Shown: in pieces, positions 1 through 64,000 of the stretch
Position numbering within the stretch: position 1 is the stretch's first letter
Layout of the letters: each line of letters begins with the position of its first letter
Source: Cornus controversa
Taxonomy: Eukaryota; Streptophyta; Magnoliopsida; Cornales; Cornaceae
Assembly: GCA_026545225.1 (NCBI GenBank)
Contig: CM048853.1
Location: forward strand, 54,393,755-54,457,754
Reading direction: 5' to 3'
Length of the DNA: 64,000 bases
Notes under the pieces: model-generated
The model's database searches: none
Told to the model about the DNA's origin: nothing
What the model saw: only the letters and a program-made list of their open reading frames with translations
Program-made: the position numbers and the translations under genes

Positions 1-1061
1 TACTTTTTATGTAGTTGATATTGTGTTAAATTTAAGTAGTACAGACTAATATTGTAAAAATTTAATTAAACCTACTAGGAATCGCACTTCAGAGAGAGCA
101 ATTTATAAATGATGGTTTTTGTACATACTGAGATTCAAGAACATACACTTGATAATGCTTCCTTGGCTAGGAAGGCCCCTGAGAACTTTATAGCTGTGAA
201 CTGAGGGGAGCTGGAGGAGGGTGGGAGCAATCACACAGGTTGGAATTATGGGCTGGGTTAAGTAGTGAAAATTTAGCCCTGAAAAATATGAGCTGTGATC
301 AGAGTTCTGATGTTATGGAAAGTACTTTTGTGGTTTGGAGCCAGGACTTGGATCTTTTTTGCAATGACTTTGACTCTTCCTTCCAATATTTTCATACCTT
401 GTAAATCCTTGCAATCTCATGGTTTGAAGTTCTGATTACATAATTTTTCTGTCTCTCAATCTCTCTCTCTATTTTTTCTTCACTTGTTGAAATATTTACG
501 GATTCTGGATTCTCTGTACATTAAAGGCCGTTATCCATAGTTCCACCAATGGGTTTTGGAATGGATCAACTTGGTATAGTCCTAAACTTTAGCATTATTT
601 GCATGGAGTGGGCTGTCCTCATGGTCAAACCATATTGTTGGGCTTAAAGCCTGAGCTTTTGCAATGACAAAGAGTGACCTGCATTTTCATAAATTCTGTA
701 CGGAATTAAGGATAATCTTCTTGGGGAGCTAAAACAGTTGTCTATCACCATGTTAGGCTTGTGTTGTTAAAATTGTTTGATTCTTCAAAACTTGTGATCA
801 GGGCTTGCATTTTTTTCTCTTTTTCCTTCTCCCTCTTTTTTGTTTTTGTTTTTTTTTTGTTTTTTGTTTTGTGGTTTAGGCTAGGATATGTTAGCATTTT
901 CTGAATTGCTGAGTCACAGATAAATATGTGGACCATGTCTTACTAGTTTCAAAAAAGCTGCTCATGTTGTTAACTGAAATTGTCATTTGATCCTTAAAAC
1001 TGCCAAAATTTTCTAATTGTTTTTACCCTGTTACGCTCATGTTCGTGGATCCTTCAAACAG
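1..1061 (+). other. Intron sequence of the C2-domain gene, no exon recognised
   Basis: The stretch precedes a clear acceptor (CAAACAG, ending at 1061) of the C2-domain exon. It is T-rich, carries stop codons in all frames and a T-rich low-complexity block around 835-870. I see no C2-like exon in it, so it is most likely part of a long intron whose 5' exon lies outside the window. Confidence 0.55.
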
Positions 1062-1768
1062 GTTTTTGACAAAGACATTGGAGAAGACAAGCGACTGGGA
1101 ATGGTGAAATTACCTTTGAATGAGCTGGAACCTGAAACGCCAAAAGAGGTTGAACTGAGACTGCTACCATCATTTGACATGCTTAAAATAAAAGATAAGA
1201 AGGATAGAGGAACTATTACAATTAAGGTGCAGTATACTCCATCTTTGATGAACCGTTGTTCTTTCCTGTATCTTATTTACTTGACGACATAGGGTCTCCT
1301 TAATATCTTCTATTACATGTTTCATTTGATAGTGTGCATCTTAAGAAAGCATGCACTGCTTGTTGCTTAACTAGGAAAGTGGAATTTCAGATACTCTATC
1401 ATCAATTTAACAAGGAAGAACAACTGGCCGCTCTGGAGGAAGAGAAGAGGATCCTAGAACAGAGAAAGAAACTGAAAGAGGCAGGAGTTATAGGGAGCAC
1501 GATGGATGCTCTCGATGGAGCTGCATCCCTGGTTGGTTCTGGGGTGGGGTTGGTGGGTACTGGCATCGGTGCTGGAGCTGGGCTGGTGGGAAGTGGCATT
1601 GGTGCTGGAGTTGGGATGGTTGGGAGTGGCTTTGGGGCTGTCGGCAGCGGCCTGAGCAAAGCAGGAAAGTTCATGGGCAGGAGCATCACAGGGCAGTCCA
1701 GCAAGAAGAGTGGTACTTCGACTCCAGTGAATTCTGTTCAAGAAAATGGTGGTGTGAAGCCACTGTAG
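1062..1768 (+). CDS. C2-domain tricalbin/synaptotagmin-like protein, C-terminal end (partial)
   Basis: Two exons are visible: 1062-1226 and 1391-1768 (stop TAG at 1766-1768). The donor is AAG|GTGCAG and the acceptor TTTCAG|ATA, giving a phase-0 junction. The first exon (55 codons) encodes the end of a C2 domain, starting VFDKDIGEDKRLGMV and ending in the last beta strand, RGTITIK. The second continues ILYHQFNKEEQ, then a charged, probably helical segment (ALEEEKRILEQRKKLKEAG), then a Gly/Val tail built from GSGVGLVGTGIGAG-like repeats and a Ser-rich C-terminus. This architecture fits the plant NTMC2/tricalbin group of ER-plasma-membrane lipid-transfer tethers, probably the tricalbin-3-like (NTMC2T5) subgroup, which I recall having a similar Gly-rich tail. 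The SMP and upstream C2 domains would lie to the left. Family assignment is firm; subgroup less so. Confidence 0.75.
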
Positions 1769-2176
1769 TGTTCTCACATGTCTATTGATGAATTGTGTGA
1801 ATTGGAAATTGTATTTTAGGCTGTACAATTCGATTGAACTAAGAAGTAACTAAATTGATCATATTGTTCAATATTTCAGTTTGGAAATTGATTTAAAAAT
1901 GGTAGTTGTCAAACTCTGTTTCATGTGCATCATCCTGAAGCAAAGTTTTTCTTCTATTGTTCTACTTTTTCTTCCTGAATGTGAAACTTTGACCATTCTG
2001 GAAAATCCTCTTAGTTTTGGCTCGTAGGTGGTTCTCAAATGTTATGAATGATAACGAGAAAAATGAAAGAACTCATAGACTAGGAAGGAAAGACAATTAT
2101 AGGAAATTAACTCTCACGCTACATGTTTGATTTGTGTTAGAAAGCAGTATGATGTTAAGTACTTTTTATCTTCGCA

Positions 2177-2181
<5 letters not shown>

Positions 2182-2216
<35 letters not shown>
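2182..2216. repeat. (GA)n microsatellite
   Basis: Uninterrupted GA dinucleotide run of about 35 bp in the spacer. Confidence 0.95.
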
Positions 2217-2219
<3 letters not shown>

Positions 2220-2612
2220 AACAAAAATCAAAATGTTTCTCTTGTATATTCCTTCTTTATTTTTCAGTCAAACAAAAGCATAAAATATTTGAAATGATAA
2301 TTTAAATATGCTTCATTAATTTGTTAATTCTTCAAGATTGGATATTATGGGTGTCTTGATGAAATTGAATGGCCTCAATCCTCCATTCAGAGCAATTATA
2401 ACTGTATATTATTTGGAGGATTTAGTTTGTCACATCATTTCGTAGCCCTTGAATGCTTCTGGCCTTGGATGGCTGTGGATGTTCGTAGTTACAATTGTAG
2501 CTAAAAGAGCTAAGCTCTTTGACTCTATTAGTCAAGTCAAATAAGCTCAAATATATGCAATACTCAGATACCAAGCATAAATAGACGTACATTCAGATAC
2601 ATACATACATAC

Positions 2613-2660
<48 letters not shown>
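2613..2660. repeat. Compound (TA)n(GA)n microsatellite
   Basis: A TA run followed directly by a GA run, preceded by a few CATA units. It lies about 385 bp upstream of the kinase start codon. Confidence 0.95.
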
Positions 2661-2663
<3 letters not shown>

Positions 2664-3044
2664 CGTTGTTGCTAAGAGTCCAAGATAGTATTATTATTTT
2701 CCCACCCAAGATATTACTACTATTTGTCATCTTCAAAATAAGCCAATATAGTTTTTAGACTACACTACTAGTGTACTACCACTACCAGGAACACAATATG
2801 ATATTGTGTATAATAAAAATATATAATAAGACAGCCAGCTTGTGACTATCACTTTCTACTTTCTTCCCTAAATAAATGAAATGAACGGTTGTGTTGTTTT
2901 GTGCAGAGCTTAGACACAGAAGAAGACGACGAGAGGATAAGCAGAACAAACACTGAGTTTTCCTTCTCCAACTAGTCTCTTTCCTACTTAATTCTCTGCA
3001 ATGCATTTCTAACACTGATTGTCCTTTTCCATTTTATTACAACC

Positions 3045-5048
3045 ATGCCTTCACGTTTTACACCACCACTCCCAGATTTTCCGGCGACACCACCCCCGCC
3101 GGATCCACCCAACCACCACCGCCACCACTCCAACCTCATCCCACTCTTCGTCGCCGGAATCCTAACTTTAACCTGTCTCATTTTCCTTGCAATTTTCTAT
3201 CGGAGACTGTCGCGGAAGCGCACAGCTCCGGCGGATCTGAAACCGCCGCACCGTTTTCCTTATTCCCTCCTCCGCCGTGCTACGTCGTCGTTCTCTTCCT
3301 CCAACCGCCTGGGGCAGGGAGGATTCGGGTCTGTATACAAAGGAATCCTCCCGTCCGGGAAGGAGATCGCTGTCAAGCTCATGGACGCTTCCGGCTCTCT
3401 CCAAGGCGAGCGAGAGTTCCACAATGAGCTCTCGCTCGCCTCCAGGATCGACACCACCTGCTGCGACCACGTCGTTTCAATCCTCGGTTTCTCCTCCGAC
3501 CAGCGTAGTCGCAGTCGGAGGAGGTTGTTGTTAGTGTACGAGTACATGCCAAATGGTAGTCTTCAAGAAGCATTGTTGGATCGGAAGTGTCCGGAGCTCA
3601 TGGACTGGAAGAAGAGATTCACAATCGCGAATAACATTGCCAGAGGAATTCAATATTTTCATTACTCATGTGATCCACCCATTATTCATGGAGATGTCAA
3701 ACCCTCTAATATCCTATTAGATGCACATTTCAATCCGAAGATCGCCGACTTCGGGCTGGCTCGGGTGCTCACCGGAGATGAAACTGTTGAAAGCTTGGTG
3801 GAGAGCAAGAAGAGAGAGGGGATGGAGATTGGTGAAGATAATGGGTCGATAATTGAGGAGACGGAGAGTGTGATGACTACTGACGAAGTAGTTGTGGATG
3901 TGGATCTGTCGCCGGAGAGTTGTGTTAGGCTAATGGATGCAGACGGGGCACTGTCACCGGAGATGAGTGCGGTGGAAGCATCGCCGTCAGAGGGTTTGGA
4001 CAAGACTAGTGTGTCTGAGGGTTGTTTGGATAGAGTTAGTGTTGATAATGGTAATAGGAGGCTTATTGGGAGGAAGAAGTGTGGTTCTGGGAGGGATTGG
4101 TGGTGGAAACAGGACAATGGCTGTGGAGGGTCGGAGTCCGGGAGAGTGAAGGATTATGTCATGGAGTGGATTAGGAGTGAGATAAAGAAGGAGAGGCCCA
4201 AGAGTGAATGGATTGGGACGCCTAGCCCGGTGGAAGATGGTGGTACAAAGACAATGAGTACGAAAGTGGAGCAAAAGAAGCATAGGAAGAAGTTGGAATG
4301 GTGGGCATCATTGGATGAGGGAAGAATTCGGAGGGAGAAGAAGAATAGAAAGCCTAGGGAATGGTGGAAGGAGGAATTTTGTGAAGAACTGACAAAGAAG
4401 AAGAGGAAGAAGAAGAAAAGAGGGCTCCAATCGGGTAGTGGCGGAGAATTGTGGTGGCAGAGGGATGAGGATTTGGCGCCGGAGAGAAAGAGGAAGAGGA
4501 GGAGTAGCAGGAGTAGCATTGATTGGTGGTTGGATGGTTTTAGTGGAGAGTTTAGAATTGGCAGAAGAAACAGTCAAGATTGGGCTAGTGTAGATATCCC
4601 CAAGAGTGGAGGTATTAGTAGCACTCCTAGTATGAGAGGAACTGTTTGTTACATTGCCCCTGAGTATGGTGGTTGTGGGCAGCTATCTGAGAAGTGTGAT
4701 GTGTATAGCTTTGGTGTTCTGTTACTGGTTCTGATTTCGGGGAGGAGGCCACTCCAAGTTATGGCCTCTCCAATGTCAGAATTTGAGAGGGCAAATCTTG
4801 TTTCATGGGCTCGGCAGCTTGCCCACAATGGGAAGCTCTTGGATCTTGTTGACCCTTCTATTCAGTCATTGGATCGAGAACAGGCACTACTCTGCATCAC
4901 AATTGCACTCCAATGTTTGCAAAGATCACCCAGCAAACGGCCTACTATGAAAGAAATTGTCAGTATGCTCTCTGGCGAGGCTGAGCCGCCTCACTTGCCA
5001 TTTGAATTTTCCCCATCACCACCGTCCAATTATCCTTTCAAGTCCTGA
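3045..5048 (+). CDS. Receptor-like Ser/Thr kinase, At2g45590 type, with split kinase domain
   Basis: Single-exon gene of 667 aa. The N-terminus is Pro/His-rich and has no evident signal peptide or ectodomain. One membrane segment is predicted at about 31-52, then a basic stretch (RRLSRKR). The kinase domain has a glycine loop GQGGFGSVYKG (90-100), the ATP lysine Lys111 (AVK), catalytic Asp217 in HGDVKPSN (215-222) and DFG at 235-237. About 300 residues then separate DFG from APE (538-540); normal activation segments are 20-35 residues. The C-lobe follows (DVYSFGVLL, KRPTMKEIVSML). HGD instead of HRD makes it a non-RD kinase. From memory, Arabidopsis At2g45590 has the same split layout. The insertion is acidic first, then Lys/Arg-rich, with five Trp-pair clusters. 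It probably phosphorylates proteins at a membrane; ligand and substrate are unknown. The start is the first in-frame ATG in good context (CAACCATGCC). Confidence 0.9.
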   Translation: MPSRFTPPLPDFPATPPPPDPPNHHRHHSNLIPLFVAGILTLTCLIFLAIFYRRLSRKRTAPADLKPPHRFPYSLLRRATSSFSSSNRLGQGGFGSVYKGILPSGKEIAVKLMDASGSLQGEREFHNELSLASRIDTTCCDHVVSILGFSSDQRSRSRRRLLLVYEYMPNGSLQEALLDRKCPELMDWKKRFTIANNIARGIQYFHYSCDPPIIHGDVKPSNILLDAHFNPKIADFGLARVLTGDETVESLVESKKREGMEIGEDNGSIIEETESVMTTDEVVVDVDLSPESCVRLMDADGALSPEMSAVEASPSEGLDKTSVSEGCLDRVSVDNGNRRLIGRKKCGSGRDWWWKQDNGCGGSESGRVKDYVMEWIRSEIKKERPKSEWIGTPSPVEDGGTKTMSTKVEQKKHRKKLEWWASLDEGRIRREKKNRKPREWWKEEFCEELTKKKRKKKKRGLQSGSGGELWWQRDEDLAPERKRKRRSSRSSIDWWLDGFSGEFRIGRRNSQDWASVDIPKSGGISSTPSMRGTVCYIAPEYGGCGQLSEKCDVYSFGVLLLVLISGRRPLQVMASPMSEFERANLVSWARQLAHNGKLLDLVDPSIQSLDREQALLCITIALQCLQRSPSKRPTMKEIVSMLSGEAEPPHLPFEFSPSPPSNYPFKS

Positions 5049-6514
5049 AAAAATCCCTGTGAGTTTATCAGAATTTGACTCTATTTTCATGAACAGTGTA
5101 CTGCACTTTTTAGCACATTTTGTTTGTCTTATTTTTTTAGAAATTGTTGAAGAAAAAGTGAAAAATATATATTTCATGAACTTGGGTTTCTTGATCGTTG
5201 GCATGTAAGTTGACCTTTTTGGCGTGCCATAATTCAGGCAAAAACTACTTTGTCCAGTGCTCCCACAAATAATTAAATTTTAGGAATCCCAGACATAACG
5301 GTAATGGTATATATCTGCGACAATTGCTTTTGCTTTTTAAGTGGTGAGGCCAGATTAATCAACTAATATCCTTAGTGCCTTGAATGAGCTTCCTTTTCAT
5401 GGCCTTAGAAGTTTTTGGGCCCCAGAAATTATTTTCTTTTTCATTGTCAGCTAACTTTCAAAAGTAGAAAAGTAGATTGAGCTGTGCTAGTAAATAACCT
5501 TAATTTCAGTGAAAAAGATCTGAGCTCAGTCCCAATCCTTTCTTTTGTTAAATGATTATATGGACATATTGGAAGTGTTTACACACACAAATTCACACCA
5601 AATGCGGGCTGGGGAGAGCAAAAGAAAGTAATGTTTGGGAAACCAAATGGCAGAAAAAATGGGCACCAGTTGCCATCTGTCTTATAGATTCTGATACTTT
5701 GAAAAGTTAATTTTTAGTGTATTGGAAGTCCATAAATTTGTTTGGATTAACAATTTTTGTGCCTCTTACAAACTTTGTTGTAGACTCTAATATGCATAAG
5801 CTGTAAGCATACACACCAGGAGTATATAGACAGAAAAACCCGCATTTCTATTCTGGGAACAGCCATGAGACTATATTTGCATTTACTATATATTCTATCA
5901 TATTGATGTCAGTTTTGTTTTTTTTGGGCAACACTTATTTCAGGTTAAAAAGGAAAAATATCAATTTATTAATTTATAATTTTTGTGAATTTTATGTCAT
6001 TAACTTACTGAAAAAAAGGGAGATTTCGAAATCATTAATCGCATGCACTTACCATGCATGCATCAATATGTTTACAAAAGAAAAAAGTATTGAGATACTT
6101 GGCATCAGTATGGTGGCTAGAAGCCATATAAAGGATAGGATGATTCCAGGAAGCACGAAAGATTCTGGATGTTATTTGGACAGCTTGCAAGTGCAAGCTC
6201 AGCTTCACCTTAACAACTAGCTATTGTAGATTGTTAAAAATCTTCATAATTTTACAGTGAACCAATTTAATTTCACTAAGACTACATAGCATCCTATTGG
6301 GCTTGCCTTGGCAGAACATAGGTTTGAGTGATACTATTGCATATGTTGATTACGCTCATCTATTGCACATCATTTTACCCACATTGCTTCTTAGAAAATA
6401 GCCTGTTGAAGTGTATTACTATCTCATTAAGTCTATGTGTATCAATCTACTTACAGATTGCAATGTTTTTGGAAAAACTTTGATGTTTAACATTTTGTAC
6501 GGTCTTGAACACAG
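5049..6514. other. Intergenic, no gene recognised
   Basis: AT-rich sequence downstream of the kinase, including its probable 3' UTR. A 105-codon open frame at 5903-6220 has no recognisable domain. Its last 35 codons (about 6115-6220) look mildly coding-like and could belong with the exon-like blocks that follow, but the phases do not join. Confidence 0.4.
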
Positions 6515-6927
6515 CTGTCATGTTGAGGAAAGATGCTCAAGGTAGAAGCCATTTTTCTCTGTTTACTGTGGAGGAAAGAAAAGCAACAAGTGCAGGTAAT
6601 TTGATGGAAAATGAGTTATCACTAGCTAACTTTGTTGAGCTCTAGAATATGCAAGTAATTTAAACTATATTATTTTAGTCCTCTAATATAGAATGCGATA
6701 CGGATGCCTCATGCTTTTCACTTTTACTGAAATAAATGTGATTCTGCACAGGAGTGACAGCTCTTGTGGGGAATACAAGTCTCAATATCACTGCAGCATC
6801 AATTTTGTGAGCCCTAGGTTCGTGCATTGATGTTTGTTTCTTTTCTTTACCGATTCAGCAAGACTTAAAAGTTCTCTTTTTTTCTATCAGAGCTTGGTGT
6901 GAATCCTGTGGCAATTTTGCTATTTGA
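6515..6927 (+). CDS. Three exon-like blocks of an unidentified gene or gene fragment
   Basis: Three short blocks are bounded by good splice signals and join in one frame: 6515-6595 (acceptor ACACAG, donor GCAG|GTAATT), 6752-6806 (acceptor TGCACAG, donor TTTT|GTGAGC) and 6891-6927 (acceptor TTTCTATCAG after a strong pyrimidine tract, ending in TGA). Translation begins VMLRKDAQGRSHFSLFTVEE, crosses the first junction as SAGVTALVGNTSLNITAASI, and ends AWCESCGNFAI. In-frame readthrough across two junctions and balanced codon use suggest coding origin. I do not recognise the protein and found no upstream exon joining in phase, so it may be the 3' end of a small gene or a captured or decayed fragment. 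Alternatively, the second block may end in-frame at the TGA at 6808-6810. Confidence 0.35.
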
Positions 6928-9744
6928 ACTAAGGAGTATGAGTTTCAGCTAACTTCAAATTGAGAAGATTTCTCATATGAAACTGAGAGGCTCTATATTC
7001 TTCTACTGTACCCATATGCTTTCTTTCTAATTTGGATAAATTCAGTGGTTATAAATTAGATTTGTGTAAATGTAAGCTAATTGTTATAATGCATCACCTT
7101 GGTACTGAATTTCTGGTGTTCTCGTCCAAAAAAGTTTATAACACTTTGGCTTTGGTGAATGGACCAATAATTAGTCTGTTATAGCGAATGAATCAACTTT
7201 AGTTCATATTTTTTTTTTCGAAGTTAACTTTAGTTCATTATTGTTAGAACTGAATGTGTTTAGTACACTTTCTGCAAGAGTATTAGAGGGATTAGAGGTT
7301 TGACTGTAGCTTGTTACCTTCGTTTTAATCTCTCTGTCTCTCTACTGCACCGTGGTGTAGCACTATCAAGCTCGGCCCATGTGATAAAGGGTTGATCTAA
7401 TTCATTGGCGTAGCATTCTCCGTTCGGATAACACTTGAAATTCTAGTGTTGCTATTGTTACGATAAACACCAGCAAAACACAAACACAATCACGAATCGA
7501 CAAAAAAACACATACTTCACATAACACAAAGATTTGATATGGTTCGGTTTATAGCCTACGTTTACAGTGAAGTGAAGATCCGAGAAGAATTTTACTATGC
7601 GAAAAAGAAAAGGAAATTACAAGTCTCTCGAGTCCTAACTCTCGTCTCTGGTAAATTTTTTTTTTTTAGGAGTGTTATTGTCGAGCTATGTTATCAAGAC
7701 ATTTTTTCAAGGAGTCGGTGCTACATAGTCAGACTCAATTTATATGAGGGGATGACATTATCATGATGTCATCATAGTAGGTGACGTCACAATGACATCG
7801 TCTTTCACTCATATAAAGTAATTGGATTAATCTTACATTATCATGATGTCATCATAGTAGGTGACGTCACAATGACATCGTCTTTCACTCATATAAAGTA
7901 ATTGGATTAATCTTACTTTTAAATGATGTATCATTTTCCTTTTTAAAGAGTCATGCTATCCGAGAACCGTGATGGTTTCGGCTATCCATTTCGATTAATT
8001 TGTTCGGCCATTGTGTTCTATATTGGACTTAGTTGTGATGACGATGAAGAAGAATCAAACTTGTAACCTCACCCTTCCTTTTAGTTATGCATGCTACTGT
8101 AGCTGTATGCATTTGACCTCATCACACATGATTGAAAACTTTTGGAAACAATACTTTTTGAATAATTCAGAAATTATTGAATCATATAATGAGTGGAGTT
8201 GCAGTGTCTTTATGGAAGAGTTGCTTATGATTGAAGTCCTTTTTTATTTTGCAGAGATTGAGAAAAAGTGTTGCAATAGTGTGCAAAGGACCAAACATAA
8301 TTTCACTTGTTTGGCTCCATTGCTATTATCCGGCTTATTATTCCCAGGAAACAAACAGACCTTCAAAAAATCTTACTCCACCGCCCATTTCATAAAAGCT
8401 CAACTACATGCTGGCAATAAATAAAGTAGGTAGAATAGAAATTAATGCTATTAAATGCCTCATTTGGGTGATTTTCAACTTAAGAAATGAATGTGAACTA
8501 TACTTAACATTATATATATAATATAATATCAAGGAAGGGTCTTGTGTTATAAAAATTTATTCCTTTGTATATCTTCATGCTTTAGCAATTCTATTTTATT
8601 TATAGCTACAAAAACTTTTAAGAAAGGTTGGGTACTATGTCATGGAGCATTTGAGAACTGCAATTATTAGCTAAACTCCCCTTTTGAAAGTCCCCAAATT
8701 TAAAATTAGTCACATCCTTATCATAATTCTCGATTTAGGCTTCTAAGTTGAAAAAATGATTGCTTCTGCTGAAATTAGAGGCTGAGTGATCCACATTCAT
8801 TCAATACAAGAAAATGGAATAGAAATTCGAGTGAGAATCCTCTGCTATAGCGAGTTGTTCCTTTTTCAACACAGTTAATTCGTGTTTGTCAGCTGAAAAT
8901 CGATACAACATGAATACATCAGCGACCTGCTACAACAAAAGATTCTGGCTCATATATAATCATACTAGAATCTTCCGGGAAAAAAAAAAAAAAAGATTTT
9001 GGCTCATAAAAATTCTCATTGAAGGAAAAAAAAAGAAAAAAGAGTAATGCTTTTAATAGACTTTCCTCGTGACAAAAGCAATGAGCTCACTCTTCACATC
9101 TAATCATATTGAAAAATGTATTAATTAATTCATTTGAATTTTTTTTAATTTTAAAAAGGGTCTCAGTTTAGTGATAAATGTGAAGAATTCATGACAAGAG
9201 CTCTTTCTTGATAGTATTACCGGAAAAAGAAGAAGAGCAAATTGCGAAAAAAGAAAAAGAAAGAAAAGAAAAGACCCCTCGACTATCTTTGATCGGCAAA
9301 AAAAATCCCTCTTCGGCATTAAATTCTCTTCAACTAATGAAAACCCCATGAGAAAGGTTTATGTGGCAAAAATGCTCTTTCAAAAAAAAAAATCTTTAAA
9401 AGAAAAAAATAATAAATAAATAAAAGAAAAAAAAATCAAATATTTTTTTACATTCGGCCGATGGAGTTGGTACACCTAGCACCACTCTTTAAGTTGAGAT
9501 GATCATTAATTGTAGTTGTAGTTGTACATGCCATGGTACACGCTCCTAGAGCACCATAAGATGTCCTTGCCAATATTGTATGCACCTACCAAAATTATGA
9601 GCGCCTACAATATACCAATGGATGCACCTACCATATTTATTTTGGTGCAACGAAATAAAGTTTGATTTTTTTTACCCAAAGGGTAAGAATAGTTAGCTAA
9701 GGTCAAGTTTGAGAAGCATATATTTTGGATTCCATAAAAAAAAT
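6928..9744. other. Intergenic spacer with repeats, no gene recognised
   Basis: AT-rich sequence. It contains the 80-bp tandem duplication listed separately and, at about 7440-7700, a stretch that reads like plant retroelement-derived sequence, which I could not classify. Short open frames here (for example 8011-8424) lack any recognisable motif. Confidence 0.45.
7755..7916. repeat. Tandem duplication of an 80-bp unit with a palindromic C-box
   Basis: Positions 7755-7834 are repeated at 7835-7914 with no difference that I can see. Each unit contains the 10-bp perfect palindrome GTGACGTCAC and an inverted pair GATGTCATC / related ATGACATC motifs. TGACGTCA is the classic bZIP (C-box/CRE-like) site. 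Near identity points to a recent duplication. Confidence 0.9.
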
Positions 9745-9925
9745 GGGAAACGCTAAATTTCATGAAATTATATCATAAATTGTTATCATGAATGATGTGA
9801 CAGGTAATAATATTAATGAGACTCCGTGTATGAGGGGAATTCCACCAATACTAACTCACTATTTAATTGCCACATCATTCATTATAAAAATTCATGAAAT
9901 AATTTCATGACGTGTAGCATTGTTT
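9745..9925. mobile_element. Mutator-type MITE, copy 1 (degraded)
   Basis: Starts with GGGAAACGCTAAATTTCATG and ends in CATGACGTGTAGCATTG. Its arms are largely complementary (TCATGAAATTATxTCATxA type), the same family as the copies at 32.2, 32.7, 40.8 and 43.3 kb. A 9-bp A-rich target duplication is plausible but has a mismatch. Ends are approximate. Confidence 0.65.
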
Positions 9926-10860
9926 TAAAAAAATTATGAGCTATCTCCGAAATACGCAATCAATATAGGGCGTCTAATAAATACTTATCATTTTCTTTAT
10001 GAAAAAAGTTAAACACTCTAGAATGAGAGGGATTGTGTCGTTATATGATATTGACAAAAGTTTTTGTTGGACACTTTATATTAGAGTAAAAGAAAAAAAA
10101 TCAATCTGGATATATACTGGTACTCTTTATTTATTTATAAGAAATAATTACTTTATATTAGACGAGAATGAATATTATTAGCATTTCAAAGAGAAAGTAT
10201 ACAATACTCTGAAGATACTGATGATGTGACATCTTCAACAAGTGTAAGTCCTCCATTATCCAATAATTTCTTTCTCCACACTAGTCTCAACTCTTACAAT
10301 ATCGATTTTAATTGTATATCATAGAATAATGACCTAAGTTTCTGAATGAATTTTTACTAAAATACTATAATAACGAATGTGGAGATAAGACAATAGACAA
10401 CTAATTTTTTTAAATTCTGAAATACGAAAATTTTGCAGATTTATATACTTATAACAACGAATTATAAATGTAAGAAGACACAATAAAACATATTGACTAG
10501 CAAACTTTTGATTTTTTATACATGTGCGTAGAGATTAAACTCTTTTCTTTATATAGGTAAGTCAAACTCACACATTCCTTTTGTCCAATTTAAAATTTGA
10601 AACTTTCATCTATGTTTGGAGATATCATACAAACAATAAACTCAACTTAAAATATAGATATAACAAAAAAAAATGTATCCTTTGTGTCAAGTTATTTAAT
10701 GCAGCCCTCGTTTTTTTTAATTCTACTAGTATAGTTAGATTAAAATAAATATGAAAATATTTTTAATAATACTAGGATAGGTGGATAAATATGAATTTTT
10801 TTTAATAACACCACCACTCCATAAAATTGCATATTAAATTAGCAATAACAGAAAGTATAA
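9926..10860. other. Intergenic, no gene recognised
   Basis: Strongly AT-rich sequence between two MITEs, with only short open frames and no recognisable motif. Confidence 0.5.
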
Positions 10861-11396
10861 GGGCATCCACGGTGGGTTAGTCAAAAATAATTTTTCAAAT
10901 TTAAATTTTAGTAGCCACCTCAGTATTTTAGCCAGCCATATCATCATGTTAGGATCTCTAAATTTTGACTCCACAACACGTTCTCTAAATTTTCACTACT
11001 CACACAATTAAATAATCTTATACAATTAAATTAATTTAAAATTTTATGTATATATATATATATATATTATATTATACTTTTTTAACTTGAAAAATTCATA
11101 ACTTTTTTTGTTTTAAGTCAAAATAGCCTAAGTGGTACTCAAATTAAAGTTCTCGAAATTATCTTTCTAATAGAATTAGTTTCATCAAAAAATTCAATTT
11201 AGTGAAAGTTATTGAGATTTAAATAAATAATATATATATATATATATATATGACACAAATTTTTAAACAAAAAAATAATAAAAATTTACTACAGTTTCGC
11301 TTTGTGCTTCGCCGAATCCGCGAACCACGTAATTAACCCGTAGTGAGTCCCACTAGTTACATTTTAACGGTACATTTGGACCCAGCGCTGGTGCTC
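10861..11396. mobile_element. Probable PIF/Harbinger-type MITE
   Basis: The left end GGGCATCCACGGTGGGT pairs imperfectly with the reverse complement of the right end, GAGCACCAGCGCTGGGT. Both sides are flanked by TAA (10858-10860 and 11397-11399), the 3-bp target size of PIF/Harbinger elements. The interior is AT-rich with TA microsatellites and no ORF. It ends about 125 bp upstream of the carboxylesterase start codon, so it is part of that promoter region. Confidence 0.55.
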
Positions 11397-11520
11397 TAAG
11401 GACACCAGAGTAAACGACCCACGGAGTAATTAACGTTCCATATTCATATGATGCACAGAGTCCTCGCTCCTCACCCCTCTCTCTCTCTAGACATCTCATT
11501 CTCTCTCTAGACAAACAACC

Positions 11521-12561
11521 ATGGCTGACCAACAGAACTCCGCTGCAACACCCTCCATTGATCCCTACAAGTTCCTCAAAATCGTCCCGAACTCAGATGG
11601 CTCTCTCACTAGACTCACTCCATTCCCCACTATGCCCCCAACACCAGAAATCACCTCCACCAATGATTCCAACCCAACCCATCTTTCTCTCTCTAAAGAC
11701 TTAACTATCAACACAACCACCGCCACCTTCCTCCGCCTCTTTCGGCCCCACAACCACCCTCCAAACGCTAAGCTTCCACTCATTATATACTTCCACGGAG
11801 GTGGGTTCATACTCTTCAGCGCAACTTCTCAACCTTTTCATGAATCATGCGGTCGCATGGCAAATTTCTTCCCAGCTTTAATCTTGACCGTTGAATACCG
11901 TCTCGCTCCCGAACACCGTCTTCCGGCGGCGTACGATGACGCCATGGACGCAATCATGTGGGTCCGAGACCAGGCGTTGGGAATCGACGGCTGTGATGCG
12001 TGGTTGAGAGAGTTAGCTGATTTCTCCCAGTGTTTTTTGATGGGTAGTAGCTCAGGTGGGAATATAGCATACAATGCAGGTCTACGCGCTTTGGATGCGG
12101 ATATTTCGCCGGTGAAGATCGTGGGGCTGATATTGAATCAGCCCTACTTTGGTGGGGTCCAAAGGACCGGATCGGAGATGAGATCGATCAACGATAAGAT
12201 GGTGCCACTGGGTGCGAATGATCTGATGTGGTCACTTGCATTGCCGAAGGAGGCGGATCGTGATCACGAGTATTGTAACCCGATGGTGGGTGGGTCCGAG
12301 AGCGAGAAGATCGGACGGCTGCCGAGGTGTTTGGTGAGAGGATACGGTGGGGACCCACTGGTTGATCGGCAGAGGGAGTTTGTGAAGATGGTGGAGGCAC
12401 GTGGGGTGGACGTGGTTCCCCAGTTTGATGATTCAGGCTTCCATGCTGTGGAGCTCTTTGATCCCAATAAAGCTCAAGCTCTATATGACGATATCAAGAA
12501 TTTCATTTACTCTGCAACTGCAAGGGAGAGTCATGTTCTTGCTCCAAAGTCAACAATGTGA
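11521..12561 (+). CDS. Carboxylesterase, plant CXE class (alpha/beta-hydrolase fold), copy 1
   Basis: Intronless, 346 aa. It has the full hormone-sensitive-lipase-like signature: oxyanion motif HGGG at 92-95, nucleophile Ser177 in GSSSG (175-179), acid Asp278 in GGDPLVD and His308 in GFHAVELF. The family block DRDHEYCNP is at 247-255. No signal peptide is seen, so a cytosolic enzyme is expected. Plant CXEs of this group hydrolyse short acyl esters; the true substrate cannot be told from sequence. It resembles kiwifruit CXE1 and, by position next to a URT1-type gene, is probably orthologous to the Arabidopsis pair CXE8/CXE9 (At2g45600/At2g45610, from memory). The start ATG has a good context (AACAACCATGG) after a pyrimidine-rich CT leader at about 11475-11510. 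Confidence 0.9.
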
Positions 12562-14302
12562 CATGTGCAACCTGCATTGGATACGTGGTTGGTTACTCCA
12601 CTTAATTAATACTCATAGTTTATATGGAGACCTCCCTAGAATTAAAATAAATGTTTAGGCAAGAGCAAGACTCCACTGGAATAAATAGATACACACATAT
12701 ATATATATATATATAAGTATATTTTTGTGTATTTAATTAATGTACCTTATTTTATATGTGTTGGCAAGTGGCAACATAATTATGGAATATTAGTATATTT
12801 TTATGTCTTTTAAGTACACCTTTATTTGTGTTAACTCGCACCATCCTTTATTTTGATAGCATAACTCACATGTACTTAAGACAGATTGACTTGATTGTAC
12901 AAGGATCAATACAATACAAGCTCAATCTCAGCGTGAAGTTTAAAACCTTATTAAAGGATTCTAAGTCCAATGCTATAACTTCTTTACCTTCAAAAAGGAG
13001 GAGAAAGGTTAATTTGAGTCGAGGCTTGAATAATGTGTGTGTGATTATTTATTTGTTCCAAAGAAAAAACTCGTATATATACCATTGGACTGATAACTAA
13101 TGATTTTGTTGAACTCGGATTAAGATCATGCATTGTTGGGGGCAACAAAAACACACGAACCACTAAATCCAATGAAACCCAACATCCATGTTAATATTGC
13201 TACTAATAATAATATAAGTTTGCATTGGGGTTAAGCTTGGATGGTCTCTTATCATTCAAGTCAAACTAAAATTGAGTTTGAATAGAGTTGAAAATTTTGG
13301 ATTTTAAAATCAGGTAACAAAAAAAGTCATTCGGTGCAAATTTGTTAAAGATCCTGTTGGCTTGGGTTGATTCACCCAAATTGAAACCATAACCCTAGTT
13401 AGACTCGTGTATTTCTCCTTTTCTCATTGTATAATGCATGATTAGTGATTGCAATTTAACCTGCTCTGACCCGTTCCTAATGGAACGGATTTGGGATCAT
13501 ACTAATTATTGGCTTAGGAGCAAGTTTGAAAAGATAATTTAAAATCCGCTAAGCCCCTTGAACCCATCGCGATTAATGATAAATATATAAATAAATATTC
13601 TTTTATTAACTATGATTTTTATTTTTTTCATTAGTTATGATAATTTTAAATTTTAACAACATTTTGTTATTATCATTTGTAAGTATTTGTTTATACTTAA
13701 TGTTTTTTTACAAAATTCATCATAAGTTCGTTCAAGTTTGCATTATATATATATATATATATATGTATATGGGAGCCCCGAACTTGTCCCGATTCCAATG
13801 CAGGGCGCCCTAAAGTGGGTTTAGAAAAAAAAAATTATTTATGAAATGAGTTTGAAAAAGGAATACCCTACCCCTAACCCGCCCGGTGACATCGCTATGC
13901 ATATGCAATCCACATGATTGCATGGTATGGTTTTATGTTAGTATTTTTGGTCCTTTTTTGGAGTTGGGCCCTAAATAATGATGCAATAATATTGTTAGCT
14001 GAACTTCCCCGTGCCCATCAAATCTACCACATTTTGGTAAAACGACAACTCCTTTTGATTCGGATGGGGAGGGCCTTTTAAATAAATAGTAAACCTAACA
14101 ACATGTATGGTCTCAAACTTTGCAAACCCGATAGTCAAGGGTAGCCCATTGCGTTAACTATATTGCAATGGACTTGGAAAATTAGAAAAACTTCAACATG
14201 TAGGTGTGCATGGCTGCATGAAAGTAAATAAATTAAGCACTCCAAAACCCTAATTCTTTCACCACTCATTATCTTGAAATCCCAACTTTGATCATCCAAA
14301 CC
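12562..14302. other. Spacer between the two carboxylesterases
   Basis: About 1.7 kb of AT-rich DNA with TA microsatellites (about 12696-12716 and 13744-13764). The stretch 13380-13880 contains C-rich patches that look like degraded transposon sequence. No gene is recognised. Confidence 0.5.
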
Positions 14303-15262
14303 ATGGCCAAATTCGATGCCTACGAACACCTCCACGTCGAGTTGAACTCGGATGGCTCGCTCACTCGCCTCCTTAACATTCCAACGGTGCCAGCAACAGG
14401 GGATGTCAATCATGCTCCAGGCCAAGCTGTGGTTAGCAAGGACATTGTTCTTGATGCTAACAAGAAAACATGGCTCCGAATTTTCCGTCCAACCAAACTA
14501 CCCTCCAATGACAACTCTGTGGCGAGGCTTCCGGTCCTAATTTACTTCCACAGTGGCGGATGGATTGATTTCAAGGCCGACACCATCATGGTCCATGAGA
14601 ACTGCAACCTATTCTCTGGTGAGATTCCAGCTATCGTTATTTCTGTGTCGTATCGTTTGGCTCCCGAAAGCCGGCTTCCGGCACAGTATGAGGACGCAGT
14701 CGATGCGATTCATTGGCTTAAGAAACAAGCTATAGATAAAAACGGTGAGCAATGGCTAAGAGACTATGGAGACTTCTCAAGATGCTATCTATATGGGACT
14801 AGCAATGGTGCTAACATTGCATTCAATGCTGCATTACGAGCTCTTGATCTCAAACTACAGCCTCTAGGGTTTGTAGGGCTTATAATGAACCAACCTATGT
14901 TTAGTGGGAAAAATAGAACAAAATCTGAGCTAAAGCATGCAACTGATGAGATTTTGCCTTTGCCGGCCTTGGACCTCTTGTGGGAGCTAGCATTGCCACC
15001 GGGGACGGACCGAGACCATAGATATTGTAACCCTATGTTGGATAAACCATGCAGAGAGAAAACCAAATCTCTTGGGAGGTGTTTGGTTATGGGTTTTGGT
15101 GACGATCCTATGCTCGATAGGCAACAAGATTTCGTTCAAATGTTGGTGTTACAAGGGGTGTCTGTCGAAGCTCATTTCGATATCATTGGTTTCCATGGAA
15201 TAGATTTGGTAGACTCGCGACGGACCAATGCTGTTTTGAACTTCCTTAAAGAATTCATTTGA
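14303..15262 (+). CDS. Carboxylesterase, plant CXE class, copy 2 with HSGG oxyanion motif
   Basis: Intronless, 319 aa from the ATG at 14303 (context AAACCATGG). An in-frame TTG 15 bp upstream is not a likely start. The fold and motifs match its neighbour: nucleophile Ser167 in GTSNG (165-169), Asp268 in GDDPMLD, His298 in GFHGIDLV, and the family block DRDHRYCNP. The oxyanion motif, normally HGGG, reads HSGG (83-86), so the first glycine is serine. The backbone donors that matter most are the following two glycines, so activity may survive with altered specificity. It is about 27 residues shorter than copy 1, mostly at the ends. It is the second member of the tandem pair, but quite diverged, so the duplication is old. 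Substrate unknown. Confidence 0.88.
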   Translation: MAKFDAYEHLHVELNSDGSLTRLLNIPTVPATGDVNHAPGQAVVSKDIVLDANKKTWLRIFRPTKLPSNDNSVARLPVLIYFHSGGWIDFKADTIMVHENCNLFSGEIPAIVISVSYRLAPESRLPAQYEDAVDAIHWLKKQAIDKNGEQWLRDYGDFSRCYLYGTSNGANIAFNAALRALDLKLQPLGFVGLIMNQPMFSGKNRTKSELKHATDEILPLPALDLLWELALPPGTDRDHRYCNPMLDKPCREKTKSLGRCLVMGFGDDPMLDRQQDFVQMLVLQGVSVEAHFDIIGFHGIDLVDSRRTNAVLNFLKEFI

Positions 15263-16896
15263 TATATATATATATATATATATATATAAGTATTAATTGT
15301 TAAGCAGTACTAGTGTAGAAAATATTAATGATTATCAACGAGCTTGATCACGAGGCTCTTGTGAACTTTAGAACATGCATGTCAAGTATTAATTACTTTG
15401 AAATCATAAGCCATTTTTTTTATCTATCAATTTGGACTTCATGAGCCAAAAAAGAAGAAGTTAAGGATGCTTAATGAAACTTGATACACACATATGAGTC
15501 ACATAACAGTCTCAATTCAATTATAGTGTCATTATAAATCCAAAAAAATGCTAATAAACCAATTATGTTTACCAGTCTTTACGAACCTATTCACAAACAT
15601 TTATTCTGTTAGTTTATTGCGCTAAACCAATTCCAACCTCATTTAATAATTTGGATTTTTTCTTTTTATTAATTCTATTAATTGTTTTCAATATAATAGA
15701 CCACAAGCAACATAGTAATGTATATAAGAGAAGGAGAAGATAATTAATGCTGAGCCTATATATACCGTACCCTTATTGAATTTTGTTAATTTAATTAACA
15801 AACGTACACAAAACGAGTTATTATAATGTGGAAGCATGACTATTCAACATATTTGTTCATTTGCAACTCCATTTAGATAAGATATGATGTATATTTAGAA
15901 AATTTGTGAAAACATGTACTAGCTAGTATTATTTCAAGCAAGTTCTAAAACAAGCAAGGTTAAGAAATCTTTTGTTCTAGACTTCATCGGTTAAATAAGT
16001 TGAGTTTTAATTAGGTGTATATATATATATATATATATCACCAGAATTATTCATCTTGAATATACACGCAGACAAAATTATTGTGATTGTTGCAGAGCCT
16101 TTATATATATTCGCTAATACATCCCTTTGACAAATAACCGCACATCAAATCAAATGCAAGCTCTAATTTTGTTTAATTTTGATTTGACTAGTTCTTTAAT
16201 TTAGGTTTAAGGGGCGATGGCCATGGGCAACGAATGGTATATACAATTAACAATGTTCTCTCTTTAATCTTCTTTGTAAATATATACTATAAATTTTGAA
16301 TCAACAAACAGTGTTCCTACCCTCCACAACGCCACCACCAGCGACGCCTCCAGCCTTTCCGTCATTTGGATTTTTGCCCCCCGAAACAATTATATATAAG
16401 TGGGTAAAGATGTCATTTCATATTTTTAGATATTTTAACTCTTATACCATTACATTTCACACATAAAATTGACGTCTGTTAGTGCTAAACTGCTGAAGGA
16501 GAGTAAGTACAACCAAATGTATAAATTTGGTGTCCTATATAATATAATATAATATAATATAATTAGGACAACTTCTAGTACGTATAATTTATCATAATAT
16601 TTCTAAAGTAAATAGAATTTTCTTTTCGAAAGTACATTGACTGTCTCCTAATTTACTTTGTTCAAAGTCAATTATTAATGAAGAGAATCTAAAGGTGAAG
16701 AGCAAAAATCTTCAATTCTAGGCAATCAAACCTTCGCCGGTGATAGATAACACCCAAAATAAACCATGTTTATCAGTCGGTTACACTTTCTCCTGCTGAC
16801 TCTCTTCAGCTCTCTCTCTCTCTCTCTCTAATCTCTCTGTGTGTATAGATAAATCTGTATTAAGTCTCCCACCATTTTATCTTTCAATCCTCCACC
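15263..16896. other. Intergenic region upstream of the uridylyltransferase
   Basis: It begins with a TA microsatellite directly after the esterase stop codon (about 15263-15288) and has another at about 16018-16038. The last about 200 bp include a CT-rich leader (about 16798-16828) before the next start codon. No gene is recognised. Confidence 0.55.
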
Positions 16897-19800
16897 ATGG
16901 CGGGCGGTGGAGGCGAAGCATCGCCGTTGACGCCGGACAACGGCGGCGAGTTTCTCCTCCAATTGCTACGACAGCCACCCCGTCAACCCCAAACGCCACC
17001 ACCAAGACCGTCCACAGCCACCAGAGCTTCACCACCAACACCATCTCCAGCTCCGCCCCAGACTCTCACTCATGATCCCGCCGTTGCAGCCATGGGCCCC
17101 ACCCTCCCCTTCCCGCCGTTTCAATCCAACGGTCAGGACCTTCCCTACGCTCCTCACAACTTCTTCCTAAGAGGGCTTGCACAAAGCCCTACCCCTAACC
17201 CTAACCCTAATTGGTCCTCTCCACCACCGCCCGGGTTTAATCACGCTCATCATCACCAACCTCTCCAGCTAAATCAACAATTATTCGGTGATGATCTCCG
17301 GAAGCTAGGGTTTTCCGGTATGAACCCTAGACCAATCGCAGCTAATCAGCAGGAGCATAACCTCATTTTTGGTTCATTACCCTGCCAAATTCGAAACAAT
17401 GATAATGTTTGGAATGCCAATTCAGCTAATATGAAGGGTTTATTGTCGAAGGAGAGAGAAATGGGTTCGGGGAATAGACGATTGAATGGTTTAGAGTTTG
17501 GGTTTCAAAATTCTGTTGATTTTAATAGAAACCCACAAGGGCATCAAATTCAGAATCATGAGCAACAGCATGGTGTGAATTACATGTCGATGGCACCGGA
17601 AGTGAGGCGACCGCCACCTGGTTTCGCCAGCAAGCTAAAGGGTGTAGGGCATTGGGAATCTGGTAATAGGAATACTAGTTTTGAGCATAATGTGAATAAG
17701 GAAAGGGGTCACTTCGGTGAGCTGAATCAAGCAAGTGCTACTTCAACTGTTGAGCATGTGAGAGAGAGGAGATTGTCACCTGAGTACCGATTGGGGCCTA
17801 GTGGTCAGATTGATCGCCCAGGTCTTCCAGCAGGAACTAATGTTCATTCAGTTTCAGCGTCCGATGATGAAGAATCTATGTTGAAATTGCATGGTGAAAC
17901 TGGTAAAGATGGGGAGAAACCTGGGTATGGGAGGCAGGGCATGACGAGGAGAGATGATGATCAGGGTGGTCGACGTGAATTAGATGATTATGGTGAACAG
18001 CTTATTGGTTCCTTAGTACAGGAAGATGAATCAGATGACAAAAATGATAAAAGGAAGCACCAAAATTCTCGCGACAAGGTGAACGCTTTGTCCACACTTT
18101 TTTCAATTGGTTATATACGAGCTAAAAATAGAGTGATTCATAAACATTTTCAATTATGAATGAACTGAAATTCAAAACTTCAAAAACTTTTTCCAACTAT
18201 AGTTAAGTTGGTTTCTGTTTTGCCATAAACATTTTTTGTGCTGGTTTAACATTAGGTTTTTTTAGAATTTATTCTCCCTCCCTCTCTCTCTCTATTTTTT
18301 TTTTATTTTTTATTTTTGCAGAAATGAGGTCATATTCGGTTACTATACAGGTTAGTATTGTCTTTTTTAGAATGTTGTAACTTACCAGGGAGTTTGGAAG
18401 AGTCTAATAATAAAGGTTGATCGTTACAAAACAGGATAAAAGTGATTTGAGATTGTGTTTGGCTTCTTTTGCTTTGGATAATCAAACTAAGTTTGATTGT
18501 TAAACAAATGAATATTCAGTAATCGTGCTAGCACCGTCGGCCAATGGGATCAAAACTGAGCAGTGGCCTCTTTTTGTGTATTGCACGCCCTAGCATTAGT
18601 CCTTCGGTTTAATCAGATGACTATATACTACGGCACTAATTTTTCCTTTCTCTTCGTAAAGTTGTTTTCTTCTAAGAAAAATGAAAATTTAGTTTTTGTT
18701 TATAGATTTTTACAGAGCACATGTTCTTTTAGAATTTTGGATTGCTTAGAAATACACTGTGGTTCCACCAATAAGGGGAAAAAAACTCAAAAGCTTTTGA
18801 GTGTATGTTTCAGACTATTTCACTATTGCTATTTCTTAGTAGGTACCTTAGCAAAAAAGAATCTAACGTTTTTATAGGGAAGTGTTTTCCTTTAGAAAGT
18901 TTGTGCGCGTGCGCTTGAAGGGTTGTTTGTTTGTGTGTGTGCATGCACATGGTGTGTAAATTTTTTGCCTTAGGATTTACCTTTGCTATTTGTGATTAGG
19001 ACTATAGATCAGATACGAGAGGGCAGCACATGCTTGGCCAGAGGATGAGGAACTTGAAAAGACTCATTGAATGTCGTACCGACATCCACAGGCTAAATGC
19101 TCCTTTTCTTGCAATTTACGAGTCCTTAATACCACCAGAGGAAGAAAAGGCAAAGCAAAAACAATTGTTAACAGTGTTGGAGAAACTTGTTAACAAAGAA
19201 TGGCCTGAAGCTCGGTTGTATCTGTATGGATCGTGTGCTAACTCATTTGGGGTTTCAAAAAGTGACATAGATGTTTGCCTTGCAATTGAGGATGCAGATA
19301 TTAACAAGTCTGAGGTCTTGTTAAAGTTGGCAGATACACTGCAGTCAGATAATCTACAGAATGTTCAGGTGCATGATCCTTCGGACTTTATGCTATGTAT
19401 TAAATTCTGAAAGTTGTCACCTTAAGTTACTTTAATGTTTACTATTTCGAGAATGTGATGTCATTGCACCAACTTCTGGCAGTGCTTTTCACATTTTGGG
19501 TAAAAACAGGAAATATATTAGATTGCCCTGTCCTTGCTGAAATTATGAATGAGCTTACCTACTTTACTATGAGTAGCGCACTCTTACATTTCAGCGCTGA
19601 AATCTTTATCACCTTGAACTTTTTGTGCAAAGATGAAAATATCTTTCCCTAAATATCGGCTGTGGTAACCGTTTCTTGCAAAACCTCACCAGCTCAACCG
19701 GCACAGCCTTCTTATTATCATTCCCATGGCTCATTTCCCTTTGTCCCATTATGGCCCTGTCTCAACACACATGCTCTTCTTCTTATGGATTTTTCCTTCT

Positions 19801-22800
19801 TGCATCTTTAATTTTTATTACGTGGGTTGTAGCCATAATGGAAACATTATGTTAAATCAACCATAGATAGGAAGATGTGCTGTGCACAAATATGATGTCA
19901 TGTATTGACCTGGACAAAGAGTGTGGACATGGAGACTTCCCAAATTACAGAGTGGTCTATGTGTATATGAATATTTTTTCTTTTTTACTTTTAACATAAA
20001 TACACACATTTATACTGTTGTGATGAACAAAAGAACAATGAAGGGCAACAGAATGAAAAATGAGCACTTCTACAATAGGTCTTGTGATGAATGGCACAAA
20101 GCACTTGTTCTTTGGACATCATTGTTAATGAACACTCTACGATGTTGAAAGCTAGTGTCAGACAGGGATGAGCCTGAGTGTCAGGCAGACAAGTCAAACA
20201 CCCCATTTGTTGACGTGTTATTCATATCTAAAAATAAGCCTGATTCAAGTTGGATCTGGTTGAACATTTTGTTCCTCATATTTACACTGTTAATCAAGTT
20301 AGTCTTTTTATTCATAATATTTGCTCGATACACTGTTATCAATATGAATGTTGAGAAAAGAATACAATGAAAAAACAAACGAACTTCAAATTAAAGTAGG
20401 AAATCTAACTTGTTTTGCGCAACGATGATTGTTGAAACCAAACATATCAAACAAATTGGAGTTGATTTTTGCCCAAGTTTAAAAAAGAAAGAATAGAGAA
20501 AAGGGGAGATGCAACAATTAGTGTATTATGACCACAACTTAGATGATACACTGATACCCTTGAATTGGTGGAACATTAACAAACAAAATTCAATAAAAAG
20601 ATTAGTTATTGATTTCTTCATTCTGGTTGCTGGTTAAAGTGGTTCAATCAGACACTAATTCTTGCTTATGAAGTACCAAAAACCCCTTGCAATCTCTGGT
20701 TGACTTGAGCCCACAAAGCTGTCTAACAAGGCTATTGAATCATGTATGACGTATCCATCTCAAGAGAATGAGATGGAATTTCAAAGTGTCCCTAGTTATA
20801 TGTTTATCTTACTAAATTCCTTTTTATTGGTCTTTATGTCTGCTTCTGTTCATTGTGCTGTAACCATAATGCTTTAACTTTAACTCTTCCGGTGATTTCC
20901 TTCCATTTAAAAGGCCTTTGAAGAATGCCTCCAATAAAAGGAATTTAAAAAAAAAAGTTGTTTGGTGGATACATTTTTTGAAATTCCTTCCACAATTAAC
21001 ACATTTTTAACTTAACAAATTTATCATTAATAATTACTCTCAATAGGCAAGTTTCACGAAATAAAAAAGGCAAAATTGTCTATAAAATTTGTTACTTAAA
21101 ATAATTATGGCTTTCTTTCAAAAGCAAGTTTTTTCAGCTTCTTTTGAACGGACTTTTTAGGACGTCGACTTTCATTAGAAGTCTATTTTCCTTATTTCAC
21201 TAAACGCTAACATTTGTTTGGAAAGGACTTCTTGGGCATGGAAGCTCGTTTCAATCCCCCAAGAAGCTCCCCCAAACGGGCACTGTGTTTTCAGGAGTTC
21301 TCTCTCTTTACATCTTTGATAAAAATATCAAATGAAAGAGTTACTCTTAAATGCAATATTTTTTATGATTCATCATTCAAGTTTTGTCGACAGGCGCTGA
21401 CACGTGCTAGGGTCCCCATAGTAAAGCTTATGGATCCAGTGACTGGAATATCTTGCGATATATGCATAAACAATGTATTGGCTGTTGTGAATACAAAGCT
21501 CCTCCGGAATTATGCCCAAATAGATGAGCGACTGCGACAGTTGGCTTTTATTGTGAAACACTGGGCCAAATCAAGAGGAGTCAATGTGACTTACCAAGGA
21601 ACACTATCTAGCTATGCGTGAGTTTGCTCAAGTGGTTTAGAGAAATTTGTATTCCCTACCTATCATGATTTTTTTTTTAGCTAATAATAGTTTTCTTTCA
21701 GGTATGTCTTAATGTGCATTCATTTCTTACAACAGCGTAAACCTGCCATCCTTCCGTGTTTACAGGTGTGTGTCTTCTGTTGCTTCTTGATTTTGAGTTT
21801 GAAGATATAAATGTGTCTGAATGCAAAGGATGTAAGCACCATCTTTTTGTGATAATGGTTCATGTGTTTTTGCATAAAAAAGTACTTAAGTTGCGTTTCG
21901 TGAGGATTTGATTGGTCTTCGCCAAGAGGGTAATTTGATCTCTTCTGAAAATTGTAACATTGTATTTGTCTCCATTTTGTTTGAAGAACAAATTTCTTAT
22001 TTCAGGATGGAACATGGAAGAAAATTAAACTTATTTCTTTAATAGGAAATCCTGTAGATGATCCTTAAAAGTGGCCAAGTACTCGTTGCATACAAAGAAT
22101 CTTATTTCATATGCTGTTAAGTACCATGTTAATACCGGAAAAAAGAAAGAAAGTACAATGTTAATATTTCAATTGGGCATCCAACTCAACTCAACTAAGT
22201 CTTTTCCCAACTATTTTTGTGTTGGTTACATGAATCCTTTTTTGCCATTCCGTTCTATCTAAGGCCATAGCCTCGGTGAAAGCACAGCCTACCATATCTT
22301 TCCTGACTATCTCAACCCATGCTAGTTTTGATCTTCCCTTAGCATTACCCTCGGTAAGGACTTCAATTGGGCATCCAAAAACTCTAAATATATAATTTTC
22401 TTAATTTGGTTTAGTGACTGAGTGAATTTTTTTAATACAATCCTTATTGACCAACTTTACTGCTGTTGTATAATTTGTTTGATCAGCTATACTAAGTTGT
22501 CCTCGGGTTGATTAATAAATTTGTCAGTACTTTTTTGTATGTGAAGAGAGACTGTAAAAGTTTTAACTTTTCATTTTTTTAATCTTAATATTATTATATT
22601 AATTGTTTTCACCATTATTATCAAGTCAGTGTCTCATTGTTCATATATGAAAAATCAGGACAGAAAAGTAAATGGGTTTATTAGCGTTTTTGAAAAATCT
22701 TTCATCCCAAATCTGTTTCACTAAATGCAGGGGTGGAGAACCTCTTGAATCACAACTGCTGGGAGCTCTGAATTTTAGCTTGTTCAGATTGAAATTGAAT

Positions 22801-22815
22801 CTTCCACTTTTTAAA

Positions 22816-22856
<41 letters not shown>

Positions 22857-24165
22857 TAAATAAATCTGTTAGCGTGCTGAAACATTTTGGTGAATGTTTT
22901 ATACCATGTGTAATGGACATCCAGGACATGCTCATTCTACACTATTTCTTCCCCTCTTTTTGGTGTGTCAGACATATTAAAATGGCTATGGTTTGTCTAT
23001 TTATTTAGATTTTCTTTTTTGGTTCATCTTTTGACAACTTGTTTAATTCGTCTGCAGTGGACATTGACTTCTGCAATGTTCATTTGTCTCATATTTTGAA
23101 TTACCAGATCTTCTGACTTCTATTTTTTCATCATGGTGCTCCACCAACACAATCACATATTCCCTAGTACACAGAGAGAAGTAGAAGGCACGTAAGATAA
23201 AACATTCATTTGAGTTGATTCACTGATTTGTTTTACTGTAATAATGCATTTTGTTGGTGCAAGTTTGTATTGGACCTGCTTGTAACATACTTATTTCTTG
23301 TCATGCACGAGGTGTGATAGTCAACTATCAGATGCCTTTCTTCTTACAAGTACAACTGAGTCAATTGTCATCTTGTCATGCACGAGGTGTGGTAGTCAAC
23401 TCTAAGGTATATAATTGTTAGTACCTAATAAAGTATGATCATGTAGACATCACTTGTTAAATCGTCACTGGGAAAAAAAATAGCTTGTTTCTTACTTTCA
23501 TGGAACACAAGTTTTTGTGGTGTCATGAGACATAACTGTCTCTCTCTCTTTTTTGGTAGGTAACTGTCACTACCCTGTATTATATTAATGTACATTATTT
23601 TTTGCATGATGACTGTGCTTGGCCTTCCTTTTGATTCATTCTTTTTTCTATTATTTGTCAGGGAATGGAGAGAACTTACGCTGTTACTGTAGAAAATGTT
23701 GAATGTGCTTTTTTTGATCAAGTTGAGGAACTTCATAATTTTGGATGCCGTAATAGGGAAAGCATTGCTCAATTGGTATGGGCATTCTTTAATTATTGGG
23801 CGTATATTCATGATTACACGAATGATGTTATATCTGTTCGGACAGGAAGCATACTCAGGTAAGATACTCATTTTATGTCAGAATGAACTGTATGAATATA
23901 ATGTGTAAACTATCATTTGATCCACTACTATCCTCAATGCATTTATTTTTTTAGCAAGCGAGGCAAAGATTGGACGAGGAGAATCGGGAATGACCGCCAT
24001 TTGATATGCATAGAGGATCCCTTCGAAATATCTCATGATCTGGGTAGAGTAGTGGACAAGTATAGCATCAGAGTCCTGAGGGAAGAATTTGAACGTGCTG
24101 CTGAAATTATGCAGTATGATCCCGATCCTTGCGTGACACTCTTTGAACCTTATTTTCCTAATTGA
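16897..24165 (+). CDS. URT1: UTP:RNA uridylyltransferase, URT1 type (terminal nucleotidyltransferase)
   Basis: Six exons: 16897-18078, 19000-19368, 21394-21617, 21702-21765, 23662-23858 and 23955-24165. All have GT-AG introns and join in frame to 748 aa; Arabidopsis URT1 is close to that length. Exon 1 encodes a low-complexity, Pro/Asn/Gln-rich N-terminal region (1-394) with two PPGF motifs (111-114, 240-243). In Arabidopsis a short motif in this region recruits the decapping activator DCP5, as I recall. The catalytic core has GS at 471-472 with Asp483 and Asp485 (SKSDIDVCL), and a third carboxylate, Asp539, in SCDICINN. The central and C-terminal PAP-associated part includes [21 protein letters not shown] and ICIEDPFE. 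It adds uridines to deadenylated mRNAs, repairing tails and limiting over-trimming, in the cytoplasm and P-bodies. Identity is well supported. Confidence 0.93.
18079..18999 (+). other. URT1 intron 1
   Basis: Bounded by AAG|GTGAAC and GATTAG|GAC. T-rich, with a CT/T tract around 18275-18310. Nothing else recognised. Confidence 0.75.
19369..21393 (+). other. URT1 intron 2
   Basis: About 2.0 kb, bounded by CAG|GTGCAT and TCGACAG|GCG. Short open frames are present but none resembles a protein I know. Confidence 0.75.
21766..23661 (+). other. URT1 intron 4
   Basis: About 1.9 kb, bounded by CAG|GTGTGT and GTCAG|GGA. It holds an AC microsatellite (about 22818-22854) and a 30-bp direct repeat at 23297-23326 and 23372-23401, which differ at one base and start 75 bp apart. 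No gene inside. Confidence 0.75.
22818..22854. repeat. (AC)n microsatellite
   Basis: Uninterrupted AC run inside URT1 intron 4. Confidence 0.95.
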
Positions 24166-24797
24166 CTTGCCCTTTTTTTGTTTGAGCATGATAATGCTGT
24201 AATTATGGAATATTTTTTTTGTCAGCTTGCTTGTAAATCCACTGTCATTACCTTTCTTTCTTATATTTTGTTTATCATTGTATTTAAAGATTTTGACTTT
24301 TTATCTGAATATACCAGTTGTAAATAACTGTTATATAGAGTATTGTCATTCTTAATCCTTCACTGCCCTTCTCTTTCTTCAATGGCTGGGCTACTAAATG
24401 AGAGAGAACCAACAGCCTCCCATTGTCTATAACCCTGTTACATATATAGATGAAATCAGAGTTATGAGCACCAATACCTAGATACCTTTGATATTCCTGA
24501 TAGCAAGTGAAGTCATGTTAGAAAGATTACATGGCATATGGACTCTCATTCTCTTTAAACTGTGTTTTTAAACAGTGTTTTTGAACTAGTAATATTCCCA
24601 TTCTACTGTGAAGAAAAACAATGTCTTTAAATCCATAAAACAACCAGAGGTTGTCCAATGAGTCTGCAGTCTGCACATACATGATACATTCATTCTGCCA
24701 GTAATTAATTGACTTCCACAAGAACAAATAGAGCCTACTTAAAATACACTTGGAAGATGATGAGGAAGGCAACTCACAATAGATTGACTGAGTTCAA
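24166..24797. other. Tail-to-tail spacer between URT1 and reductase A
   Basis: It holds both 3' flanks. Part of it (about 24535-24800) is similar to the sequence downstream of reductase B (about 29665-29950), showing that the A/B duplication included the 3' flank. No gene. Confidence 0.65.
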
Positions 24798-25604
24798 TCA
24801 TATATGGACGATGACCGGAGAAAGTAAAGGTCTGTCGGAGAAGAAAGCTTCTAAATTGGCCATAACAAGCTGGAATGCGGCGAAGAAAGATTCCTCAGTG
24901 AAGGCAGATTTATGTGGTAACATGACAACATTATCCAGTGCAAAGAGGTCTTTAGGAACATTGGGTTCATTCTCAAACACATCCAAGCCAGCACCACCAA
25001 TCTCTCCTTCCACCAAACATCGAACCAGTTCCTTCTCGTCGATGATAGCCCCGCGTCCGATGTTAACAATGACTCCATCTTTTCCCAATGCTGACATGAC
25101 TTGTTTGTTAATCATGTGGCGAGTTTGATCGTTTAGTTCACAACAAATCACAAGAACATCGCTGTTAGATGCAAGGTCACAGACATTAGGGTAATAGGGG
25201 TACGAGAGAGATGGTTTCATCTTCTTCTTCCTCGAGTTGTATGAGATGACGCAGCCAAAGGACTCGAGCCTTTTTGCAACTTCTGAGCCAATGCTTCCCA
25301 ATCCTACAATCCCAACTCGTTTGCCTCCCAACTAATATCATCATCAACCACAGGCCACGTGGAATGGAATTATTAGAAACAATTTTAAAAAGTTTAAAAT
25401 TTAAACATAGTAGGTGAAATAAAATGAAAAATTCATGCGCCAAACTCTCTTCTTACATGGGAATAAGCATGTTTTATAATATTATAACGACTTTGATTAT
25501 TATCGAATTTGATTGTTTAATCTATATTCAATTCGCGTCTAATAATTATGTAATTATTGTTAGAACTTTGAGATATTAAAGTATAATAATGAACTAAAAA
25601 AAAA

Positions 25605-25636
<32 letters not shown>

Positions 25637-26584
25637 GCCCTAATTACAGCCAGCATTAAACTAAAGAAATTTGTTACAAGGACCTCCCCTCTAACAGAAA
25701 TGGACTAACAGTGGTTAATTTTTGGGTGAAATGTCTATTATACCCTTATTAATATTATATTGATATATTTTATTTTATTAATATCACAACACTTGGATGT
25801 TAAATTTGACAAATCGAAGCTGAATTCTAAAAAACAGACTTCACAGTTGCGTCCGGAATGGTCCATTTAGCTAGGAACCAGTTTGAGTTGGTAAAAAATG
25901 GCCAAAATTAACTTCCCGGAAAGTTCGCCGGGAAAATGAAGGTGGCCGGAAATTTGCCGGAGAAGATGACCGGAACAGAGCAGCTCGCCGGAAAGTCGCC
26001 AGAGAAGATGACCGGAACAGAGCAGCTCACCGGAAAGTCGCCGGAGAAGATGACCGGAACAGAGCAGCTCGCGCGAAAATTCGCCGGAGAAGATGACCGG
26101 AACCGTGCAGCTCGCCGGAAATTCGCCGGAGAAGATGATCGGAACCCGTGAAAGTCGTCGGAAATTCGTCGGAGAAGATGACCGGAATAGTGCACATCGC
26201 CGGAGAAGATGACCGGAATAGTGTATATATATGTATATATATTATAATCTGAAATATATATATGTGCATATATATATATATAAGTTGATGGGCATTTTGG
26301 TCTTTTCAACTAAAATTTTTCACCAAATTAACGGAATTTTGGACGGAGGGGGTCTGGGTTATAACGGAGCAAACCTCAAGAGAGGTCATTGTAACAAAAT
26401 TCAATAGTTTGATACTGGGTGTAATTAGATCAAACCTCAGGGGAGGTCAGAGTAATTTACCCAAAAAAAAATTGGGAATCTAATTTTCCCAAAGAAAAGA
26501 TAAGTAGTACAAACGTATGGCACTACTAATTTGACACTTGAAAGGACAATGATATGTATAAATAAAAAATACAGGTGTGTGAAA

Positions 26585-26616
<32 letters not shown>

Positions 26617-27099
26617 GAAAGAGTAAAGTAATGTAGCGAAGACCTTGGAACCAAGAGGATAGTCGGCGACAGTAGGCCAAAGTCCACGGCGAACGAATCG
26701 ATCAGCAGCGGTGATTTTTCTCAGTACGTCGATCAACAGCCCGACAGCTATGTCAGCCACGTCTTCGGAGAAGGCACTTCCGGCGTTGGTGACGGCGATT
26801 CCTCGTCGCCGGCACTCCGGCAAGTCGATGTGGTTGACGCCGGCGCTGGCGGTGGCGACGAGCCGAAGCGCCGGGAGGTGGCGGATGATTTCGGCGGTGA
26901 CCGGACTCTTGCCGGAGCAGAGGATGGCCTTGACGGAGTGGGCCTGAGTGGTGAGGAAGAGGTGGGTGGAAAGTGTAGACTCCCAAGCTTTGAGAACTTG
27001 GAACTTTTTGGAGAATTCTTCTTGAAATTGTGTGAAAACCTCTGGTGGAAAGAGGACCAGGATTTGTGGGAGTTGTTCTTCCTGTTGTTGATTTGCCAT
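24798..27099 (-). CDS. Glyoxylate/hydroxypyruvate reductase, HPR3-like, copy A
   Basis: Two exons on the minus strand: 27099-26644 and 25331-24798, with donor TCCAAG|GTCTTC, acceptor ATTAG|TTG and a phase-0 junction; 329 aa. Translation from 27099 starts MANQQQ, as in copy B; an in-frame ATG at 27120 would add seven residues. It is a D-isomer-specific 2-hydroxyacid dehydrogenase. A substrate-binding half precedes the nucleotide-binding half GIVGLGSIG. The residues after the Rossmann strand (SYNSRKKK) suggest NADPH. The triad is Arg245 (NIGRG), Glu274 (DVFENEP) and His292 (LPHKS). The family reduces hydroxypyruvate, glyoxylate and, in some members, hydroxyphenylpyruvate, feeding photorespiratory bypass or phenolic-acid routes. 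No signal peptide or obvious targeting signal is seen. The C-terminus ends SPVIVHI rather than the SPVxDE-type end of most copies. The position next to URT1 matches Arabidopsis At2g45630. Confidence 0.9.
25606..26462. mobile_element. Mutator-type element with 9-bp A-run target duplication, in the copy A intron
   Basis: The left end GGGTAAATTACACTGACCTC matches the reverse complement of the right end, GGGTAAATTACTCTGACCTC; the similarity runs for about 40 bp. Runs of 9-10 A flank both ends, consistent with a 9-bp target duplication, though an A-run is weak evidence. Interior: GC-rich 42-bp tandem repeats and AT-rich tail. No transposase, so non-autonomous. Confidence 0.75.
25955..26225. repeat. 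42-43-bp minisatellite inside the Mutator-type element
   Basis: AGATGACCGGAAC-type units begin at 25964, 26006, 26048, 26091, 26133 and 26176, with a shorter unit at 26207. The GC-rich unit stands out in AT-rich DNA and produces a repetitive open frame on both strands, which I treat as a by-product. Confidence 0.9.
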
Positions 27100-29952
27100 T
27101 GATAAAGATTGAGAGCTCATAACTCAAACTTCAAAACGGGAGGAAGGGAACCAGTGTTGAAGACTTTAATTAGATTCCAGAATTTAATCAATTATGAGAA
27201 TTTAATTCGATTCTTGTCATGGTATTGGTTGGATTGTGAATTCTCACTTTACTCCCAATTCTACTGTACTCCCAATTCTACCGTGTATAAATACATCTAT
27301 GAACAAACACACACACACACACACATATAAAATAAATGCACCTTCTAATCAAGTTTTCACAATTTTTTTTAAACAACTCTATTTAATTTTATGTGATTAT
27401 AATAATAAAATATGAATTAATAAAGTATATATTTATTATCTTCAATTTACACATGCCAAAAACTTAATTTAAGTATTCTTAATGGAAGCAATATTCGGAC
27501 TCTCCTTTTATATATTTACATTTCTCTTGTAAATGAAATGACACTATTAAACCTAACTTCACAATTGAATGATTTTTTTTTTTCAAATCATGCAACTGAA
27601 AATATCCAAAAAAAAAAAATGATCAAGAAAAAACTTACTTCTTTTGAGAGGACCTAAAAAAATGTTATCTATGTTGAATACATTATTTCTTTTGACATAA
27701 CCACCAAAAAGAAAAATTATCGAATTTTGTTTATCTTTATTGAATAAATTATATCTTTTAACTGAAACGAAAAAAAAGATCCAATTTTTTTATTTATTTA
27801 TCTCTATTAAAAAAATTATCTCTTTTGACATGACAAAAAAAAAGACTCAAAACAAAATGTTATATTTGTTGAATAAATTATCTCTTTTGACAGGACAAAA
27901 AAAAAGTTATCTTTATTGAATAAATTATCTCCTTTGACAAGACTTCAAAAAAGTATAGTATGCCCCCAAAACAAAAAAATCCAAAAAAAGTTATTTTGGT
28001 GGAATAAATTATCTCTTTTGACAAAACTACAGAAAAAAATAAAAAATAAAAGGTTATATCTGTTGAATAAATTATTTATTTTGACATGATAAAAAAAGTA
28101 AAAAATAAAAGGTTATCTCTGTTGAATAAATTATCTATTTTGACATGATCCAAAAAAAGTTATTTCTGCTGAATAAATTATCTCTTTTGGCAGAATCAAA
28201 AAAGAAAAAAGAAAAGAAAGCATCCAATAAAAAGTTATCTATTTTGACAATAACCAAAAAATAAAATGAAGTACTAAAGGAAGCAATGAGTTTAATGATC
28301 TTCTTGTTATTTTTTTTAAAAGAATTATACAGGTAGAGTACAATCAGAAAAAAAAGAAAAAGAAAAAGGAATGCAAATATGGCCTCTGTCCTGTTAATTT
28401 ACAAAATTTTATAATTGATTGATAAAAGAACCAATATTTTATTGAATCAATTGATAGGTGACGGAAACTTAATTTAAGTCTTATTTTAATTTTGTGTGGT
28501 CTGGTTAGATGAAGTAATCTTATTCAATTTACTTACTTGACTTCTTATTAAAAAGATAAATACACATAGAGATAAAATAATAAGAAAGAAAATGACAGAA
28601 AATTTTAATAATATGTAGATATTATATATTATAACCTTATATAATATACTTATAACATATTATGTACTATTATTATATCGGATTGAATCAATTATAATCG
28701 TTTTTTGCCAAGGTTAAAATAAATAAATTAGTCATATTCTATATCTGATTTATTTTAGCTGATGGAAGATCAGATTTGGATCACTATAATTTTTCATATT
28801 AAATCATTCAATTTATATTTGAATTTCAAATCATTTTAGATAGGTAATAGTTATTAGAGGTTCTTGTTTAACATCAGATCTGGTTGGGGAATGTCACAGG
28901 CTTATAAAGGTGGATATGTTACACTACTCGAATTTGAATAAAAAAGATTACGAGCTTGTAAGAGTGAGTATGCAATATTATCTAACAACTTCAAACAAGC
29001 GTCTGACATGTTACCGTCAAGGTAAAGTCATTTGATTCATACTCTTATTGTAATCAACAATTGTATCAGGCCAATATTAGGTGTGTAGAGGAGGTGAAGA
29101 GGAATGATATTTTTTTGAACTTATGGCTTCATATTTGGACAAAATTTCATATGAAGGTTAAGATGTAATGAGGAATAAGCAATGCTAATAGGCTAATCAA
29201 TGGTTAACCAATGTGAATATTGTTGGCTCAAGGTTGGTTAATGGCTTAATAATCAAGTAGTCATGAATACCAAAAGATGGTTCCGTTTGTTGTTATTCTT
29301 TGTAGTGATTGACTTGGTTCAAAGATTCACCTTATTTCGTTCTTAATTTTTTAGGAAAACATATTTCAATCACTAAAAAGAAGTTGGTTTTGATTTAGTT
29401 GTCAGAAAAAAAAAAAAAAAAAGTTGATTTCAGTTTACCTCATCACTAGTAAAATCGAAGGTAGAAAGGTAGAAAGAAATCATCTCCAATGAAAAATACC
29501 AACAGATTCCTTCAATAATCACGTTACTACAATGAGTGATTCCCGCATTTTTTTCCAATGACGACAATCATCACTATTGGGGGGTAACGTGAGTTACCAC
29601 CTATAGTCATTAACGTAAACTGTGAAAATTCTCTCACAGGAAATGATTTTGATCCATGATATATAGAGTCTAGACTCTCATTCTCTGCAACCTCGGGTGC
29701 TAAAACTTTTTAAATTGTGTTTTCAAACTACTATTTATCCCATTCAATAGTGAATAAAAAAATGTAGCTAAATCCATAAATTAAAAAAACAAAAAAAAAA
29801 CAGAGGTTGTCTAGGGAGATTCTAATCAGAAAGCACATACTTTCTGCCTGTAATTCACTTCCACAAGAACAAATAGAGCTTTGCTAAAATACACTAGTAG
29901 AACATGATGAGGAAGCTAACTCACAATAGATTGACTTAGTTCATTACTTCAT
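27100..29952. other. Spacer between reductase copies A and B
   Basis: It includes the copy A promoter side (27100-27300, with an AC run at about 27308-27324), a degenerate AT-rich tandem repeat (separate entry), then about 1.6 kb of AT-rich DNA without a recognisable gene. The last about 280 bp is the 3' flank of copy B. Confidence 0.55.
27657..28250. repeat. Degenerate AT-rich tandem repeat, about nine units
   Basis: The core TTGAATAAATTATCTCTTTT followed by GACATGAC and an A-run recurs about nine times with irregular spacing of about 45-80 bp. Units vary by substitutions and A-run length, so the array is old. Confidence 0.75.
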
Positions 29953-32900
29953 TCACTCATCCATAACTGGAGAAAGTAAAGGTCTGTTAGAGAAGAAAGC
30001 TTCTAAATTGCCCATAATAAGCTGGAATGTTTCGAAGAAAGATTCCTCTGTGCGGGCAGCTCTATGTGGTAACATGACAACATTATCCAGTGCAAAGAGG
30101 TCTTTAGGAACATTGGGTTCATTCTCAAACACATCCAAGCCAGCACCACCAATCTCTCCTTCCACCAGACATCGAACCAGTTCCTTCTCGTCGATGATAG
30201 CCCCGCGGCTGATGTTAACAATGACTCCATCTTTTCCCAATGCTGACATGACTTCCTTGTTAATCATGTGTCGAGTTTGATCATTTAGTTCACAACAAAT
30301 CACAAGGGCATCGCTGTTAGATGCAAGGTCACAGACATCAGGGTAATAGGAGTATGAGAGAGACGCTTTCTTCTTCCTCGAGTTGTATGAGATGATGCAG
30401 CCGAAGGCCTCGAGCCTTTTAGCGACTTCTGAGCCAATGCTTCCCAATCCTACAATCCCAACTCGTTTGCCTCCCAACTAATATCCATCAAACACCACCA
30501 CTTCATCAAATGAGGAAAACAAATGTTGCATTAATTAGTCACTACAATGAGATCTACATACAACACTTAAATCACTTTTTCGTGCTGAATGCAATTGTAT
30601 CCTACCATATTGTAGACACCTGATATATCGACTCATGTAAATATTTGGACCAAAGGTCGAATGCAGATTATTTGTCATGTATTTAGCCAAGCATCATCCT
30701 TAGTTTCTGGTTCCCGCTAATATGCCAACATAAAAGCAATCACTTTGCTTAATAATGCATAATTATCTGCAATCCATCCATATTGAGACAAAAACTAGTT
30801 TCTTTTAGGAATATACAGATACCAATCATACCATACATGTATGTGCGGCATATATGCTATAGACATGTACACACATATATTCTTATTGTTTATTGTGATC
30901 AAGATATATATGGGATCATAATTTCTCTTAAGGAGCAGTGATGACATGGTTTCATTAAGGAATTTAACATTGACACACAGTGATTCTTACTTGTGCGATG
31001 ATACATTATCGGTTGATGACACTGATCCGGTGCAAGGAAGAATTTCTGCCAATTAAGAGGGTAGTCGGTGTTGATGGCCAAAACGTGCACATGTATAGAG
31101 GCCATGACCAGTATAAATTTGCCCATATTGGAAGGGGAAAAATGCAAAAAAACACTCCCAAGGTTCACATTTTGTGCACCTACCACCCTTACAGTTTTTA
31201 TTGCGTATACAAATTCTTATTGTTTTTTCAAATGTTCCAAACAAGGGCTTGCCGTCAGTGAACTAGTAGCAGATGACCGTACAGTCATGTGCATTGCACA
31301 TGACATATTTCACACCATGAAAACCAAAAAAATACCCTTTTCTCTCATTCAAAAATATTTTTAAACACATAATATATGTACATATGTACTTATATATACT
31401 CCCTCTCCCATTGCTCACTGGATATAAATATATATATATATATATATATTTTATTGATAGACTGTTGAGAGTAGGTACATTCAGAAGCTGCTTCCTTTAT
31501 ACCAATATGAAGAGTATCACAAAAGTCTATATTCACTCTCAACTTCAACCCAAGATTACACAAGGAATAACAATTTTGTTTGCACTACGAGGCAACCAAC
31601 TCAGCTTCAGATTTGGAGACTGGTTGAGAAGAAACTGGATGCCATTCTATATAGAAACAATAGACACACTGGGAGAAGACATTTCAATAACCTCTTTCAT
31701 CGTCATCATCTTTGCTTAATTACATATACATGGAGTCGGCCACATGAATTAGAGTTCATCAAAAATATTTAATTTAAGTTTTACTGTCGGTTGTCTACTT
31801 GACACTAACCAGCCTTTTTTTCACATATGGCTTTGGAGTACCGGTAATGGAAGAGTCAAGAATCTGAGTAGGTATGCATCACACGAACGTGACTTGGCGA
31901 CCAAGGACAAATGCACGAGTTGACATTACCGCCCAAACATGAAACAAACCAGCCCGCGCAACTTAGGTTGTTCTATGTAATAGGTTTTTTAAGGCATTGT
32001 TTGACAATGCCTCGTCTTTTTCAAGTCTTCGTTACGGGCAAATTCACGAGTAGGCCCTCATGTGCTTTGAAAGTGAAGGTTAAAAGGCTGTTTTCTACCC
32101 AAGAGGGGGATATATGCACCGTATGCATGTCATACGAGTAGAGTTCTACAATACTCTGAAAATTTCTTCCATATAAAACGTCATTTTTTATTTGAACAAT
32201 GCTACACGTCTCGAATAAATATCACAAATTTTAACTCGAATCTATGTGACATGTGATATAGTCCATTATTTTAGGAAATAAAATTAAATGGTAAGTTATT
32301 ATCGGTGGAATTCCCCACATACACGGAGTCCCTATGGTATTATCACCTGCCACATAGATTTGAGTTAAAATTTATGAAATAAAATTGTAACGTTTAACAT
32401 TTCTCTTTTTATTTTTATAAGAGATGATAGAAAATGGAGACTTTTACGAGATACATGATATTTAATAATTTTCTATATGGGAAATACACCATACAAGACT
32501 CCTATGATTCTATTATTTTGTTTTCCACACGAAGATTTACTCTGAAACTCTGATTGGTTATCCCATCCCAAATTTCAGGTCATATTTAATGTTTTCAATA
32601 GTCTAATTCATATACGAACATTTGATTTTTATTCCTTTTTTTAATAAAAAGAAGAAATATGTACCCGGACAGAAGTGTGAGACAAAAAAAATAATTTGAC
32701 ATGTCTACTTAATTTTGAGCAATGCTACACGTTATGAAAATATTTCCTGAATTTTTATCATAAATGATATGGCAATTAAACGGTGAGTTATTATTGGTGG
32801 GATTCCTTTCATATCCGGAGTCCTAATGGTATTATGACCCGCCACGTCATTCTTGATAGCAATTCATGATAAAATTTCATGAAGTTTAGCATTTCTCCTT

Positions 32901-33496
32901 AATTTTAGCCGGAAAAAATGTTATTGAGTTTGATACAATAATAATTTCACACGTGTAATATGTATGAATAATATTTGTGAGAAAAAAAAATAGTCCTAAA
33001 AAAGAAAAAGTTAACAAGTAATATAGGGAAGGGAAGGGAAGACCTTGGAACCAAGAGGATAGTCGGCGACGATAGGCCAAAGTCCACGGCGAACGAACCG
33101 ATCAGCTGCAGTGATTCTTCTCAGTACGTCGATCAACAGCCCGACGGCTATGTCAGCCACGTCTTCGGAGGAGGTATTTCCGGCGTTGGTGACAGCGATT
33201 CCCCGCCGCCGGCACTCCGGCAGGTCGATGTGGTTGACGCCGGCGCCAACGGTGACGACGATCCGAAGAGTCGGGAGATGGCGTATGACATCGGCGGTGA
33301 CAGGAGCTCTGCCGAAGCAGAGGATGGCCTTGACGGAGTGGGCCTGAGTGGTGAGGAAGAGGTGGGTGGAAAGTGGAGACTCCCAAGCTTTGAGAACCTG
33401 AAACTTTTTGGAGAATTCTTCTTGAAAGTGTGTGAAAATATCTGGTGGAGTGAGGACCAGTAGTTGTGGGAGTTGTTCCTGTTGTTGATTTGCCAT
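29953..33496 (-). CDS. Glyoxylate/hydroxypyruvate reductase, HPR3-like, copy B
   Basis: Two exons: 33496-33044 and 30477-29953 (minus strand), joined in phase 0 at the same site as the other copies; 325 aa. It starts MANQQQEQLPQLLV and is the closest relative of copy A in the window. It has the nucleotide motif GLGSIG, Arg242 (NISRG, where most copies read NIGRG), Glu271 (DVFENEP) and His289 (LPHRA). The intron is 2.57 kb and carries two Mutator-type MITEs. As with copy A, hydroxypyruvate and glyoxylate are the likely substrates, and the SYNSRKKK stretch suggests NADPH. I see no disabling change, so it is probably functional. Copies A and B share 3' flanks, so the pair arose by tandem duplication. 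Confidence 0.9.
30478..32193 (-). other. Intron of reductase B, proximal part
   Basis: AT-rich intron sequence with a TA run at about 31424-31449. Several short open frames on both strands have no recognisable motif. Confidence 0.6.
32194..32405. mobile_element. Mutator-type MITE, copy 2
   Basis: 212 bp starting GAACAATGCTACACG and ending AACATTTCTC, flanked by a perfect 9-bp duplication TTTTTATTT (32185-32193 and 32406-32414). It lies in the copy B intron. The interior is more diverged than in copies 4 and 5. Confidence 0.8.
32717..32897. mobile_element. Mutator-type MITE, copy 3
   Basis: 181 bp starting GAGCAATGCTACACG and ending GCATTTCTC, flanked by a perfect 9-bp duplication CTTAATTTT (32708-32716 and 32898-32906). 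It lies in the copy B intron, about 310 bp from copy 2. Confidence 0.85.
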
Positions 33497-33761
33497 TTAT
33501 GGGGATTAAGAACTGAGAACTCAAACTTGAAAAAAAGGAAGAAGAGAACCAGTGTTTAAGTAATAGTATCGATGATCAATCAATTATGGGAATTTGATTC
33601 CATTTTTGTCATGGTATCGGTTTGATTGTGAAGGGAATTTGGGGATAGGGCTGCACACTTGTCACTTCCAAGCACGGAAACGCGGTAGGGGACGAGAAAT
33701 TTCAAAATCACATGATACAAAGATATGTAAATATAAAAATAATAAATTATATTTTTATATA

Positions 33762-35070
33762 GGAAAAATTACACTTTCCTGTAAATAGACGAAATAAGAG
33801 ATACCTTCTCTATAATTTAAAAAATAACTGACCTCCTATGTTAGTGTACCTTTTGTAACACTGATCTCTTCTGTCAGTGGTATAGGTATGAAAACTGATG
33901 ATGTCATTGTATATTTGAGCTAAAAATTTCAAAATGCCCTCTAAAATGTATGAAAGGATTGAAATATCCTCATTTAACATATTATTTGTGTACAATTTTG
34001 CCCCCACTATTCATTATCTTCTTCCCCAACAAAATACAGCATTGTATATATATATACAGGGAGAGAGATAGTTTATTGTAATTATTTGTATTTAATTATA
34101 TATTTATGTATATGTATACATACATATATATATACATACACAGAGAGAGAAAGAGATAGTTTGGAGATATATATATATAGAGAGAGAGAGCTAGCACTGG
34201 AATCAACCCACCAAGCTTCTCCGCGGCCCAACCCCATCGACTACCCCTCCACCTTCGGATTTACCATCTGTCGTTCCTTCTCCGGCAGCCCAACCCCATC
34301 GACCACCCCTTAGGATCTATCACTGCCTCCTCCACCTCCAGATTTACCATCCGCCGTTCTTTCTCCGGTGACCTAACCCTATTGACTACCCCTCCGGATC
34401 TACCACCGCCTTTGCCATCTCCTCCACCTCCGGATCTACCACATGTCGTTTTTTCTCCGGGGTGGAACTTTGTCGGAAGATGTCGTGGGTGGTCGGTTGT
34501 GGTGTTGAAGGTGAGGCTATACAAGTATACACTCAATAATTTATATTGGCTTTCTTCATGTGTTTGTGTATGTATATAATGTGTGTGTATATATATGTAA
34601 GTGCTATATAATACGTATATAAGTGTCTCTCTCTCCTCTCTCACCATTTTCTCTCTCCTCTCCAATTTCGAGAGCTCCATGGTCGCCGATTCGCTGGTAT
34701 TGAGCACCAGTGATCTATATATATATATATATATGTATGTATTTGCAGAGAAAGAGAAGAGAAGAAGAGAATTGGGAAAGGTGGAGAGACAATTTGCAGA
34801 GAAGAGAATAAAAGTTAGGTGAGGGAGAGAGACGGTGAGAGAGGAGAGAGAAAAAAAAGTGAATGAGTTAAAGTGAAAGGGTAGATAGGTCTTTTTACAT
34901 TATTAGATATTTTTAAATAAAATATAATAAAAAGTACATGGGTATAATTGTCTTTTTGCATTATTGATCAACCGACAATACTAACAGGGGAGGTCAATGT
35001 TATTTTTGAAACTACAGAGGATGTATCTGTTATTTCGCCTATTTACAGAAGAGATCAATGTAATTTTTCC
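33762..35070. mobile_element. Mutator-type element, 1.3 kb, perfect 9-bp target duplication
   Basis: Terminal inverted repeats begin GGAAAAATTACACTTTCC on the left and GGAAAAATTACATTGATC on the right (reverse complement); similarity continues into CTGTAAATAGxCGAAATAA. The 9-bp duplication TTTTATATA is perfect (33753-33761 and 35071-35079). The interior has a GC-rich, imperfectly repeated block (about 34205-34470) rich in CCGGATCTACCACC-type sequence, then AG/TA runs. No transposase is seen. It sits about 265 bp upstream of copy B. Confidence 0.8.
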
Positions 35071-35079
35071 TTTTATATA

Positions 35080-35988
35080 TATAGAAATTGAGTTATTAAT
35101 ATTTTATTTATAAAAATATTATAATGAAAAGAAAAGTTAAAAGAGTCATATTTTATAATTTGTATAAATAAATTTTGTATTAAATGATGATATATATGTC
35201 AACGCATTTTTTAGAAAATAAAATTTAAATGTTTTTTAACAATTATATTATAATTTTTTTCCTGAAAAAGTTACATTTTTAATATTTAAAACTTGTTAAA
35301 AATGTGTTTTGAAGTATTTGAGAGCATCGGATGTGAGTCAAAGTATAGATTGTGTTCGAAATAAATAAAAATATGTATTTTAAAATTATGAACACACTTA
35401 AAAATTATTGAACACATATTCATGAGTATAAAATATGCATACATTACTCTTGTTAGTGGCAGACCTAGTAGTATATGAAAAAAATGGAGGGAGAGGTTAA
35501 ATGTAAATTTCTTTATATATGTTTTTAAAATTAATTTTTTATATAAGGTGTTCCAAAAATGTTGGGAGGGTGATGGCTTTCGTTGGTGGTCACTGTGGTC
35601 CCGATCTGGTGCACAAAGAGAATAAGAATTCCTTACTTCGATCTTAATTGTGTGGTCCTGCTACCTTAAATCAACACAACCATTCATAATAGAGTATTAA
35701 ACTAGTCCTGTCAAATCTTAGACAGATGCCACTTGTCTGGCACCGGCCACATTAATAAAATCTTTATGAACATACAATTGTGACTACTTGAAGCTTTACA
35801 TTCATTCATTCAGACCAATTAGAAAAGATAACTTTTCTAAATTGAATTAATGGGGTTTTAATCCCATTACCTAAAATTAAAATTAAAATAAAAGAAAACA
35901 TTACTCAACAAATTTTTTTTTTTTTAATCAATGACTAACTGAATATAGCATATCCTAAACAAGATCAACTAACTTAACTGTGTGCAGA

Positions 35989-36040
<52 letters not shown>

Positions 36041-36042
36041 AC
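35080..36042. other. Spacer, no gene recognised
   Basis: AT-rich sequence ending in a GT run and a GA run (about 35990-36036). No exon-2 sequence of the reductase family is found here, although this is where it would lie for relic C. Confidence 0.55.
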
Positions 36043-36442
36043 CTTGGAGCCTAGAGGTAGTAGCCGGTGGTGGGCCAAAGTCCACCGCCAACGAACTCTT
36101 CTCAGTACGTCGATCAACAGTCCCACTGCCTTACCAGCCACGTCTTCAGTGTAGAAAGTTCCCGCGTTGGTGACGGGGATTTCCCGTCGGTGGCACTCCG
36201 GAAGGTCAATGTGGTTGACACTGGTGCTGACGGTGACGAGCAGCTGAAGCGCCGGAGCTGACGGTGTGCGCGTGTGGTGAGGAATGCCACAGTGGAGAGT
36301 GGAGACACTCCCAAGCTTTTAGGACTTGAAACCTCTTCACGAATTCATCTTGAATTGAAATGCTGTGAAAAACGGTGTTGAACGGAGGACTAGCAATTGT
36401 GGAAGTTCTTGTTATTTCTGATAGTTTTTTTTCTTCTGCCAT
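36043..36442 (-). pseudogene. Decayed exon 1 of an HPR3-like reductase, relic C
   Basis: Minus-strand sequence similar to exon 1 of the array genes. It starts with an ATG at 36440-36442 (MAEEKK), keeps FVKRFQVLKAWE, then shows frame changes and deletions. The conserved part NHIDLPEC and GLLIDVLRR reads in a different frame from the start. The stretch corresponding to ITAADR is missing, and the next stretch is frameshifted until LGSK. The end GCTCCAAG|GT still resembles the donor of the intact genes. No exon 2 follows, and the copy is about 55 bp shorter than intact exon 1. It is therefore non-functional for this enzyme. Confidence 0.88.
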
Positions 36443-36477
36443 TGATGAAGATTGAGATTTAGAGAGAACCACTTTTG

Positions 36478-36514
<37 letters not shown>

Positions 36515-38861
36515 TCAACTATGCCTGACAGTTTCTGATAGCTGTTGATTCTGACAGTTTCTGTTTTTCAACTAAGAGTTTAACAAAAAAAAAAGATGTA
36601 CAGAGTACAATAATCATAATTCAATAGTATGTAATGCAATAAAGATAAATTAGAAATTCAAAATCATAAAATTGCAGTAATAAATTTAGGCTCCGTTTGT
36701 TTTGACGTACAATATTTTTTGAAATTTTTTGATGTTGAGTAGCATCACACTAACTTTTCAATATTTTACGAATTAGTTGTTTTAATTCAAATATTTTGAC
36801 GTAAAAATGTTTTACGGGTATGGCAAGTAGAAAAAATTTTAATAAAAGAAATAAAAAAAGAAGAAGAAGTGAAAAAGAAAAGAAAAAGAGAGAATTTCAA
36901 AGAAAAAAAACTTAGAATTTGATTGGACGAGGGAAATACAATTTTTTTTGGAAGGGAACCAAATGTATTTAAAAAAGAAGAAGAAGAAGAAGAAGAGTTA
37001 GAGACAAGAAAGAATTAGAGAGATTTTAGAAGGAAAATTTTTTAGGGGAAGACTTTGTAATAATAAACTGTAGTTTTTTTTATTATATGTATGCATCAAA
37101 AAGGTAAAGTAAAGCTGTTGGGGGATAATACTTGACTCCAATCTTATGGAACCAAGTTAGTTTTTTTTAGGTGATAGTGGCTTAATAAAAGTGTGACAAG
37201 TGTCCCAAATTTATAAAAACATTAAAAGAAGTTAAAAATAAATATATTTCTATAACGATATATATATATATATAACATCCTGGTCTCTTCTCAATTTATT
37301 CGTCTTTATATTTAAAGTGAAGATACCCATGTATGTATATATATACTCATATAAATGTATATGATGGTTTGTTTTAAATCTGATTAGATCTATGTCATTT
37401 TTTGATATGATAATTTGGGTTTCATTGTATCAAATTTGTGAAAAGTTTAACAATGACGAATGCTAAAATCTATTAATTGGAGATTCGGAGTCCACCATTG
37501 TCATTCGATTTAACCCATAAGAAATGGATAATATCTATTTTTTTTTCTTTAGACACGTGTCACACTTTTATTGGGTACATAATTCAGGAGAACCAACTTG
37601 GTTCACTGTATACATGTATGCATAAACCGTGAAATTTGTATATATTGTGTGTAATTCTTCCTTGAGAAAATGATAGACAGGGCTAACGAAATATTTACGG
37701 TACCAATTTCTAAAAGGAGTGGCTGTGATGCATGAACACAACTGCCCCAAATCCCAATTTGGTGAGCTATCATATAAAGAATTGTTGGTTTACCTAATTA
37801 ATTTTAAGATAAAATACATTAATTTCTTCTGTAATTTGTCGTAATTACACATAAAAGTTATATTTGTAAAAAAGTTATACTCACCTCATTTTTGTACAAA
37901 TATTGACTAAAATGCCTTCAAATTCATTAAAATGGTAAGGAACAATTATTTTTGGATAATAAGAGCATAATGATCATTTTAACGTGTTAAAAGAAAAAAA
38001 AAAAAGTGTAACTATTTTATAAATATAACACACGTTTATAATTAGACCAAATTTGAAAAAATGTCAATAGATTTTAGCGTTAATTTTACTTTTTATATAT
38101 CACCAAAACTCCCCGATAGAATTGATGGCCAACCTTTCTCTCCCTCCACGTCATTCCATTTTTCTCTACTTTTTTTTAAACAAACCAAGTACCCAACATA
38201 AGGGTCCTCCAAATCACTCTCTTTTTCACTCATTTCTATCGATGTATAACGTTTTCCTCCAAACTATTTCCATTCTTTTCCTTTGCATCTGTTTGGTTAA
38301 ATAAAAACTAATAGTAAAAAATGTGAAGTGAATGAAAAAAAAAAATTCAACAATAATTTGATTAGTATGAAAATGTTTCAAAAAAATTATAAGAAGTTAC
38401 AATTTTATAATCTGTAATTTATGAAAGTAAGAAGAAAAGAAAGAATATTGTTATAAATTTATAAAAAAATTTCAAGAAATCAAAATTTTTTTATGTTTAT
38501 GGTAAGAAAATTTTATGAGAAAATTAAGTGGTTATAAAAAGTTATTTTCTCACAAAATTCTTCTCATGCAATCCATATCCTTAAATGTTAAAAAAAAAAT
38601 TTTCATTTTCTTTTCCCTTTTGCTATTTCTATCTAAACGTGGCCCAAAAGAAATGGCGTTAGTGATGTTTATTAGTCATACATCCCTCCTAACAGAGAAG
38701 TTAGGATTTGATTTTCTAATTGAGACAAAATGCACAAAACTTTTATTATTATTTATCTATGATAAAATAGGACTGTATATATTACATTACTTGCGTATAA
38801 CGTGCCCTTTCTTTATGGTGTATTGGTATGAGAGAGATTTTATTTTATTTTTTTCTTGTAC
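36443..38861. other. Divergent spacer between relic C and copy D
   Basis: It begins with a TA run (about 36484-36513). The remainder is AT-rich with A/G-rich low-complexity tracts (36840-37020). No gene is recognised. This is the turning point of the array: genes to the left are on the minus strand, genes to the right on the plus strand. Confidence 0.55.
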
Positions 38862-39070
38862 GGACCCCACTTTTGTGGAAAAAGAATCAAAAGATAGTGT
38901 AGAATCTGACCTCATCACAGAGAAAATATAATATATCATATGAAATAGAGAGTAAAACAGAAACAGAGAGAGGAATCTAATTCCATTCAATAAAATCAAG
39001 TTGATGTTTTCAATTCTAAAAAATTGAGTGACTACTCACTGATTCTCAGTTAGCAGCACCCAAATCGATC
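38862..39070 (+). promoter_or_regulatory. Conserved proximal promoter/5' leader of reductase D
   Basis: This block is similar upstream of copies D, E and F and in part upstream of G. Shared pieces are CCCACTTTTG, GTGTAGAAxTCTGAC, CAGAGAAAATATA-type TATA-like sequence (here about 38922-38935), GAGGAATCTAATTCCATTCA, and a leader ending CACCCAAATCGAxCATGG. Conservation outside coding sequence probably reflects recent duplication plus promoter function; no expression evidence. Confidence 0.55.
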
Positions 39071-41690
39071 ATGGCGTACACAGAACAATCACAACAGCAA
39101 GTGCCCAAAGAGCTTCCGAAGGTTTTGGTTCTTCGCCCACCAAATATTTTCAATGTTTATGGAAAACAATTATCAGAAAAGTTCCATTTGTTGAAAGCAT
39201 GGGAATATTCGATGCCCACTGACCAATTCCTCGCAACCCATGCCAGTTCTGTGCAAGCCATGCTATGCTCCGGCGGCACTCCGGTCCCCGCCGACCTCCT
39301 CGGCCGCCTCCCATCACTCAGGGTTATCGTCACCACCAGCGCCGGTCTCAACCACATCGACTTGCCGGAGTGCCGCCGCCGCGGAATCTCCGTCGCCAAC
39401 ACTGGAACCATCTACTCCGCCGATGTGGCTGACACGGCGGTCGGACTGTTGATTGATGTTCTGAGAAAAATCACGGCCGGTGATCGGTATGTTCGTGGTG
39501 GGCTTTGGCCGATCCAAGGAGACTACCCTCTTGGTTCCAAGGTCCCCTCTGTCTCTCTCTCTCTCTATACATATGTACATATAAAAAAGTGTTTACACAG
39601 TCACACACATATATATTGAATTAGGGTTCTTGAAAGAAGTTGTTTTTTATCTCTAATTATGACTGCAGGGTAGTGTTTTTCTTTAAAATTGTGGAAATTG
39701 TGCTCTCTAGTCTCCAGATTTAGCTTTTTAAGTGTCTGAAATTAGTTCTACCGAAGAAACATGTTTCATTGCTATATACGTCCTCCACTCCAAAATTGTT
39801 GTACCTCTCATTTCAGCTTCTTTTAAGTTGTCTTCCTTTTTAAAAATTTAAAACTATCCCTTTATAGTTCAGTTAGTTAGGATGACTATGTGCAGGTAGA
39901 GGATATTTTGTAAAGTATATAATTGTTTCACATTAACTTTTCAAGTGAAAATAAAACTTAGAATGGAGTAACAATTACCAGATAATGCGTCTGGTCTTTT
40001 TATTTTTTATGTTTTTGGGTTCTAAAGAAAAAGGAAACATTTGTATAACAATGGGTGTTTAGGCTTGTGTTTGGTTTGTCTTGTCCAAAGATTTTGGTTC
40101 TTTTTTTTATATATATACAATGGTGGTGTGAGTCTTAGAGCACCCAATAATAGGGATGCATGGTAAAACACACTCCTCTGTCATGTACCTGCCTCACCCC
40201 GTTTAAAATGATTTTGGGGGCGGATTTTAGGAGTGAAAACCTTGAGGGTGCATGTCGGGGACGGGGGAGGTCACCTTCCTTTGCCCCTCCCCGTTTATAT
40301 TGAGAATTGATCATTTTACTCTTAAAAATTATAATCTTCTCATTACTGGAATCATTAGAAGAATGTAATTTGTATAGTTAACTTTGGTATGTTAGAAGCT
40401 TTTCAAACATATCAATGTTAATATTATTTGATTTGAAAGAATGTTTATTTGATTTATATTTTTAAATATGACTTTTTAAACGGGGATGAGAATAGAAATG
40501 GGGAAGGGACCTCATCCCAAACCAGTCCCGTTGCTAAACGGTTTTGGGCAGAGATGGGGTGGTAAACTTAAATTGGGTGCCCCACCCCAAACCCACCCTG
40601 TCGCCGTCCCTACCTAATAATCCATCACCAAATACATGTAGTCTCCCATTCACATGCACTAGGTAATGTGGCAAATTCCCTGAGGGTGGCCCCCAAGAGG
40701 ATTCAAACTCATAGCTTGCAAAATGTGAGGCGAAACCCTTGTCATTAAGTTATGAGCAATGCTACACATCATGAAATTATTTCATGAATGATATGACAGG
40801 TAACGTGGAGAGTTAGTATTGATGGGATTCCCCCATACACAAAGTCCCATGATATTATCACCGAATCCCACCAATACTAACTCTCCACGTTACCTGCCAC
40901 ATCATTCATGATAAAATTCATGAAATAATTTCATGACGTTTAACATTTCTCTTAAGTTATACCTCTTTAGATTCAAAAAAAATTATCACAAATTTTGATA
41001 TTGTGTATATTATGTGTATATATTACCATTTTGAACTTCCCAGTGTATTTAACTTTTTGGGCAGTATTCTTATTAGGTAATTGTTACCAAGAACCTATAG
41101 TGGTTAACGAGGAACTATTATTTGTTTCCTAAATTGATTTGAGTGATGGTGATTGATGATTTCAGTTGGGAGGCAAGCGAGTTGGGATTGTTGGACTGGG
41201 AAACATTGGCTTACAAGTTGCAAAGAGGCTTGAGGCCTTTGGCTGCACAATCTCATATAATTCGAGGAAGAAGAAACCATCTGTCTCCTTCCCTTTTTAT
41301 CCTGATGTCTGTGAACTCACAGCTAATTGCGATATCCTTGTCATTTGCTGTGCATTAACTGACCAAACACGTCACATGATTAACAAGGAAGTGTTATTGG
41401 CATTGGGAGAGGAGGGAGTCATTGTTAACATCGGACGTGGGGCTGTTATCGATGAGAAAGAACTCGTAGGGTGCTTGGTGCAAGGAAAGATTGCTGGTGC
41501 TGGCTTGGATGTGTTCGAGAATGAGCCTCAGATTCCTAAAGAGCTCTTTGCATTGGATAATGTTGTGTTATCGCCCCATCGAGCTGTCTTTACAGACGAA
41601 TCTTTTCTTGATTTATATGAACTTATATCGGGGAATTTTGAAGCTTTCTTCTCTGATAAACCTTTACTTTCTCCTGTGGTAGATGAATGA
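39071..41690 (+). CDS. Glyoxylate/hydroxypyruvate reductase, HPR3-like, copy D
   Basis: Two exons, 39071-39541 and 41166-41690; donor TCCAAG|GTCCCC, acceptor TTTCAG|TTG, phase 0; 331 aa. It begins MAYTEQSQQQV, the group-two start shared with E and G and, in shorter form, F. The nucleotide motif GLGNIG is at 167-172. The triad is Arg248 (NIGRG), Glu277 (DVFENEP) and His295 (SPHRA). The SYNSRKKK stretch after the second Rossmann strand favours NADPH. It is expected to reduce hydroxypyruvate/glyoxylate-type 2-oxoacids; which substrate each copy prefers cannot be told. The 1.62-kb intron contains a SINE relic with a hAT-type MITE inside it and a Mutator-type MITE at its edge. It looks intact. Confidence 0.92.
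40138..40753 (-). mobile_element. tRNA-derived SINE relic in intron D, split by a hAT-type MITE
   Basis: Read on the minus strand, the relic starts near CTTAATGACAAGGGTTTCGC (A-box-like), continues with a B-box-like GAGTTTGAATCC, then GGGGGCCACC. Related sequence occurs at comparable positions in introns E, F and G. The copy is interrupted at 40151-40612 by another element. Boundaries are approximate. Confidence 0.6.
40151..40612. mobile_element. hAT-type MITE inside the SINE relic of intron D
   Basis: 462 bp from TAGGGATGC to the complementary right end GCCGTCCCTA. The flanks CCCAATAA (40143-40150) and CCTAATAA (40613-40620) match at 7 of 8 bases; 8-bp target duplications are typical of hAT elements. 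The uninterrupted SINE in intron F shows what the empty site looks like. Confidence 0.75.
40754..40951. mobile_element. Mutator-type MITE, copy 4
   Basis: 198 bp, almost entirely one long inverted repeat: GAGCAATGCTACACATCATG at the left pairs with GAGAAATGTTAAACGTCATG (reverse complement of the right). A perfect 9-bp duplication TTAAGTTAT flanks it (40745-40753 and 40952-40960). Intron F contains the uninterrupted site (ATTAAGTTATACC), which confirms insertion. Confidence 0.92.
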
Positions 41691-42293
41691 ATGGATTGAT
41701 TCTTCTCTTTAATTGGAGGTTTTCTCTCACATGTTGTTGTATTATTCTAACTAAGACCCTTTCTTGTTTCAGTTGGCTATCTCATTGAAGAGAACCATGA
41801 AAATAAACATTTTTTTTTTATTGTTGTAGGTCAATGTCACATAATTTCTCTCTTTTATTGCCTCAGAAACAATTGATTTATTGTAGATACTTGTAAGCAA
41901 AACAGAGCCCAAAACAGCATATTGTTTGTCAGCTCTTAGAATGATTTCCGAGTTATATCGATGGAACAATTGGAATAGGGTTTGGAACATACAGTGTGGA
42001 TCAAGAAGACATCATCACATCATTGGCAGGATAGATCAATGAAATAATACCCAAGTTTTGCCGAAATTGCAGACCTCAAACAGTGAAATGCTGCTCATTT
42101 TTGCCAGGCACTATGGAAAACCGGCACTACTCAATCCTCTCGAGTTGTGCTTCCTACTTTCAGAACATTTCCAAAGACTTACTAGCTGTAGAAAACATTT
42201 TTCATCGGAATGATACAGCAAGATTCATGAAACTAATTATATCATTTTAAAGATTTCGACGGATCGTGAAGCTTTCTGATGTTAGACGACTAA

Positions 42294-42512
42294 GGTGTTT
42301 TTTGATAAAATTGAAAATTAAGTATTGAAAATTTGAAGCGCTGAAATCTTTAAGTGAACTAAAAAATAAATATTTTTGAATCTTTAGCGTTCAACATATA
42401 TATTTTTTAATCTTTAGCGTTATGTCTCTGTTATTTAAAATTTTATCTCATTTTAAATGGTATTTACCGTTTTAAGCAATATTCAATTTGCGTTATCAAA
42501 CACACTTAATTG
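42294..42512. mobile_element. Small inverted-repeat element (MITE-like)
   Basis: The left end GTGTTTTTTGATAAAATTGA and the reverse complement of the right end GTGTGTTTGATAACGCAAAT are related. A second copy lies at 49566-49788 in intron F. Superfamily uncertain; hAT-type MITEs often have such ends. Confidence 0.5.
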
Positions 42513-42582
42513 AATAAGCACTTAATCCGTTTACAACCTAAATTCGTTTTTTCTTTTCTGCATGGCATGCCTAAGCTATCAG

Positions 42583-42748
42583 TTAGGTGCCTAAGTTCAT
42601 TTTTTTGGAAATTTAGCCAGCTACTGGAATTCATTGTTAGGCGCCTAAACCATGAGTTAGGCGAGTAAATCCATATATTAAGTCAAATTAACAGAATACT
42701 TGTTTTGGCCAAATTAGGCGCCCAAGTCAACCACTTAGGCGACTAAAG
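42583..42748. repeat. Cluster of near-palindromic TTAGGCGCCTAA motifs
   Basis: Variants occur at 42583 (TTAGGTGCCTAA), 42637 (TTAGGCGCCTAA, perfect palindrome), 42657 (TTAGGCGAGTAA), 42714 (TTAGGCGCCCAA) and 42735 (TTAGGCGACTAA). Spacing is irregular. Confidence 0.75.
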
Positions 42749-43262
42749 TCATTTAAAAATTTGAATTTGAATTCTTTTATGGCCAACGTGACTTCTAACT
42801 TTTCCAATAACAATTATACCCTTATCATGTAAATCAACTAATTTCAAGGTACAAGTCCAAAAGTTGTAAGGACTTTAATTGATATGATTTAATTGGTTTG
42901 TGGGTTCTGAGTCTTCTAAGTCCAAGAATAGAGCTTTCATGCAAAACGCTTCCAAAATTACTTTACGTTAAATTCTAGCTCTCACGAGAGGACTGTGCTA
43001 TCCAAAATCTTGATCTTGATCTTGAGTTCCTTCATCACATGGCTTAAATTCAATTTGAATTTTGTCATTAATCTTGAATATTTTTTTGAGTTTTGAAGTA
43101 AAATTTGATTAACACAAATTCAAGTAGAATATTAAATCAATACTTTAATAGTTTGATGTTATCAAAATTTCTCAAAATGCCCTTTGATTGAAATATTGAA
43201 GTCAAAGGCTATTTTATGAAAATTTAGTTAAAAGAATGAATGTTTTAAGATAATTTTAGAAT

Positions 43263-43472
43263 GAGAAAGGCTAAACGTTATGAAATTATTTCATGAATTT
43301 GTATCATGAATGATGTGACAGGTAACGTGGAGAGTTAGTATAGTGGGATTCAGTGATAATATCATGAGACTGTGTATGGGAGAAATTCCACCAATATTAA
43401 TTCTCCACGTTACTTGCTACATCATTCATGATACAAATTCATGAAATAATTTCATGACATGTAACATTGCTC
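43263..43472. mobile_element. Mutator-type MITE, copy 5
   Basis: 210 bp from GAGAAAGGCTAAACG to AACATTGCTC with long complementary arms. The flanks TTTTAGAAT (43254-43262) and TTTTAAAAT (43473-43481) match at 8 of 9 bases. Confidence 0.85.
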
Positions 43473-43909
43473 TTTTAAAATATTTGTATAAAAATTTTCT
43501 ATTTTTGAATTTGTTGAGAAATGTTTTATTAAGACAGTATTAGACACCTCAAAGAGTAATGATAGACAGACCGATTGGACTTAGTCCGATTTTTGTTTTA
43601 TGTGAGTAGAGTGGTGGACCACACACATGACATTATCATGACATCATGTGATGGGACCCACCACCCCCACTCACTTCAAAAAAAAATATCGAAAATATCA
43701 TTACTCCACCTCAAAATGTATCCAAAAAAAAATATCATACATTGCCATTTCGTAATTCATGATCCACGTCATGAAATTTCTTTCATGATGCTTATCATTG
43801 TAAGCAACTCTAACCCTCCTGCGCTCTCTCTCTCTCTTGGCCCACATTCACAAGGATGAGAAAATAAAGTTGGTAACCATTTATCTCCCTCCAATGAAGT
43901 AAGGATTTA

Positions 43910-44103
43910 CGGACGCCACTTTTGGGGGGAATAAGAGTGTAGAAATCTGACCTCCCAGAGAAAATGAATTGTATGAAATACAGAAACAGAGAGAGAGAGG
44001 AATCTAAGTCCATTCAATAATCTCACTGTTATGTTTTCAATTCCAACAATTGATGAGTGATTGACTACTTACTGATTCTCAGTTCTCAGCACCCAAATCG
44101 ATC
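43910..44103 (+). promoter_or_regulatory. Conserved proximal promoter/5' leader of reductase E
   Basis: Same block as upstream of D and F, with GGACGCCACTTTTGGGGG, GTGTAGAAATCTGACC, a GAGAAAATGAAT stretch where D and F have a TATA-like run, and the leader ending CACCCAAATCGATCATGG. Confidence 0.5.
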
Positions 44104-46097
44104 ATGGCGTATACAGAACAATCACAAGAACAAGAGCCCAAAGAGCTTCCAAAGGTGTTGGTTTTTGATCCACCAAATGTTTTGTCAGTCTATGGAAAAC
44201 AATTATCAGAAAAGTTCCAATTGTTGCAGGCATGGGAATCTCCGATGCCCATCCACCAATTCGTGGCAACCCATGCCGGTTCAGTGCAAGCCATGCTGTG
44301 CTCCGGCCGCAAAACGGTCCCCACCCACGTCCTTAGCAGCCTCCCGTCTCTCAGGGTCATCGTCACCACCAGCGCCGGCCTCAACCACATCGACATGCCG
44401 GAGTGCCGCCGCCGGGGAATCTCGGTCGCCAACACCGGTACCGTCTACTCGGCCGATGTGGCTGACACGGCGGTCGGACTGTTGATTGATGTTGTGAGAA
44501 AAATCACGGCCGGTGATCGGTATGTTCGTGGTGGGCTTTGGCCGATGAAAGGAGAATACCTTCTTGGTTCCAAGGTCCCCCCTCTCTCTATCTCTATACA
44601 TGTATGTGTGTGTATAATATGTACACAATCACACACACACACGTACTGAATTATGATTCTTGAAAGAAGAAGTTTTTGATCTCTAATTAGGACTGCAGTA
44701 TATTGTTTAGCTTCTTTAAATTTTCAAAATTGTTGTCCTCTGATTTCAGCTTCTTTTAAGTTGTCTTCCTTTTTTAAAAATTATCAAATATGTTTCAAGG
44801 CATTCTTTTATGCTTGCCCAGTGATAATGTCTCTTTTTTTTCTAAAGAAAAAGGAAACATATGTGGTGTTCAAGCTTGGGTTGGTTTGTCTTGAATGGAG
44901 TCCTTTGTCAAAAGATTTTTGTTGTTTTTTCTTTTTGTCTATGATGGTGGTGTCTAGTAGATTGGAATGATTTGGACACATATGTCGGAACTTAGAGTGG
45001 TGTTGGTGAACCGAGAAGATTAGTTATAATAGAAAGTAATAGACAAAGAGGGTGACCAAAAATAATATAGAATGATGTTATTAAAAATGACTTTAAAATG
45101 TTAAATATGGTAGAGAAAATAGTCTAATAGAAAAGATTAGAGAGAGAGAATTCATGTGTCCGACCCATTGATATGGAACTAAGGCAAGGATGATGATGGT
45201 GGTGGTGGTGGTGGTGGTGGTAGTGGTGTCAGTCTCTTAAAGCACACTATGACCCACCACCAAGTACACATCGAGACCATTCACATGCACCAAGCAAGGC
45301 AGAAATTTTCCTATAAAGGTGGCTCCGGATTCGAATTCTCAACTTCCAAGATATGAGGTGAAAGCCTTATTACATCTTGAGATTCAAAAGAATCCATCAC
45401 AAATTTTGATATTGTGTATGTGTGTATGCCACCATTTTAGACTTGTAATAATTACCACTCTATTTAACTTTTAGGCAGTAAATCAAGTATTAATTTGTTA
45501 CTATAGTGGTTAATGAGGAGCTGCTATTATTCTTCCTAACTTGATTTAAGTGATTGTGATTCATGATTTCAGTTGGGTGGCAAGCGAGTTGGGATTGTTG
45601 GACTAGGAAACATTGGTTTAGAAGTTGCAAAAAGGCTTGAGGCCTTTGGCTGCACAATCTCATACAATTCAAGGAAGAAGAAATCATGTGTCTCCTTCCC
45701 TTTTTATCCTGATATCTGTGAACTAGCAGCTAATTGCGATATCCTAGTCATTTGCTCTGCATTAACTGACGAAACACATCACATGATTAACAAACAAGTC
45801 TTACTAGCACTGGGAGAGGAGGGAGTGATTGTTAACATCGGACGTGGGGCTACCATCGATGAGAAAGAACTTGTCCGGTGTTTGGTGCAAGGAAAGATTG
45901 GTGGTGCTGGCTTGGATGTGTTTGAGAATGAGCCTCAACTTCCTAAAGAGCTCTTTGCATTGGATAATGTTGTCTTATCACCCCATCAAGCTGTCTATAC
46001 GGAGGAATCTTATCTGGATTTATATGAACTTGTCTTGGGGAATTTGGAAGCTTTCTTCTCTCACAAACCTTTGCTTTCTCCTGTTGTCGATGAATGA
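44104..46097 (+). CDS. Glyoxylate/hydroxypyruvate reductase, HPR3-like, copy E
   Basis: Two exons, 44104-44574 and 45573-46097, phase-0 junction, 331 aa. It starts MAYTEQSQEQEPKE. The nucleotide motif is GLGNIG (167-172). The catalytic set Arg248, Glu277 and His295 is intact, with His in SPHQAVYTEES (Gln where most other group-two copies have Arg). Other copy-specific residues are NIGRGATIDEKE and SALTDETHHMIN. The intron is the shortest of the array (998 bp) and contains only the SINE relic and a GGT microsatellite, so E is closest to the ancestral intron layout. Its 3' flank resembles that of copy F. Expected role as for copy D; cofactor probably NADPH from SYNSRKKK. Confidence 0.92.
45190..45230. 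repeat. (GGT)n microsatellite
   Basis: GAT/GGT trinucleotide run in the copy E intron, next to the SINE relic. Confidence 0.9.
45232..45375 (-). mobile_element. tRNA-derived SINE relic in intron E
   Basis: Minus-strand sequence with B-box-like GAATTCGAATCC followed by GGAGCCACC, comparable to the relics in introns D, F and G at the same intron position. Diverged, with approximate ends. Confidence 0.5.
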
Positions 46098-48690
46098 TTA
46101 ATGGATTCATTCTTCTCTTTAATTGGAGCTTTGTCTCTCACATGTTGTTCATGTATTTTAACTAAGACCCTTTCTTCTTTCAGTTTTTTTTTTTAAGGAA
46201 ATCAAAGGAATTTGAAGAGTTAAAAAGTACAGAAAGAAAATTAGACTTGATGGCCAATGATAGAATTGATGGCCAACCAAGATTTGTTGAAATTAGACTC
46301 TCAACTTTAACTCCTCCCTTTATATCAGTATTGATGTTTTATGGTTTTGTTACTTCTGTATCATCATGAGTGATATATGGGGTTACTACTTAAAATTTTG
46401 TGTGTGTGTGTGTGTGTTTTTTTTTTCAAATATTCTCACAATTCTATTTAAGAGACTTGAGAGGGTTGTTCTGGTAGTATCCCTAAAAGCATAACTCTCT
46501 CACTTCACTCCAAGAGACTTGAGAGGATTCTAATCTCTTCAATAGTGTTTTGGGAGTAATTTTTCAAGAAGAGAATTGAGTTTGGATTACTGTTTCAATA
46601 ATAATATAAGTCCATTTAAATTAAACTTCCATTGTTCACGCTTGTGTTCAGTTTCAACATGGATTGTTTATTAAATTGAAATGTGTTTGGTATAATAGGA
46701 GGGAAAAGAAAAGAAATGAAAGAATAATGTTAACCTATTACTTGTTTGGTTAATTAACGAAAGAAAAGAAATAAATGATAATATTAAACAGTATATCGTA
46801 TTGAAAAGACAGTGGAGAGAAATGAAATGAAAGAATTGTTTTATTTTGTAAATGATAAGGACAAAACTAAAATCCACTTATGTTTTGGAATTTAAAAAAA
46901 AAAAAAAAAAAAAGTCAAACATAGTAAACGGTTATTTTTGAACGAAAATTTATCGGATGAAGTATTTGTTCATAAGATACAACTAGCGGGGAGTTATACG
47001 AGCAAACTAAACTAGTGGGGGTTATATAAGCATACTAAACTGCAGGAGTGTTTTTTTTTAAGCTTATTATGATTACATCGACAATAATCCGGCAAAAAGG
47101 GGATTATTCCATCCACTTCCATGCCATAAATTCCTTAGTATGGAGAGAGCAATCTAAAGAGAAGGGAAGGGGTCACTAGACCAAGGGTTGTTTGAACCCA
47201 TTTCATATGATGGGAGTTGGAGGTGACGATTATAAAAAAAAAATCAAAAAATGTTATAAAATTTAGTTTAACTGCATTCAATATAAGAAATCTCACTTAT
47301 CAAATTCCATTATGGAAGACATAATTTTTTCTCAAGAATTTGACATGATATATATGATTTATGAACTTTTTTTTGGTGTCAAGGTAATAGTACGTTATGT
47401 ATAGTCAACGACTGGAAAAGGGTAGAAGAGTGTATGAATCGATATTATTACATTCCAATTCCTTCCCGATACCTTCCAAGAAAAATCTAGAATTGGATCA
47501 GTCTAGCTAATTGTATCTCAAATTGGATTAGTCTAGCTAAATGTCTACCCTTTCCAAGTGTGACAATTTGCTTGTGTAGGTGGGGATTTGATATTTTTTG
47601 ACTCCTTATGTAAGGGTTGGTTATTTGTCCGTACATGTTTAGCTTACGATGTGTTTGGAAGCCCTCGACCAATCTTCTTTTTTCCTGAAAAAGAAAAAAT
47701 CATTTTTACTAGTATTTCATGGCCACAAGTATGTATTATTAAAAATCAAATGTGGATTTTTAGTCACAAAAACCCCAATTCATGACAAATTTGAACAGCC
47801 TAAGGCGAAGAAAAAAAATAAGAGGTACTTTATTGCATAGTCTGGCTTTTAAGCCACATGCTCCACTGCTTGTGTGAGCCTCCGTCGCTTTTCCTTTTGA
47901 AGGGAGGATTAGGAAAATTCTATTGATTGCAACTTTCTCCGGACCTGAGCCGTTTCCAAGTAGTGTTCGATCAATTTTGTATTAATCAATATTCGATTGA
48001 TCACATAAAATTTTACCCAACCCTATATATTTAATGAAATGTATGAAACGAGGTCCTCTTAATGCTCTAACGCCCACATTGAATATGGGGAAAGAATAGG
48101 AAAAGTGATTTTGGAATTCTTGTCCATTTTTCAATTATTCAACCATTTCATTTTTACCAAGATAAAGTCAAAAGTTATCGTAAGGTCCCATATACAGCGA
48201 GAGTGTTTTTTTCTTTTTTTTCCTAATACTATAGGGATATTTTTGTTATTTGCACATTCTGCATACAAGGAGACGAGTTTTTGCACTTGAACCCTTCTAA
48301 AAAAACTCAGCTAAAACTCTCATATGATTAAAAAACAATTGAAAAACTGTTTTTTAAAAACTCAACCAAGTAAGCCCTAAACCTTTCTCTTCCATAGTCC
48401 ACATTTGGAAGGACAAGAAAATCACCCTCTCTTTCCATTGGTTCCACATTTGGAAGGATAAGAAAATCATGGTGGTGATCCCTCCCTCTCTCCACTCTTC
48501 AAAAGAAAACCCAATATATTTCTTTTTTCTTTCAGTTCCATCCAAACGAAGGGCCTTATAGTGATGTTTATCAAGTCTACTTCACCTCCTTACAAATGAA
48601 GTCAAGATTCAATTTTAGACAAAATGAGTAGGACTTTCTTTTTTCTTTTTTTTTTTGGGTATGAGAAGATGTTTTTTAATCTTGTTCGGA
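46098..48690. other. Spacer between copies E and F
   Basis: The first about 450 bp resembles the flank downstream of copy F (for example the GTATCATCATGAGTG stretch and the following ATATGGGGTTACTACTTAA). The stretch 46680-46870 is similar to about 55510-55600. The rest is AT-rich with no gene recognised. Confidence 0.6.
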
Positions 48691-48881
48691 CCGCACTTTT
48701 GGGGAATAAAATAGTGTAGAAATCTGACCCCCTCGCAGAGAAAATATATGATATGAAATACACAAACAGAGAGGAATCTAATTCCATTCAATAAGTCAAA
48801 TTGGTGTTTTCAATCCCAACAATTGAATTGAGTGACTACTGACTACTTACTGATTCTCAGTTCTCACCACCCAAATCGACC
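48691..48881 (+). promoter_or_regulatory. Conserved proximal promoter/5' leader of reductase F
   Basis: Block shared with D and E: CCGCACTTTTGGGG, GTGTAGAAATCTGACC, a GAGAAAATATATGATATG TATA-like stretch, GAGGAATCTAATTCC, and the leader ending CACCCAAATCGACCATGG. Confidence 0.55.
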
Positions 48882-51800
48882 ATGGCATACACACAACAAG
48901 TGTCCAAAGAGCTTCCAAAGGTGTTAGTTCTTGACCCACCAAATGTTTTCGATGTCTATGGAAAACAACTATCGGAAAAGTTTCAATTGTTGAAGGCATG
49001 GGAATCTCCGATGCCCACTCACCAATTCCTCGCAACCCATGCCACTTCACTGCAAGCAATGCTGTGCTCCGGCCACACTCCAGTCCCCGCCAACGTCCTT
49101 AGCCGCCTCCCGTCTCTCAGAGTCATCGTCACCAGCAGCGCCGGTCTCAACCACATCGACTTGCCGGAATGCCGCCGTCGGGAAATCTCCGTCGCCAACT
49201 CCGGAAACGTCTGCTCGGCCGATGCGGCCGACACCGCGGTCGGACTATTGATTGATGTTCTGAGAAAAATCACTGCCGGTGATCGGTATGTTCGTGGTGG
49301 GCTTTGGCGGATCCAAGGAGACTACCCTCTTGGTTCCAAGGTCCTCTCTCTCTCTCTCTCTCTCTCCAAGTACGTTACATGTATGTGTGTAATTAGGACT
49401 GCAGGGTATTGTTTAGCTTCATTAAAATTGTGTGGATTGAGCTCTAGTATCTTGATTTAGCTTTTTTTGTGTTCGAAATTAGTTCTAGTGTCGCATTGCT
49501 GTATACTTCCTCCATTCCAATTCCAAAATGGTTGCCCCTCTAATTTCAACTTCTTTTTAAGTTGTATTCGGTTCTGTTTGATCAAACTGAAAATTAATTA
49601 AGTACTGGAATTTTTAAGACTGAATTTTAATTATGGAAGTTTTTAAGTGGTAATTAAAATATAAATATATATTTTTTAATTTTTAGCATTCAGTGATAAG
49701 TGATTCCTTGTCACTTAAAAATTTATCTTATTTTAAATAGTGTTGAATTAAGTGTTGAATTGAGTTATCAAACAACACATTTCTTTTAAAATTTTAAACG
49801 TTTGAATAACTATTTTTAGTTTGAATTTTTTTTGTAAAGTATATAATAGTTTCACATTAACTTTGAGACAAGAATTTTGAAACAACAAAAATGGAAAAAA
49901 AAAACTTAAAATGGCCAAATAATTACCAAATATGTTTCAAGACGTTCTTTTATGCTTTAGAATATAACCTAGAATGGCAAAAAACAAAAACAAAACAGAT
50001 AATTTAGAAAAATATAAAAATTAAAAAGTGAAGGGAAGAATGTGGTAAGTTAAAAGAAATTGCACTAATAGTGCGTTTGAAAAATTGGGTACAAAGGAAG
50101 GTGAAAAAGATATTTATAAATTAGCAAAAAATAGAGATAAGTTGACTAGGGATATGGATCAAATTTGATGCTTTGAGGATATAGATCAAAAGATTTTAAT
50201 TAAAGACACTGGACATAAAATAGATGGAAATAATATTTTCAATAACTTTTGAACGAGAACATTCTAGAGAAGAAAGTGCATTCGATGAACATAATATGAA
50301 AATGATAAATAGGGTCAATAAGAGAGAAATAGAGGATGTGCTTAAAAAGATGGGTAATTCCGATAGAAGTTTAGAGAACTTTAGGAAATGTGGGAATAGA
50401 TTGGCTAACAAATTTATTCAATAAAATATTAAATGAAAGAACAATACCCACTGAATGGAGAAAAAATACATTTGTCCCTATATACAAAATTAAAGGTGAT
50501 ATACAAAACTGTAATAATTATCAGGGAATAAAATTAATGAATCATACAATGAAATTGTGGAAAAGGGTTATAGAACAAAGAGTAAGAAATGAAACTATAG
50601 TGATCGAAAATCAATTTGAATTTATGTTAGAGAGATCTACTATTGAGGCCATTTACTTACTTAGACAATTGATAAAAGAATGTAGAAGTAAGCAAACACA
50701 CCTACACATGATTTTTATAGACTTAGAGAAGACATATAATAGATTGCCAAGGGATATAATCTTGATGGGCCTTACATAGAAAATGATAGAGTCCCAAGGG
50801 ATATAATTTTGGTGGGCCTTACATAGAAAATGATGTCTTTTTTTTTTTTTAAGAGAGAGGAAACATATGTATAACAATGGGTGTTCAGGCTTGTGTTTGG
50901 TTTCTCTTTGAGTGGATTCCTTTGTCAAAAGATTTTGGTCTTTTTTTTTTCTTTTTCCCTTTTGTACAGTGTCTAGTCTCTTCAAGCACTCAATAATCTA
51001 TAACCAGATACATGAAGTCGCACGTTCAGATGCACTAGGTAAGGCGGGAAATTCCTAAGAATGGCCCCAAGAAGATTCAAACTCACAACTTTCAACATGT
51101 GAGATGAATGCCTTGCCATTAAGTTATACCTCTTTAGATTCAAAAGAATTTATCAAAAATTTGTATATATTTACTAATTTGACTTCTGTAGGGGTTCTTT
51201 TATTGATAACAGTAAGAATATATATAATAAATGGGTAGTCAACACAACTATGAAGGAGCCAGAGAGTATCCAGACCAGAGGGGAAACAATTAGAGCTAGT
51301 TAATGGGGAAGATAGTGAGGGTAGGTCCTTGCCTTGCCATTGTCACAGAGTTCTCTATTTATAGAAAGTCGTTGATCTCGGGTTACCCTAGGCGGGTCGA
51401 GAGTGTTTAGGTCATGAGTACCCTAAACACCTAACGTGTCACCTCCTTTCTTTTGCATTAAATGCCTTCAGACATCCTTTAGCGGCGGTAGTTGGCTACA
51501 TTAATTACTCTTCGTCAGAGCATTAATGGTGATGGTAAGAGTCTCTGTTATGGCAAAGCATCGCTCACTGTTCCACTAACTAGTCCCCCTTGATTTGGTT
51601 GGGCTTCCTCTATCGTTCATCCTCCAATCCAAAACCCTTCTGGTATCCCGTTTGGACCCTATTACATGGTTGCAAGGGCGGGACCTACCGATCCCTAACC
51701 TTGTCGAGCTGTAGGGTTCGTTCGTTCGTTCGTATGCGAGAATGTTCTCGTATATTTAATGTTTGTGTGCGATGCCTGAGAGATAGGCCCCAAGGCTTTG

Positions 51801-53493
51801 GTGACTGTGCTCGAGGGATGGACCTCAAGACTTTATTGACAGTGCTCGAGGTACATTCCCCAGGGCTTTCTTGTCAGTGCTCGAGGTATGGTCCTCGAGG
51901 CCCTACTGATAGTCCTCAAGGTGTGGTCCCCGAGGCTTTGTTGATAGTGCTCGAGGTGTGGTCTCGAGGCTTCATGGATAGTGCTCGAGGTGTAGCCCTC
52001 GAGGCTTTGTTGACGGTGCTCGAGATATAGATCTCGAGGCTTTATTGACAGTGCTCGAGGTACATTCCCCAGGGTTTTCTTGTCAGTGCTCGAGGTATGG
52101 TCCTCGAGGCCCTACTGATAGTGCCCGAGGTGTGGTCCCCGAGGCTTTGTTGATAGTGCTCGAGGTGTGGTCTCGAGGCTTTATGGATAGTGCTCGAGGT
52201 GTAGCCCTCGAGGCTTTGTTGACGGTGCTCGAGATATAGATCTCGAGGCTTTATTGATAGTGCTCGAGGTGTAGCCCTCGAGGCTTTGTTGACGGTGCTC
52301 GAGGTGTGGTCTCGAGGTCTTTATTGATAGTGCTCGATGTGTAGCCCTCGAGGCTTTGTTGACGGTGCTCGAGATATAGATCTCGAGGCTTTATTGACAG
52401 TGCTCGAGGTGTAGCCCTCGAGGCTTTGTTGACAGTGCTCGAGATATAGGTCTCGAGGCTTTATTGATGGTGCTCGGGGTGTAGCCCTCGAGGCTTTGTT
52501 GACAGTGCTCGAGGGATAGCCCTCGAGGTTTTGTTGGCAGTGCTCGAGATATAGCCCTCGAGGCTTTATTAACAGCGCTCGAAGTGTAGTCCTCGATGAC
52601 CTGAACTGTAGCATTAGGGCGGTGCAGTTTCGAAGGCTTTAGATGATGATTTTTTATCAATGGGCTTGGGCCATTACGTCTGAAGGGTGGGCCTAAGAGC
52701 TCAATCCGTGGTGCTCGAGGCCTTAGGATATAGGCCTTTTTTTACTCGTGACGTGGTTGCCAAGTTGGCATAGGTTGACTTGTCAAACTTCCTTTCAAGT
52801 TCTGTATTGACACCCACAACTTCTAATTACCACTCTATATAACTTTTTTGGCAGTATTATTATTAGATAATTGTTACCAAGGTGACTATAGTGGGTTAAT
52901 TAATGAGGAGCTGCTATTATTTTGCTAATTTAATTTGAGTGATGATGATTCATGCATGATTTCAGTTGGGAGGCAAGCGAGTTGGGATTGTTGGACTAGG
53001 AAACATTGGCTTAGAAGTTGCAAAGAGGCTTGAGGCCTTTGGCTGCACAATCTCATACAATTCAAGGAAGAAGAAACCATCTGTCTCTTTCCCTTTTTAT
53101 GCTAATGTCTGTGAACTCGCAGCTAATTGTGATATCCTTGTCATTTGTTGTGGATTAACTGACCAAACACATCACATGATTAACAAACAAGTGTTATTGG
53201 CATTGGGAGAGGAGGGAGTCATTGTTAACGTCGGACGTGGGGCTACTATTGATGAGAGAGAACTCGTTCGGTGTTTGGTGCAAGGAAAGATTGCTGGTGT
53301 TGGGTTGGATGTGTTTGAGAATGAGCCTCAGGTTCCTAAACAGCTCTTTGCATTGGATAATGTTGTCTTATCGCCCCATCGAGCTGTGTATACGGAGAAT
53401 TCTTTTCCGGATTTATATGAACTTATCTCGGCGAATTTGGAAGTTTTCTTCTCTGATAAACCTTTACTTTCTCCTATTGTTGTGGATCAGTGA
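48882..53493 (+). CDS. Glyoxylate/hydroxypyruvate reductase, HPR3-like, copy F
   Basis: Two exons, 48882-49340 and 52966-53493, phase 0, 328 aa. The N-terminus MAYTQQVSKELPK is four residues shorter than in D and E. The nucleotide motif GLGNIG is present and the triad Arg244 (NVGRG), Glu273 (DVFENEP) and His291 (SPHRA) is intact. It carries several changes at positions constant in the other copies: CRRREIS for CRRRGIx, SADAADTAV for xxDVADxAV, and GLWRIQGDY for GLWPxxxxY. The reading frame is open, so it may still work, but constraint may be relaxed. The intron is the longest (3.6 kb) and holds an RTE-like LINE fragment, a SINE relic and a probable solo LTR. The C-terminus reads SPIVVDQ. Confidence 0.88.
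49566..49788. mobile_element. Small inverted-repeat element (MITE-like), second copy
   Basis: The left end CTGTTTGATCAAACTGAAAA and the reverse complement of the right end GTTGTTTGATAACTCAATTC are related to the element at 42294-42512. In intron F. Confidence 0.5.
50020..50800 (+). mobile_element. RTE-like LINE fragment (reverse transcriptase remnant)
   Basis: Translated pieces match the pattern of plant RTE-type LINE reverse transcriptases: EWRKNTFVPIYKIKGDIQNC, NNYQGIKLMNHTMKLW, ENQFEFMLERSTIEAIYLLR and MIFIDLEKTYNRLPRDII. The upstream part (REIEDVLKKMGN) is in another frame, so there is a frameshift near 50390. Several family-typical residues are changed and no endonuclease domain is present: a dead 5'-truncated copy. 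About 45 bp at its 3' end is duplicated (about 50746-50835). Confidence 0.8.
50969..51133 (-). mobile_element. tRNA-derived SINE relic in intron F
   Basis: The least disturbed of the four related relics. On the minus strand it starts GTATAACTTAATGGCAAGGC (A-box-like), has GTGAGTTTGAATCTTC (B-box-like), then GGGGCCATTC and CTAGTGCATCTGAACG. A- and B-box spacing fits a tRNA-derived head. Confidence 0.6.
51187..52818. mobile_element. Probable solo LTR (1.6 kb) in intron F
   Basis: It begins TGTAGGGGTT and ends GACACCCACA, giving TG...CA ends and a short TGTRGG inverted repeat. It is flanked by the perfect 5-bp duplication ACTTC (51182-51186 and 52819-52823). Intron G has the uninterrupted site (GGACTTCTAATTACC). 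A TATA-like CTATTTATAG lies near 51354. There is no internal gag-pol sequence, so it is a solo LTR or a similarly reduced element. It carries a long minisatellite. Confidence 0.8.
51785..52600. repeat. 35-bp minisatellite with a 209-bp higher-order period inside the solo LTR
   Basis: About 23 units of the type TGCTCGAGGTGTAGCCCTCG plus AGGCTTTGTTGACGG. Each unit contains paired CTCGAG motifs able to form a hairpin. The segment starting at about 51833 recurs at about 52042, a higher-order period of 209 bp (six units). Open frames across it are repetitive and not considered genes. Confidence 0.9.
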
Positions 53494-55613
53494 ATCGATT
53501 GATTCTTCTATTTGAACGTTTGTTTCTCACATGATACTTCTTTGGTTGTTATGTTGATCACATCACAATGATGTTATCCTCTACTCACAAAAATTCATTA
53601 TTAAATTTGGTATTTATATCATTAGTGTTCTTAAAATTAGACATTTCAACTTTAACTCCTCTCTTTATGTCAGTTTTGATGTTTTATAGTTTAGTATCAT
53701 CATGAGTGGATATATGGGGTTACTACTTAAAATTGTGTGTTTTTTTTTTCAAATTTTTTCACAATTATCTTTGAGATACTTGATAGGGTTCTAGACTTCT
53801 AGTAGTATCCCTAAAAGCATTTTTATTTTTATTTTTATTTTTTTGGGCAAATAACTATCTCACTTCTTTTTTAAGAGACTTGAGAGGATTTTAATCGATT
53901 CAAGAATGTTTTGGGAGTTATTTTTCAAAAAGATAATTGAGTTTGGATTACCGTTTCCCCAAAAATTTAGAATTATTTTAGTACTATATATGCTTTTCAA
54001 AAATAATATATATATATGCACTACTAGGCCACCCCAAACGCAATTCTTCATTGACCATTGGACCTTTAGAAAATACTAATAGACCTAATTTTTCATTAGC
54101 CATTGGGCCTTCAACCCCACCCCCCGCCCACTCAATGCTCATAACACCCCCCCCCCCCCCAAAAAAAAAAAAAAACCAATTATTTATAAACTCAATGCTA
54201 ATAAACCCCAAAAACCCAATTTTCATTGGTCATTGGGCCTTTAGAAACTCAATGCTAATATAATAGTATATTATGTCAATTTTGTACCTCAAATCTCAAT
54301 AGCACATGCACATCATAAATATAAACACACCCACACACTAATCCGTTTTATATCAATTCAGTTCCCACGCATCAATTTGGTTCCTAATGTAGTCTTCCAC
54401 TAAGTTTGCTTAGACTACTTTACTTTTATATCAATTCTCTCTCTCTTTCTTAATTAAAAAGTTCTAAATTTTATTGTCATTCTTCAAAATCCTATTTTTT
54501 TTATTTTTTTATTCTTTTCTAAATAGGTGTTGTTTCATTGCATAAGAAAATGTAGTACATAGTGAAAACATGTATTCCTATGAATACAATCAAAGATTAA
54601 TAGAATAGGCCCACTTCCAATACTCTTATATGCTGATATACATACATTATAAGATCAGAAGTTTTTGTTTCAAGAATTTGGTGAGAGAAGAGAAGGGTGT
54701 TAATTTCAAATGTTTGGTTGTATTGGACCCATTAATTGATCTATTAGCAGTCTAAACTGGAACGGATTAATGATTCCAACATTTAATTTCAATCTTGTTT
54801 CTAGAACTGGGAAAGAATTTTTTATATGGGTTTCGAAAAAAAGAAAAAGAAGCAGTTGTATTTTATTTGATAGATAAATAATTATCAAACTAAGCTTATT
54901 TTTTTAGGGTAGTTGGAAGTCTAGTATGAGTTCAATCTGAATCAGTGATAAAAAATATACTCATATATTAGTGAAAATTGGTATAAATGACTACTGAATT
55001 AAAAGTATTATTTTTGAATTATTCTATTCACACGATTATACTATTAATTGATAATTGAAAATAATGATAGATTGATAGTTGATATGTTAATATGAATGGC
55101 ATGTTTCTGAGTTTGCTTAATTATTAATTTGTGATATTACTACATGAATTTTGTTTTTGTTTATAAATTAAAATTCTAATTGTTTAATTGAAAACTTTTT
55201 CAATTTTAGCTTAATCTTTTTCTGTCCTTGTTAGGAAAGTTCGATTAGAAAATTTATTTAAATAATTAATTGATAAATTTTCAGGTTAATTGATTACTTT
55301 GGAATCATAGGCCTAAGTCTAGTCTATTGACGCTTTATATATTGTATATATGCATTTACTCGTATACATTTATACAATACATATATTATATATACTTTTG
55401 TACATATAAATAAAACTAATAATAAACTGATGTTAAAAAAAAAAATTGCACCCTCCCCCACCCCCCCAATCACCAGAATCCTGGCTCTGCCCCTAATTGG
55501 AGGAATCTTAGGTTGTGTTTGGTATCATCAAAGTAAAAGAAAGAATAAAAAAAATTAGTTACAAGAGAAAAGAAATGAAAGAATAATGTTAACCTATTAG
55601 CTTTAATAAAAAA
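53494..55613. other. Spacer downstream of copy F
   Basis: The first about 400 bp resembles the flank downstream of copy E. At 54040-54260 a CATTGGGCCTTTA / AACTCAATGCTAAT phrase recurs several times, with a C-run followed by an A-run at about 54147-54173. The rest is AT-rich. No gene is recognised. Confidence 0.55.
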
Positions 55614-56243
55614 GAGTAAAGTACAAAAAACACCCATACTATATACCAAATATGCAAAAAACTCTTGTAGTACAAAAAAAACCCTCACTGTTTACAAAAT
55701 GTGCAAATAAGGACATTTTGTCAATTTAACAACTAAAATGTCTAAAACACCCTTACACTCTAATGTCATATTTGAATGTCCAAAAAAGGCTCATCCGAAT
55801 ATTAATTTCTTATTTATTTAAAAAAAATGTGTGAATACTAAATTATTTTTACTCATTGAGCCTAGCTGAAATAATAAAATAATTAAAATACAGTATATTT
55901 TTAGTTAATATAAAAATAAAAAATAAATTTTTTTTTTTGGAAGTTAAAGCAATACTCACACACACTGCCTCCACCGAGGCTTGAACCCTGGACCTCCTAT
56001 TTGAAAAATCAGAGTTTATACCGTTAGACCAATTGGTCTTTGATAAAAGTAGGAAATATTGCATCCAAACATGGCATGAGAGTTTTAAAGGTTGTGAGGG
56101 CTTTTGGTCATTTAAAAGGAAAATTTTGACAAAGAGGGTGTTTGCACAGATTATAAAAGTGCAGAGGGTTATATGCACATAATAAATTGCGGATTTTTTT
56201 TTTCATATTTTGTATATAACGGGGTGTTTTTTGCACTTTAGCC
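55614..56243. mobile_element. Mutator-type element, 630 bp, perfect 9-bp target duplication
   Basis: The left end GAGTAAAGTACAAAAAACAC and the reverse complement of the right end GGCTAAAGTGCAAAAAACAC form the inverted repeat. The flanking AATAAAAAA is repeated exactly (55605-55613 and 56244-56252). There is no transposase. It contains a tRNA-like SINE head. Confidence 0.8.
55936..56046 (-). mobile_element. tRNA-like SINE head nested in the Mutator-type element
   Basis: The minus strand reads GACCAATTGGTCTAACGG (A-box-like TGGTCTAACGG), then GGTCCAGGGTTCAAGCC (B box GGTTCAAGCC) at tRNA-like spacing. The arms do not form a full cloverleaf by eye, so I call it a tRNA-derived SINE piece, not a tRNA gene. 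Confidence 0.55.
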
Positions 56244-56539
56244 AATAAAAAAAAGAAAAGAAAAAAAAAGGGATAAGGACAAAATTAAAATTCACTTGTT
56301 TGGTTGGTTGAGGGTCTAAAAACTATTTTTTTAAAAATCAATGAGAAAAATATTATTTTTCAGTTTTTTTGGCAAAAAGATCCAAAACTCCCTTATAGTT
56401 TTAAAAAGGTACAATAAACTCTCATATGCTATATTTGGGACAATACCACACCCTCTCACTTATAAAATTGAGCAAAGTATTCCCTTTTACACATATTGTC
56501 CTTGTCTATGATTATTTTATCCTTTTCATTATTAAAAAA

Positions 56540-57090
56540 AATAAAAAAAGGGTTTTTTTTATATTAAGTTTTTTTTTACCTTAATAAAAAAAATGAGTTT
56601 TTTCTGGAAAAACTTTTTTCGAGAAAAAAAACTAAAAATGCACAATTACATAATAAAAATTTTTGATTTTTTTTTTGATTTTTTGAAAAAAATTTCATTA
56701 GAAAGAGAGGAGTTTTTTTTATATTAAGTTTTTCTTTATCTTAATAGTAAAAAATATATATATATATTTTCAAAAATTATTTCCGAAGAATTCTCTCTTT
56801 TTCTAATGAAAAAAGTTCCGGAAACAATTTTTCAAAAACAAAAAAAAAAAAGAAAATTTTTATTAAGTAAGTTTGCATATTCAGTTTTTTTCTTTGAAAA
56901 TTATTTTTTCCAAAAAAAATTCTTTTTTTTATTAAGGAAAAAAAATTTAATATAAAAAAACTCCTCTCTTTCTAATAAAAAAATTTCTGAAAAACAAAAA
57001 GGTTGTAAAAAATTTTATTATGTAATTGTTCAGTTTTAGTTTTTTTTTTTATTAAAGTAAAAAAAAATAATATAAAAAATCTCTCTTCTA
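56540..57090. repeat. Foldback-like imperfect palindrome, A/T-rich
   Basis: The segment 56698-56745 (ATTAGAAAGAGAGGAGTTTT...) is the reverse complement of 56932-56976 with few differences. The outer pieces ACAATTACATAATAAAA (56641-56657) and its complement near 57008-57030 are arranged symmetrically. The whole would fold into a long hairpin centred near 56835. The ends are not defined. Confidence 0.7.
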
Positions 57091-57329
57091 TTCATTATTT
57101 TTTATTTATTATATTAATAAAAGGTTAAAATCGTCGTTGAAAAGGAAAATGTCAAGAAAATTACCTTTTCATATCTCTTTGTTGGTCCAGACAAGAAAAT
57201 CAGGTTGGTGACCGCTTTATGTCCCCTCAAAACCAATCCAATATTTTTCTCTCTCTCTCAAATGAAGTTATGATTTGATTTTCCTATTTTTTTGGTATGA
57301 GAAAGATATATATATATATTTTCTCTTGT

Positions 57330-57459
57330 ACGACCCTACTTTTGGGTAATAAAATAGTGTAGAAATCTGAAACCCTCTCTATAAGTCAAATTGATGCTTT
57401 CAATTCCAACAATTGAGCTACTCCTTACTAATTCTCAGTTCTCAGCAACCAAATCGACC
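57330..57459 (+). promoter_or_regulatory. Shortened proximal promoter/5' leader of reductase G
   Basis: It keeps the CGACCCTACTTTTGGG and GTGTAGAAATCTGA pieces and the leader ending AAATCGACCATGG. The middle part present in D, E and F (CAGAGAAAATATA to TCCATTCAA, about 65 bp) is missing. CTCTATAAG at 57377-57385 could serve as a TATA element. Confidence 0.5.
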
Positions 57460-60400
57460 ATGGCGTACACAGACCAATCACAACAAGAAGTTGCCAATGA
57501 GCTTCCAAAGGTGTTGGTTCTTGGCCCACCAAGTGTTTTCAAAGTCTATGGAAAACAATTATCAGAAAAGTTCCAATTGTTGAAAGCATGGGAATCTCCG
57601 ATGCCCACTCACCAATTCCTCGCAACCCATGCCACTTCAGTGCAAGCCATGCTGTGCTCCGGCGACGCTTCGGTCCCCAATGACGTCCTCAGCCACCTCC
57701 CTTCTCTCAGGTTCATCGTCACCACCAGCGCCGGCCTTAACCACATCGACTTGCCGGAGTGCCGCCGCCGGGGAATCTCTGTCGCCAACGCCGGAACCAT
57801 TTTCTCGGCCGATGTGGCTGACACCGCGGTCGGACTGTTGATTGATGTTCTGAGAAAAATCACGGCCGGTGATCGGTATGTTCGTGCTGGGCTTTGGCCG
57901 ATCCAAGGAGAATACCTTCTTGGTTCCAAGGTTCCCTCTCTCTCTAACTCCATACATATATAAATGTGTGTGTATAGTGTACACACACAGTCACACATAT
58001 ATATTGAATGATGATTCTTGAAAGAAGTTTTTGATTTCTAATTAGGACTGCAGGGTATTGTTTAGCTTCTTTAAAATTGTGGAGATTGTGCTCTAGTCTC
58101 CAGATTTAGCAGAGCTTACCTAGTGTTTGAAATTAGTTCCAGTAAAGACACATATTCATGCTAACCAAATGCATGCTAGAATTTTGATTTTCATTTCCTT
58201 CACTTTACTTTTTCTTTCGATGGTCGTGTTCAATCTCTTAGAGCACCCAATAAACCACCACCGAGTCCATCCAGTCCCCCCATTCCAATGCACCATGCAA
58301 GGCGAAATATTCCCTGAGGGTGGCTCCAAGAGGATTCGAACTCCCTGAGAGTTGTGCAGTGTGGAAGTGGTGTGAAATGTTTGATTTTAGAAGGAAGATC
58401 CAGAGGAGTGAATAGGTCTAGCTTGTTCTTTTGATTGATTTTCATATTATTTTAATTTTTATCAAATTAAAACTAAATCAACCACAAAAAAGAATAAATA
58501 ATGTGCAGTAAAGTAAGTGATGACACTAGGCTTTTATTTTAATTTTTATCAAATTAAAACTAAATCAACCACAAAAAAGAATAAATAATGTGCAGTAAAG
58601 TAAGCGATGACACTAGGCTTTTTTAACGTGAAAATCTAGGAAGGTAAAACCACAAAGACTAGTCGTCTTGGGTGAAACAATCCATAATGATGAGAAAGAG
58701 TACAACAAGTTCTAGTGCATTTGGAACTGCTCCCCACATGAGTCTATGATCCAGTGCCTTCGTAGTCACCTGTCGTTGATTTACCTCCGGCGCTTAGTGT
58801 CCTTCAATCCCAGTGCCTCTAGAACCACCAACAATGCTGATCCATGCCAATGCAACCACCTCACGATGATCTGCTTCTCCAAGTGATTAAACTCGCCTTC
58901 CTATCACTCACAGAACATGAAGATGAAGGAATAAAAATCTTGTTGTCCTGATCAACCAAGATGAATTGTAGAAAGTTTCAGATGTCGTTGATCAGATAGA
59001 GCACATAACCCTAATATCACGCACGTGAAATAGTGTCTGCTCTCAAAGAAATAAAAACACTCAAAAATATCAAAGACGGTTTTTCTCTCAAAAGTTCTGA
59101 TTGTGAAAAATAATCCGTGTCTCTGTGTTTTGTAAAGAGATGGAGAAAAGAGGAGTTTTTATGGACAAGAGAGTCCAAATAAAAGTGGTAAAAAATGTTT
59201 TTAAATCTCATTGGATGTCCCTAGAAGCTTAATTGAAAAAGGAGTTCAAATCTTATAAAAAAAGGGACAACTTAGGAGTAACCATGACAAGTCCTACCTA
59301 TTGGAATTTTTCCAACCGGTTGGATTCTGCAGAGTTGAGAAACCAAGACCTATTGGACCGTTTGAACTTTTTCCAACTGCTTGGACGCACTGGGAACCTT
59401 TTTCCCCAAGTCTATGTAGATGGTCTGACTTTCTGGACTTTGTTGACGGATTAGACAAACTCAAAATTAAGCAAATAATATATCGTTGGAAAACTTATCG
59501 AGTCTAGTTTCCGAACATATAAAAGATCATCTCAAAAGTCTAAGTGTGGAGTGAGATATTTCAGAAATAAAACAGGTAAGTCAGAATCGGACTGAATACA
59601 ACACCCTATGCTGGTATTGATTCAAATCCCATTCACCTTATGTTTCAGGGTTATGAAAAACATATTTTGACTCTAAAATTTTTTTTCAAAACAAGTGTAT
59701 TCACACTCACTTACCTTCACTAAGTGATGTTCAAATCTGATCAACGGTGTTGAGGCACTTGTTGTTCAGCTCCAATGATCACGACTCATAGTAAACATAA
59801 AATTTCAACCCGATTAACACGTTTTGATACCGAAATTTGCCAACACAAAATAAAGTTTCTCTCATTCCCAACTTGCAAGATGTAAAGTGTAAGCCTTGCC
59901 ATTAAGTTATACCTTTTGCGATTCAAAAGAATTTATCACAAATTCTGATATTGTGTATATGTGCATATATTAATATTATTTGGACTTCTAATTACCACTC
60001 TATTTAACTTTTTGGCAGTAAATCAAGTATTATTCATAGATAATTGTTATCAAGTGACTATAGTGGTTAATGAGGAGCTACTATTCTTTTCCAATTTTAA
60101 TTTGAGTGATGGTGATTAATGATTTCAGTTGGGAGGCAAGCAAGTTGGGATTGTTGGACTAGGAAGCATTGGCTTAGAAGTTGCAAAGAGGCTTGAAGCC
60201 TTTGGCTGCACAATCTTATACAATTCAAGGAAGAAGAAACCATCTGTTTCCTTCCCTTTTTATTCTGATGTATGTGAACTCGCAGCTAATTGCGATATCC
60301 TTGTCATTTGTTGTGCATTAACTGACCAAACACATCACATGATTAACAAGGAAGTGTTATTGGCATTGGGAGAGGAGGGAGTCATTGTTAACATCGGACG

Positions 60401-60653
60401 TGGGGCTATTATCGATGAGAAAGAACTCATTGGGTGTTTGGTGCAAGGAAAGGTTGCTGGTGCTGGCTTGGATGTATTTGAGAATGAGCCTGAGGTTCCT
60501 AAAGAGCTCTTTGCATTGGATAATGTTGTGTTATCGCCCCATCGAGCTGTATTTACAGAGGAATCTTTTCTGGATTTATATGAGCTTATATCGGGGAATT
60601 TGGAAGCTTTCTTCTCTGATAAACCTTTACTTTCTCCTGTTGTGGATGAATGA
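57460..60653 (+). CDS. Glyoxylate/hydroxypyruvate reductase, HPR3-like, copy G
   Basis: Two exons, 57460-57930 and 60129-60653, phase-0 junction, 331 aa. The open frame extends upstream to an ATG at 57394 (22 extra residues), but the start at MAYTDQ is chosen because D, E and F begin there in the same ACCATGGC context. The nucleotide motif reads GLGSIG (group-two neighbours have GLGNIG). The triad is Arg248, Glu277 and His295 (SPHRAVFTEES). GGKQVGIVG replaces the usual GGKRVGIVG, and ILYNSRKKK replaces ISYNSRKKK. The intron (2.2 kb) holds a SINE relic split by a 1.5-kb insertion. Its 3' flank resembles that of copy D, not F. It looks intact; role as for copy D. Confidence 0.92.
58225..59915 (-). 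mobile_element. SINE relic in intron G split by an unclassified 1.5-kb insertion
   Basis: SINE-like sequence occurs at 58225-58342 (GGTGGCTCCAAGAGGATTCG) and resumes at about 59858-59915 (AACTTGCAAGATG, then GCCATTAAGTTATACC). About 1.5 kb between them has no counterpart in introns E and F, so it is an insertion. I could not find convincing terminal repeats or a coding domain. Confidence 0.5.
58449..58622. repeat. Tandem duplication of an 87-bp unit
   Basis: The unit with TTTAATTTTTATCAAATTAA and GTGCAGTAAAGTAAG recurs 87 bp later, apparently with a single difference (AAGTGATG versus AAGCGATG). It lies inside the intron G insertion; a recent event. Confidence 0.85.
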
Positions 60654-62324
60654 ATGGATTGATTCTTCTCTTTAATTGGAGGTTTGTCTCCCACTCACAT
60701 GTTGGAAGTATTTCTTGTTTCAGTTGGTTAACTCATTGAACGTCTTTCATCATGAGTCATTCTTCCAAAACATGTCATTTTTTGCATTATCTAGTAGAAA
60801 ATATGTTTATCATAAGCATCTGGTGGCAGTTATGTCTTCTTCTGGCATGAAGCATGAAGAGACATGCAAATAAACATTTTTATTGTTGTAGGCCAATGTC
60901 ACATTATTTCTCTCTTTTATTGCCTCAGAAACAATTGATTGTAGAGACTTGTAGACAAAACAGAGCCCAAAACAGCATATTGTCTGACAGCTCTTAGAAT
61001 AATGGTTAAAAACACTCGTCCGAATTGTATTGATGGAGCAATTGAAATGGAGGTCTGAACACACCATATGGATAAAGAGATCATCACATCATTGGCAGAG
61101 GCTAGATCAATGAAATACCACCCAAGTTTTGCTAAAAATGCAGACTTCAACCAGTGAAATGCCGCTCATTTAACCAGCACTACTTGACTATCTGAGTTGT
61201 GCGTTACTAGCTGGAACGATACAATGAGATTCATTAAACTCATCATATTCATTTTAAAGAGAGAGTTATATTCAGTATCAAGAAGCTTTCAGATACTGAT
61301 TGGTAGAGGTCTCAACTGGTGGGATCAAATCTGTAGAATGAAGTTAGCAGCTGCTTATCAGGTATCATTGTTACTATTATTATTCAGACCAAGTCAATTC
61401 AGTTCATATGTAAATCAAACACCTACCTTACCCAATAAATGAGGGGTAATTTATTGACATCACCAGTTTCTTGTGTGGATTTTTATTTTTCTTTCTTCTT
61501 TTTTGATAAGTAGTTTCTTGTAAATACTGTTCTTACTCCTTACATTTTTGCTCATACAAATACGTTTTGGTACATAACTACCACTACAAAGCCACTGGAA
61601 AGTTGCAGAATAATAAGACGCCATAGTAGTAGGAATTTTCCTCAACTAAAAGGTTCCACTCAGCATCAACGCTAAAAGGAATCAAAATGGGGTGGGATTT
61701 GGCTCAATCATAAATCAGCATCGATACCTTGTTCTACAACCACAAGAGAGGAGGAAAAGAACAGAACCATGCATTATATTTCATTCTCATTTATTTTCCC
61801 TGTTCAGTGTGTCATTGTCTAAAAACTCAAAGGACAAGAACAATCTGGAAATAATCTATTCCTTTCAAGTAGTCAGTCATGTTATACATATATTAGGGCT
61901 CTGGTACCAACAACAACTGAGACTTAAAAGAAGGGTAATCCAAGGTCTCACTAAACATTTCCAAGCCCGTCCAAATTGAACACACTACAAAAAGTTAGGT
62001 ATCGTTCAAAGAATACCTCACAATTCACATTCAATTACTCAAACTGATGAGAACACATCTCCACATCAATTTATAAAAGGGAGCTGTTGCAGGTCAACAT
62101 CGTATAGACTTCATAACCTAGTTCGTTCCACCGGTAAGGAATGATAAAAAAAACTAAATTGAATTATACAGAAGAATAAACAATGTAGGAAATACAAAAA
62201 GAAAATGGAGCCCGGAACAGGCAAAGTTCCTCCCTTGTGCTAAACTAATCAAAGTGAGCAAACCGTTCGTTCAATTGGATGAGAGGGAGAGAATTTGATA
62301 GTAGCTTATTGTTCTATCATCCGG
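60654..62324. other. Tail-to-tail spacer between copy G and the GAUT1-like gene
   Basis: Part of it (about 60870-61130) is similar to the sequence downstream of copy D (41806-42060). The right portion probably includes the 3' UTR of the GAUT1-like gene. No further gene is recognised. Confidence 0.6.
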
Positions 62325-63592
62325 TCACTCACTCAGCTTGCATTTACGAATGTAAGGGTGATCAAACTTAATATACTTGGTCCAGTATGAACGGTACTTA
62401 GTCATTGCCAACTCTAGCCATGGTTTCATGTTCCCATTATAGTGTATAACAGCTGCATTCTCAATTTCTGACCGATCAACGCTTGGATTATAACCCAGAC
62501 CAAGCACATGCCAAGACTTCTCGAGCGGATGCGTAAGCTTATAAAATGTAATCAGTCCCGGAGGCAAAGTCCCCAGCTTCCACAGTACCCTATCTTCATT
62601 CTAATACCACCACAAAAACATGAGGAAAAAATCAGAATGTTTGAAATTGCATGCAATCTGTTTGTTTTTAGCATCGTTTTAAATTGCAGAGGTTGCAGTG
62701 GCAAAAAGTTCATTGGCACATACCAACCACACATGACAAATAGCAGTTGATAGCGGTCCTATAATAATTTTAAATAAAAATTTAATGAATTAATTATTAT
62801 AAAAAACCCTATTCTCTCTGAAATAATTACAGTAATCCAAGTGCGGTTTGGCAGTACCAAAAGGCATGGTTTGACTGGTTTTTAGTAAAATGCCCCAGTG
62901 CTACCCTACTGAAGATAAATTATTGAGGTGTCAATGCACATTCTGCCATATTGTGATAGAAAATAAAGAGCATAAAAGGAGATGCGAGGGTTTGAACAAC
63001 TAACCATATTCTGCCACTTGTGATATATGCCTGTAATATCCTTCTTTTTCCACACTTCAAGATCAAAAATGTTCATCCCATATGCCCATCCACATGCATT
63101 GGGATCAAAGTTTCTTGCAATATGAGGATTTGAAAAGTTCAGATACTTGTCAAAACGGTGAAAGCTTTCACCACAGGTTTCCACTGCACCATTTACCTTT
63201 CCATGGAGATTCACTGACCACAATCCAGTCAAGTCTTTCTGGACAACAATGTCATCGTCAAGGAAAAGGATCTTATCCAACTTAGGATAAACCTGTGGGA
63301 GATAAAACCTGAGGTGGTTAAGCATCGAAAGATATTTTGGGTTCCGGTACTTCAGATTAGAAGAGCCAGCAGAAAGAGTAGTGGGATGATCTGCCTTGAA
63401 ATAATACTCCTTCATGGCAGCAGACTCTAGCTGCCGCAGAACCGGGCAATAGGATGAATTAAGCCACTTAAATTCATCAACGTTCTCAACATGGATTGTT
63501 GCTTTTCCAGGAGGGTTCAACAGAAACCACATGTTCATGGCTCCAAAGTTCAATTTATCAGTAACAAGATGAAATACATGTTTCTCGGGCTC
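62325..63592 (-). CDS. GAUT1: Galacturonosyltransferase (GT8 family), GAUT1 type, C-terminal part
   Basis: Minus strand. Two exons: 63592-63005 (acceptor TTTCAG|GAG, donor ATG|GTTAGT) and 62600-62325 (acceptor ATTAG|AAT, stop TGA at 62327-62325), phase-0 junction. The visible part is 287 aa, beginning EPEKHVFHLVTDKLNFGAMN. It contains the metal/UDP-sugar motif FLDDDIVVQKDL, then NGAVETCGESFHRFDKYLNF, GWAYGMN, LPPGLITF and the end HYNGNMKPWLELA. This is the GT8 catalytic half. Arabidopsis GAUT1 (At3g61130) has near-identical stretches from memory, more so than GAUT4. GAUT1 polymerises homogalacturonan from UDP-galacturonic acid in the Golgi, in complex with GAUT7. The N-terminal stem and membrane anchor lie beyond the right edge. 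Confidence 0.9.
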
Positions 63593-64000
63593 CTGAAATT
63601 CAATTAAGTGGAATCTTTAGTCTAGGAAAGAGAGAAGCAAAATTTGCATTGTAAGCATCAAGTTGGAACCATGACTGCTCAACCATTGTGTCTAGACTCT
63701 AGAGACATGGAACATGTTTGATGGTGAAAGATCCACCACAAGTGGAACCCACTTACAAGAATGTTGATGCGAACAAGAACAAGATAAATAACAGTTCTAA
63801 ACTGTCAGGTTGTAAAATCTCTTGCATTTCTTTAGCGAAAGTCAGTGGAGAAAATATTGGTCATCCCAATCTTTCACATGCATATATTTGATGTAAATTT
63901 AATAAAGTGTCAAATATCGATAATATCTAAAGTGATATTTTTTATATTTAGAATCAATAATACAAAAGGATTGTGAAATAGATGGTGATATAGTTAGCAA
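63593..64000 (-). other. Intron of the GAUT1-like gene
   Basis: Follows the exon acceptor (TTTCAG on the minus strand) and shows no exon to the window edge. Confidence 0.65.

Follow-up and report, generated by a model that had tools for sequence, protein, structure and literature searches.

The Arabidopsis HPPR clade comprises three genes, HPPR2, HPPR3, and HPPR4, the latter two belonging to group II. HPPR3 (HPR3, At1g12550) is active on hydroxyphenylpyruvate, its preferred substrate. HPPR4 (At2g45630) displays no activity on hydroxyphenylpyruvate or phenylpyruvate and minimal activity on hydroxypyruvate, and its promoter activity in Arabidopsis is weak or undetectable. Grapevine Vv2KGR reduces glyoxylate, pyruvate, hydroxypyruvate, and 2-keto-L-gulonate. 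Preference for hydroxypyruvate and small substrates has been tied to the serine of a Gly-Ser loop together with an Arg-X-X-Met motif, which is found in most GHRB members (PMC6303947). HPPR gene counts are three for Salvia miltiorrhiza and four each for Arabidopsis and Prunella, given in passages that do not use the word "tandem" (PMC11094360). Among the papers listed in our literature search, which covered mostly titles and the beginnings of abstracts and few subscription journals, none describes a tandem or expanded HPPR or HPR array in plants.

Here, we describe an array of such genes in a 64,000-nucleotide stretch of Cornus controversa DNA, referred to as the window. The expansion is genuine, although of a common type.

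Results

Architecture of the reductase array

Positions 24798-60653 of the window hold six intact two-exon D-2-hydroxyacid dehydrogenase genes and one exon-1 relic. On the minus strand lie copy A (24798-27099; exon 1 27099-26644, exon 2 25331-24798; 329 aa), copy B (29953-33496; exon 1 33496-33044, exon 2 30477-29953; 325 aa), and relic C (about 36442-36022; exon 1 only, frame-broken). The plus strand carries copies D (39071-41690; exon 1 39071-39541, exon 2 41166-41690; 331 aa), E (44104-46097; exon 1 44104-44574, exon 2 45573-46097; 331 aa), F (48882-53493; exon 1 48882-49340, exon 2 52966-53493; 328 aa), and G (57460-60653; exon 1 57460-57930, exon 2 60129-60653; 331 aa).

Joining exon 1 to exon 2 yields six proteins of 325-331 aa. 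The splice junction is identical in A, B, and D to G, with GT after ...LGSK and AG before LGGK in phase 0; all six two-exon genes with the shared phase-0 junction described in an earlier note could be rebuilt with intact splice sites. Introns span 998-3625 nt, the longest being the repeat-laden intron of copy F, which contains a reverse-transcriptase fragment and a minisatellite. A Pfam scan of two of the six copies, G and A, detected the domains 2-Hacid_dh_C and 2-Hacid_dh in each. A tblastn search of the whole window with the six proteins matched the seven places of the array and no convincing eighth (best other match E = 0.034).

In relic C, tblastn similarity jumps between frames, and comparison with A and B reveals missing stretches. 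The tblastn search of the window detected no exon 2 for it, in agreement with the broken exon-1 copy noted earlier. Its nucleotide identity is 76.2 and 75.3% to A/B versus 63.9-65.6% to D-G, which places the relic on the A/B side by identity.

The copies join the plant HPPR proteins

Bit scores of copy G are 305.6 to plant HPPR/2KGR versus 197.6 to bacterial relatives, and those of copy A are 312.5 versus 207.4. Among the PDB matches listed, Coleus HPPR and Vv2KGR are the only plant proteins and the nearest relatives of solved structure. In an 18-protein tree, the six copies cluster together (support 100), and this cluster groups with the Coleus and grape proteins against ten bacterial ones (support 88). 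Judged by sequence, the copies are members of the plant HPPR clade (GHRB). A pattern-based search of bacterial and archaeal contigs yielded eight loci, all with bacterial titles, which served only as outgroups and motif controls; in viral contigs, such a search found no relatives of copy G.

Catalytic residues are kept while the substrate pocket is altered

Arg232, Glu261, and His279 (residue numbering of Coleus HPPR) are present in all six copies, bearing out the earlier claim of intact catalytic residues. Ser174 and Arg175, located at the NADPH phosphate in Coleus HPPR, are likewise kept throughout. Arg154, which contacts the cofactor in Coleus HPPR, is replaced by Ser or Asn in every copy. 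The C-terminal SKL, a feature of peroxisomal HPR1, is absent from all six.

The pocket departs from that of Coleus HPPR. This group I-type enzyme carries Asn52, Ser53, Phe74, Ser282, and Arg288, and all five positions are changed in all six copies. We compared them with 12 proteins, namely Coleus HPPR, grape Vv2KGR, and ten bacterial proteins. Ser282, missing from every copy, is present in 10 of the 12. The Gly-Ser motif of the betaG-alpha5 loop occurs in none of the copies and in full in 8 of the 12, and Arg-X-X-Met is likewise lost from all six but found in 9 of the 12; of the remaining three proteins, one has a gap there. Position 288 is occupied by Phe or Tyr, and copy B additionally carries Phe52 and Arg283. 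The changes at 52, 53, and 74 are not special to the array: Ser-Gly also occurs at 52-53 in two bacterial proteins, and Phe74 is lacking from five of the ten. The motif losses may be common to all of group II. A pocket devoid of the features associated with hydroxypyruvate preference favors a bulkier substrate. The changes predict that the enzymes accept bulkier 2-oxoacids and have little activity on hydroxypyruvate.

Two diverged arms, with purifying selection in most comparisons

The two back-to-back groups reported earlier are clearly separated: They are divergently oriented, and protein identity is 82.9-87.9% within and 64.4-69.8% between groups. Correspondingly, dS is 0.16 for A-B and 0.17-0.26 within D-G, compared with 0.70-0.85 between the arms. 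Pairwise dN/dS values are 0.22-0.41, and together with six reading frames that stay open over about 330 codons they are more than chance would leave. Private nonsynonymous changes fall below the neutral expectation in D (p = 0.008), E (p = 0.019), and F (p = 0.004), as do nonsynonymous changes in the A-B comparison (p = 0.0007). Purifying selection acts in most comparisons. For copy G alone, the difference from the neutral expectation is not significant (p = 0.27), and the changes in A or B considered individually are too few for the test. Of the 17 private departures at otherwise invariant columns, copy F accounts for 7.

Faster amino-acid change in exon 1, the substrate-binding half, was considered and dropped. 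Over D-G, exon 1 has 23 private nonsynonymous changes against 23 synonymous ones, and exon 2 has 26 against 24 (Fisher p = 1.0). The idea had come from one high pair, E-G, with an omega of 0.81.

Upstream of the start codon, similarity is short, extending about 140 nt between A and B, about 190-245 nt among D, E, and F, and about 65-95 nt between G and D/E/F, with an extra piece of about 100 nt common to F and G. The branching within D-G varies with the data used. A D+G grouping is favored by 13 of 22 split sites and has support 89 in exon 2 and 68 in both exons, but exon 1 does not favor it. The codon-model tree of both exons, which carries no support values, places E with F and then D; the protein tree gives support 50 for D+G and 63 for E+F. 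Copy E shares the A/B base alone, against the rest of D-G, at 12 sites; the corresponding numbers are 4 (D), 1 (F), and 3 (G). This excess would fit E as an early branch or some conversion.

Gene neighborhood

Left of the array, the plus strand carries a protein kinase gene (2976-5048; Pfam) with a measured 290-aa insert (3765-4634), as in RLCK XI, followed by two Abhydrolase_3 genes (11518-12558 and 14303-15259, within 11518-15262; Pfam) and a terminal uridylyltransferase-like gene (16897-24166, outer limits set by eye) whose TUTase domain is encoded by exon 19000-19407. The latter gene and copy A are arranged tail to tail with 0.6 kb between them. The gene order is kinase with RLCK XI-type insert, two Abhydrolase_3, TUTase gene, and reductase array. 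On the right lies a glycosyl transferase family 8 gene piece on the minus strand (62906-63616; Pfam).

The Abhydrolase_3 pair are probably carboxylesterases, counterparts of At2g45600/45610, and the TUTase-like gene presumably resembles URT1. Kinase, two carboxylesterases, URT1, and reductase is the Arabidopsis order At2g45590-At2g45630. Arabidopsis RLCK XI has four members, one being At2g45590, and URT1 is At2g45620, with nine HESO1 paralogues reported; with four RLCK XI genes and nine such paralogues, neither neighbor alone fixes the locus. Taken together, Pfam domains, the insert, and the gene order suggest that the neighborhood corresponds to the HPPR4 locus (At2g45630) and not to HPR3/HPPR3 (At1g12550). 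The earlier label "HPR3-like" is doubtful, since the neighbors, identified by their domains, suggest At2g45630.

Discussion

With somewhat better than even confidence, we read the array as a local expansion of the HPPR clade, most likely of an HPPR4 (At2g45630-type) gene of angiosperm group II, encoding predicted reductases of bulky 2-oxoacids. An old inverted duplication would have created the two arms, within which tandem duplication would have produced A, B, and the dead C on one side and D, E, F, and G on the other. The products would be cytosolic, NADPH-preferring enzymes. Hydride transfer would convert a bulky or hydrophobic 2-oxoacid to its D-2-hydroxyacid, Arg232 binding the carboxylate and the His279-Glu261 pair donating the proton. 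Expression may vary between arms and copies, as perhaps does the size of the pocket.

A narrower proposal is that the enzymes reduce 4-hydroxyphenylpyruvate or phenylpyruvate and feed tyrosine-derived phenolics, like Arabidopsis HPPR3. It overlaps the preferred reading, being one specific form of it. The substrate preference of group II HPPR3 speaks for it, and the loss of Arg-X-X-Met with Phe/Tyr288 recalls the Phe-His-Glu-Phe of fungal mandelate dehydrogenase (PMC6303947), but HPPR4, the probable gene of the matching locus, is inactive on both aromatic acids; we regard this form as possible, though not probable. Slightly more speculative is the view that the array holds lineage-specific, functionally diversified reductases of a plant 2-oxoacid outside the assay tables consulted, in which the two arms and copy B would use different pockets for different substrates.

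The copies could also be weakly expressed tandem duplicates drifting toward loss, as C already has. One relic among seven copies, the private changes of F at otherwise invariant columns together with its 3.6-kb repeat-laden intron, the lack of significant departure from neutral in G and in A and B singly, and the weak or undetectable HPPR4 promoter are all in line with mostly non-functional drift. However, open frames, splice sites, and catalytic residues are intact in six copies, and the deficit of nonsynonymous changes in D, E, F, and the A-B comparison makes drift unlikely. Less likely still is an expansion for dosage of cytosolic hydroxypyruvate/glyoxylate reductases backing up photorespiration. 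The family is the same, Ser174 and Arg175 are in common with both Coleus HPPR and Vv2KGR, and a family survey places Arabidopsis HPR3 in photorespiratory metabolism (PMC6303947), but Ser282 and Arg-X-X-Met are gone from every copy and the hydroxypyruvate activity of HPPR4 is minimal.

The literature searched offers no HPPR4 substrate. The single Arabidopsis gene has weak expression, and its product showed next to no activity in the published tests consulted; a plant with six intact copies of a probable HPPR4 gives a better chance of finding that substrate.

Among known relatives, Coleus blumei HPPR (PDB 3BA1/3BAZ) shares 46-49% identity and the same catalytic triad with the copies. Grapevine Vv2KGR (PDB 6PEX), of the same family and 45-48% identical, retains the Gly-Ser loop and Arg-X-X-Met, unlike the copies. 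Arabidopsis HPR3/HPPR3 belongs to group II of the HPPR clade but sits at a locus other than the apparent match of this one. HPPR4 is likewise a clade member and apparently has the same neighbors in the same order; in Arabidopsis, however, it is a single gene, whereas here at least six intact copies are arranged in two arms.

An array of six intact reductase genes and a relic

Six-frame reading and splicing give intact products of 325–331 aa for each of six copies: A (27099–24798) and B (33496–29953) on the minus strand, and D (39071–41690), E (44104–46097), F (48882–53493), and G (57460–60653) on the plus strand. All six carry a single phase-0 intron at the same junction (LGSK followed by GT; AG followed by LGGK). 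Searching the whole window with the six proteins (tblastn) recovered relic C (minus strand, about 36442–36022), whose similarity to the intact copies is broken by frame shifts; the same search found neither an exon 2 for the relic nor any further copy, the best remaining match having E = 0.034. This confirms the six two-exon genes and broken exon-1 copy described in the earlier note. Plant metabolic genes commonly form tandem arrays, so the copy number by itself is unsurprising.

Both copies scanned with Pfam, of six, contain the two D-2-hydroxyacid dehydrogenase domains, NAD-binding and catalytic, and neither scored above the cut-off of any NCBIfam model. Of the matches listed, Coleus HPPR (3BA1/3BAZ) and grapevine Vv2KGR (6PEX) are the nearest proteins of known structure, about 100 bits ahead of the next. 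A tree with 12 further proteins unites the six copies (support 100) and sets them, with these two plant enzymes, apart from the ten bacterial proteins (support 88).

Two divergent arms

The copies fall into two sequence groups on opposite strands, as had been noticed before, and identity, dS, and tree support all divide A/B from D–G. Protein identity is 87.7% between A and B and 82.9–87.9% within D–G, versus 64.4–69.8% between the arms; the corresponding dS values are 0.16, 0.17–0.26, and 0.70–0.85, and the split has a support of 99–100 in trees giving support values. Relic C groups with A and B by nucleotide identity (76.2 and 75.3%, versus 63.9–65.6% to D–G), but the tree that includes it does not fix its exact position inside the minus arm (support 51). 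Judging from orientation and divergence, the simplest history would be a single old inverted duplication, after which each arm grew by tandem duplication. Within D–G the signals for branching order conflict: 13 of 22 informative sites and exon 2 (support 89) favor a D+G grouping, whereas exon 1 and the codon-model tree of both exons do not.

Several introns contain repeats. The long intron of F holds a reverse-transcriptase (RVT_1) fragment (50375–50776, plus strand) and a minisatellite with nested periods of 35, 70, and 209 nt (51793–52596), the G intron a near-perfect 87-nt tandem duplication (58447–58622), and the A intron direct repeats of mainly 42–43-nt spacing (25905–26230). A dispersed, MITE-like short repeat family (9742–9934, 32714–32906, 40889–40960, and 43230–43505; 61–86% to reference copies) includes two intronic members, one in B and one in D, and an inverted-repeat copy at 43230–43505.

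Selection and upstream divergence

Most comparisons indicate purifying selection of moderate strength. Pairwise dN/dS over the entire coding sequence is 0.22–0.41. We compared private single-nucleotide codon changes, nonsynonymous (N) and synonymous (S), with neutral expectation, excluding multi-change codons (four in E, two in F, one in B, none in D or G). N changes are below neutral in D (12 N, 13 S; p = 0.008), E (14 N, 13 S; p = 0.019), and F (15 N, 16 S; p = 0.004), while G shows no significant N deficit (8 N, 5 S; p = 0.27). Single-change differences between A and B, likewise without multi-change codons, amount to 26 N and 25 S (p = 0.0007), the private changes of A (3 N, 2 S) and B (3 N, 4 S) being too few to judge. 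Over D–G, the N/S ratio is the same in both exons (exon 1 23/23, exon 2 26/24; Fisher p = 1.0), and neither dN/dS nor the private-change comparisons of the copies show any sign of diversifying selection. Copy F has 7 of the 17 departures at columns otherwise invariant (across the remaining five copies together with Coleus HPPR and Vv2KGR), and may be weakening.

Upstream of the start codon, similarity extends about 140 nt between A and B. For D, E, and F compared with one another it covers about 190–245 nt, and for G against the others about 65–95 nt; F and G have one extra piece of about 100 nt in common. Between the arms, no match at E ≤ 1e-4 with low-complexity filtering links the immediate upstream regions of two genes, the upstream matches listed mapping by position to exons of adjacent copies or to intron-shared stretches. 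Given this absence of matching, the arms may be expressed differently.

Gene order points to a probable HPPR4 locus

On its left side the array is flanked by a kinase gene whose 290-aa insert separates DFGLAR from APEY, two Abhydrolase_3 genes, and a terminal uridylyltransferase-domain gene. We take the last for URT1, which it presumably resembles in particular; At2g45600 and At2g45610 are carboxylesterases. Such a kinase insert is described for RLCK XI, with At2g45590 among four Arabidopsis members (PMC9992409); URT1 is At2g45620 (PMC4415760) and HPPR4 is At2g45630 (PMC6133988). This order fits the HPPR4 locus, a strong lead rather than proof, as the neighbors were identified from their domains and the kinase insert. 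The earlier name "HPR3-like" is doubtful, since it refers to At1g12550 (HPPR3), a group II gene like HPPR4 but at a different locus.

Active site and predicted substrate

The catalytic residues Arg232, Glu261, and His279 (Coleus HPPR numbering) are intact in all six copies, as previously read. Ser174 and Arg175, NADPH contacts in related structures, are likewise kept in all six; the roles of these residues follow PMC6827314. Arg154, a further cofactor contact, is replaced by Ser or Asn throughout.

According to a survey of the family, in its treatment of GHRB, a Gly-Ser loop is tied to the highest hydroxypyruvate activity, Arg-X-X-Met probably excludes larger substrates, and a fungal mandelate dehydrogenase has Phe-His-Glu-Phe at the latter place (PMC6303947). 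Among our 12 comparison proteins, 10 have the Ser, eight the full Gly-Ser, and nine Arg-X-X-Met. The copies have Ala-Val (D–G), Ala-Ala (B), or Ser-Ala (A) at the first place, and FLDL (D, G), YLDL (E), FPDL (F), FFAA (A), or FFET (B) at the second. With both motifs absent, low hydroxypyruvate activity would be expected, in a pocket with room for a bulkier, hydrophobic 2-oxoacid; aromatic 2-oxoacids are candidates. HPPR3 preferred hydroxyphenylpyruvate in assays. HPPR4 showed no detectable turnover of hydroxyphenylpyruvate or phenylpyruvate, which weighs against this idea in its simplest form; its activity with hydroxypyruvate was minimal, and its promoter was weak or undetectable in activity (PMC6133988). 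A later Actaea paper repeats that HPPR4 was rather inactive, printing its gene number as At1g45630 (PMC10978636). The copies lack SKL and would be cytosolic, to which a GFP result for Arabidopsis HPPR4 also points (PMC6133988).

Docking in Vv2KGR placed Asn52, Ser53, Phe74, Ser282, and Arg288 among the residues around 2-keto-L-gulonate (PMC6827314). Positions 52 (Ser, or Phe in B), 53 (Gly), and 74 (Thr, Ser, Ala, or Val) carry little information, because they vary among the bacterial controls as well; Ser282 is replaced by Val or Ala, and Arg288 by Phe or Tyr. All six copies thus differ at each of these five positions.
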